This document shows positions 1 through 64,000 of a stretch of 64,000 nucleotides of DNA, in pieces. Origin of the DNA: Pempheris klunzingeri (Eukaryota > Chordata > Actinopteri > Acropomatiformes > Pempheridae). Location of the stretch: positions 20,743,415-20,807,414 of the forward strand of contig NC_092032.1 of assembly GCF_042242105.1 (NCBI RefSeq), written 5' to 3'. A program made the position numbers and the translations under genes. The first letter of the stretch is position 1, and each line of letters opens with the position of its first letter. The notes under the pieces were generated by a model. The model was not told the DNA's origin. It ran no database searches and saw only the letters and a list, made by a program, of their open reading frames with translations.

Positions 1-20
1 CTCTTTGTGTTTTCAATCAA

Positions 21-22
<2 letters not shown>

Positions 23-82
<60 letters not shown>
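23..82. repeat. (TG)n microsatellite abutting a clavesin splice donor
   Basis: About 30 uninterrupted TG units. On the clavesin sense strand this is an (AC)n tract beginning a few bases after the exon 3 donor at 85-84. Confidence 0.95.
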
Positions 83-85
<3 letters not shown>

Positions 86-1166
86 CTGCTCTGGTCCCAG
101 TTGGAGGCGAACAGGATGAGGATTTTTCGGCCATGTTGGTCCGGAGTCTCCAGAACACCTGGGAAACCATCCATCAGCGCTCGCTTAATACCTGGGTCGT
201 CCACCTGAGAGAGACACACACACACACAAGCACACACACACACACACACACAGACTGCTGAGCGGGAGGCGGCGTACGATAACTTCTACGACTTATAGTG
301 AAAGCGCAGGTGAGACCTTGAAGCTCTGGAACATGTCCAGGTTCTGCTGCCTGAACTGGAAGTACTGGGCCAGCAGCCTGAAGGTCTCCACCTGGTCGAA
401 CTTCCGGGCTCTCAGGAAACGCAGGATGAAGTCGTCGTCAGTCCGCAGGAAACCGATGTCCGGCCGCGTCACGATCATGTCGCGCACCTCGAATCAACGC
501 GGACGGAAACACGGGAGTGAATTCATTATTATTAGTAAAAACAGAAGAGGAGACAAGGACGGGAACAAGAGTAGATGAGGAAGGAAACAAGGAGAGGAGA
601 CAAGGAAGGAAACAAGTAGATAAGGAAGGAGTAGGAAACGGGAGAGGAGACAAGGAAGGAAACAAGAGTAGATAAGGAAGGAAACCAGGAGAGGAGACAC
701 GAAAGGAAACGAGTAGATAAGGAAGGAGTAGGAAACGGAAGAGGAGACAAGGAAGGAAACAAATGTAGATAAGGAAGGAAACAGGAGAGGAGATATTTTT
801 TGTATTTTATCTGTTTTGTATGTTTTTCTTTGATTGAGATAAACTGTGAGCAAAAAATTGCACAAAAATGCCGGATTTTAGCAAAAATGATACAAATTAA
901 AACTCATATATGCAAATTGATATTAAATTTTTTAGTAATTTGTTAAAAATTTGCATTTTCTGGCAATTATTTCATGGTTCAGGCTTCATAGGGTTAATTT
1001 GTAACGTGTCACATGGCGACAAGTTTCAGTTTGTAGCTTCCCGTTAGCGTTAGCGTTAGCCGCCTACCTGCTGGATGTCCTGGTGCAGGGTGTCCGGGTT
1101 CTCGTTCAGCTCCAGACGAGCCTTCTCCGTCGTCTCCGAGCTCAGCCCGGCGTGCAGGTGCGTCAT
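86..1166 (-). CDS. clvs1: Clavesin (CRAL-TRIO lipid-binding protein), first three coding exons, partial
   Basis: Three minus-strand exons join in phase: 1166-1068 (33 codons, starting [11 protein letters not shown]), 487-317 (57 codons, with [18 protein letters not shown] and [10 protein letters not shown]) and 204-86 (39 codons plus two bases, with [16 protein letters not shown] and [10 protein letters not shown]). All have GT donors and AG acceptors; the exon 2 donor (GTCTCA) is weak. Together they give the N-terminal CRAL-TRIO helices and the start of the lipid-binding SEC14-like domain; the rest lies left of the window. Clavesins are neuronal CRAL-TRIO proteins that bind PtdIns(3,5)P2 and act on late endosomes and clathrin-coated vesicles. 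[17 protein letters not shown] and FPGVLE resemble CLVS1 more than CLVS2, so the paralogue call is tentative while the family call is firm. An in-frame ATG one codon upstream (1169-1167) could also start translation; I chose 1166 because the family begins MTHL. Exon 3 is flanked on both sides by dinucleotide repeats. Confidence 0.85.
214..252. repeat. (CA)n microsatellite before the clavesin exon 3 acceptor
   Basis: A CA tract with one short interruption. On the gene's sense strand it reads (TG)n just upstream of the acceptor at 206-205. Confidence 0.85.
545..793. repeat. Purine-rich minisatellite in clavesin intron 1
   Basis: Imperfect tandem units built from AGGAGAGGAGACAAGGAAGG and AAACAAGAGTAGATAAGGAAGG, almost all purine on the plus strand. 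It creates several overlapping spurious reading frames on the minus strand. Confidence 0.85.
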
Positions 1167-1944
1167 CATGGCGCCCAAAACGTGTGTCTCTCTACAATCT
1201 GCAGTCCCTCGGATCAAAAAGGCGGATTATGTTTTTCCACCTTTTGAGTTTTTTTTTTAATCCGACTTGTGGGCCGTTTGGTTTGGCTGATTGTTCCGCT
1301 GTACAATCATTCGTGGCTCTGCCGTTAATTTGGTTTTCTTTGCCCGTTTGATCGGCACAATCGTATTCGCTGTCTTTGAGTTTAAATTCCACGTTGACGA
1401 TGATACAGGGAACTCCAGGTTTGGTCAGTGGGAGACAATCGTGGTGATTAGAAAGCGACAATCGTCACCGCTGCGTTTGGTTTTTGATGCTGTTACGCTG
1501 TTTTTTATTTTTTATTTTATTGATTGATTGGTTAATGATCAGCACATTTGTCCTGACCTTCTTCCCGTCTCACAGCTCCCTCCTCCTCCTCCTGCTCTCT
1601 GACATTGTTCAGATTCTGGTTCCAGGTTTTTATGGAGCGGCTCTCTGCGTCGCCATGACGACGACGGCGACGACAACGACGATGATGACGATGAGCGCTG
1701 CGTCAGAGAAAGGTCAGAGGTCGGTTAAGGCAGCTCGGTCTGATGTGGGCCTCCTCAGCCTGGAGAGAGGAAACATGAAGAGTTTAGGAGCATGAAACAC
1801 AAAAACACCCGTTTTATTACAAAACAGTTCCAATAATCACAATAATGATTAAAATAATAATAATAATTATTATTATTATTATAACATTTTACTTTTCAGC
1901 ACTCATTTTGACCAAGGGCAGCTCTTTGTCACAGAACCTCTCAG

Positions 1945-2632
1945 TATGCTAACAGTTAGCTGTCAGTAAGCTAACTCTCAGTATGCTAATGGTTAGCTGT
2001 CTGTATCCTAATAGTTAGTGTGTTAATGTTAGCTTTTAGTAAGCTATCACTCAGTATTCTAATGTTAGCTGTCAATATGCTAACAGTTAGCTGTCAGTAT
2101 GTTAAAGTTTAGCTGTCAGTATGCTAATGGTAGCTGTCAGTGTGCTAATGGTAGCTGTCAGTGTGCTAAAGGTAGCTGTCAGTATGCTAACAGTTAGCTG
2201 TCAGTATGCTAATGGTAGCTGTCAGTGTGCTACTAGTTAGCTGTCAGTATGATAACAGTTAGCCGTCAGTATGCTAACAGGTAGCTGTCAGTATGCTAAT
2301 GGTAGCTGTCAGTGTGCTACTAGTTAGCTGTCAGTATGCTAACAGGTAGCTGTCAGTGTGCTACTACTTAGCTGTCAGTATGATAACAGTAAGCTGTCAG
2401 TATGCTAACAGGTAGCTGTCAGTATGCTAATGGTAGCTGTCAGTATGCTAACAGGTAGCTGTCAGTATGCTAATGGTAGCTGTCAGTATGCTAATGGTAG
2501 CTGTCAGTATGCTAACAGGTAGCTGTCAGTATGCTAACAGGTAGCTGTCAGTATGCTAATGGTAGCTGTCAGTATGCTAACAGGTAGCTGTCAGTATGCT
2601 AATGGTAGCTGTCAGTATGCTAACGGTGGTTA
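1945..2632. repeat. Minisatellite of about 21-22 bp
   Basis: About 30 head-to-tail units of the form TAGCTGTCAGTATGCTAACAG, alternating with a variant carrying AATGG. The left end is degenerate and the right part is very regular, which suggests recent expansion there. Confidence 0.95.
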
Positions 2633-3492
2633 AACTCAGTATTTTGTTTGCAGACTCCTGCCAACCATTTAGAAACAAGTATTTTCAGTCGCCTCAGAAT
2701 AAATTTAGTTATTTGTGTTTGTCTCTACATTTAATGAAGTTGAATATTTCAATTTTAATAAGTTAAAGAAACGTAGTTGTTAAGAAATTACTATAATTCA
2801 TAGTAATAAATAATCAGGATATTTAAAATAATTACCAGGAATAAATTACACGATAATAGTGATCAGTTTCATTTATAGCGTAATAAAATACATAGTTGTG
2901 TGCTGAATGTTATTATGCTGTAGAAGTTTGTTCCAGTAAATGATTAAATAAAAATATTCACATTTAAGAAGCTGAAATCAGAGAATTTAGACTTTTATTC
3001 TTAAAATTAATGACTAAAATGGATTAATCAATTATTGAAGTAGTTAACAACTAGTGAGTTAATCAACTAATTGTTGCAGCTGTAAAGTATTTAGTACATT
3101 TTATTATATTTGAATGTATTTGTTCCTGTAACGGGTCTTTTACAGACGCTGAGCATCTGTTCTCAGACTGATCAATTTCAGGATCAATAACTGTTCTTTT
3201 ATCTCCATCTGAAGTGGGGGTCGGTGCCTCAGGTGACCTCCTGCACACCCACTGTAACCCCACCACCCCCACCCCATCTGCCGCTCACACATACGGAAAG
3301 CCAAAAGGGTCACAATTTGTCCCCATTTATTTTTTTCCTCCTGGACTTTGGAGTCATAAACGCTCTTCTACACTTACAGCTAATAAATAATCAATTTATA
3401 TCATAAAAACATAAAAACACACAGTATTTAAGTGTGGAATTGTTCATATTTAGTTGTTCTATAAACAGCAAACAAATAAACACTACTTAAAA

Positions 3493-4320
3493 CATCGACT
3501 GTATATAAGAAGTGGACATAGCCGCCGTGGTGCCACCTGTTGGTTAGCCTTGAGTACAACATCACGGGCGCCGCCATCTTGTTGTTTTTGGAGCCAAATG
3601 TGACATCCATGCTTCAAAAGTCACCTCTGATTGGCCGTTCACAAGGCAGTCGTACGTCGTGGTTGGTTGTTCTTCAGCGACACATTGATAGGTTGTTGGT
3701 GTTAGCTTACGTGCTAACTAGCTTTGGGCTGCAGCAGCTTGATGAAGTCAGTTTGTTTGGAATTTCGGTCGCCGCCATCTTGGTTTTGGAACCAGACGTG
3801 ACGTCTTTGATTGGTTAGGTTTAGACAGGACCCGCCTCTGATTGGTCAGTGAGCCGTTAGCCCCGCCCTAAAGCCCCGCCCCCTCTTCCTGGTGTATCTT
3901 CCTCTAAATGGGACCATAATTTACTAAATGAACATCCTGCTGTGCTGAACCATTAAAGGTTTACAGTTTAAAATTATACAAAACATTTAAAAAGAAGCAA
4001 ATTCTTGATTTTATTTTTTTAAAGAGGCTGAAGCCAAAATGAAAATGAAAATAGTTCTCCATTAACTTCACCTTCTTCAACACATTAATACTATCTGCAC
4101 TTTTCTACCCTCAATACAGAACTTCATTAAGAAAACGACCGTTTTTAGAAACAAGGAGTGTTTAGTGTTTAGTAATAGATTTCTGCTTTCCTAATAAACT
4201 ACCAGCTCAGTGTCATTTCTAATCAATGATATGTGATTACCAATAAACTGATTGATCACATTCATATTCAGACATCCAGTGGAGTCGCCCCCTGCTGGAC
4301 ATCAGAAAGAATGCAGGTTT
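3493..4320. repeat. Dispersed teleost repeat with internal duplication
   Basis: Begins near ACTGTATATAAGAAGTGGAC and ends near GGAGTCGCCCCCTGCTGGAC, phrases I recognise as recurrent in fish genomes. Two internal blocks repeat: GCCGCCATCTTG plus a GGAGCCAAATGTGAC-like phrase near 3571, and again near 3771. A reverse-oriented fragment of the same repeat (CTCTAAATGG, ATAATTTACTA, CATCCTGCTGTGCTG) lies at about 23760-23860 in rmc1 intron 17, which supports dispersal. No coding capacity seen. Confidence 0.6.
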
Positions 4321-4421
4321 AAGACTTTTTTTTTATAAACTCTTTTATAAAGTCAATGGGGGGGGGATTAGATTAATTATGACCCCTTTGGCTTTCCATA
4401 CCCATTAACAGTAATGTAGTC

Positions 4422-4423
<2 letters not shown>

Positions 4424-4512
<89 letters not shown>
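4424..4512. repeat. (TG)n(AG)n compound microsatellite
   Basis: TG units followed directly by AG units. Confidence 0.95.
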
Positions 4513-4514
<2 letters not shown>

Positions 4515-4672
4515 TCAAAGGTCCCACAGGGCTGTAATTTAAATCTCCAGCTCTGATATTAAATTCAAAAAAAGGTGAATAAAAACTGCTGTGGCTCAAA
4601 CTGAAGGAAAAAAATGTTAAAATTTAACATAAAGTCTCTCAGATTGACCTAAAAACTGACAGTTTAAGGGTA

Positions 4673-4674
<2 letters not shown>

Positions 4675-4753
<79 letters not shown>
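4675..4753. repeat. (GT)n microsatellite
   Basis: About 39 uninterrupted units. Confidence 0.95.
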
Positions 4754-4755
<2 letters not shown>

Positions 4756-5320
4756 ATCATCAGATGTCCTCACAAGGAGGTAAAGCTGTGAGAGCATCCT
4801 CCTCCAGAAGTGAGCGGGATGAAGGTGCAGGCTGGTGGGTGTTTTTTTTAATGTCTTATTCTCTTAAGGTGGATTTTTATTTTATTTTTTATCATTATTA
4901 TTTAAGGTGGAATGAGGTGGGACCACTCACACTGAAGCGACCCGCTAGGTGTGCTGGTTGCAGCCCGGCCGTCCTGGCTGGCCCGCCGGCCCTCCGGTGG
5001 TGCTGATGCTGGGGACGGTGGCGGAGGTGGCCATCGGTATCCGGACACACAAAGAGCTCCTGCGCCCAAAAATTTAGGCAAAAACAAGAAAATAAAAAAC
5101 GAGCAAGCGGCCGGAAATAAAAGACAAACGTCCCTGAAGGCGTCGGGGGGTTAAAGTGTGCCCTTGCGGATCCGTGCGGGCATCATAACGCGGGAGGAGG
5201 ACGATGCGTTTTCACTTTGTGCTCCGAGAAGACGTCAGGATGCTCCGATGCCCGCAAGTCACCAAAATAAAGTGCCAGACTTCCGGTCACCTCTTTCACA
5301 GGAAAATACACTCACTGGAC

Positions 5321-5446
<126 letters not shown>

Positions 5447-6689
5447 TAATATATCATAAAAATATATGATATAGATATAAATAAAATAATGTAATACACA
5501 GATATATAATGTATGTATGTATATTTTATATATACACAATATGTAGTGATATATTATTGATATAGTGTATATAATTAAAGGACACACATCACAGAGACAG
5601 ATGTGTTAAACAAATATTAGAAATATTAACGGAACAAATGTAAAACATTGTCATTAATAGAGGTTATTTGGAATTAGTTATTTATGTTTTATTGGTTTAA
5701 ATAAACAAAAAAAACTATTTGTTATTATACTAATAATGTTATAGGTTGTAATCATCTGAATAAACAACAGATCAGAGATCGAACATGTTGATTTATGTCA
5801 TAAAACCAAAAAAACACTCATTTATTTAATCTTTTAGATTATTCATCAGAGTTGTTGTTGTCAGTTAATTGATTATTATCAATCAGCTTCTCATAACGGC
5901 ACTAAAATAAACCTTCTTTATTTGCACCAGATTTATTTTTCACCTGAACAACAAGTAGTCTTCGTGTGGTCCAACACGCTTGCCCCGTGCTTTTATTTTG
6001 AAGGCCTCTGCCCTGGCTTCCGGTCGTGCTCGTGCTCACGCCGTCTGGCTGCACGCACCTGGACGCTGTGACAGCAGCTGACGGCCACGCGCGTTCACGA
6101 GTCAACCTGGACAGATTGTAGGTTGTGCGCGTGCACGCTGTGGCTGGTGCGCGCACGCGGGTACGCGCTTCTATGCATATGTAGGCTATTTTTTTCTTTT
6201 ATTGACTTCTAATTATCTCTCCTAATCACAATCAATCGAAGCTTATCTTACAATAAACTACTATTAGTATTAACATTACTGCTCCTAACAACAGAAATAA
6301 TAATATTAATATTAATAGCAGAGCTAATTCTACATTATATAACAGCATTTTTTTCTACTAAATGTATGTGAACCTTCCAGTATGTGTGATAAATGTGTCT
6401 ATTTTTGTTTAAATGCTGTTATATCACCATGAAAGTGTTCATTATTTATCAAAATTATTGATTATTATGTATTATTTATTGTAATTTACATCCAGGACTT
6501 TTTTCAGCATAAATGCATGTGTTCATTATTCTCACAATTTATTAATGAATAAGTTTATATGAATATGACGTCTTCAAATGTCTTGTTTTGTCCATTTAAC
6601 AGTGGAAAATATTCACTTTTTACTGTGATGTAAAATACAAAAGCTTAAATTAAAATACCTACTGATAACAGCGTGAGGGCTTTTATTAT

Positions 6690-7029
6690 GAAGGTGTACG
6701 TTATCCTGTGCGTAAGCATGTGACGTACTTCCGCTTGAGCCAAGGTCCACTCAGCTGAGAAACTACTCACTGAAGCGTCTCTGCCTCGTTTCAACCTTTA
6801 AAACATCCAAAAAACCCTTCGATACCAACTCCTAAATCATCTTTTTATACCCACCGAAGTTTATACAACAGTTCTCTGAACGTGTCACACCGCGGAACCT
6901 CGTTGTTTGTCTCATTTTCGGGACATTTTAGTCGCCAAATCTGCCCTCAGTGCGCGCTAACGTTAGCTCAACGGCTACAACCACCATTCACTCTTCAGGG
7001 GAAGGAATCGACTAATCGATAATCTAATC
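6690..7029 (+). promoter_or_regulatory. Probable riok3 promoter and 5' UTR
   Basis: Sequence just upstream of the riok3 ATG. It contains CATGTGAC (6718-6725, an E-box of the TFE/MITF type), an overlapping TGACGTA CRE-like site and an ETS-like ACTTCCG (6727-6733). No TATA box stands out. The transcription start cannot be placed from sequence alone. Confidence 0.4.
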
Positions 7030-14182
<7,153 letters not shown>

Positions 14183-16550
14183 CGCCCGCTTGTCCGGCTC
14201 GCTCGCTCTTCACGATCCCGCTGTGTTGAAAACGCTGTAAAGAGGAGATGAATGGAGGAGGCCCCTGGGGGACCGCGGCGCCTCCCCCTCCACCCCTGCC
14301 ACCACCCCACTGACCCCCCCAAATTCAGCCAGGACGGAGCGTCCTGAGCTGACGTCTCCTGACGTCGATTCTGGTTTGTGTTTCATCTTAAAGAGACGTG
14401 TGTAAACAGGAAACATTTCCACTGGATTCAGGCTGAATTTAGGGAAATGAGAGTTAAAGGGTAATTCTGCAGTTTTAACCCTGGCTCCTCTGTGTCCACA
14501 TCCTGTGGTCTGAGTGACTGGTAGGTAGTAAAAGTGTTGGAACTGGTCCAGTAGATCACCTCAGCCAGCAGCCACCAAACGGGCTGCAACGGCTGCAACG
14601 TGATCCTTCGGGACAACTTTAACCACAAACAGCACACACACCAGACTCCATTCACTAAAACAGGGATTTTACCTCTCTGGACACATGAGTGTAGCTGGTC
14701 TACAGCTGCCTCAGTTGGTTAGTTTGTTTGTCGTATTGTGTGTCACAAATACCAAACTAACTTTAAAGTCACATGACAACACAAACTAACTAACTGATGG
14801 AGGCAGCAGCAGAGCAGCAGCTCCTGTGTCCTGTTCTCTAAAATCCCTGTTTTAGTGAATATAGTCTGGTGTGTGTGCTGTTTGTGGTTAAACCAAAAGG
14901 ATCTTCCAGGTCTCTCTCTGTAGGGATCCTTTCCATGATGCTGTCACACACTTAGAATAACACTCTGAGCCTGTCAGTGCACAGCTGAGGTGATCTACTG
15001 GACCAATTCCAACACTTTTAGTACCTACCTGTCATGTAGACACCAGGATATGAACAGTAAGAGCCCAGGTGTAAAAACACCAATTATCTTTCAATAAAAA
15101 GCTTAAAAATATATTTGAAAAAAAATAGATTTGAGGTTTGGTACCCAGCACTAACTCTGCGTCTGTTTACTTTAGTCGCTTTTTTCTGTTTCTGGAGTTT
15201 TCTTTCACTCGTTTATTCTCATCAGTTGCTCAGTCACTGATTCACTGAGAGGAAACCAGAGATAAAAGTGACGGGACACACCGCTTCTGTTTGTTTGTGT
15301 TTTTGTCCGTCGCTCTGTGTCGCTTCAGACAGTTTCAGGGGTCACGTATGGAAGACGGGGAGGTCAGAGGTCACAGAGGAGTTTTAAAGCAGGTTATTAA
15401 ATGTAAAACACCTGAAATTGACGCATAAATGAAACTATCAAACAAACAAAGGCAAGTAAATTAAATTCATGTAATTGTGTCATTGAATGCAGCAGGTGGA
15501 AACAGTTTGATGTTTGCGGTGGTTAAAGTAGCTCTTAGAGGAAAAGCTTGTCGCTTATGGTGTGTTTTTAAATGATGATTTAAAAAAATAAAAAGAAGGT
15601 TTCTCTTCACAGCTTGGTTTTATTGTACGATTTGCCTCGTTGTGGTGCTCTGTGTGAAACTGCAGATCAGCGGAGACATTAAAAGCTGAAGATCAAGATT
15701 AAAACCTCTGTTTGTTTTTATTTGTTTTAATTTGAAAAATTGTGTTAATTATCAGTGAAACACTCAGGTTTGTTCTGTTCACCTGAAAGTTACTGAAGCT
15801 GTGACGTCCTTAGTCTGCACGTGATCGTCAGGCGGTCACATGACACCTGATGGCAAAAACCAGAACGCTTCCGGTTGGGGTCCTCCAGAGTAAAAGTATC
15901 TATAAATCTGAATTCTTTCATGTGTCCATATGAAAGTGCTAAAGTTTGATGTCCAAATATATTTTCACTTTTTATTGTATGTTTACTTGGGGGGATTATA
16001 AAATCAATATGGAGTTATAAAAACAAAATAATCTCAGCTAAAAAATGACTAACGACAACCATAGTTGTGCTGTTTGATCAATAAAGTCTGAACAGTAAAG
16101 GGACAATAAAGGGAAAAAGTTTCCATTAAATAGAAACAAAATACTGGAAAGTATGAAGTTAAATGTCATAACTTACAGGTATTCACATAAATAATTAAAT
16201 GTACATGTGTGTAGCATCCATCAAACATACATAAATGAATTAAACAGACAAAACTGAACTGAACTGAAAAATATTAACTGAAATTGAATAAAATAAAAGA
16301 TAAAAGTTATAGTTTGAGTGCAGTAAATTGGTCCAAATTGAGAAAGTAAATATGTAGATTTCAGGCGTAGTTATTTTTGAAAGATGTGGATAAGCAGGCA
16401 GTACAATGAATACATACGGATAAATGCAAAAAACAATAATAACAATAATTATAAGTGTATGAAATAGAAAATAAAAACAGCAACTTTTCAAGAGCAATCA
16501 AAGTCAAATTCACAGGTTACTTATTGTATCTAGATATTCATGCAAACACA
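14183..16550. other. riok3 3' UTR and riok3-rmc1 intergenic DNA
   Basis: No further gene seen. It holds the riok3 3' UTR, one complete copy of the hairpin repeat family and AT-rich DNA. AATAAA hexamers at 15093 and 15587 are the best riok3 poly(A) candidates. Confidence 0.55.
14454..15095. mobile_element. Foldback/MITE-like element with long inverted arms
   Basis: The left arm contains GTAGTAAAAGTGTTGGAACT, GGTCCAGTAGATCACC and CACCAGACTCCATTCAC. The right arm contains their reverse complements (GAATATAGTCTGGTGTG, GATCTACTGGACCA, CCAACACTTTTAGTACC). It starts at TTAAAGGGTAATT and ends near CAATTATCTTTCAA, a diverged inverse of the start. The element is non-coding. It is the clearest complete copy of the family scattered through rmc1. 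Confidence 0.7.
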
Positions 16551-16717
16551 GGAAATAAATCTGCAGTGCATTTCTTCTCCCCGCTTTTATTGTGAAGGCG
16601 CACAGCGGAAGTGTCATGGCCGCCGCCTGACGCTGCTCTTCCTGTTTCGCCGCTGCTGCTGTCAAGGCGCCGATTTGAGGTTAAAACAGCGATAAAGAGG
16701 CCGAGCGGAGCGCGACG
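16551..16717 (+). promoter_or_regulatory. Probable rmc1 promoter and 5' UTR
   Basis: Sequence next to the rmc1 ATG, richer in CpG than its surroundings. It contains a canonical ETS/GABP-type site GCGGAAGTG (16605-16613) followed by CATGGCCGCC. No TATA box is seen, as expected for a housekeeping gene. Confidence 0.45.
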
Positions 16718-19700
16718 ATGAGCGAGGAACATTACCTGGAGCTCTGCGAGAGCCCCGTGCAGTTTGAACACGCCTCGAGCGTCAACAATGTCTTCTTCGA
16801 CGAGGCGAACAAGCAGGTGAGCTAAAGCTAGTTAGCATCGCTGTGGCTAACCCGTAGCTAGCTAGCTAACCCAGCTAGTCTAGGTTGGCCAAGCTAACCG
16901 ATAGTTTGCCCGTTTAAAGAGCTTTAAGACGAAATAAAGTGAACAGAAACTCTCTTTTAATCACATTAAAGTCATTTTACTGACTTACAGTTTTCAGGTT
17001 TACTTGATGTTCATTTATTTTCATATAAAAACAATAGTTAGCATAGTAGCTAGGTTAAAAACAAACACCTGCACAGGAGCTTTAACTCATTAAAACACTG
17101 TGAAATTTAAAATAAACCAATAAAATTATGATTTTAAACTACACTGTGTTTGATTAAGGCTCCGACCAGACTGGCAGTTAGTATATCTTTAGATTTAACT
17201 GCAGAAAACTTCAGTGTAAACACATAAAGATTTGATCCCTATAGCTGCTTTTCTATTTATTACTGACATTAATACATATTTTATATATTTTTTTAAAAAA
17301 GGGAAGAAAAACTGTATAAATAAAAGCTTTAGACGAGTATTTAAGGGTTTGAGTGTAAAGACACGTTTAATGTAATTATAAGTGCTGGGTAACTAAATGC
17401 AGATTTAAAATGAATCAGAACTAAAACAAATATTTGCTGTTTTTATTTGTCGCACATGTTAAAACAAACAAAATGATAAAGTCAGTTTGGCACTTTGTGA
17501 AATATAACAGCAATTTGTAACAGTTTTCTTACATGTTACAGATAAATTGATTAATTATCATATAATATTTGATAAATGCAGCCTTAACAAAGTGCTTAGA
17601 ATATTATATTATAATAAAATAGAGTTCTCTGTTTAAATGTTTTATTTGTAATTAATAATTAGTTAAAGTGTCTGAAGCACATGGGAAACAAATAAACCAT
17701 CTTGGATTTTATTCTACTTTATTGATTAATTCTTCTCTTTCTACACACATTTGATGGTATTTTTGGTTTTGTCTCATTGTTAAATGGATTAAATGAAGAA
17801 ATTTGCTGTTTTGTTCTTCAAATGTTTTAGTTTTGTCTGCATTTAAAATGTTATGTAAATATGCAGAAAAAATCTAAAGTTGAAGTGCTCATGTTATTAT
17901 TAATAATAAATCAGTATTATTGGGCATCGTACAGTCCTATAAAATCCCCCCACCCAAAAACAAAAAAACAGTAATGTTTGATGGACAGCAATGTTTTATT
18001 CATGTTGGTTTTGTGGCTGCAGGTGTTTGCGGTGCGTTCAGGTGGAGCCACGGGGGTGGTGGTCAAAGGGCCTGATGATAAGAGCAGCGTTGCTTTCAGG
18101 TACCTCAACATGTGTAGGAACTCCAAAGGGGGTGCAGTGATGGAGATGAATACATTGGGACTCTTTATTTATACCTGTAAGATCCTTTTTGTTCAACCAG
18201 AAACAGCCTTCAGATCACTGAGTTTAAAGCCACCAGACTCCATTGACAAAACAGCAACTTTTAAGTTGCAGAACACGAGAGTTGCTGATCTCCTGCCGCC
18301 TTAATTGGTTAGTTTGTTTGTGTTATTGTATGACTTTGGTGTTTAAAAGGGTTAGTTCAGATCCAAACTAACTCTTTATAACACCAAAGTCACAGCAACT
18401 AGACTAGCATGTCTTGTGTTCTGCCAGGTAAAATCCCTGTTTTAGTGAATGTAGTCTGGTGTGTGTGCCGTTTGTGGTTAAACCAAAAGGATCTTCCAGG
18501 TCTCTCTCTGTAGGGATCCTTTCCATGATGCTGTCACACACTTAGAATAACACTCTGAGCCTGTCAGTGGCACCAGGATATGGACAGATAGTGCTCGAGG
18601 TGTGAAATGTGTTAACAGTAATCACGTCTATCGATCATGTAACAGGATGGACGATAAAGGAGAAGTGAAATGCATCAAGTTCTCTATTGGAAATAAGATC
18701 CTGGCAGTGCAAAGAACCTCAAAATCTGTGGTGAGTCTGGCTGAACGACACCATCGACTAGAAATGTGCCGTAATGTCACTTATTTTAAAGAAAAGCTTT
18801 ATATCTTGTGTCTGAACTCTAAACTGTTGATTTTCTGTTGCTTTGTAGGATTTTATCAACTTCATACCAGACTATCCTCACACAGAGTTCACTCAGGAAT
18901 GCAAGGTAAGCTACGTTATCTTCAGCCTGTTTATTTCAAAATGTCCCTCCTCCTTTTTCCTGCTTTCAGACTGAGCAGTGAGGAGAAACCAGGATGAAGA
19001 GGATGAAGATTAGCTAACGAGTGAATAAACTGTTGGGGCGTTGTGTTTTGTTTGTCCTGCAGACGAAGAACGCAAACGTCTTGGGTTTCTGTTGGACCAA
19101 CTGGAACGAGATCGTCTTCATCACCGATCAGGGGATCGAGTTCTACCAGGTGATCCAGGCAGGAAGTCAGACAAACGGCAAAGATAATGTTTTCAAAATA
19201 AAAGCCCCATGCAGACTTTTAATGGTATATTCCAGCAGCACATCTTGAGTATTATTCATTATTATTAGAAGAAGTCAAAAAGAGGCTGCATGTGATTTAA
19301 ATCAGGGCCGATCAGTGACTGTCAGCAGATATTTGACGGATTTAGATTTTCAGACACATTTTAGCCAGAATAAAAAAACAAATGTTAGATCCTCTCACCT
19401 AAACTCAGCTGGGATTGGCTCCAGCCCCTCTGAAGGGTAATCTGCATAGACGATGGATGGATGCCCGACCTCGGACAAGAGTCTGAGATGTCCTAAAATG
19501 GCCGCCACACACAGTGGTGGTCAAGTTTAGTTGTCTGTGTGTGCTGAGTCACCTTTTCGTGCGTCTCCTCAGGTGTTTCCGGACAAGCGCAGCCTGAAGC
19601 TGCTGAAGAGTCAGAGCATCAACGTGAACTGGTACCAGTACTGCCCGGAGACGGCCGTCATCCTGCTGTCCACCACCGTGCAGGGAAACATCCTGCAGCC

Positions 19701-20448
19701 GTTCGCCTTCAGGGTGAGCAGACCTTCATCTCACAGCTCTCATTTTATCTCCTTTGACTTCTGATGGTTTGGTTGTCGTTTCACCTTCTGGGGCAAAACC
19801 GCCTTCTCATAATCCAACCAAGTGATAACTCGTGAACTTCTTTATCTAATGTTGACGATTCAAACAACTGTTTACTGTTTTGATGGATGAAGTCGCTGGC
19901 GGCCATGTTGACTCTCATGACACACGACCTTGTTTAGCGTTAGCGTGTTGCTTGGCTAACGTGTTAGCAGGGAGCTGACCAATCAGAGCAGTGGGGGGGG
20001 GGGGGGTCCTTAAAGAGACAGGAGCAAAAATGGAGCAATCAGAAAGAAGGTGAAAAGAACAGTATGAGAATAATAATGTGTTTTTTTAACATTACAGCAT
20101 ATTAACATGTTCTAGTAGGAACTCTGAACTGAAAACGTTTGTCCCTTCTTTCTAACTTCTATGTTTGTTTTCCAGAATGGGACCATGTCCAAAATGTCCA
20201 AGTTTGAGATCGAGCTGCCGGTCGTCCCCAAACCCGCCAAACTCAGTCTGTCGGAGAGGGACGTCGCCATGGCAACCATGTACGCAAGCCGCCCTCAGAC
20301 CTGTCGTTATTTCGTGTTCCCTCTTTGGTTATTGATCGCTGTCGGTGTGTCTCCGTAGTTACGGTCAGCTGTTCGTCATGTACCTGAAGCATCACTCCAG
20401 AACGGCCAACAGTCCCAGTGCAGAGGTGGTGCTATACCACCTACCAAG

Positions 20449-20490
<42 letters not shown>

Positions 20491-20672
20491 AATGATGACA
20501 GGCAGCAAATCTTTAATAACTTTATTTTAACATCTAATTTCTATTTGACAGCATCATTAAGCTAAGTACAGATAAATATAAGGCTGTGATCAGTATTGGC
20601 CCCTAAATGATCAGGAGGAGTGTGACATCGAATCAAGCTTTAAAAAATTAACAGTTTTATTGATGTTGAATT

Positions 20673-20720
<48 letters not shown>

Positions 20721-21419
20721 GGAGGGTGCGTGTAAGAAGAGTCACGTGCTGAAGCTGAACACGACGGGGAAGTTTGCCCTGAACATCGTGGACAACCTGG
20801 TGGTGGTTCATCACCAGAGCTCACAGGTCTGGAAGTAGTCAAATTAATTTCCTCACATCCTGATGTACTTGTTCTACATCGCAAAGGGAAATATAAAGTA
20901 GTTTTTGCTGCTCTATATGTATCTAACAGCTGGAAGATCCTTTTGGTTTAACCACAAACAGCCGTTATATCGCTCTCTGCACACACACCAGACTACATTC
21001 ACTAAAACAGGGATTTTAGCTCACAGGACACAGGAGCTGTCAGTCTTCTGCTGCCTCCATCAGTTAGTTCAGATCCAAAATAAGATTTGTATAACACACA
21101 ACAATACAAACAAACAAACCATCTAAAACACCAAAGTCACACAATAACACAAACGAACTAACTGATTGAAGCAGCAGTAGACCAGGAGCTCCTGTGTAAA
21201 ATTAGTGTTTTTGTCAATGGGGTCTGGCGGCTTTGAACTGAATGGCTGTTTGTGGGTTTTAAAAATGATCTGAATACTTTTATTCAAGTTGTTTTTACTG
21301 TGTGTATCAGACGTCGCTGATCTTTGACATCAAGCTGAAGGAGCCAGACTGTGCTGTCAACACACACCAACCTGTCCTACCTGCCCGTTCCATACACCCC
21401 TACAGGATACCACTGTCAG

Positions 21420-21460
<41 letters not shown>

Positions 21461-24400
21461 CAGGTTATTTATAGTGTGCTGCTGAATCTATACTGAGTGT
21501 TTGTTCCTGTTTCAGGTCCAGCAGTTGTTCCCTCTCAGCCTCCAGTACCTTGCCAACTCTGTATCCTTTCACCTGTAATAAAAACAACAAAAATGTTTGT
21601 CTATCAGTTTTTAAACATGCCGCACGCTGACCTTTAACCATTAAACTCCAGACTCTTCCTCCTGGAGCGTCTTCCAGCCCGACATCATCATCAGTGCCAG
21701 CGAAGGTGTGGAAAGAACACACACACTGTCAGCTGTGGACGCTTTGACCAGCTCACATCTCATTATCTATCATTTTATTTTATTTTGATGGATGAAAGTG
21801 GAAGATAAAAACCTGTGAGATCTGTTTTGTTACTACAAATAGCTGTTATATCGCTCTCTTCAAACACACCAGACTCCATTGACAAAAATGGTAATTTTAC
21901 TTCAGGGAAGAGAGATTTAACTTTACAAGGCAGCTGAAGCATAAAAGATGTTTTTCTCTGTCTGACAAATGTTTTCTCCACTTTCCACCATGACGAATTT
22001 TCATATACTTGCTTGTGTTTGTTACCAGTTTATTAAATCACATTGGCGGTAAAGACCAACTATCTTTTATCAACATGTGTAGACGTTATTGTTATTCTGT
22101 CTGAACATATAAATGAGTCTGTCTCTGTGTGTCAGGTTTCTTGTGGTACCTGCAGGTGAAGTTACCTCCAACTGTCAACCTGCTTCAGGACAAAGGAAAA
22201 CTGATGGACTTCCTGCTACGACGGAGAGACTGCAAGATGGTCATCCTGTCTGTCTGCTCGCAGAGTACGTCTGTCTGTCTGTCTGTTAATCAGTTTTTAT
22301 CAAGACACTGCAGAGAAAGTGTGCAGCTGAGGCACAGGAAGCCTCCAAATGTAGAAAATCTTCTTCTGGTGGTCTGTTGGAGCCTTTCTGACCTGAAAAC
22401 AAACCAGTGCTCCTCCATGAAAGCTGCAGTGAAACGAAGCTAAAGTTTCTGTGTGGTTCTTCAGTTCTGGAGGGCGGCGAGAAGGGAAGTCTTCCCGTGG
22501 TGGCGACCGTGTTCGACAAACTCAACCAGGTGTATAAAGAGTACCTGGAGGCGGAGCAGACCTACACCGTGGTGAGTGGCCACACCACAGACCTGCACAC
22601 GCGTTCCTACGAGCCACGTTTGCTTGTTAATCCGACACACTTGCGTCCGCAGGCGATGGAGTCCGGTCCGAGCCGAGGCAGCGCGGCCCACAAACGCCCA
22701 GTCAGAACGCAGGCGGTCATCGACCAGTCGGACATGTACACACACGTCCTGTCGTCGTTCACAGAGAAGAAGGTACGGAAACACATTTAGCACGTTTTGG
22801 CGCCTTTATCCTGATTTTTTTTTTATAGCACATTTCTATAAATGTTATTGGGAGTTCAGAAATCCTTGTGGTCCATTTAGTCTGTTTTATATCCCTCTAT
22901 AATTTTACTTAAAGGAGAAAAAGGGTTCTTATGGGTGAAGACGACTTTTAAATTTCCCCGTCGTGGGACTAAAAAGAACGTTTTATTTTGAACGTCAGTG
23001 AAGCCACAGATCTTCACAACAACAACACTTACTGTAGATATGTGTTGTATCTGGAGTTTCTTCTGCACTCTGAAGTCAAAACGCTGAAGATCAACTGTGT
23101 GGACTTAAAGTTTCATTACAACAACAAAGTCTTTGACGACACAGTTCAGTTTAATCTGAATCTATAAGCTGTTTCCGTTATAATTAAATTAAATGATCTG
23201 CCTGTGTGTGTTCTGCAGGGTGTTTCCCATAAGTTCATCATAGCGGTGCTGATGGAGTACATCCGCTCTCTGAACCAGTTCCAGATCACCGTGCAGGTAC
23301 AAATAAAGACAAATGTCTCTTCCTCAGGTCAAACTTCTCTCTGTGTTCCTACGAGTGTGTTGTTTTGTGTGCTGCAGCATTACCTCTACGAGCTGGTGAT
23401 CAAGACGTTGGTGCATCACAACCTCTTCTACATGCTGCACCAGTTCCTCCAGTATCACGTCCTGAGCGACTCCAAACCGCTGGTGAGCTCCGAAACTGAA
23501 CATTTAAACCATTTCAGCACCGAAAAGTAGTGTACGATCAGGTTTAAAGGGGTAATGCAGATTGTTTGTAGCTTTACATTGCTGTCAAACAAGGAACTGA
23601 AGCTTTACATCTGTCTATGCTCTCTTTCAAACCCACCAGACTCCATTCACAAAAGCAGCTATTTGATGAAAGTGAAGCTGAAGAGCCTTAAAGCTGCATA
23701 ATGTCCAGCAGGAGGCGACTAAACAGAAGCCTGAGAAAATGAGTGTCTGCTCTCAGTCTCTAGTTTACTGTCTTCTTCAGCACAGCAGGATGTTCATGTA
23801 GTAAATTATGGTCCATTTAGAGGAGGAGACACCAGGAAGAGGAGGGGAGGGGCTACCAACCAATTTTTAAAGGTTGGTTCAGATGGAGGCAGCAACTCCT
23901 GAATTCTGTGAGGTAAAATTAGTGTTTTTCTCAATTAAGTCTGGTGGCTTTGAGGAGAGTGAGAGTTCTTTCTCTTTGATCTCTTCAAGCCACCAGACTC
24001 CATTCACAAAAACAGTAATTCTACCTCTCAGAACACAGGAGTTGCCGCTCCACTGTTGCCTCCATCTGTCGGTTAGTTTGTGTTAATGTGTGACTTTGGT
24101 GTTTTAACTTATTGGTACAAATCTGAACTGATGTTTTAGTTCATCAGTGGAGGAAGCGGTAGCAAAACAAACTCCCGTGTTCTGTGACGTAAAATTACTG
24201 TTTTTGTTAATGGAGTCTGGTGGTGGAGAGCTTATAAGACACAAATCAAGTCATATGCAATAATTAATATACCTTATAATGCAACTTTTATTTGAGCTTC
24301 TTACAAAATCACAAGATGACAAATACAGAGATATCAAAACTATTAACTCTTTACTTGTCTTTGCCTTCAGGCCTGTCTGCTGCTGTCCCTGGAGAGTACG

Positions 24401-26357
24401 TATCCTCCTGCACACCAGCTGTCTCTGGACATGTTGAAGGTACCGAGCACACGGGGCTTTAAATAAAGACACGTTATTTAAATTAAGTTATATTTACGTT
24501 TGCTCTGTGTGTTTTTTAGCGTCTCTCCACGGCCAACGACGAGATCGTAGAGGTTCTGCTGTCGAAGCAGCAGGTTCTGGGCGCGCTCAGATTCATCCGC
24601 AGCGTCGGTACGTTTATATTATATTTATCCACCACTAATTAACAGACTTCTTATTCCTACTAAGCGCTAATTGTAACTCATTAATGCTGAGTGTTGGAAC
24701 TGGTCCAGTAGATCACCTCAGCCAGCAGACACCAAACGGGCTGCAATGGCTGCAACGTGATCCTTTGGGACAACTGCACCTGATCACAGTAGGTCCACTA
24801 AAAGAGCTTGTTTGATCCACTGACAGGCTCAGAGTGTTATTCTAAGTGTGTGACAGCATCATGGAAAGGATCCCTACAGAGAGAGACCTGGAAGATCCTT
24901 TTGGTTTAACCACAAACAGCACACACACCAGACTACATTCACTAAAACAGGGATTTTAGAGAACAGGACACAGGAGCTGCTGCTCTGCTGCTGCCTCTTT
25001 CAGGTTGTTTTTTTGTTTGTTGTGTGACTTTGGTGTTTTTAAGGGTTAGTTTGGATCCAACAGAATGTTTCTATAACACACAATAACATATACAAACTAA
25101 CCGATCAAGGCAGCAGTAGCAAGCTAAAATCCCTGTTTTAGTGAATGTAGTCTGGTGTGTGTGCTGTTTGTGGTTAAACCAAAAGGATCTTCCAGGTCTC
25201 TCTCTGTAGGGATCCTTTCCATGATGCTGCCACACACTTAGAATAACACTCTGAGCCTGTCAGTGGATCAAACAAGCTCTTTTAATGGACCTGTTTACGT
25301 TACAGCCGGTTTGGCAGCTGCCGTCTGAGGCCACTGCAAAGTGAACTAACCCTACGCTGGTTTGACTGGGAGCAGGCGGCCATGACAACGTGTCGGCCAG
25401 GAAGTTTCTGGATGCGGCGCAGCAGACCGGAGACCAGATGTTGTTCTACACCGTGTTCAGGTCGTTCCAGCAGAGAAACCAGCGGCTGAGAGGAAGCCCC
25501 GGCTTCAACCCTGGTGAGAAACACACACAGGAGTTAAACCCACTGACAGGGTATTTGTCTTAGATGTCCTAAACATGGAGTTGTCTCCTGCCTCACTGCT
25601 CAGCTGGGTATAAATCAAAGGTTTTTAGTTCTCACCTTATCCATTGTCATGTTGAAAAAAAACAAGATTTATTTTTTTCATGTAGTAAGATGTTGTAGTG
25701 CTTAGCTCAAAGCCACCAAACTCCATTGACAAAAACAGCGATTTTACACGAATAGTTGCTAATCTACTGCTGCCTCGACCCATTAGTTTATGTTCATATT
25801 CTAGCGATATTTTGGTGTTTTAAAGGGTTAGTTCTGATCCGATACAATATGTGTAACACAATAACACTAACTAACGAAATGATCAAGGCAGCAGCAGAGC
25901 AGCAGCTCCTGTGTCCTGTTCTCTAAAACCCCTGTTTTAGTGAATGTAGTCTGGTGTGTGTGCTGTTTGTGGTTAAACCAAAAGGATCTTCCAGGTCTCT
26001 CTCTGTAGGGATCCTTTCCATGATGCTGTCACACACTTTAAAATAACAATTTCAAACCCAAAATATGTAAAAAATGGGGCCCAGGTTTAAAGACTTATCT
26101 GTTCAGTGAATCTCTGACTAAAACCAATGAGAAGGAACTAGTTGAAGTTATTTCCTGGAGTGCAACAAAGCAAGTGATAATTTGTGAAACACACATCACA
26201 TATTAGGATCTAGACTTAGTAGGACTGGATCTTTCTGGTGACCTGACCCTTTAATGTACTTACCTGTGTGCGGGCAGGAGAGCACTGTGAGGAGCACGTG
26301 GTTCACTTCAAGCAGCTGTTTGGGGACCAGGCTCTGATGAAACCCTCCACCGTGTGA
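16718..26357 (+). CDS. rmc1: Regulator of MON1-CCZ1 (RMC1/Mic1), complete 21-exon gene
   Basis: Exons: 16718-16816, 18023-18099, 18646-18730, 18849-18905, 19063-19149, 19573-19713, 20176-20279, 20359-20448, 20721-20826, 21311-21419, 21516-21560, 21652-21705, 22136-22264, 22465-22571, 22653-22772, 23219-23296, 23378-23482, 24371-24439, 24520-24607, 25376-25513, 26278-26357. They total 1968 nt, 655 residues plus TGA, against 657 in human; every phase closes. The N-terminal beta-propeller half contains VFAVRSGGATGVVVKGPDD and MDDKGEVKCIKFS. The C-terminal helical Mic1 domain contains FIIAVLMEYIRSLNQFQ and FYMLHQFLQYHVLSDSKPL. RMC1 is a stable subunit of the MON1-CCZ1 RAB7 guanine-nucleotide exchange complex on late endosomes and is needed for lysosome and autophagosome maturation. 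The exon 7 donor is the GTACGC overlapping the apparent Met-Tyr codons (20280); using it restores the conserved Ile-Tyr-Gly. The exon 9 donor (GTCTGG) is weak. Confidence 0.96.
18170..18600. repeat. Hairpin repeat family copy, rmc1 intron 2
   Basis: Contains CACCAGACTCCATTGAC near 18230, inverted AATGTAGTCTGGTGTG near 18450, and the family's arm phrase CTTCCAGGTCTCTCTCTGTA near 18493. Confidence 0.75.
19400..19465. repeat. Remnant of a common fish retroposon 3' end, rmc1 intron 5
   Basis: CAGCTGGGATTGGCTCCAGC followed by GATGGATGGATG is the recognisable 3' tail of a very abundant teleost retroposon; the middle is decayed. Confidence 0.55.
20451..20488. repeat. (AC)n at the 5' end of rmc1 intron 8
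   Basis: Begins directly at the donor GTAC (20449-20452). It is complementary to the TG tract at the 3' end of the same intron. Confidence 0.95.
20675..20718. repeat. (GT)n at the 3' end of rmc1 intron 8
   Basis: About 22 units ending directly at the acceptor GCAG (20717-20720). It replaces a normal polypyrimidine tract. Confidence 0.95.
20925..21260. repeat. Hairpin repeat family copy, rmc1 intron 9
   Basis: Has CACCAGACTACATTCACTAA, GTTAGTTCAGATCC, AAAACACCAAAGTCACACAA and an inverted TCAATGGGGTCTGGCGG end. Confidence 0.7.
21422..21456. repeat. (AC)n after the rmc1 exon 10 donor
   Basis: Starts at the donor GTAC (21420-21423). Confidence 0.95.
21790..21930. repeat. Hairpin repeat fragment, rmc1 intron 12
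   Basis: Carries AGCTGTTATATCGCTCTCTT and CACCAGACTCCATTGAC, the left-arm phrases of the family; the right arm is missing. Confidence 0.55.
23545..24235. repeat. Nested dispersed repeats, rmc1 intron 17
   Basis: A left end TTAAAGGGGTAATGCAG (about 23545) of the hairpin family is interrupted at about 23700-23870 by a reverse-oriented fragment of the repeat seen at 3493-4320. Further hairpin-family arms follow (CACCAGACTCCATTCAC near 23990, inverted near 24210). This looks like one element inserted into another. Confidence 0.55.
24690..25290. repeat. Full-length hairpin repeat copy, rmc1 intron 19
   Basis: The left arm has GTGTTGGAACTGGTCCAG, then TACAGAGAGAGACCTGGAAG and CACCAGACTACATTCACTAA. 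The right arm gives the inverted series (GAATGTAGTCTGGTGTG, CTTCCAGGTCTCTCTCTGTA). It is very close to the copy at 14454-15095. Confidence 0.75.
25700..26060. repeat. Hairpin repeat family copy, rmc1 intron 20
   Basis: Left-arm CACCAAACTCCATTGAC near 25716; right-arm GAATGTAGTCTGGTGTG and CTTCCAGGTCTCTCTCTGTA near 25940-26010. Confidence 0.7.
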
Positions 26358-26428
26358 ACGACCAAAACACTCACATGGACGGTAGACTGGATCACAGGAG
26401 GCCACCTGACGGAGTGACGAACCAACAC

Positions 26429-26495
26429 GGGGATCGGATCGGATCGGATCAGATCAGATCAGATCAGATCAGATCAGATCAGATCAGATCAGATC
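26429..26495. repeat. (GATCR)n pentanucleotide repeat in the rmc1 3' UTR
   Basis: Four GGATC units then about nine AGATC units, starting about 70 nt after the stop. Every unit holds the palindrome GATC. Confidence 0.9.
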
Positions 26496-26603
26496 GTCGT
26501 GGTTTAAATGCATAAATGGATACACACCCCGGTTCAGGAGACACCTGATCCAGGTTTCTGGTCTCGTGTGCAGGTTCGTCTGGCAAGAAACACTAAAACA
26601 GTC

Positions 26604-26609
26604 AATAAA
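26604..26609 (+). terminator. Candidate rmc1 poly(A) signal
   Basis: AATAAA 247 nt after the rmc1 stop and nine bases before the start of the tandem duplication at 26618. Confidence 0.5.
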
Positions 26610-28529
26610 TAATAACAGATTTATACGTTATCATATCTTTACCTCTTGTGCTTTAATTAGCAGCAGCGTTTATATCCACACCTAAACACCAGGATGTTTT
26701 CATTTCCAGCTGAAGATATATAAATATATATATGATTCAGAAGGAAAAATAAACTTCTCTGCAGTTTTGTGGTTAAAATCCTTTTTAAAATCAGGTGAAA
26801 TGTTTCAGCTCTCACCTGTTTATGACGATGGAGACTTAAAAAATAGTCTTAATATGGTGATTTAAAGATATTATGGCTTTCATTTTTTAAATATCAACAT
26901 TTATTCTTTGTGAAATATGACTTTAATCTCAAAGTATGTACAGTTAGTGAGTATTTAAAGACCGTCTGAATGTGGCGTCTCTGATCTCTGAACTTGGTGC
27001 CGAAAATCTTTCTTTTTGTTCTTTAAATATTTGACTCACTAAAGTGATGAAACACTCTTGTCCAGATATTACGACTTTAGGAATAAATGTTTAGAGAACA
27101 AAGTATTAATACACTATTATTAAACACAGTACTTTTAGACACAAAGTAAACAAACTGTTGTTGAAATATTGAAGCTTTGTTTTCCAATAATTGTGAAATT
27201 ATTCTCTAAATACTGAAACGTTCTCCAAACACGACGCCGTTCTTCCAGAAGTATTAAATCTTGATGCGGTTTCCCACTGCGGCCTGTGATTCTTTATCAG
27301 CGCTTTGGTGGAAACGCTGAGCGACCTGCTGCGTGTCCGGCTGGTTTCAATCCAAGACGCACCTGCACAGGTGATCGGACACCTGGGGGGAGAAAAACAA
27401 GTCAACGGGGAGATCAATAACCAGGTTACTTTGATCTGTAGAAACACCGTTTATCAGGAGTCCTCGCTGTTAGCGGCTCAGGTGATGTCACCTGTTGGGG
27501 GCGGGGCCAGAAGTGTTTTGTACACGTGACATGAACGACATGAACTCTAATGAGTTTTATTTAAAGAATGTTTTGTTTACTAAACTGCACTGTATGAAGT
27601 AACGATGGAAATATATAAATGTTCACATTCTAAACGGCCTTCTGTACAGCTAATAAAGATCAAACTACAGGCGTGTGGTGCCTTCAGGCGTTGGTGTGAT
27701 CATTTGACATGAGGACATTCAGGCCTCTAGAGGATCTAAAGGATCTAAAGGATCATGTAATCATATAAACGTGCAGGAAAGAATCCAACATGTAAACATT
27801 GTTCAGACATTTTACGAATGTTTTCTCACATTGCAAACACTTCTGGAACATTTTAAAGTGTTTGTAGGACTTTTTTAAGTCACTTATGGACAGATTAGGA
27901 ATCATTTTCACACATTTGGTGAATATTTTTCTGAGAATTTCATCAAATCTTTCAGTCGTTTTACTAAAACCTTTTGGAAATGTCCTCATATTTTCCACCC
28001 TTTTTTTCAGACATTGTACTATTCTTTAGTTATTATTATTATTATTTAGTTTTTAAAACCACACAAGGAGAATTTACTGATGTTTTTCACTAATTTTTGG
28101 GATAATTTGAGAAAATGTACTATTATTGTACTATTGTACCAATGTACTATTATTCCCAACATTTTACTAATAATTTGAAGAACACTTTTCTGCGTTTACA
28201 TGGTTTTACACCAAGGGGAACCTGGGCGCAACACAAAAAAGATGACTCCCCCTCTTAACTCGACAGACGCAGCTCAAAACAAGGTGGTTTTACTGAGGAG
28301 TAACTTCAGGGGGAGATTTGACCAAAACAAAACATCTTATTAACCCTTGTATGGTGTTCGGCTCTGTGGGACTCATATTGATGAGTCTGAGTTTGAAAAA
28401 ATGATCAATCGTATCACTTTTCTTTTGATAAAGAACATGAAAACAGATTAAATCGGGTCCAAACAAGGGTTAAACACATCAGCAACATTTCCTAACCCAA
28501 GAAAAATAACCTTTTTAAGCACTTTGGTT

Positions 28530-28735
28530 TCACTCTGCGCATCACATCTGGTTTGCACGCACTGTGTCTAGTGTGTATCACACTTTGTGTTTAGTTTTTT
28601 ACCTGCAACATTTTCTACATTTTTATTTTGCTTATTTGTTTGTTTGTGTTCATGGTGGAGCTCACTTTTACTTCTTTACTATTGTAGCACCACAATTTCC
28701 CCCCGGGATCATAAAGTCTTTCTATCTATCTAGAA
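28530..28735 (+). mobile_element. Probable LINE 3' end, unit 1
   Basis: GCACCACAATTTCCCCCCGG, then ATAAAGTCTTTCTATCTATC, matches the layout of fish non-LTR retrotransposon 3' ends (AATTTCCCC, ATAAAGT, then a TCTA tail). The 5' part is not recognisable. Confidence 0.45.
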
Positions 28736-30756
28736 CACAAAAGGAAATACAGGCCTCTTACCTAAGTGCCTGCCAGAAAACACAGGGGGAAACAGAATCG
28801 GACAGAAAAACGTCTTTACACCTTTACAACTGAAGAGCTCATCACAGGTGAAACCCACAGGTGATTCGTCAGGGTCCCATTGAGAGCTCAGAAGGAGAAA
28901 GGAGTGGGGACGTCTCCACAGGTGCCCCTCTTTAAGATGGACCCCATCAGGTCCTCAGCCAATCCGGAGGCACCACCTGTAATTCAGATAGCGGACAGGT
29001 ACAGGGCAGCGCCACCCTCTGGCAGGGAGGACAACAACACGATGAGCTGGGTCATGACATATGGACTGTTTACTAACTCTCCAAATGTTTTAGCACAGTG
29101 AAGTCGTGGTTTTTGGACATTTTACTGACACTTTCTACGAATATGTTTAGGAAACCTTTTTGGACAATCTACCAGTAACTTTTATAAAAGCTTCCAAATA
29201 ATTTACCAACACTCACCCATTATCTTTTACATTTTTAGGACATTACATTACTTTTTTTTTTACATTTAGGACACACGTTTCAGACATTTCACTGTTTTCC
29301 TGACTTTTTGGACTTTGTACAAGTTTTAAAACCTTTTCAGAGAATTTACTCATTAATTTACTAAACACATTTGACATGCTGCTGCTGCTCTGAAGCTGCA
29401 TGTGAAGAACTAGAGGCCTTAAAGTCACATGAGCGTCGTGTTGGTTGATGGATGGACAGAAAGCTTTTGACAGAACATAGATCATGAAATAAAGACTTCA
29501 CTTGGATCTTTGATGTGACTCTGAGCTGCGTATCATTTCCTCACAATCATCAGTCTCATGGAGCAAATAAGCTGGTTGGGATGAGACCAGACGACCTTCC
29601 TCACCTGATGAACTCACAGTAAAACCACCTGTGAAGGAGTTCACTGTGTTCACTGTGTTCTCTGCGTTCAGGCCGTCCGTCCGTCTGTATTGTTACTGTA
29701 GCGCCTCAGAGTTTTTACACGCCATCAAACAAACTGTGTCTTTCCCTAAAACTGGATATAAAACTAGGTGACATTTTGGAAACAGGACGCCGTTAATCTT
29801 TTAGTATTAATTAATATTTCCCTCATTGTTTCTGACCGTCATGTATTCTGTCACGCTTGTTTTAAAGAATCCACGTGTTTTAAAAAGTTTCTATCTCTTG
29901 TTGATGCTGGAAAGTGAATGTACCTCTAGAGCTGTAAAATGTGCCGGGGCTCTTATTGCTGTTGTTTGACGGTCTTCTGGCAGCCGCTGTTGTGGGAGGG
30001 AAACCCCCCCAACTCAGGCCAGAGACTAAGTGTCCGCCGTCTCCTTCCAGGTTTTTCTCTGAAGAGTCGATCTTCCAAAAAGGCAGCGGCAGACTTCAGA
30101 GTTCAGAGCAGTCCAGGTTTATTGTCGACAAAAAAGCCCAAAGACCTGAACGAGACCAAATCCTGGACAGTTCTGACTAAACGATGCAAAGGTCCCTTCT
30201 TTTCTAGCCCAACATCAGCAGAAGGATCTCATCTGCCTGCCCCCCAGCATCTGCACCCAGCCAGTTAGAATCCACCACACTTCACCAGGAGGAGTTTGTC
30301 CCTCTGGCCTGAATGTGACCGGATCACTTTGTCCTGCCGGGGGAATGATTACTGAGCACTTATTATTCTTATTGATCCCACAGCAGCTCCTGCTGACACC
30401 ATCAGGCTCCAACTCTTCCTCAATACATGTTTTAAAAACAAAGGATTCACTTCACTTTACTCCGTTAGGTTCTGCTTTCCTCTGACGGCATGTTTTACAA
30501 ACACAGTGTAAAAGGACATATTTAAAACTGAGTATGAAACGTGATATTTGGTTACATCCTGGTGACTTTGATTCATTCTCATTGATCGGTTACATGTTCC
30601 ATCACCTTTGTTATCTGATCAACACTCCTGTCATACCGACCATCGTGTTACACATCGTTATCACTTCCTCCTCCATCAAATCAACACTTCATCAATACAT
30701 CCTATTTACATCCTATTTACGAGAGCCAGTCTTGGTTTTGTCCGTGGTGTCCTCCG

Positions 30757-30980
30757 TCAGTCGTCGCTGGATGAAGCTCTCCTCTCCTCCACCTCCCAGT
30801 AACATGGTCCAGTCAGAGCCTCTCCACACACAAGCTGCTGCTGCTGCTTCAACCTCTCTGGATCATCAGGACTCAGATGATCCACTCCTGATGCCTCCAC
30901 CTCACCACTCCCATCTGATGAGAGAAGAAGTCCTACATCAGTGTTTGCAGAGACTCCCTTCATCAGTGTTGCACACACAT
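30757..30980 (-). pseudogene. Degenerate B30.2 (PRY-SPRY) fragment downstream of NLR copy A
   Basis: The minus-strand reading contains ANTDVGLLLSSDG, PDDPERLKQ and CGEALTGPCYWEVEE. These correspond to the PRY and early SPRY motifs that end many fish NLR proteins (an NT..LLLS.D block, YPDHPERF, and C.EGLTGRCYWEVEW). After WEVEE the frame hits a stop and the rest of SPRY (WS.GG, the VYVD block) is missing. No acceptor with a pyrimidine tract precedes it. It lies 3' of the NLR stop and poly(A) signal, so it is probably not translated. Confidence 0.7.
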
Positions 30981-31017
30981 ATTAGCTCATGTCAGTCACA
31001 GAGTTGTGATGTCATTC

Positions 31018-31023
31018 TTTATT
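31018..31023 (-). terminator. Poly(A) signal of NLR copy A
   Basis: Minus-strand AATAAA, 44 nt after the proposed stop codon (31069-31067). Confidence 0.6.
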
Positions 31024-31066
31024 GTGTCTGCTGCTCTTCCTCAGGTTTCTTTGATTTGTTTCCCCG

Positions 31067-34000
31067 TTAAACTTTAGTTTGGGGCCAGTTTCTCCTGATC
31101 CAGATCAAGCTCCTAAAAACAGGGTGTCATGTGCTGTAAACATTGTGAAGCATGTTTGGGGAAAATGTAGAGTTAGTGATGTTCGGCTCTATAAATGAAA
31201 CTGACTTGACTACTAACAGTGTTTAGTACCTCAGAGTCTCCAGTCTGCAGTCTGGACTCTCCACAAGATCAGACAGCAGCTTCACTCCTGAATCCTGCAG
31301 CTCGTTTCCTCTCAGCTCCAGATCTCTCAGATGGGAGGGGTTGGACTTCAGAGCTGAGGCCAGAGGAGCACAGCTGACCTCTGACAGACTGCAGCCACTC
31401 AATCTGAATAAAGAATAAATGATGGAGCTAAAAATCCATATAAAATGCAGTCAGAAGTGTTGAGGGTTTGAATCTGCAGCTCAGCATCACTGTGTCCTCA
31501 TCAATGAGCTTTTCCCTAAAAGGAGCAGAGAGACTTTCTCATTGTGTTACTGTGGATCAGCATCATGTCGACCTTCTACGGACAAATAACCATTAATAAC
31601 ATGCTGCTGATCTCAGTCAGGTCTGGAAGATCAATACTTTTCTGGTCTGAAGGATCAATATGGTTGATCAGACGTCGATCAGCACATTGGAACAGAAGTA
31701 GGAACATTTCTGCTTCAGGAGGTAAACGTGATCCATTTAAAAACAGATAATGATTCAGGGGATCTTCTGAATGTAGATGTGACCATTTACCAATAATTCT
31801 GAGCATGAACTCACTTTAACCACCAACAGAGGACATTTTCTACACTTTCTTCAACAAACACAGATCTGTTGTGGCTGCACACTGAATTTAATCCAGGAAA
31901 CATGAAAATATGAACAAGAGGATATTTACATCTTTAAGGTTGTTAGTTATATATGAAGAGAAATGAGGTTCAGTTGTTAACTGAACACATCAGATCTACA
32001 ATAGTGACAGAGAGTCAGTGAACTGACCTCAGAGTCTCCAGTCTGCAGTCTGGACTCTCCAGAAAACCACACAGCAGCTTCACTCCTGAATCCTGCAGCT
32101 TGTTCTCACTCAGCTGCAGATCTCTCAGATGGGAGGGGTTGGACTTCAGAGCTGAGACCAGAGGAGCACAGCTGACCTCTGACAGACTGCAGCGCCTCAA
32201 TCTGAATAAAGAATAAATGATGGAGACAAACATTCATTCATAATATGAGCTTTTCCCTAAAAGGAGCAGAGAGACTTTCTCATAGTTACTGTGGATCAGC
32301 ATCATGTCCACCTTCTACAGACATCATCCAAATGTCAGCACAACATTCAGACACCTATTGATGATCAATAACATGCTGCTGATCTCAGTCAGGTCTGGAA
32401 TCAGAGGATCAGTTCTACATTGGTCCTTTAAACAGCTGCATTTAGAAACAGGCTCTGATCTCTGAGAGTCCCTCTATATATGAGTGAGTGTGTTCTGAAG
32501 ATCAATGTCAGTGATCAGACATTATTGGTGAACACACTGAAATCAACAGAACCCAAAGAAATGTTTCTACTTCAGTGAGTAAACTTGATCAGTTTAAAAC
32601 AGATATTAGTTCAGAGGTTCTTCTGGATTCAGATGTGACCATTTACCAACAATTCTAAACATTCATTCCCTTTAAAACTAAGAGAGAACATTTCCTACAC
32701 TTTCTTCAAGAAGCACAAACCTGTTGTGACTGCTCACTCAACTCAGAAAGGAAATGTACAACTTCATGCATCTTAGTTATATATGAAGAGAAATGAGGTT
32801 CAGTTGTTAACTGAACACATCAGATCTACAATAGTGACAGAGAGTCAGTGAACTGACCTCAGAGTCTCCAGTCTGCAGTCTGGACTCTCCAGAAAACCAC
32901 ACAGCAGCTTCACTCCTGAATCCTGCAGCTTGTTGTTACTCAGCTCCAGATCTCTCAGATGGGAGGGGTTGGACTTCAGAGCTGAGACCAGAGGAGCACA
33001 GCTGACCTCTGACAGACTGCAGCACCTCAATCTGAATAAAGAATAAATGATGTAACTTTAGAAGACGATGTTCACTGAATCATTCAGCGTTTAATAATCA
33101 GCTCAGAGCTGAAGAAGGTTTAGAACGGAGACGTTTAGTAAATCTCCAAACAGCTGAACCCAACAGGATGCAGGTTAAACAGTGTAAAATACAAACAGTG
33201 ACACTGAGCTCTCATTAATATTCATGACAACGTGCTGCTTCTTCAGTAAAGACGCAGTGACGTCACCTCTTCAACTCTGCAGCTCCACCAGTGGCTCCAT
33301 CTCTACAAACTCATGTTGTGCAGCCAAACACAATAAAAACCCTCAGAAACTGATTTAAGATTCGACTCCAGATCCCAAACTTCTGAAAGATGCCAAAGAT
33401 GTCAGGATGGATTTAGAGGAAAAGACACTTTAGCATTAACATACTGAGTGTGGTTCAGTATCACCAGTTTAATAATAGCAAGAATAATAATAATAATTTC
33501 ACAAGTTTAACGTCACCACAACCTTCACATCATATTAATCTGAGCACAGAAGTCAAACGTGGTGTTTAGTACCTCAGAGTCTCCAGTCTGCAGTCTGGAC
33601 TCTCCAGAAAACCACACAGCAGCTTCACTCCTGAATCCTGCAGCTTGTTGTGACTCAGCTCCAGATCTCTCAGATGGGAGGGGTTGGACTTCAGAGCTGA
33701 GACCAGAGGAGCACAGCTGACCTCTGACAGACTGCAGCACCACAATCTGAATAAAGAATAAATGATGGAGCTAAAAATCCATATAAAATGCAGTCAGAAG
33801 TGTTGAGGGTTTGAATCTGCAGCTCAGCATCACTGTGTCCTCATCAATGAGCTTTTCCCTAAAAGGAGCAGAGAGACTTTCTCATTGTGTTACTGTGGAT
33901 CAGCATCATGTCGACCTTCTACGGACAAAAAACCATTAATAACATGCTGCTGATCTCAGTCAGGTCTGGAAGATCAATACTTTTCTGGTCTGAAGGATCA

Positions 34001-37000
34001 ATATGGTTGATCAGACGTCGATCAGCACATTGGAACAGAAGTAGGAACATTTCTGCTTCAGGAGGTAAACGTGATCCATTTAAAAACAGATGATGATTCA
34101 GGGGATCTTCTGAATGTAGATGTGACCATTTACCAATAATTCTGAGCATGAACTCACTTTAACCACCAACAGAGGACATTTTCTACACTTTCTTCAACAA
34201 ACACAGATCTGTTGTGGCTGCACACTGAATTTAATCCAGGAAACATGAAAATATGAACAAGAGGATATTTACATCTTTAAGGTTGTTAGTTATATATGAA
34301 GAGAAATGAGGTTCAGTTGTTAACTGAACACATCAGATCTACAATAGTGACAGAGAGTCAGTGAACTGACCTCAGAGTCTCCAGTCTGCAGTCTGGACTC
34401 TCCAGAAAACCACACAGCAGCTTCACTCCTGAATCCTGCAGCTTGTTGTCACTCAGCTCCAGATCTCTCAGATGGGAGGGGTTGGACTTCAGAGCTGAGA
34501 CCAGAGGAGCACAGCTGACCTCTGACAGTCTGCAGTCCTTCAATCTGAATAAAGAATAAATGATGTAACTTTAGAAGACGATGTTCAGTGAATCATTCAG
34601 CGTTTAATAATCAGCTCAGAGCTGAAGAAGGTTTAGAACGGAGACGTTTAGTAAATCTCCAAACAGCTGAAGCCAACAGGATGCAGGTTAAACAGTGTAA
34701 AATACAAACAGTGACACTGAGCTCTCATTAATATTCATGACAACGTGCTGCTTCTTCAGTAAAGACGCAGTGACGTCACCTCTTCAACTCTGCAGCTCCA
34801 CCAGTGGCTCCATCTCTACAAACTCATGTTGTGCAGCCAAACACAATAAAAACTCTCAGAAACTGATTTAAGATTCGACTCCAGATCCCAAACTTCTGAT
34901 AGATGCCAAAGATGTCAGGATGGATTTAGAGGAAAAGACACTTTAGCATTAACATACTGAGTGTGGTTCAGTATCCCCAGTTTAATAACAGTAACTAGAA
35001 ACAGTTCCTGAATAACTGCAGTGTGAATGCTGCTCTGCTTCCATCTGGTGGCTCAAACGTCACTAATGAGCTGCTGCTCATCAGCTGTCACTCTGTGCTC
35101 ACACGCAGCTCTTTTCATTGAGATTTCTTGAGATTGAGATCCAGGTTTTACTCAGAACGGTACGTGTCGCGGCCATAACGTGTGGCCCAGTGGAGAGAAG
35201 AGGGTCTGCTGAACACGTACATGTAGTTTGAGGTCTCTACCTTTAAAATGAGAGAACTGGAGCAGGTTAGAAAAGTCTTAGTTTCTGCCTCCCTCCTCAA
35301 CTTTCAGCTCTCACTTAACATGGCGGTCAATGAGGCAGTCGGTCGGCACTCCCGTCGCTCCGAGGCTCGTAGCGGGAGCTGCGTACGTTTCTGCGTGTTC
35401 TGAGTCACATCGCTGTGTCGGCAAGGATTTTCCCGACGTTTTGATGCACAAATGGTGAGTGTGAGTGACACACTGAGGGCGTGAGAGCGTTTTAAAGACA
35501 ACATTTCCAGGCGAACTTTCCGCTCCACATACACACTCATTATAAAATGTGAGAAGGAGGGAAAACGGCACAAAACTAAAACTGTGATCTTGTCAAAACA
35601 GTAGATCACAGAGCTGAACCGACACCACCGTGAGCAGCAGGAGACTCTGCTGAAGATGAAGATGTGTCATTTGTTTGGACAAAGTTGAAAAATGACCTCA
35701 ATGTCACAGTTTTAAAAGTCCAAACTTTGTGGGTTTGGTCAAAGATTTCAGAGCCAAAATAACATTAGAGTGAATGAGGGGGTTGAAGTGGTTTCCTGGT
35801 GCTTTGGGGCCGAAAGTTCAAAAACCGTGAGTCCGACAGCTGAAATGGTCACAGGCTCTTAAAGAAGACACATTTCTCTACGTTTTGATGTATAAATTGT
35901 GTAGAAAAAGTTGAAGGTGTCGACGTTAAAAGGGCTGAAGAGAGAAAATTGTTGAAGAAGCACAAAGGCTGAGTAGCAGCAGGTGGTGACATCACTGATG
36001 ACATCACCCACTCTAGGCAGCGCAATACACACTCATTATAAAATGTGAGAAGGAGGGAAAACGGCACAAAACTAAAACTGTGATTTCGTCAAAACCGTAA
36101 AAGATATCAAAAAGCTGAATGATGTGGAAACAGCTGAATGTCTTGTGACCTGTTTAACAGTTGAATGGAGTCTCTAGCTGAAAGTATGAGGGAGCTATAA
36201 GCTTTCTAAGTGGAGGAAGTTGAAGAGAATTTGAAAATTCCTCCCAAAAAGTTCAGTTTTAAAGAAAAGTTTAAATATTGTAAAAAGTTTCAAAGGTAGA
36301 ATTGTGAAAAGTCAAAGCTCCCTAGAGACCGACGAGCTGAACACTTTGATGTTGGAACCGTTTCTGTAGCTCAAAGTGTGGAGCAGTTGAAACGCTGCAA
36401 TGAAGAATAAAACAGGATATCAATAGTGTGAATGCTGCAACACAGCATTCACACTATTGATTTCACAAGTTTAACGTCACCACAACCTTCACATCATATT
36501 AATCTGAGCACAGAAGTCAAACCTGGTGTTTAGTACCTCAGAGTCTCCAGTCTGCAGTCTGGACTCTCCAGAAAACCACACAGCAGCTTCACTCCTGAAT
36601 CCTGCAGCTCGTTCTGACTCAGCTGCAGATCTCTCAGATGGGAGGGGTTGGACTTCAGAGCTGAGGCCAGAGGAGCACAGCTGACCTCTGACAGACTGCA
36701 GCGCCTCAATCTGAATAAAGAATAAATGATGGAGACAAACATTCATTCATAATATGAGCTTTTCCCTAAAAGGAGCAGAGAGACTTTCTCATAGTTACTG
36801 TGGATCAGCATCATGTCCACCTTCTACAGACATCATCCAAATGTCAGCACAACATTCAGACACCTATTGATGATCAATAACATGCTGCTGATCTCAGTCA
36901 GGTCTGGAATCAGAGGATCAGTTCTACATTGGTCCTTTAAACAGCTGCATTTAGAAACAGGCTCTGATCTCTGAGAGTCCCTCTATATATGAGTGAGTGT

Positions 37001-40000
37001 GTTCTGAAGATCAATGTCAGTGATCAGACATTATTGGTGAACACACTGAAATCAACAGAAACCAAAGAAATGTTTCTACTTCAGTCAGTAAACTTGATCA
37101 GTTTAAAACAGATATTAGTTCAGAGGTTCTTCTGGATTCAGATGTGACCATTTACCAACAATTCTAAACATTCATTCCCTTTAAAACTAAGAGAGAACAT
37201 TTCCTACACTTTCTTCAAGAAGCACAAACCTGTTGTGACTGCTCACTCAACTCAGAAAGGAAATGAACAACTTCATGCATCTTAGTTATATATGAAGAGA
37301 AATGAGGTTCAGTTGTTAACTGAACACATCAGATCTACAATAGTGACAGAGAGTCAGTGAACTGACCTCAGAGTCTCCAGTCTGCAGTCTGGACTCTCCA
37401 GAAAACCACACAGCAGCTTCACTCCTGAATCCTGCAGCTTGTTTCCACTCAGCTCCAGATCTCTCAGATGGGAGGGGTTGGACTTCAGAGCTGAGAGCAG
37501 ATGAGCACAGCTGACCTCTGACAGACTGCAGTCCTTCAATCTGAATAAAGAATAAATGATGTAACTTTAGAAGACGATGTTCACTGAATCATTCAGCGTT
37601 TAATAATCAGCTCAGAGCTGAAGAAGGTTTAGAACGGAGACGTTTAGTAAATCTCCAAACAGCTGAACCCAACAGGATGCAGGTTAAACAGTGTAAAATA
37701 CAAACAGTGACACTGAGCTCTCATTAATATTCATGACAACGTGCTGCTTCTTCAGTAAAGACGCAGTGACGTCACCTCTTCAACTCTGCAGCTCCACCAG
37801 TGGCTCCATCTCTACAAACTCATGTTGTGCAGCCAAACACAATAAAAACCCTCAGAAACTGATTTAAGATTCGACTCCAGATCCCAAACTTCTGAAAGAT
37901 GCCAAAGAACAAAAGTCATCTCCAATATTTCTGTTAGGAACAGTGGAGTCATAAAATCACAGCTTCTTCAGTTTAAACTCTTCAGTCACTAGAAGCATCA
38001 TAAAGCTTCAGAAACATGTTGGAAAAAGAAAATCCTGAATATATTTGTTATTGTCTGATAGTTGAAACAGAGATTATTGATCTGTTCTTTGTATGCATGT
38101 CTTTTTTATTACCACTTATTTAAACCATGACGGGAACATGAGATGAAAATCAGCTGTTTAAGAGGTTCAGAGTGAATCCTTCTGTGCACATTGATCTTTA
38201 TTACAGTTTGAAATGTGCAGCTCAACATTTCTCTGCTGCAGACAATGGACTAAACCACTGAAGAAGAAAGCAGACTGAAACAAGCTTTTATGGTCTTTTA
38301 ATGCATCTTCTCTTCAGCTTGAACTGTTTATGTTCTTGTGCTTTTATCATCTTTTACCTGCAGTTTAATGTCTTGTTTCTATTGTGCTTTCTGTCCCTGG
38401 AAGCACTTTGAATTGTGTAGCTGCCATTGAAGTCAGCTTTGTAACTGAAGTTCATTTAATTACTTTTGAGTTAAAAACAGGAATGATTTAGTTAATAAAT
38501 AGATGTTTTGTTGTTTTATATAAATAAGTTTAAAGGATTCAGAAACACACAATGGTGAATATTGTAGAAAAGGGAACCTTTCTGTTTACCTTGTTGGGGT
38601 CAGGTCAGTTTTTGTAGACGCACTATATCAATCACCACATGAAGCGACGCAGTGATTGTAATGGATGCTGGAAAACATCCACCTTCAAAAGACATGTTAA
38701 TGATGAGTCTGACAGGATGAAGCTTGCACTCAAAGCAGTCCTTAAAGATGTAGCAGGGACTGGGTCAGGACAGCACCTGGTAGACTGACTGTCATTCAAC
38801 AGTCTATATAATTGTTGATCAGGTGTAGTGGTGAACATCGACCTGTTTCTGCTACGACGACTCATGTTGCTGTCAGCATCTAAGACAATGGCTGCTCTAC
38901 CTGAGGTGATGTTGTTGTTAAAGAACATTTAAAATCCCTCACATCCAGTTGAAGATATTTGGCTCAGGCCTTCACTGACAGAGGCAGGACTGAGATACCG
39001 GTGTATGGAAATGAGCTCCTCTTACATCTTCACTGACTGAAGGACCAAACAGTGACTCTGTGGAAGCTGCACAACCGTCCTGTCAAACACTCCATTTATC
39101 ACCTTTTTCTCACAAATGTTCAGCTATTTGGAACAAAGAGATCATTTCTGAAGAAACTTCTTCAGGTGTTTAAAGTGATGAACTACTATGATAAATTCAT
39201 GAACTGACCGCAGAGTCTCCAGTCCACAGTTTGGACTCTCTAGTCCAGCAGACAGCTGCTTCACTCCAGACTCTTTCAGCTGATTAAGACTCAGCTCCAG
39301 CTCTCTCAGATGGGAGGGGCTGGACTTCAGAGCTGAGGCCACGATTTCATAGTGACTCTCTGAGAGAGAACAGCCAGACAGCCTGTCATGAAACAGAAAT
39401 TACAAAGCATCATATTATAAAAGAGGACACCTGATATTGATATCATGCATGTGATGACGGAATAGTTTAACATTTCCTGATTGGAGCTTTGCTTTGACAT
39501 CACACCTCTGCAGTGCAGCATTTGTTTTACCAGGGCTGTATGAGGCCTCCATCACCCAAAGGAAGGTAGATAGAAGAACAGCAACAATATTACAATTATT
39601 AGAAATAAGCAGAAGGCTGTGATCATTTATTTGACAGCTAGAAAACAAAACCAACTGAAGAGTCAATGTTTTCTTTTGTTGTCAAAGTATTTGAAACAAC
39701 TCAAGAACAAACAGATCACTATTTTAAGAACTTACCGAACTTTTCTGCAGTTCCTGACAGCTGGAATCAGCCTCCGTCGTCCCTCCTCTGATGTGTTGTA
39801 CTTCTCCAGGTCAAACTCATCCAGAACCTCCTCTGACATCTGCAGCATGTAGGCCAGAGCTGAGCAGTGGATCTCTGAGAGTTCCTTCTCTGATCTGTTC
39901 TCTGACTTCAGGAACTCTTGGATCTCCTGATGGACTGAGTGGTCGTTCATCTCCGTCAGACAGTGGAAGATGTTGATGCTTCTGTCTGGAGAGACTTCGT

Positions 40001-43000
40001 CCGTCTTTCTCCTCTTCAGGTTGTCGATGGCTCTCTGAATGACTTCTGGACTGTTGTCTGTCTGACCCAGCAGGCCTCCTAAGATCCTCTGGTTGGACTC
40101 CACAGAGAGGCCATGAAGGAAGCGGACAAACAGGTCCAGGTGACCATTTTCACTTTTAAAGGATTTCATCATGGCTCTCTTCAAGAAGACATCCAGGGAT
40201 GAGTAATGGTCAATGTCATCATCATCATCATCTTCATCATCCCAATCTTCCAGGAATGAGTCACACTTATCTTCCAGGAATGAGTGATCCCTACCTCCCA
40301 GGAAGTCCTTCAGCACCTCTGTGTTCCTGTTGGTGTAACAGTGGAACATGTAGACTGCAGCCAGAAACTCCTGAACGCTCAGGTGAACGAAGCAGTAGAC
40401 CGTTTTCTGGAAGATCACACTCTCTCTTTTGAAGATCTCGGTACAAACTCCTGAGTACACCGAGGCCTCTGTGGCGTCCAGACCGACCTGCTCCAGGTCT
40501 TCCTGGTAGAACATGATGTTTCCTTTCTGCAGATGTTCAAACGCCAGCCTCCCCAGCTTCAGGAGAACGTCCCCGTCAGCCTCCATCAGCTCCTGTGGAC
40601 TCGTCTCATGTCCCCCCTCGTACTTGTGCTTCTTCCTCTTTGTCTGAACCAGCAGGAAGTGTGAGTACAGGTCAGTCAGGGTCTTGGGCAGCTCTCCTCT
40701 CTGGTCTGTAGTCAACATGTGCTCCAGAACTGTGGCAGTGATCCAGCAGAAGACTGGGATCTGACACATGATGTGGAGGCTCCTGGAGGCCTTGACATGT
40801 GAGATGATCCTGCTGGACAGATCTTCATCACTGACTCTCCTCCTGAAGTACTCCTCCTTCTGGGCGTCAGTGAAGCCTCGTACCTCTGTTACCCTGTCAA
40901 CACATGCAGGAGGGATCTGATTGGCTGCTGCAGGTCGGGAAGTGATCCAGACGAGAGCCGCTGGAAGCAGATTCCCCTTGATGAGGTTTGTCAGCAGCAC
41001 GTTGACCGACGACTTCTGGGTGACGTCAGAAACGACCTCCTCGTTGTTGAAATCCAGTGACAGTCTGCTTTCATCCAGGCCGTCAAAGATGAACAACAGT
41101 TTACAGACGGCGAGCTTCTCTGCGGTGACCTTCTGTAACGTTGGATGGAAAACATGGAGCAGCCTGAGAAGACTGAGCTGCTCGTCTCTGATCAGGTTCA
41201 GCTCCCTGAACGAAAGCAGAACCACCAGACTGACATCTTGGTTTTCCAAACCCTCCGCCCAGTCCAGAGTGAACTTCTGCACTGAGAAGGTTTTTCCGAC
41301 GCCGGCGACGCCATTCGTCAGAGCGACTCTGATGGGTGTCTGTTGGTGAGGTAAGGCTTTAAAGATGTCCTGGCACTTGATTGGAGCGTCATGGAGGGTC
41401 TTCTTCTTGGAAGTCGTCTCCAGCTGCCTCACCTCATGTTGGGTATTAACCTCTTCGCTCTGCCCCTCTGTGATGAAGAGCTCAGTGTAGATCCTGTTGA
41501 GGAGGGTTCCACTTCCTGCTTCATCACTTCCTGCTTCATCACTTCCTGCTTCATCACTTCCTTCAGTCACACGTTCACATCTCCTCCTCAGGCTGATCTT
41601 ATGTTCATCTAGAACCTCCTGCAGACCACCATTCACTAAAAAAGAGAAAAAGATTGAAACAAAGCAAAGACAGTTTGACGATGTGCTGGTTGTTTTCATG
41701 ACCCATAAAAATGATGAATATAAGAAAATGAATAAAGTCCACTTTTGGAGTTTTTCCCTTGTTTCCAGTGTCTCTCCTTGTCTGGGTTTGTGTATTGTGT
41801 AGCTCCTTTGCTCACTCTCCCTGCTGAACACCTGTGCTCACCTGTTCCTGGCCTGTTACTGTGTTCCCTTGTGCCTCAGGATAACCCTTCAGCTGCCTTT
41901 CTGTCCTCCTGCTTGCATCCAACGCTTGTGCAGCTCCAGCCTGCTCACAGCATCCACTCTAACTACTTTGTCCTCTGCCATCACCAGCCATTCACCTCTC
42001 AGATTCATCTTATGACTGAAGCTCATGTAGTTATGGTCAGTCACTGCCTATGTACATGTCTTTTGTTTGTCCTCCACCATAGTGTTTTAGCCCGGAGCCC
42101 TTTCTTCACCCAGGAGCTGGTGCAGCTTCTTGTTCAGGACCATTGTGCCTGGATTACTCCAACTCGCTCCTGGCTGCTCAGCCTGCACGATCCATCTGAC
42201 CTCTGAAGCTCATCCAGAATGCAGCAGCCGGCTGGTTTCAACCTTTCCAAGTTCTCCCACACAACACAGCTCCTCTGCAACCTGGACTGGCGACCGTTGG
42301 CCGATTCAAGTCCCTTGTACTTGCATATTGTGCTGCCAATGGGTCACGCTCGTACTATTTCCAGAACATGATAAAACCAGACCCCCCAGCCCATCCACTG
42401 TGCCCTGATGATTGGGGTGCTACTCCCTTACTATCTTCAGATCTGAATATTGACTTCTGTCTGAGTCAGGCATCATTAATGTAGTCTATCTGAGTTCTAC
42501 TACACTGTAAAGAGGACCTCCTTGTCTTTCTAGTGATTATACACACATGGGGTTCTGTTGTTTCAAAAGGGCAGGAACAGAAAAATAACCTGTTTTAAGG
42601 CAGTGAGTTGTTTAAGTGATGACATTTATAAAGAAGTATTTCTGTTCTCCATCAGGATGTTGTTATATTTGATGAGGATGGAGAGAGCCGGGCAGTAGAG
42701 CAGCTTTTACATTTAGTTTTGTTTGTTTCCAAAATTCATAATTTTAAATGTGATTACTGTTAAAGTGTATTGTTTTATCATTGATAGATTGCTGCTTGTA
42801 ATGTTCTCTTTGTGGAAAAGACTGACAACGTTCACTACAAGGAATATTTCACTAAAAATTTCATCTTTGAGAAAAAGTCTTTTGATATGTTTTACATCCC
42901 AACTGCTTAAATGATGTAAATTATATTCAAAACCTTTTTTTCCTCCAGGTCTGAGGAGGATATGAGGGGGGACCAAGCTACTGCTCAACAAACTCAGAAA

Positions 43001-44530
43001 CTAATCACTATTTTCATTTTTGGGTGGTCTGTGTCTTTACAATGAATCAGGATGGATTTGTTCACATGTAATCTAATCTTCAGCCACACCCACGGCTGTA
43101 TGACACAACAGATGTTAGTGAGTCCAGACCAGTGACAGATGGACAGTCTTACTTTGTTCACAGCTGCTCTGACTGACTGTCTGCAGTCCAGGTGTTGCTC
43201 TGCATCTGTCTGCACACTGGGGACAGGAAGAGCCTCCAGATGAAGCACACTGGTCCCAGTATGAGGTGATGCACTGTCTGCAGAACCAGTGTCCACAGCT
43301 GCTACCGACTGGATCCTTCAGGACGTCCTGACACACAGCGCAGCTCCTCTTCCTCTTTCTGTGGACACATTTCTTTAACTAAAATCATTTGCTGGCTGTT
43401 GTTGGATAAAAAGCATTTGGTCAGTACTGCGTAGAATCTCAGACGGCCGAGGACAACAGTCAAAGTGTTACTTTACAGTTTGAACTCAGCATTCAGCCTG
43501 GAATGAAAATGGAAAATGAATTTTCTTTTCCTCTCAGTGATCTGCCTGTCGTTTATCATTACAAACTCTATTTCACAGTAACATTGATTTTGAATAGTTC
43601 TAAATCTTCACAGGGACACTAACGCTGAGCGACAATGTGGGAATATTTTCTTGGAGTCAAACTTCTGAAATCGAGGTTCTCAGGTGTTTTTCCAAAGAAA
43701 TAAAACCAGATTCATCTCAGCTTGAAACAGTTTCTGCACTAATAGTTCTGCATCTTAAACAGACATCTTTTAGCATTTTGTCTTCACCATCAACGCATCA
43801 ATTCTATCAGTCTGTCAGTTTACAGTAAAAAACAAAGTCTCTTACTTTGTGTCTGAGGGTCCAGGTTCATTACTGAAGTGTAGAGGTTCACGTCTGGACC
43901 GGTCACTCTTCAGAGACAGACAGCTGGACACTGCAGACTCTGCTCTCTGCCTGTTGTACTGAACTCTGCAAACACCAGCATGTTTTGATTCACACCACAT
44001 GAATCCTTGATAAATTCTCTGATAATAAAACCTTACAGGAAGCTCTGGCACAGCATGGACACAGACAGAAGGGAGGCTGAGGGACGGCAGCACCCTCTGA
44101 AATCAGGTTTTCTAAAAGCCATCGGCTGATAAAAAAAGTTTAGCTGCAGTGTTCAAACTAGAGAGTCTTACTAGGATGTGGGCTGCATGTTAGCACACAA
44201 GCATTTGCCTTGTTTTCAGTCCGTTTATCATCATATGTATTAGTCCATCACTAGATCTATATGATGCAGACTCTAACGTAGACTCAGTGAGGTCAGAGGA
44301 GATGGGATGATAAACCTTTCTTTGATCCTGAAGCCCACTGATGGAAAATGACCAAACATGAGCAGCAAATACTGGATGAGTGTGTAGCAGCTCTCTTACT
44401 TTGTGTCTGAGGGTCCAGGTTCATTACTGAAGAATAGAGGTTCAAGTCTGGACCGGTCACTCTTCAGAGACAGACAGCTGGACACTGCAGACTCTGCTCT
44501 GTCCTCCTCTTCCTCCACACACACACTCAT
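31067..44530 (-). CDS. NLR copy A: RING-FISNA-NACHT-LRR protein (NLRC3-like), complete
   Basis: Exons in transcript order: 44530-44400, 43965-43846, 43358-43153 (RING), 41635-39736 (FISNA-NACHT), eight 174-nt LRR exons (39382-39209, 37540-37367, 36710-36537, 34544-34371, 33746-33573, 33031-32858, 32201-32028, 31403-31230) and a short last exon 31112-31067. The sum is 3795 nt, 1264 residues plus TAA, with every phase closing. Exon 1 starts [10 protein letters not shown] and, like exon 2, carries [11 protein letters not shown], a motif of fish NLR N-termini. The RING has [13 protein letters not shown] and CPQC. FISNA has [14 protein letters not shown] and [17 protein letters not shown] has Walker A GVAGVGKT (about 261-268) and Walker [12 protein letters not shown] (about 333-342). 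A GSDEA triplet repeat interrupts FISNA. Fish NLR-C proteins are cytosolic innate sensors or regulators. The last exon is tentative. Confidence 0.85.
31230..39382 (-). repeat. LRR exon-intron cassette array of NLR copy A
   Basis: Eight 174-nt exons, phase 2 at both ends, so any number can be added without breaking the frame. Seven are near-identical ([33 protein letters not shown]); the most 5' one (39382-39209) is divergent ([18 protein letters not shown]). The introns come in recurring types: one starting (plus strand, right of the exon) GATGTAACTTTAGAAG, one GATGGAGCTAAAAATCC, one GATGGAGACAAACATTC. Two donor types alternate, GTCAGTTC and GTACTAAAC. Beta-strand residues differ from exon to exon: SGNK, SQNE, SDNK, SHNK, SNNK, SENK, RGNE in transcript order after the first. 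Confidence 0.92.
35020..36460. mobile_element. About 1.44-kb dispersed element in an NLR copy A intron
   Basis: It lies between LRR exons 36537 and 34371. The left end has AGTGTGAATGCTG (35020-35032). The right end is a perfect 17-bp hairpin, CAATAGTGTGAATGCTG (36421-36437), loop CAACA, then its reverse complement (36443-36459). Inside, the phrase ACACTCATTATAAAATGTGA followed by AGGGAAAACGGCACAAAAC occurs twice (near 35530 and 36030). No coding potential is seen. It resembles a repeat I associate with teleost genomes, class unknown. Confidence 0.6.
42120..42420 (+). mobile_element. Decayed LINE reverse-transcriptase C-terminus
   Basis: The plus-strand sequence follows the nucleotide pattern behind the protein phrase LDYCNSLLAG..IRPLQLIQNAAARLVFNL..SHTTPLL, typical of L2/Maui-like fish LINEs (GGATTACTCCAACTCGCTCC, CATCCAGAATGCAGCAGCC, CAAGTTCTCCCACACAACAC). 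Frameshifts break it. It sits in the intron between the RING and NACHT exons of NLR copy A, on the opposite strand. Confidence 0.7.
43153..43358 (-). other. RING-finger exon of NLR copy A
   Basis: A 206-nt exon encoding [18 protein letters not shown], then [16 protein letters not shown] and CPQC: the C3HC4 zinc ligands of a RING E3-ligase type domain. Phase 2 in and phase 1 out match the flanking exons, so the RING is fused in frame to the NACHT exon, where the split ATG gives MNGGLQEV. Confidence 0.88.
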
Positions 44531-44653
44531 CTTCAGGACAGGAGTCAGTCGGAGAGGTAAAGCAGGAACACTGACTGTGAGAACAGGAAAGAAACAAGCT
44601 TGTTCAAGAGCCACACCGAGACTGAGAGAGCAGGAAGTAGCTCTAATCTCTCT

Positions 44654-44656
<3 letters not shown>

Positions 44657-44690
<34 letters not shown>
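44657..44690. repeat. (CA)n microsatellite upstream of NLR copy A
   Basis: About 17 units, roughly 130 bp upstream of the proposed ATG. Confidence 0.95.
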
Positions 44691-44694
<4 letters not shown>

Positions 44695-44835
44695 ACAGTG
44701 TAATAAAAGCAGCCAGAGCTCCACCTGCTCTCTGTTCATCTGTTCAATAACACAAAATAACACTCACCCTGCCTCAGCCTTCACTTCTCCTCCTTCTGCT
44801 CCGTCGGCTCAAAATGGAGTCTGAACTAACTGAAC

Positions 44836-44849
44836 ACTTTCACTTTCAG
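44836..44849 (-). promoter_or_regulatory. Interferon-stimulated response element upstream of NLR copy A
   Basis: The minus strand reads CTGAAAGTGAAAGT, containing the ISRE/IRF core GAAANNGAAA, about 310 bp upstream of the ATG at 44530 and in the gene's orientation. This fits interferon-inducible expression, but function is inferred. Confidence 0.5.
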
Positions 44850-44892
44850 GGTTCCTCCCCCTTCTCTACTTACAAGAAGTCAGGTGACTTCA

Positions 44893-44896
<4 letters not shown>

Positions 44897-44963
<67 letters not shown>
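44897..44963. repeat. (TG)n microsatellite
   Basis: About 33 units just beyond the ISRE. Confidence 0.95.
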
Positions 44964-44964
<1 letters not shown>

Positions 44965-45296
44965 GTTTTGTCTTGAATCAGTCTGAACCGAATGAGTGTG
45001 TGTTATTGCTGCCAGGTAGACGTGGTGTTGTGTTGAAGTTTTAAATGAGTGCCTGCAGGATCTGACAGGATGTCCACAGTGCACAGCAAAAATTGGAGAG
45101 TACTTTTTCCAGAGTGAAAAATATTTTCCTCAAAAACAGTAACTTCTAATCATTTAGAAGTGAAATCACTACCTTAGGACGCTAGAGTGGGAGGAAATAT
45201 TCAGAGGAAATTCTCCTGGAGTAAAATGCATAACCACGCCCACTCAGGATCCTTAAGTTTAGTTTCTGACGCCATTACTATTTTTCACACGTGGGA

Positions 45297-46075
45297 AGTA
45301 GTGATGTTCCATACCACCGATTTCCTTTCCGATCCGACACTGAGTAAAATTCAGGCTGGTATCGGCGACACCGACACCGACACCTATATTTTATGCGACT
45401 ACACCTAATATGTCTTTTAAATCTAAAAAAAGAAGTGTATTTCAAATCATAGCTTCCTTAAGAATATAAGGCAGAGTCATTTGTTAGTTTTTTTATTTAT
45501 TTTAAACTCTGAAGTATATTGAGGTAGCGGCCTCATTTACAATATAGCCGAGTTAATACAACAATAGAAAAACCAAAGGGAGGACACAATCATACAAAAT
45601 ATGTGAAAATGGGGTTTCTGTGAAACAAAGAAAATGAGTACAATTATAAAAACATTCAAATAAATTCTTCTTTAATTATTAAGAACCACTATAAAGATGC
45701 AAACTTGCGTCTTAATTCACGTTACATGGACATGTTAACATGTAAATAGTGAACATGTGAATAACACAGCATCCAACACTGACACTGTTGTTCCTCATTC
45801 ACAGGTTCTTGTTCAGGAACAACTCACACACTGGGACTACGCATGACGCACTTACCCAGGCGGAAGAAAAAGTAGTTCCCACCAACCGCGTGTCATTTAG
45901 ACAGGATCTCAGTAGTTTACTTACTTTTCACCGTGTTCCTGTTAAGGATATACATTACCTCAAATGACTGAAGTATCAAAAGTATCGATATTTTGATTTG
46001 AGAATCGATTTTAGAGCATAAAGATCCGGTATCGGAGGTGTCGATATTTCAGGATCGATCCGCACTCAGCAGAGG
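45297..46075. mobile_element. Non-coding hAT-like repeat fragment
   Basis: Contains TAGTGATGTTCCATACC, ATTTCCTTTCCGATCCGACA and TCAGGCTGGTATCGGCGACA at the left, and GGTATCGGAGGTGTCGATAT at the right. These GATACCGATACC-rich ends are common on fish DNA transposons that I associate with hAT. The family assignment is from memory. Confidence 0.4.
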
Positions 46076-46776
46076 AGCAACTGTAGGAACTTTGTTACTT
46101 CATATGATGTCAAATATCAGGGAAGTTTATTTCTTGTATTATTTCTTGTCTGCAAGGTAAAACTGCGAAGTATCATTCCATCTTTCAAGTGTTAAAGTGT
46201 AGGTGTAGCTTTAGTGCAGCCTGTATCTCAGTGTTAGAAGCTAATGTTAGCATCCAGCTTTTGAACATTGTCCTGCCACTGTTGGGGTGTATCAACGACA
46301 GGTGGGTTTTTGTGGCAGTTAATATTTTCTTATTCCGTTTGTGTTTCCACTATTTATCAGGGCTCCAGACTGCGAGCAAAAATAAGACCTTTTTTGAGTG
46401 TACGAGGTCGAATTTCAAGTTGTTGCGTTGGTGCCATTGAAGGACGATCTTTCAGCTGTTTAGTTTCCGCTTTAACCAGCACGTGCAGCTACTGTGTGAG
46501 CTATAGTGGTTGAATGTAGAAGTGTTCTTTCTTCCGTGGCTCTGTCAGTCTGTCCCTGCCTGGTGTGTGTTCCTCAGCAGAGTCAGAGGGCTGACTCAGA
46601 CTCACTTGATGATCAGAGCGCAGGTGCAGCAGGAGCACACTGAGCCGGTGAGCTAGCCAATTACATGGCTAACGCAGGAGTATGGCTACAGAATTAATGA
46701 ATTATTGATCACAGTCGAGATTTTAGATGACTACGTGTTTACTGTTCTGTCTCGACTTACTCTATCTTGTCTAAAG

Positions 46777-47717
46777 ATCGAACAGGATTTCAATCTGATG
46801 TTTGGTGATGCAGTCTCTGCCAAGTTTCTGGAGAAGTGGCCTACTGTCTACAAGCAGAAAGTCCTTGAACAGAGTCATGGCCTCACACAGACGGGCGAGC
46901 TTCAACACCTGGTTCAAAATGCTGAATCTACAACAGAAGTGGAGAATGGTATGCTGGAGGGATATAATGATTAATATACTATGTGCTTCTGAAACTTGGA
47001 GTGGTCCATTTAGAGGTACAACACCACCTTGATAACCACGGTGCTACCTTTTGTTTTTCTTCAAAGAACTGTACAATGACTGTCAGCCGTCTGTAAAGAC
47101 TTGTTTACCATTTATTTTCCTGTACTTTCAGGTCGGGGCAGTGACATGTCATCCCTTCTGATCCTTATCCACCTTCTGCCACCATCACCTCATGGCCGCA
47201 AGAGACCAAAGCTTGTGAAGTTCATCGAGGCAAGATTAGCTTCCAGCTAAACGAGGATTTCTATTTTTGAAATAAAGGTCAAATGATGTCAAGATGATTC
47301 TCTGAAATTGTACTCAAACTGTCTATTCATAATTTCCAATGTATACTATTGGACATCGATTCATTTTATTAGCTGACTAATGAAGTTTGTGTGTAACAGA
47401 CGGGCATCAGCATCCAGGGGCATCTGGACAGCATCACGGAAAGCCTTCAACCCTATCTGCTTGCTGTGGGCACCAAGAGGAGTGTGATTCACAAGTGCTT
47501 CATTGTGATTGACAAACATGCCATACCTTGTAAGTCACCAGACTGGCTTTCCTGTTTTGATGAGCTTTTTAAAGCTCATTTTGTCTTTGGTGCCTCGTAC
47601 AGCCACGACCCGGTAAACATGTGCCACTTCTTGCAGACCACCATTTATGAAATAGATGTTGGTAACACAAAGGTGAATCCTAGGGTTGCAGAGCTGAGGG
47701 CTCGGATGCTGCATTGA
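46777..47717 (+). pseudogene. Three-exon remnant of an uncharacterised fish-specific gene family
   Basis: Exons 46777-46948, 47132-47229 and 47400-47717 join in phase (172 + 98 + 318 nt) and end in TGA. They encode IEQDFNLMFGDAVSAKFLEKW, then SSLLILIHLLPPSPHGRKRPK, then LLAVGTKRSVIHKCFIVIDKH, FDELFKAHFVFGASY and FLQTTIYEIDVGN...NPRVAELRARM. I recognise this as the C-terminal part of a protein family found in many copies in fish genomes, without known function. The family's usual segment between GRKRPK and the AVG motif is shortened. The second intron uses a GC donor (GAG followed by GCAAGA). No start codon or upstream exons were found. A poly(A) signal follows at 47762. It may be a decayed copy or cargo of the surrounding element. 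Confidence 0.6.
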
Positions 47718-47761
47718 GATGGACTGTGTGTGTTTTATTTTTGTTATCTGCATATTTCAAG

Positions 47762-47767
47762 AATAAA
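47762..47767 (+). terminator. Poly(A) signal of the fish-specific gene remnant
   Basis: AATAAA 45 nt after the TGA at 47715-47717. Confidence 0.5.
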
Positions 47768-48239
47768 AGGTGCTTGTTAAGGTACGGTGGCTGATTTATT
47801 GACTGAGCTTACGGATCATCATTCATTGTATCATTGTGATTCAGTGAAAAGCAAATCTACAGTAAGTGAAATACACCTGTGTTGAATGAAATACGTCTCT
47901 GTAATGAACGAATACGTTTCTATATTGAATGGAATCCATCTCTAAACTGAATGAAATACATCTCTACATGAGTAACTTTTAATTCTATAGAGAGTAAAAT
48001 GGGTGTAGAGTTGTTTTTATTTAATACTATGTAGAGTGAACCGTCATCACGTGGAGTAAAATATTAACACTAAATAGAATTAAATTAACTCTAAAAAATC
48101 TACTCTGCTCTCAGTATTTTTTATTCTGTTTAGACTGGGACCAAATGGAGTCTTTTTTAGAGTAACATTTTCTTCAATTTGAGGAAAATATACTCTACAA
48201 ATGTTCCTGTGTACTAGCCAATAACAGACTAACATTCTG

Positions 48240-51200
48240 GATTTATACGTTATCATATCTTTACCTCTTGTGCTTTAATTAGCAGCAGCGTTTATATCCA
48301 CACCTAAACACCAGGATGTTTTCATTTCCAGCTGAAGATATATAAATATATATATGATTCAGAAGGAGAAATAAACTTCTCTGCAGTTTTGTGGTTAAAA
48401 TCCTTTTTAAAATCAGGTGAAATGTTTCAGCTCTCACCTGTTTATTACGATGGAGACTTAAAAAATAGTCTTAATATGGTGATTTAAAGATATTATGGCT
48501 TTCATTTTTTAAATATCAACATTTATTCTTTGTGAAATATGACTTTAATCTCAAAGTATGTACAGTTAGTGAGTATTTAAAGACCGTCTGAATGTGGCGT
48601 CTCTGATCTCTGAACTTGGTGCCGAAAATCTTTCTTTTTGTTCTTTAAATATTTGACTCACTAAAGTGATGAAACACTCTTGTCCAGATATTACGACTTT
48701 AGGAATAAATGTTTAGAGAACAAAGTATTAATACACTATTATTAAACACAGTACTTTTAGACACAAAGTAAACAAACTGTTGTTGAAATATTGAAGCTTT
48801 GTTTTCCAATAATTGTGAAATTATTCTCTAAATACTGAAACGTTCTCCAAACACGACGCCGTTCTTCCAGAAGTATTAAATCTTGATGCGGTTTCCCACT
48901 GCGGCCTGTGATTCTTTATCAGCGCTTTGGTGGAAACGCTGAGCGACCTGCTGCGTGTCCGGCTGGTTTCAATCCAAGACGCACCTGCACAGGTGATCGG
49001 ACACCTGGGGGGAGAAAAACAAGTCAACGGGGAGATCAATAACCAGGTTACTTTGATCTGTAGAAACACCGTTTATCAGGAGTCCTCGCTGTTAGCGGCT
49101 CAGGTGATGTCACCTGTTGGGGGCGGGGCCAGAAGTGTTTTGTACACGTGACATGAACGACATGAACTCTAATGAGTTTCATTTAAAGAATGTTTTGTTT
49201 ACTAAACTGCACTGTATGAAGTAACGATGGAAATATATAAATGTTCACATTCTAAACGGCCTTCTGTACAGCTAATAAAGATCAAACTACAGGCGTGTGG
49301 TGCCTTCAGGCGTTGGTGTGATCATTTGACATGAGGACATTCAGGCCTCTAGAGGATCTAAAGGATCTAAAGGATCATGTAATCATATAAACGTGCAGGA
49401 AAGAATCCAACATGTAAACATTGTTCAGACATTTTACGAATGTTTTCTCACATTGCAAACACTTCTGGAACATTTTAAAGTGTTTGTAGGACTTTTTTAA
49501 GTCACTTATGGACAGATTAGGAATCATTTTCACACATTTGGTGAATATTTTTCTGAGAATTTCATCAAATCTTTCAGTCGTTTTACTAAAACCTTTTGGA
49601 AATGTCCTCATATTTTCCACCCTTTTTTTCAGACATTGTACTATTCTTTAGTTATTATTATTATTATTTAGTTTTTAAAACCACACAAGGAGAATTTACT
49701 GATATTTTTCACTAATTTTTGGGATCATTTTTGCATATTTGCAGATTTTTTTTCTGAAAATGTACAAACACTTTTCAGATGTTGAACTTTTTGATAAGAT
49801 TGAACATATTTTAGTATTTATATGGACAGTTTACTAAAACTCTTCTGACGTTTAAGCATTTTTATGGACAGTTTACTAAAATTTCATTTTTTACTTTTAC
49901 ACTTTTACAGATACATTTTGTTTTTCAGACATTTTACTAAATATTTTTTAGGATGTTGTACTGTAATCTTTATCGGATAACTTTTAAAACCTTTTCAGAT
50001 AATTTACTGATATTTTAACAATATTTCTCAGGATCATTTAATATAATATTTCAGAAATTATACTAATTATTAAACAATTTTACTAATATTGTTCAGAAAA
50101 TGTACTATTATTCCCAACATTTTACTAATAATTTGAAGAACACTTTTCTGCGTTTACATGGTTTTACACCAAGGGGAACCTGGGCGCAACACAAAAAAGA
50201 TGACTCCCCCTCTTAACTCGACAGACGCAGCTCAAAACAAGGTGGTTTTACTGAGGAGTAACTTCAGGGGGAGATTTGACCAAAACAAAACATCTTATTA
50301 ACCCTTGTATGGTGTTCGGCTCTGTGGGACTCATATTGATGAGTCTGAGTTTGAAAAAATGATCAATCGTATCACTTTTCTTTTGATAAAGAACATGAAA
50401 ACAGATTAAATCGGGTCCAAACAAGGGTTAAACACATCAGCAACATTTCCTAACCCAAGAAAAATAACCTTTTTAAGCACTTTGGTTTCACTCTGCGCAT
50501 CACATCTGGTTTGCACGCACTGTGTCTAGTGTGTATCACACTTTGTGTTTAGTTTTTTACCTGCAACATTTTCTACATTTTTATTTTGCTTATTTGTTTG
50601 TTTGTGTTCATGGTGGAGCTCACTTTTACTTCTTTACTATTGTAGCACCACAATTTCCCCCCGGGATCATAAAGTCTTTCTATCTATCTAGAACACAAAA
50701 GGAAATACAGGCCTCTTACCTAAGTGCCTGCCAGAAAACACAGGGGGAAACAGAATCGGACAGAAAAACGTCTTTACACCTTTACAACTGAAGAGCTCAT
50801 CACAGGTGAAACCCACAGGTGATTCGTCAGGGTCCCATTGAGAGCTCAGAAGGAGAAAGGAGTGGGTACGTCTCCACAGGTGCCCCTCTTTAAGATGGAC
50901 CCCATCAGGTCCTCAGCCAATCCGGAGGCACCACCTGTAATTCAGATAGCGGACAGGTACAGGGCAGCGCCACCCTCTGGCAGGGAGGACAACAACACGA
51001 TGAGCTGGGTCATGACATATGGACTGTTTACTAACTCTCCAAATGTTTTAGCACAGTGAAGTCGTGGTTTTTGGACATTTTACTGACACTTTCTACGAAT
51101 ATGTTTAGGAAACCTTTTTGGACAATCTACCAGTAACTTTTATAAAAGCTTCCAAATAATTTACCAACACTCACCCATTATCTTTTACATTTTTAGGACA

Positions 51201-52058
51201 TTACATTACTTTTTGTTTTACATTTAGGACACACGTTTCAGACATTTCACTGTTTTCCTGACTTTTTGGACTTTGTACAAGTTTTAAAACCTTTTCAGAG
51301 AATTTACTCATTAAGTTTTTTAAGAGTTTTTACACGCCATCAAACAAACTGTCTTTCCCTAAAACTGGATATAAAACTAGGTGACATTTTGGAAACAGGA
51401 CGCCGTCCAGCAGTCCAGGTTTATTGTCGACAAAAAAGCCCAAAGACCTGAACGAGACCAAATCCTGGACAGTTCTGACTAAACGATGCAAAGGTCCCTT
51501 CTTTTCTAGCCCAACATCAGCAGAAGGATCTCATCTGCCTGCCCCCCAGCATCTGCACCCAGCCAGTTAGAATCCACCACACTTCACCAGGAGGAGTTTG
51601 TCCCTCTGGCCTGAATGTGACCGGATCACTTTGTCCTGCCGGGGGAATGATTACTGAGCACTTATTATTCTTATTGATCCCACAGCAGCTCCTGCTGACA
51701 CCATCAGGCTCCAACTCTTCCTCAATACATGTTTTAAAAACAAAGGATTCACTTCAGTTTACTCCGTTAGGTTCTGCTTTCCTCTGACGGCATGTTTTAC
51801 AAACACAGTGTAAAAGGACATATTTAAAACTGAGTATGAAACGTGATATTTGGTTACATCCTGGTGACTTTGATTCATTCTCATTGATCGGTTACATGTT
51901 CCATCACCTTTGTTATCTGATCAACACTCCTGTCATACCGACCATCGTGTTACACATCGTTATCACTTCCTCCTCCATCAAATCAACACTTCATCAATAC
52001 ATCCTATTTACATCCTATTTACGAGAGCCAGTCTTGGTTTTGGCCGTGGTGTCCTCCG
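48240..52058. other. Left part of duplication unit 2, no intact gene recognised
   Basis: Counterpart of 26618-30756. It includes the degenerate AT-rich repeats (longer here), the LINE-like tail and short conserved frames of no recognised family. Confidence 0.5.
50490..50693 (+). mobile_element. Probable LINE 3' end, unit 2
   Basis: Duplicate of the 28530-28735 tail with the same CCCCCCGGGATCATAAAGTC and TCTATCTA end. Confidence 0.45.
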
Positions 52059-52280
52059 TCAGTCGTCGCTGGATGAAGCTCTCCTCTCCTCCACCTCCCA
52101 GTAACATGGTCCAGTCAGAGCCTCTCCACACACAAGCTGCTGCTGCTGCTTCAACCTCTCTGGATCATCAGGACTCAGATGATCCACTCCTGATGCCTCC
52201 ACCTCACTACCTCCATCTGATGAGAGAAGAAGTCCTACATCAGTGTTTGCAGAGACTCCCTTCATCAGTGTTGCACACAC
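52059..52280 (-). pseudogene. Degenerate B30.2 fragment downstream of NLR copy B
   Basis: Same relic as at 30757-30980 (NTDVGLLLSSDG, DDPERLKQ, TGPCYWEVEE) with the same premature end. The decay therefore preceded the tandem duplication. Confidence 0.7.
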
Positions 52281-52319
52281 ATATTAGCTCATGTCAGTCA
52301 CAGAGTTGTGATGTCATTC

Positions 52320-52325
52320 TTTATT
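52320..52325 (-). terminator. Poly(A) signal of NLR copy B
   Basis: Minus-strand AATAAA 44 nt past the proposed stop (52371-52369), as in copy A. Confidence 0.6.
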
Positions 52326-52368
52326 GTGTCTGCTGCTCTTCCTCAGGTTTCTTTGATTTGTTTCCCCG

Positions 52369-55300
52369 TTAAACTTTAGTTTGGGGCCAGTTTCTCCTGA
52401 TCCAGATCAAGCTCCTAAAAACAGGGTGTCGTGTGCTGTAAAGACTGTGAAGCATGTTTGGGGAAAATGTAGAGTTAGTGATGTTCGGCTCTATAAATGA
52501 AACTGACTTGACTACTAACAGTGTTTAGTACCTCAGAGTCTCCAGTCTGCAGTCTGGACTCTCCACAAGATCAGACAGCAGCTTCACTCCTGAATCCTGC
52601 AGCTTGTTGTCACTCAGCTGCAGCTCTCTCAGATGGGAGGGGTTGGACTTCAGAGCTGAGGCCAGAGGAGCACAGCTGACCTCTGACAGACTGCACCACA
52701 TCAATCTGAATAAAGAATAAATGATGGAGCTAAAAATCCATATAAAATGCAGTCAGAAGTGTTGAGGGTTTGAATCTGCAGCTCAGCATCACTGTGTCCT
52801 CATCAATGAGCTTTTCCCTAAAAGGAGCAGAGAGACTTTCTCATTGTGTTACTGTGGATCAGCATCATGTCGACCTTCTACGGACAAATAACCATTAATA
52901 ACATGCTGCTGATCTCAGTCAGGTCTGGAAGATCAATACTTTTCTGGTCTGAAGGATCAATATGGTTGATCAGACGTCGATCAGCACATTGGAACAGAAG
53001 TAGGAACATTTCTGCTTCAGGAGGTAAACGTGATCCATTTAAAAACAGATAATGATTCAGGGGATCTTCTGAATGTAGATGTGACCATTTACCAATAATT
53101 CTGAGCATGAACTCACTTTAACCACCAACAGAGGACATTTTCTACACTTTCTTCAACAAACACAGATCTGTTGTGGCTGCACACTGAATTTAATCCAGGA
53201 AACATGAAAATATGAACAAGAGGATATTTACATCTTTAAGGTTGTTAGTTATATATGAAGAGAAATGAGGTTCAGTTGTTAACTGAACACATCAGATCTA
53301 CAATAGTGACAGAGAGTCAGTGAACTGACCTCAGAGTCTCCAGTCTGCAGTCTGGACTCTCCAGAAAACCACACAGCAGCTTCACTCCTGAATCCTGCAG
53401 CTCGTTTCCAAACAGCTCCAGCTCTCTCAGATGGGAGGGGTTGGACTTCAGAGCTGAGGCCAGAGGAGCACAGCTGACCTCTGACAGACTGCAGCACCAC
53501 AATCTGAGTAAAGAATAAATGATGGAGACAAACATTCATTCATAATATGAGCTTTTCCCTAAAAGGAGCAGAGAGACTTTCTCATAGTTACTGTGGATCA
53601 GCATCATGTCCACCTTCTACAGACATCATCCAAATGTCAGCACAACATTCAGACACCTATTGATGATCAATAACATGCTGCTGATCTCAGTCAGGTCTGG
53701 AATCAGAGGATCAGTTCTACATTGGTCCTTTAAACAGCTGCATTTAGAAACAGGCTCTGATCTCTGAGAGTCCCTCTATATATGAGTGTGTGTGTTCTGA
53801 AGATCAATGTCAGTGATCAGACATTATTGGTGAACACACTGAAATCAACAGAACCCAAAGAAATGTTTCTACTTCAGTGAGTAAACTTGATCAGTTTAAA
53901 ACAGATATTAGTTCAGAGGTTCTTCTGGATTCAGATGTGACCATTTACCAACAATTCTAAACATTCATTCCCTTTAAAACTAAGAGAGAACATTTCCTAC
54001 ACTTTCTTCAAGAAGCACAAACCTGTTGTGACTGCTCACTCAACTCAGAAAGGAAATGAACAACTTCATGCATCTTAGTTATATATGAAGAGAAATGAGG
54101 TTCAGTTGTTAACTGAACACATCAGATCTACAATAGTGACAGAGAGTCAGTGAACTGACCTCAGAGTCTCCAGTCTGCAGTCTGGACTCTCCAGAAAACC
54201 ACACAGCAGCTTCACTCCTGAATCCTGCAGCTTGTTGTCACTCAGCTGCAGCTCTCTCAGATGGGAGGGGTTGGACTTCAGAGCTGAGGCCAGAGGAGCA
54301 CAGCTGACCTCTGACAGACTGCAGGACCTCAGTCTGAATAAAGAATAAATGATGTAACTTTAGAAGACGATGTTCATTGAAATCATTCAGCGTTTAATAA
54401 TCAGCTCAGAGCTGAAGAAGGTTTAGAACGGAGACGTTTAGTAAATCTCCAAACAGCTGAAGCCAACAGGATGCAGGTTAAACAGTGTAAAATATAAACA
54501 GTGACACTGAGCTCTCATTAATATTCATGACAACGTGCTGCTTCTTCAGTAAAGACGCAGTGACGTCACCTCTTCAACTCTGCAGCTCCACCAGTGGCTC
54601 CATCTCTACAAACTCATGTTGTGCAGCCAAACACAATAAAAACCCTCAGAAACTGATTTAAGATTCGACTCCAGATCCCAAACTTCTGAAAGATGCCAAA
54701 GATGTCAGGATGGATTTAGAGGAAAAGACACTTTAGCATTAACATACTGAGTGTGGTTCAGTATCACCAGTTTAATAATAGCAATAATAATAATAATAAT
54801 TTCAGAAGTTTAACGTCACCACAACCTTCACATCATATTAATCTGAGCACAGAAGTCAAACCTGGTGTTTAGTACCTCAGAGTCTCCAGTCTGCAGTCTG
54901 GACTCTCCAGAAAACCACACAGCAGCTTCACTCCTGAATCCTGCAGCTTGTTGTGACTCAGCTCCAGATCTCTCAGATGGGAGGGGTTGGACTTCAGAGC
55001 TGAGGCCAGAGGAGCACAGCTGACCTCTGACAGACTGCAGCACCACAATCTGAATAAAGAATAAATGATGGAGCTAAAAATCCATATAAAATGCAGTCAG
55101 AAGTGTTGAGGGTTTGAATCTGCAGCTCAGCATCACTGTGTCCTCATCAATGAGCTTTTCCCTAAAAGGAGCAGAGAGACTTTCTCATTGTGTTACTGTG
55201 GATCAGCATCATGTCGACCTTCTACGGACAAATAACCATTAATAACATGCTGCTGATCTCAGTCAGGTCTGGAAGATCAATACTTTTCTGGTCTGAAGGA

Positions 55301-58300
55301 TCAATATGGTTGATCAGACGTCGATCAGCACATTGGAACAGAAGTAGGAACATTTCTGCTTCAGGAGGTAAACGTGATCCATTTAAAAACAGATAATGAT
55401 TCAGGGGATCTTCTGAATGTAGATGTGACCATTTACCAATAATTCTGAGCATGAACTCACTTTAACCACCAACAGAGGACATTTTCTACACTTTCTTCAA
55501 CAAACACAGATCTGTTGTGGCTGCACACTGAATTTAATCCAGGAAACATGAAAATATGAACAAGAGGATATTTACATCTTTAAGGTTGTTAGTTATATAT
55601 GAAGAGAAATGAGGTTCAGTTGTTAACTGAACACATCAGATCTACAATAGTGACAGAGAGTCAGTGAACTGACCTCAGAGTCTCCAGTCTGCAGTCTGGA
55701 CTCTCCAGAAAACCACACAGCAGCTTCACTCCTGAATCCTGCAGCTTGTTGTCACTCAGCTCCAGATCTCTCAGATGGGAGGGGTTGGACTTCAGAGCTG
55801 AGACCAGAGGAGCACAGCTGACCTCTGACAGACTGCAGTCCATCAATCTGAATAAAGAATAAATGATGTAACTTTAGAAGACGATGTTCACTGAATCATT
55901 CAGCGTTTAATAATCAGCTCAGAGCTGAAGAAGGTTTAGAACGGAGACGTTTAGTAAATCTCCAAACAGCTGAAGCCAACAGGATGCAGGTTAAACAGTG
56001 TAAAATACAAACAGTGACACTGAGCTCTCATTAATATTCATGACAACGTGCTGCTTCTTCAGTAAAGACGCAGTGACGTCACCTCTTCAACTCTGCAGCT
56101 CCACCAGTGGCTCCATCTCTACAAACTCATGTTGTGCAGCCAAACACAATAAAAACCCTCAGAAACTGATTTAAGATTCGACTCCAGATCCCAAACTTCT
56201 GAAAGATGCCAAAGATGTCAGGATGGATTTAGAGGAAAAGACACTTTAGCATTAACATACTGAGTGTGGTTCAGTATCCCCAGTTTAATAACAGTAACTA
56301 GAAACAGTTCCTGAATAACTGCAGTGTGAATGCTGCTCTGCTTCCATCTGGTGGCTCAAACGTCACTAATGAGCTGCTGCTCATCAGCTGTCACTCTGTG
56401 CTCACACGCAGCTCTTTTCATTGAGATTTCTTGAGATTGAGATCCAGGTTTTACTCAGAACGGTACGTGTCGCGGCCATAACGTGTGGCCCAGTGGAGAG
56501 AAGAGGGTCTGCTGAACACGTACATGTAGTTTGAGGTCTCTACCTTTAAAATGAGAGAACTGGAGCAGGTTAGAAAAGTCTTAGTTTCTGCCTCCCTCCT
56601 CAACTTTCAGCTCTCACTTAACATGGCGGTCAATGAGGCAGTCGGTCGGCACTCCCGTCGCTCCGAGGCTCGTAGCGGGAGCTGCGTACGTTTCTGCGTG
56701 TTCTGAGTCACATCGCTGCGTCGGCAAGGATTTTCCCGACGTTTTGATGCACAAATGGTGAGTGTGAGTGACACACTGAGGGCGTGAGAGCGTTTTAAAG
56801 ACAACATTTCCAGGCGAACTTTCCGCTCCACATACACACTCATTATAAAATGTGAGAAGGAGGGAAAACGGCACAAAACTAAAACTGTGATCTTGTCAAA
56901 ACAGTAGATCACAGAGCTGAACCGACACCACCGTGAGCAGCAGGAGACTCTGCTGAAGATGAAGATGTGTCATTTGTTTGGACAAAGTTGAAAAATGACC
57001 TCAATGTCACAGTTTTAAAAGTCCAAACTTTGTGGGTTTGGTCAAAGATTTCAGAGCCAAAATAACATTAGAGTGAATGAGGGGGTTGAAGTGGTTTCCT
57101 GGTGCTTTGGGGCCGAAAGTTCAAAAACCGTGAGTCCGACAGCTGAAATGGTCACAGGCTCTTAAAGAAGACACATTTCTCTACGTTTTGATGTATAAAT
57201 TGTGTAGAAAAAGTTGAAGGTGTCGACGTTAAAAGGGCTGAAGAGAGAAAATTGTTGAAGAAGCACAAAGGCTGAGTAGCAGCAGGTGGTGACATCACTG
57301 ATGACATCACCCACTCTAGGCAGCGCAATACACACTCATTATAAAATGTGAGAAGGAGGGAAAACGGCACAAAACTAAAACTGTGATTTCGTCAAAACCG
57401 TAAAAGATATCAAAAAGCTGAATGATGTGGAAACAGCTGAAGGTCTTGTGACCTGTTTAACAGTTGAATGGAGTCTCTAGCTGAAAGTATGAGGGAGCTA
57501 TAAGCTTTCTAAGTGGAGGAAGTTGAAGAGAATTTGAAAATTCCTCCCAAAAAGTTCAGTTTTAAAGAAAAGTTTAAATATTGTAAAAAGTTTCAAAGGT
57601 AGAATTGTGAAAAGTCAAAGCTCCCTAGAGACCGACGAGCTGAACACTTTGATGTTGGAACCGTTTCTGTAGCTCAAAGTGTGGAGCAGTTGAAACGCTG
57701 CAATGAAGAATAAAACAGGATATCAATAGTGTGAATGCTGCAACACAGCATTCACACTATTGATTTCACAAGTTTAACGTCACCACAACCTTCACATCAT
57801 ATAAATCTGAGCACGGAAGTCAAACCTGGTGTTTAGTACCTCAGAGTCTCCAGTCTGCAGTCTGGACTCTCCAGAAAACCACACAGCAGCTTCACTCCTG
57901 AATCCTGCAGCTTGTTCTTACTCAGCTCCAGATCTCTCAGATGGGAGGGGTTGGACTTCAGAGCTGAGACCAGAGGAGCACAGCTGACCTCTGACAGACT
58001 GCAGCACATCAATCTGAATAAAGAATAAATGATGTAACTTTAGAAGACGATGTTCACTGAATCATTCAGCGTTTAATAATCAGCTCAGAGCTGAAGAAGG
58101 TTTAGAACGGAGACGTTTAGTAAATCTCCAAACAGCTGAACCCAACAGGATGCAGGTTAAACAGTGTAAAATACAAACAGTGACACTGAGCTCTCATTAA
58201 TATTCATGACAACGTGCTGCTTCTTCAGTAAAGACGCAGTGACGTCACCTCTTCAACTCTGCAGCTCCACCAGTGGCTCCATCTCTACAAACTCATGTTG

Positions 58301-61300
58301 TGCAGCCAAACACAATAAAAACCCTCAGAAACTGATTTAAGATTCGACTCCAGATCCCAAACTTCTGAAAGATGCCAAAGATGTCAGGATGGATTTAGAG
58401 GAAAAGACACTTTAGCAGTAACATACTGAGTGTGGTTCAGTATCACCAGTTTAATAATAGCAAGAATAATAATAATAATAATAATAATTTCACAAGTTTA
58501 ACGTCACCACAACCTTCACATCATATTAATCTGAGCACAGAAGTCAAACGTGGTGTTTAGTACCTCAGAGTCTCCAGTCTGCAGTCTGGACTCTCCAGAA
58601 AACCACACAGCAGCTTCACTCCTGAATCCTGCAGCTTGTTCACACTCAGCTCCAGATCTCTCAGATGGGAGGGGTTGGACTTCAGAGCTGAGACCAGAGG
58701 AGCACAGCTGACCTCTGACAGTCTGCAGTCCTTCAATCTGAATAAAGAATAAATGATGGAGACAAACATTCATTCATAATATGAGCTTTTCCCTAAAAGG
58801 AGCAGAGAGACTTTCTCATAGTTACTGTGGATCAGCATCATGTCCACCTTCTACAGACATCATCCAAATGTCAGCACAACATTCAGACACCTATTGATGA
58901 TCAATAACATGCTGCTGATCTCAGTCAGGTCTGGAATCAGAGGATCAGTTCTACATTGGTCCTTTAAACAGCTGCATTTAGAAACAGGCTCTGATCTCTG
59001 AGAGTCCCTCTATATATGAGTGAGTGTGTTCTGAAGATCAATGTCAGTGATCAGACATTATTGGTGAACACACTGAAATCAACAGAAACCAAAGAAATGT
59101 TTCTACTTCAGTGAGTAAACTTGATCAGTTTAAAACAGATATTAGTTCAGAGGTTCTTCTGGATTCAGATGTGACCATTTACCAACAATTCTAAACATTC
59201 ATTCCCTTTAAAACTAAGAGAGAACATTTCCTACACTTTCTTCAAGAAGCACAAACCTGTTGTGACTGCTCACTCAACTCAGAAAGGAAACGAACAACTT
59301 CATGCATCTTAGTTATATATGAAGAGAAATGAGGTTCAGTTGTTAACTGAACACATCAGATCTACAATAGTGACAGAGAGTCAGTGAACTGACCTCAGAG
59401 TCTCCAGTCTGCAGTCTGGACTCTCCAGAAAACCACACAGCAGCTTCACTCCTGAATCCTGCAGCTTGTTGTTACTCAGGTCCAGCTCTCTCAGATGGGA
59501 GGGGTTGGACTTCAGAGCTGAGACCAGAGGAGCACAGCTGACCTCTGACAGACTGCAGCACCTCAATCTGAATAAAGAATAAATGATGTAACTTTAGAAG
59601 ACGATGTTCAGTGAAATCATTCAGCGTTTAATAATCAGCTCAGAGCTGAAGAAGGTTTAGAACGGAGACGTTTAGTAAATCTCCAAACAGCTGAACCCAA
59701 CAGGATGCAGGTTAAACAGTGTAAAATACAAACAGTGACACTGAGCTCTCATTAATATTCATGACAACGTGCTGCTTCTTCAGTAAAGACGCAGTGACGT
59801 CACCTCTTCAACTCTGCAGCTCCACCAGTGGCTCCATCTCTACAAACTCATGTTGTGCAGCCAAACACAATAAAAACCCTCAGAAACTGATTTAAGATTC
59901 GACTCCAGATCCCAAACTTCTGAAAGATGCCAAAGAACAAAAGTCATCTCCAATATTTCTGTTAGGAACAGTGGAGTCATAAAATCACAGCTTCTTCAGT
60001 TTAAACTCTTCAGTCACTAGAAGCATCATAAAGCTTCAGAAACATGTTGGAAAAAGAAAATCCTGAATACATTTGTTATTGTCTGATAGTTGAAACAGAG
60101 ATTATTGATCTGTTCTTTGTATGCATGTCTTTTTTATTACCACTTATTTAAACCATGACGGGAACATGAGATGAAAATCAGCTGTTTAAGAGGTTCAGAG
60201 TGAATCCTTCTGTGCACATTGATCTTTATTACAGTTTGAAATGTGCAGCTCAACATTTCTCTGCTGCAGACAATGGACTAAACCACTGAAGAAGAAAACA
60301 GACTGAAACATGCTTTTATGGTCTTTTAATGCATCTTCTCTTCAGCTTGAACTGTTTATGTTCTTGTGCTTTTATCATCTTTTACCTGCAGTTTAATGTC
60401 TTGTTTCTATTGTGCTTTCTGTCCCTGGAAGCACTTTGAATTGTGTAGCTGCCATTGAAGTCAGCTTTGTAACTGAAGTTCATTTAATTACTTTTGAGTT
60501 AAAAACAGGAATGATTTAGTTAATAAATAGATGTTTTGTTGTTTTATATAAATAAGTTTAAAGGATTCAGAAACACACAATGGTGAATATTGTAGAAAAG
60601 GGAACCTTTCTGTTTACCTTGTTGGGGTCAGGTCAGTTTTTGTAGACGCACTATATCAATCACCACATGAAGCGACGCAGTGATTGTAATGGATGCTGGA
60701 AAACATCCACCTTAAAAAGACATGTTAATGATGAGTCTGACAGGGTGAAGCTTGCACTCAAAGCAGTCCTTAAAGATGTAGCAGGGACTGGGTCAGGACA
60801 GCACCTGGTAGACTGACTGTCATTCAACAGTCTATATAATTGTTGATCAGGTGTAGTGGTGAACATCGACCTGTTTCTGCTACGACGACTCATGTTGCTG
60901 TCAGCATCTAAGACAATGGCTGCTCTACCTGAGGTGATGTTGTTGTTAAAGAACATTTAAAATCCCTCACATCCAGTTGAAGATATTTGGCTCAGGCCTT
61001 CACTGACAGAGGCAGGACTGAGATACCGGTGTATGGAAATGAGCTCCTCTTACATCTTCACTGACTGAAGGACCAAACAGTGACTCTGTGGAAGCTGCAC
61101 AACCGTCCTGTCAAACACTCCATTTATCACCTTTTTCTCACAAATGTTCAGCTATTTGGAACAAAGAGATCATTTCTGAAGAAACTTCTTCAGGTGTTTA
61201 AAGTGATGAACTACTATGATAAATTCATGAACTGACCGCAGAGTCTCCAGTCCACAGTTTGGACTCTCTAGTCCAGCAGACAGCTGCTTCACTCCAGACT

Positions 61301-63582
61301 CTTTCTGCTGATTAAGACTCAGCTCCAGCTCTCTCAGATGGGAGGGGCTGGACTTCAGAGCTGAGGCAACGATTTCATAGTGACTCTCTGAGAGAGAACA
61401 GCCAGACAGCCTGTCATGAAACAGAAATTACAAAGCATCATATTATAAAAGAGGACACCTGATATTGATATCATGCATGTGATGATGAAATAGTTTAACA
61501 TTTCCTGATTGGAGCTTTGCTTTGACATCACACCTCTGCAGTGCAGCATTTGTTTTACCAGGGCTGTATGAGGCCTCCATCACCCAAAGGAAGGTAGATA
61601 GAAGAACAGCAACAATATTACAATTATTAGAAATAAGCAGAAGGCTGTGATCATTTATTTGACAGCTAGAAAACAAAACCAACTGAAGAGTCAATGTTTT
61701 CTGTTGTTGTCAAAGTATTTGAAACAACTCAAGAACAAACAGATCACTATTTTAAGAACTTACCGAACTTTTCTGCAGTTCCTCACAGCTGGAATCAGCC
61801 TCCGTCGTCCCTCCTCTGATGTGTTGTACTTCTCCAGGTCAAACTCCTCCAGAACCTCCTCTGACATCTGCAGCATGTAGGCCAGAGCTGAGCAGTGGAT
61901 CTGTGAGAGCTTCTTCTTTAATCTCTTCCCTGACTTCAGGAACTCTTGGATCTCCTGATGGACTGAGTGGTTGTTCATCTCCGTCAGACAGTGGAAGATG
62001 TTGATGCTTCTGTCTGGAGAGACTTCGTCCGTCTTTCTCCTCTTCAGGGTGTTGATGGCTCTCTGAATGACTTCTGGACTGTTGTCTGTCCGACCCAGCA
62101 GGCCTCCTAAGAGTCTCTGGTTGGACTCCACAGAGAGGCCATGAAGGAAGCGGACAAACAGGTCCAGGTGGCCATTTTTGCTTTGAAGGGATCTCTCCAT
62201 GGCTCTCTTCAAGAAGACATCCAGGGATGAGTGATCCCTACCTCCCAGGAAGTCCTTCAGCACCTCTGTGTTCCTGTTGGTGTAACAGTGGAACATGTAG
62301 ACTGCAGCCAGAAACTCCTGAACGCTCAGGTGAACGAAGCAGTAGACTGTTTTCTGGAAGATCACACTCTCTCTTTTGAAGATCTCGGTACAAACTCCTG
62401 AGTACACCGAGGCCTCTGTGGCGTCCAGACCGACCTGCTCCAGGTCTTCCTGGTAGAACATGATGTTTCCTTTCTGCAGCTGTTCAAACGCCAGCCTCCC
62501 CAGCTTCAGGAGAACGTCCCCGTCAGCCTCCATCAGCTCCTGTGGACTCGTCTCATGTCCCCCCTCGTACTTCTGCTTCTTCCTCTTTGTCTGAACCAGC
62601 AGGAAGTGTGAGTACAGGTCAGTCAGGGTCTTGGGCAGCTCTCCTCTCTGGTCTGTAGTCAACATGTGCTCCAGAACTGTGGCAGTGATCCAGCAGAAGA
62701 CTGGGATCAGACACATGATGTGGAGGCTCCTGGAGGCCTTGATGTGTGAGATGATCCTGCTGGACAGATCTTCATCACTGACTCTCCTCCTGAAGTACTC
62801 CTCCTTCTGGGCGTCAGTGAAGCCTCGTACCTCTGTTACCCTGTCAACACATGCAGGAGGGATCTGATTGGCTGCTGCAGGTCTGGAAGTGATCCAGACA
62901 AGAGCCGCTGGAAGCAGATTCCCCTTGATGAGGTTTATCAGCAGCACGTTGACCGACGACTTCTGGGTGACGTCAGAAACGACCTCCTTGTTGCTGAAAT
63001 CCAGTGACAGTCTGCTTTCATCCAGGCCGTCAAAGATGAACAACAGTTTACAGACGGCGAGCTTCTCTGCGGTGACCTTCTGTAACGTTGGATGGAAAAC
63101 ATGGAGCAGCCTGAGAAGACTGAGCTGCTCGTCTCTGATCAGGTTCAGCTCCCTGAACGAAAGCAGAACCACCAGACTGACATCTTGGTTTTCCAAACCC
63201 TCCGCCCAGTCCAGAGTGAACTTCTGCACTGAGAAGGTTTTTCCGACACCGGCGACGCCGTTCGTCAGAGCGACTCTAATGGGTGTCTGTTGGTGAGGTA
63301 AGGCTTTAAAGATGTCCTGGCACTTGATTGGAGCGTCATGGAGGCTCTTCTTCTTGGAAGTCGTCTCCAGCTGCCTCACCTCATGTTGGGTATTAACCTC
63401 TTCGCTCTGCCCCTCTGTGATGAAGAGCTCAGTGTAGATCCTGTTGAGGAGGGTTCCACTTCCTGCTTCATCACTTCCTGCTTCATCACTTCCTGCTTCA
63501 TCACTTCCTTCAGTCACACGTTCACATCTCCTCCTCAGGCTGATCTTATGTTCATCTAGAACCTCCTGCAGACCACCATTCA
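52369..63582 (-). CDS. NLR copy B: FISNA-NACHT-LRR protein, 5' exons outside the window
   Basis: Exons in transcript order: 63582-61764 (FISNA-NACHT), then nine 174-nt LRR exons (61410-61237, 59567-59394, 58737-58564, 58013-57840, 55847-55674, 55049-54876, 54333-54160, 53503-53330, 52705-52532) and a tentative last exon 52414-52369. The NACHT exon begins with the split ATG giving [13 protein letters not shown]. It has FISNA ([14 protein letters not shown]), Walker A GVAGVGKT and Walker [12 protein letters not shown]. Compared with copy A it lacks a 27-codon acidic segment (81 bp, in frame) and has one more LRR exon. Its NACHT acceptor is AAG rather than TAG. If the missing RING and N-terminal exons match copy A, the total is 3888 nt, 1295 residues, in frame. 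No disabling mutation is seen. Confidence 0.85.
52532..61410 (-). repeat. LRR exon-intron cassette array of NLR copy B
   Basis: Nine 174-nt phase-2 exons with the same intron types as copy A. Variable beta-strand tetrads in transcript order after the first exon: SNNK, SVNK, SKNK, SDNK, SHNK, SDNK, FGNE, SDNK. The cassette at 57840-58490 has no positional partner in copy A. Confidence 0.92.
56323..57763. mobile_element. About 1.44-kb dispersed element in an NLR copy B intron
   Basis: Duplicate of 35020-36460, including the perfect 17-bp hairpin with loop CAACA (57724-57762). The extra LRR cassette begins directly to its right. Confidence 0.6.
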
Positions 63583-64000
63583 CTTAAAAAGAGAGAAAGA
63601 TTGAAACAAAGCAAAGACAGTTTGACGATGTGCTGGTTGTTCTCATGACCCATAAAAATGATGAATATAAGAAAATGAATAAAGTCCACTTTTGGAGTTT
63701 TTCCCTTGTTTCCAGTGTCTCTCCTTGTCTGGGTTTGTGTATTGTGTAGCTCCTTTGCTCACTCTCCCTGCTGAACACCTGTGCTCACCTGTTCCTGGCC
63801 TGTTACTGTGTTCCCTTGTGCCTCAGGATAACCCTTCAGCTGCCTTTCTGCCCTCCTGCTTGCATCCAACGCTTGTGCAGCTCCAGCCTGCTCACAGCAT
63901 CCACTCTTACTGCTTTGTCCTCTGCCATCACCAGCCATTCACCTCTCAGATTCATCTTATGACTGAAGCTCAGTCATGTAGTTATGGTCAGTCACTGCCT

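What the first reader, a model, noticed from the sequence alone, without database searches (positions are those of the whole stretch)
31230..61410. Variation between the two NLR copies is concentrated in LRR beta-strand codons
Copies A and B are near-identical across introns and most exon sequence, yet several positionally matching LRR exons differ in the x residues of L-x-L-x-x-N-x-L: SENK versus FGNE (32028/53330), RGNE versus SDNK (31230/52532), SQNE versus SVNK (36537/58564), SGNK versus SNNK (37367/59394), SNNK versus SDNK (32858/54160). The other hot spot is the residue pair in L-x-x-C-x-LSEVSC (KD, RR, RC, WC, SG, RS, MD, MC, MW). Both map to the concave LRR face that binds ligand in this fold. 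Such clusters in a young duplication suggest diversifying selection, or shuffling of short tracts among cassettes by gene conversion.
Basis: partly seen in the sequence, partly recalled or inferred. Interest (0 to 1): 0.75.

Follow-up and report, generated by a model that had tools for sequence, protein, structure and literature searches.

The report
Fish immune receptor with shuffled binding codons
Two neighbouring fish immune-receptor genes are almost identical in their repeat region except at a few codons on its predicted binding surface, which suggests that natural selection and copying of short DNA tracts keep reshuffling what the receptors recognise.

Summary
The window, very probably from Pempheris klunzingeri, holds a head-to-tail tandem duplicate of a RING-FISNA-NACHT-LRR gene (NLR-C, group-6-like, no intact B30.2 found). 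In six clean A/B pairs of LRR exons, x codons of the two LRR motifs differ at 33/198 sites, the rest of the exon at 6/828, introns at 29/7106. All 15 cassettes encode different peptides; 24 of 25 variable columns change the amino acid. Flank-matched pairs outside the window repeat this (15.5%, 0.54%, 0.43%). Among 66 cassettes of one contig 64 proteins are distinct, each x-codon amino acid has one spelling, and front and back residues of internal cassettes pair at random. Both offered explanations probably act together: diversifying selection on a finite palette of states, shuffled by sub-exon gene conversion. The three hottest positions lie mostly in the loop after the strand; two align with ribonuclease-inhibitor hot spots. 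They rank in the top five of 57 in 11 of 12 fish species. In B30.2-bearing fish NLRs LRR variability at these positions is about half as high, with overlap, suggesting that recognition shifted from B30.2 to LRR. Ligand binding is inferred.

The parts
26618..48239 (-). Duplication unit A (gene A with flanks)
   Evidence: Self-BLAST and junction sequence
48240..64000 (-). Duplication unit B; runs on past the window to about window coordinate 70449
44399..44530 (-). Gene A N-terminal peptide exon 1 ([10 protein letters not shown]...)
   Evidence: tblastn with P0012 peptides
43845..43973 (-). Gene A N-terminal peptide exon 2
43154..43357 (-). Gene A RING exon
   Evidence: Pfam zf-C3HC4_4 E 3e-10; 100% to P0012
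39732..41636 (-). Gene A FISNA-NACHT-WH-HD2 exon (open frame; exact splice sites not determined)
   Evidence: Pfam
39209..39382 (-). A1, first LRR exon (non-cassette type)
37367..37540 (-). A2 LRR cassette exon (KD / SGNK)
36537..36710 (-). A3 LRR cassette exon (RR / SQNE); has the 5' flank of B3 and the 3' flank of B3x
34371..34544 (-). A4 LRR cassette exon (KD / SDNK)
33573..33746 (-). A5 LRR cassette exon (WC / SHNK)
32858..33031 (-). A6 LRR cassette exon (RC / SNNK)
32028..32201 (-). A7 LRR cassette exon (RR / SENK)
31230..31403 (-). A8 terminal-type LRR cassette exon (SG / RGNE, SDLV)
31067..31112 (-). Gene A last coding exon ([14 protein letters not shown], stop)
   Evidence: 100% to the C-terminus of P0013; sequence
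30760..30981 (-). Possible B30.2/SPRY relic downstream of the stop codon (weak)
   Evidence: PDB SPRY/B30.2 domains, best E 0.049; no Pfam hit
61760..63583 (-). Gene B FISNA-NACHT-WH-HD2 exon (open frame)
   Evidence: Pfam
61237..61410 (-). B1, first LRR exon (non-cassette type)
59394..59567 (-). B2 LRR cassette exon (RC / SNNK)
58564..58737 (-). B3 LRR cassette exon (KD / SVNK)
57840..58013 (-). B3x LRR cassette exon, extra copy in B (MC / SKNK)
55674..55847 (-). B4 LRR cassette exon (MD / SDNK)
54876..55049 (-). B5 LRR cassette exon (WC / SHNK)
54160..54333 (-). B6 LRR cassette exon (RS / SDNK)
53330..53503 (-). B7 LRR cassette exon (WC / FGNE)
52532..52705 (-). B8 terminal-type LRR cassette exon (MW / SDNK, SDLV)
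52369..52414 (-). Gene B last coding exon ([14 protein letters not shown], stop)

Best explanation
The two copies are recently tandem-duplicated fish NLR-C genes whose LRR domain is built from interchangeable 174-nt cassette exons with a nearly frozen backbone. Shown: divergence between flank-matched cassettes is concentrated at x codons and is mostly replacement-type; the states at these codons come from a small palette, each amino acid spelled by one codon, and combine almost at random. Inferred: gene conversion copies tracts shorter than the exon between cassettes of the array and of paralogues (the exon is the main homology that cassettes with unrelated introns share, so tracts stop at exon edges); diversifying selection keeps replacements at exposed positions at the strand end and in the following loop because they touch a ligand. 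Most speculative step: in this B30.2-less branch the LRR has taken over the recognition role assigned to B30.2 in zebrafish.
For: Six clean A/B pairs: x codons 33/198, rest of exon 6/828, introns 29/7106. Replication with neither member in the window: 35 pairs of 23 cassettes whose 300-nt flanks are each at least 98% identical, x 179/1155, rest 26/4830, introns 90/21000. Control in the same genes: FISNA+NACHT pN 0.006 < pS 0.026. Palette: in 66 cassettes the 11 x codons hold 29 extra amino-acid states and 0 synonymous alternatives; the other 46 codons 10 and 7 (p=0.0004). Shuffling: 29 of 31 A/B codon differences have both states in other cassettes of the contig, 7 of 31 are 2-3-nt changes, the positional partner is the best-sharing exon for only 2 of 12 paired exons, 38 of 66 informative column pairs fail the four-gamete test, and front/back combinations in 55 internal cassettes number 40 against 40.8 (sd 1.9) under random pairing. 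Position: variable positions 1, 2, 4 align with the Tyr-Asp-x-Tyr of ribonuclease inhibitor, hot spots Tyr434, Asp435, Tyr437 confirmed by experiment according to PMC9939524 (passages). Generality: positions 1, 2 and 31 all rank in the top five of 57 in 11 of 12 species, one of them P. klunzingeri.
Against: No ligand, expression or binding data. A Sawyer-type runs test on the 15 window exons is not significant (codon level p=0.48, nucleotide level p=0.07), and association does not fall significantly with distance (Spearman p=0.08 for 66 cassettes, 0.37 for 55 internal ones), so conversion rests on palette, shared states and random pairing, not on a formal tract test. The ratio pN/pS is not higher at x codons than elsewhere (66 cassettes: 2.8 at x codons, 3.3 at the others, 1.8 without codons 43-46); the x-codon pS of 0.07 comes from mutational paths between multi-base codon changes, since no synonymous alternatives exist there, but the replacement excess outside x codons is real. 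No codon-model likelihood test was run. HD2 also diverges (pN 0.044, pS 0.043) and one upstream intron strongly, so larger exchanges occur too. Cassettes of one genome are not independent, and pairs share members.
Confidence: 0.8

Rival explanations
1. Gene conversion alone, without selection at x codons: tracts confined to exons import whatever variation the paralogues hold.
For: Differences are confined to exons and states are shared between cassettes.
Against: It does not explain why the pool of 66 cassettes varies mainly at x codons and there only by replacement (29 extra amino acids, 0 synonymous extras), nor the same hot positions in 11 of 12 species.
Confidence: 0.08
2. Recurrent point mutation with diversifying selection in each cassette, little or no conversion.
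For: Random association between codons fits independent change; the runs test is not significant.
Against: Recurrent mutation should give synonymous spellings of the favoured residues; none at x codons in 66 cassettes. 7 of 31 A/B codon changes need 2-3 substitutions while introns differ by 0.4%.
Confidence: 0.06
3. Copies A and B are two alleles of one locus placed in tandem by the assembler, or the duplication joined two divergent haplotypes, so the differences are balanced polymorphism.
For: Intron divergence of 0.4% is within the range of fish heterozygosity (recalled).
Against: No N in the window, homology ends abruptly at both outer ends, B has one extra cassette; the P. klunzingeri assemblies are described as HiFi/Hi-C and haplotype-phased (PMC12488967, passages). 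Not excluded. The selection argument would survive it, since cassette pairs of other arrays show the same.
Confidence: 0.1
4. Relaxed constraint: x positions are simply neutral while the backbone is strongly conserved.
For: x positions are expected to be solvent-exposed in this fold (general knowledge of RI-like LRRs).
Against: x codons diverge about 40 times faster than adjacent introns; neutrality predicts equality.
Confidence: 0.02

Closest known systems
Round goby / percomorph NLR-C group 6 (PMC6988351, passages)
   Same: Walker A GVAGVGKT, large exon ending [10 protein letters not shown], no PYD and no B30.2 found
   Different: In the passages I read, LRR variability is not discussed; here the LRR cassettes carry the variation, and a RING exon and N-terminal peptide repeats are present
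Zebrafish NLR-B30.2 family (PMC4852459, passages)
   Same: FISNA-NACHT exon, one LRR per exon, gene conversion in the family, a conserved terminal LRR type
   Different: There B30.2 shows signs of positive selection and the LRRs are called not particularly variable; here the LRR is variable and no intact B30.2 was found
Plant highly variable NLRs (PMC8226289, passages)
   Same: High-entropy residues cluster on the LRR surface and are interpreted as binding sites
   Different: Defined on near-allelic series within a species; here on paralogous cassettes in separate exons, with a nearly frozen silent background
Mammalian ribonuclease inhibitor (PDB 1a4y, 1dfj, 4peq)
   Same: RI-like LRR fold; hot-spot residues Tyr434, Asp435, Tyr437 align with variable positions 1, 2, 4
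   Different: Not a diversified receptor family (recalled)
Lamprey variable lymphocyte receptors
   Same: LRR cassettes with variable and fixed members (comparison made by Howe et al. for zebrafish LRRs; further details recalled)
   Different: VLRs are assembled somatically (recalled); nothing here indicates somatic assembly

Membership tests
Fish NLR-C (FISNA-NACHT NLR) | FISNA, NACHT, winged-helix and HD2 in one large exon | tested here: met
   Pfam FISNA E 6e-24, NACHT 3e-28, NOD2_WH 3e-20, NLRC4_HD2 1e-29 in A; similar in B
NLR-C group 6 | Walker A GVAGVGKT | tested here: met
   Both copies read GVAGVGKT; definition from PMC6988351 Table 4
NLR-C group 6 | Large exon ends L(I/V)P(A/V)VRNCRKA | tested here: inconclusive
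   Window reads [10 protein letters not shown] then V, as do P0012 and P0013; the last residue differs
NLR-C group 6 | No PYD, no B30.2 | tested here: met
   The N-terminal exons identified give RING or no Pfam hit, the last coding exon adds only 14 residues, and only a weak SPRY-like stretch lies beyond it; not every reading frame of the locus was scanned
RI-like LRR | Two-repeat 57-58-residue units aligning with ribonuclease inhibitor | tested here: met
   phmmer E 1e-118; Foldseek of the P0013 model to RI chains, TMt 0.82-0.84
Plant-style hvNLR | At least 10 positions of at least 1.5 bits in a near-allelic series | not tested
   No alleles available; in the 15 window cassettes 3 of 57 positions exceed 1.5 bits, which is a different unit
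VLR-like somatic system | Somatic assembly of LRR cassettes into an incomplete germline gene | not testable with these tools
   The germline genes look complete, with splice signals at the cassettes; no somatic DNA or RNA data

The most novel reading that the evidence does not exclude
Spiny-rayed fishes possess a germline combinatorial receptor family: in a B30.2-less branch of NLR-C genes, diversity has moved from the B30.2 domain to the LRR, where a small codon palette at three main positions per cassette is reshuffled by sub-exon gene conversion so fast that front and back residues of a 174-nt exon pair at random across paralogues on one chromosome. Recognition in fish NLRs then sits mainly either in B30.2 or in the LRR.
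Probability: 0.45. Interest if true: 0.83.

Novelty: new variant of a known kind. Interest (0 to 1): 0.72.

Why it matters
[quoted passage not shown] Here the LRR carries the signature expected of a recognition surface, and the contrast between B30.2-bearing and B30.2-less genes makes the question testable with existing genomes. It also names the residues to mutate or to use as baits, and offers a natural system (nearly frozen silent sites, hypervariable codons) for measuring sub-exon gene conversion in a vertebrate.

Tried and rejected
Rejected: relaxed constraint (x codons outrun introns); assembly noise (same pattern in other arrays and species); an intact B30.2 domain downstream (only a weak SPRY-like stretch beyond the stop codon); positional identity of A3 with B3. 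Tried without a positive result: Sawyer-type runs test and decay of association with distance. Not obtained: searches of the window's own genome for the cassette as DNA or protein and for the PRY/B30.2 family (not completed), so B30.2-bearing NLRs of the same genome were not examined, and the 66 cassettes come from the window and ten 10-kb stretches of one contig only. The structure model has confident LRRs (10-residue means of pLDDT about 73-92) but not the rest (mean of the whole model 51).

Dropped rows. A3, B3 and B3x left out of the A/B counts. From 63 cassette-like exons in L021-L030 I used 51; 5 first-LRR-type exons and 7 with other borders or a broken frame were left out. One of 66 cassettes lacked 300-nt flanks (65 used). 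The 64 pairs include 6 pairs inside the window; one search gives the 35 pairs with neither member in it. Cross-species sets are only the best 120 hits of each of three searches; 17 of the 119 new hits (16 TRIM-type or otherwise without NACHT by their Pfam list, and P0243) were dropped. 13 species were labelled for the rank test and 12 had six or more cassettes. 46 of 104 B30.2-bearing and 110 of 238 other proteins gave distinct sets of three or more cassettes; 14 of 46 and 33 of 50 listed species had at least four distinct cassettes. Species were assigned by hand from the hit tables, and some hits were not assigned.

I lowered the main confidence from 0.82 to 0.80 and the probability of the novel case from 0.50 to 0.45 for these.
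Full report
What the locus is. The window lies on a 22,504,404-base contig (C21) of a genome with 645.9 Mb in 439 contigs. That contig length is the one listed for seven of the eight Pempheris klunzingeri proteins among the closest database hits, and the published haplotype 1 of that species is 646.3 Mb in 442 scaffolds (PMC12488967, passages); the species is therefore very probably P. klunzingeri. On the minus strand the window holds a head-to-tail tandem duplication: unit A 26618-48239, unit B from 48240 to about window coordinate 70449. Homology ends abruptly at both outer ends; each unit piece tested has two copies in the 264 kb examined, and the window has no N. The gene model: two N-terminal peptide exons, a RING exon, one FISNA-NACHT-winged helix-HD2 exon, a first LRR exon, 7 (A) or 8 (B) cassette LRR exons and a short last exon ending [14 protein letters not shown]. 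Walker A (GVAGVGKT), the exon end [10 protein letters not shown] and the lack of PYD and B30.2 in the exons found match NLR-C group 6 as defined in the round goby paper (PMC6988351, passages), except that the residue after RNCRK is V instead of A. A weak SPRY-like stretch beyond the stop codon (best E 0.049; no Pfam hit) may be a relic of a lost B30.2 exon.

The observation. The 15 cassette exons are each 174 nt with AG/GT borders and an open frame. They differ at 25 nucleotide columns; the only synonymous one is in codon 0. All 15 encode different peptides. x codons, fixed as the x residues of the two L-x-x-L-x-L-x-x-[N/C]-x-L segments (11 of 57 codons), hold 17 variable columns of 33 sites, the rest 8 of 138 (p=5e-9). 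Three of those 11 (25, 54, 55) do not vary in the window; outside them codons 0, 12, 14 and 43-46 vary.

Exon against intron. In six clean A/B pairs exons differ at 39/1044 sites and introns at 29/7106. By class: x codons 33/198 (16.7%), other exon sites 6/828 (0.7%, not different from introns, p=0.17), introns 0.41%. Synonymous divergence outside a seven-codon x subset is 0.4%, equal to the introns. The NACHT exon of the same pair behaves conventionally: FISNA+NACHT pS 0.026 and pN 0.006; HD2 and tail are equally divergent at both site classes, 0.043 and 0.044.

Replication outside the pair. A FISNA census gave 104 matches in the genome, a lower bound. From ten 10-kb stretches beside other FISNA exons on the same contig (L021-L030) I extracted 63 cassette-like exons and used 51 intact ones of the same type. 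Among the 66 cassettes 64 proteins are distinct. In 35 pairs (23 cassettes, neither in the window) with both 300-nt flanks at least 98% identical without gaps, x codons differ at 179/1155 sites (15.5%), the rest of the exon at 26/4830 (0.54%) and flanking introns at 90/21000 (0.43%). With window cassettes included it is 64 pairs: 16.4%, 0.68%, 0.49%. Three pairs have identical flanks over 600 nt; their x codons differ by 5, 5 and 2 nucleotides. Pairs share members and are not independent.

Against a simple reading. As a ratio, pN/pS is not higher at x codons than elsewhere: 2.8 at x codons (pN 0.200, pS 0.073) and 3.3 at the others (pN 0.021, pS 0.006), or 1.8 without codons 43-46. What sets x codons apart is the tenfold higher level of replacement and the lack of synonymous alternatives; the pS there arises from mutational paths between multi-base changes. 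Codons 12 (P/H) and 14 (V/A/L) may also be under selection or carried along.

How the diversity is made. In the 66 cassettes codon 31 has nine codons for nine amino acids, codon 2 eight for eight, codon 1 five for five; over the 11 x codons there are 29 extra amino-acid states and no synonymous alternative, against 10 and 7 elsewhere (p=0.0004). Each state thus seems to have arisen once and been copied around. 29 of 31 A/B codon differences have both states elsewhere on the contig and 7 of 31 are changes of two or three bases. For only 2 of 12 paired exons is the positional partner the best-sharing exon. B8 is an example: it keeps the terminal-type 3' end (SDLV) and the terminal intron but is identical to B6 over nucleotides 11-131, and B7, an internal exon, carries FGNE, whose five other occurrences in L021-L030 are all on terminal-type exons. 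In 55 internal cassettes, front pairs (codons 1-2) and back pairs (31, 33) form 40 combinations against 40.8 expected at random; association is significant at p<0.01 only for codons 1-2 and 26-28. Against this, a runs test on the window exons was not significant, nor was decay of association with distance. I read the whole as short-tract conversion within exons. The exon with a few bases before it is the main homology shared by cassettes with unrelated introns, so tracts would naturally end at exon borders; this last step is inference.

Where the positions lie. A model of P0013, a P. klunzingeri relative, has confident LRRs (pLDDT about 73-92; the rest is poor) with strands at unit positions 26-28 and 55-57; in one of its five cassette units the second strand runs on to position 1. 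Positions 26 and 28 are therefore in a strand, while 30, 31, 33 and, mostly, 1, 2, 4 follow a strand. The LRR part matches ribonuclease inhibitor chains (TMt 0.82-0.84). In sequence alignments positions 1, 2 and 4 fall on the Tyr-Asp-x-Tyr of that protein, residues 434, 435 and 437 of human RI, described as experimentally confirmed hot spots of the angiogenin complex (PMC9939524, passages).

Other fish. In 12 species with at least six cassettes among the fetched proteins (one of them P. klunzingeri), positions 1, 2 and 31 are the three most variable of 57 in eight, and all within the top five in eleven; Trachinotus anak is the exception. Of 1941 differences between near-identical cassettes of one species (466 pairs), 1352 fall on the seven positions defined from the window and 901 on 1, 2 and 31. 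The position sets came from the window, so for the other species this is an independent test; retrieval by similarity to the backbone may, however, make backbones look more conserved.

B30.2-bearing genes. In fish NLRs that carry B30.2, cassettes of one protein differ moderately more at positions 1, 2, 31 than at background positions (0.317 against 0.182; 46 proteins), while in B30.2-less ones it is 0.770 against 0.154 (110 proteins); background does not differ between groups (p=0.82), the ratio does (p=5e-15). By species: 14 with B30.2, mean 0.40, range 0.00-0.81, background 0.27; 33 without, mean 0.81, range 0.50-0.89, background 0.18 (p=5e-7). The ranges overlap; Chanos, Megalops and Salminus are high with B30.2. 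Also, in 6 of the 11 B30.2-bearing sets shown (Sebastes umbrosus, Tautogolabrus, Merluccius, Brienomyrus, Polymixia, Megalops) positions 1 and 2 are still among the five most variable, so the difference is one of degree. Five species with both classes all go the same way, some with only three cassettes; three do with four or more. The two classes largely follow NLR-C branches (Walker A GVAGVGKT in 193 of 238 B30.2-less and 2 of 104 B30.2-bearing proteins), so this may be one or few evolutionary switches. Howe et al. 2016 (PMC4852459, passages) state that zebrafish NLR-B30.2 LRRs are not particularly variable and that B30.2 acts as the recognition module; the pattern here is the complement.

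Literature. Of nine answered searches of the held open-access library, seven bear on this question (the others, 36 and 51, were for ribonuclease inhibitor and the species). Their listings showed no paper that I recognised as reporting hypervariable LRR positions in fish NLR-C genes. I read passages only, of seven papers; most subscription papers and preprints are not held.

What is shown and what is inferred. Shown: the exon-limited divergence concentrated at x codons and mostly of replacement type, its replication on the contig, the palette, random pairing, and recurrence of the hot positions across species. Inferred: gene conversion as the copying process, diversifying selection by ligands or pathogens, and the change of recognition module. 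Not shown: expression, ligand, population frequency.

Noticed in passing
44399-44530 and 43845-43973, with B counterparts at window coordinates 66588-66719 and 66034-66162 (outside the window): The N-terminal peptide exons show a similar pattern in miniature: A and B proteins differ only in a short run (RLEPLF to KDFPPF; RREPLH to KDKPPY) inside otherwise identical peptides.
   Followed up: partly
42400-43400: The intron between the RING and NACHT exons holds most of 105 A/B SNPs (of 160 in 6255 aligned upstream sites), unlike the near-identical LRR introns; perhaps a larger replacement from another paralogue, or partly forced alignment.
   Followed up: no
39732-40200: The HD2 end of the NACHT exon is about 4% divergent at both site classes, and A carries an 81-nt in-frame acidic stretch that B lacks.
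   Followed up: partly
36537-36710 / 57840-58737: Copy B has one cassette more than A; the breakpoint lies in or next to the A3 exon, consistent with unequal crossing-over between cassettes 724 nt apart.
   Followed up: partly
L021:3738 and L022:5099: One paralogue cassette has an altered frame (L021), and in L022 a terminal-type SDLV exon is followed by further cassettes, as if two arrays were fused.
   Followed up: no
12455-12990: A 12-nt tandem repeat of about 45 copies lies behind a stretch matching the Pfam RIO domain (E 2e-11) on the plus strand.
   Followed up: no
codon 31 of the cassettes: Seven of the nine codons are of the form NA[C/G], the seven non-stop members of that set, and the synonymous NAT and NAA forms do not occur in the 66 cassettes.
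   Followed up: no
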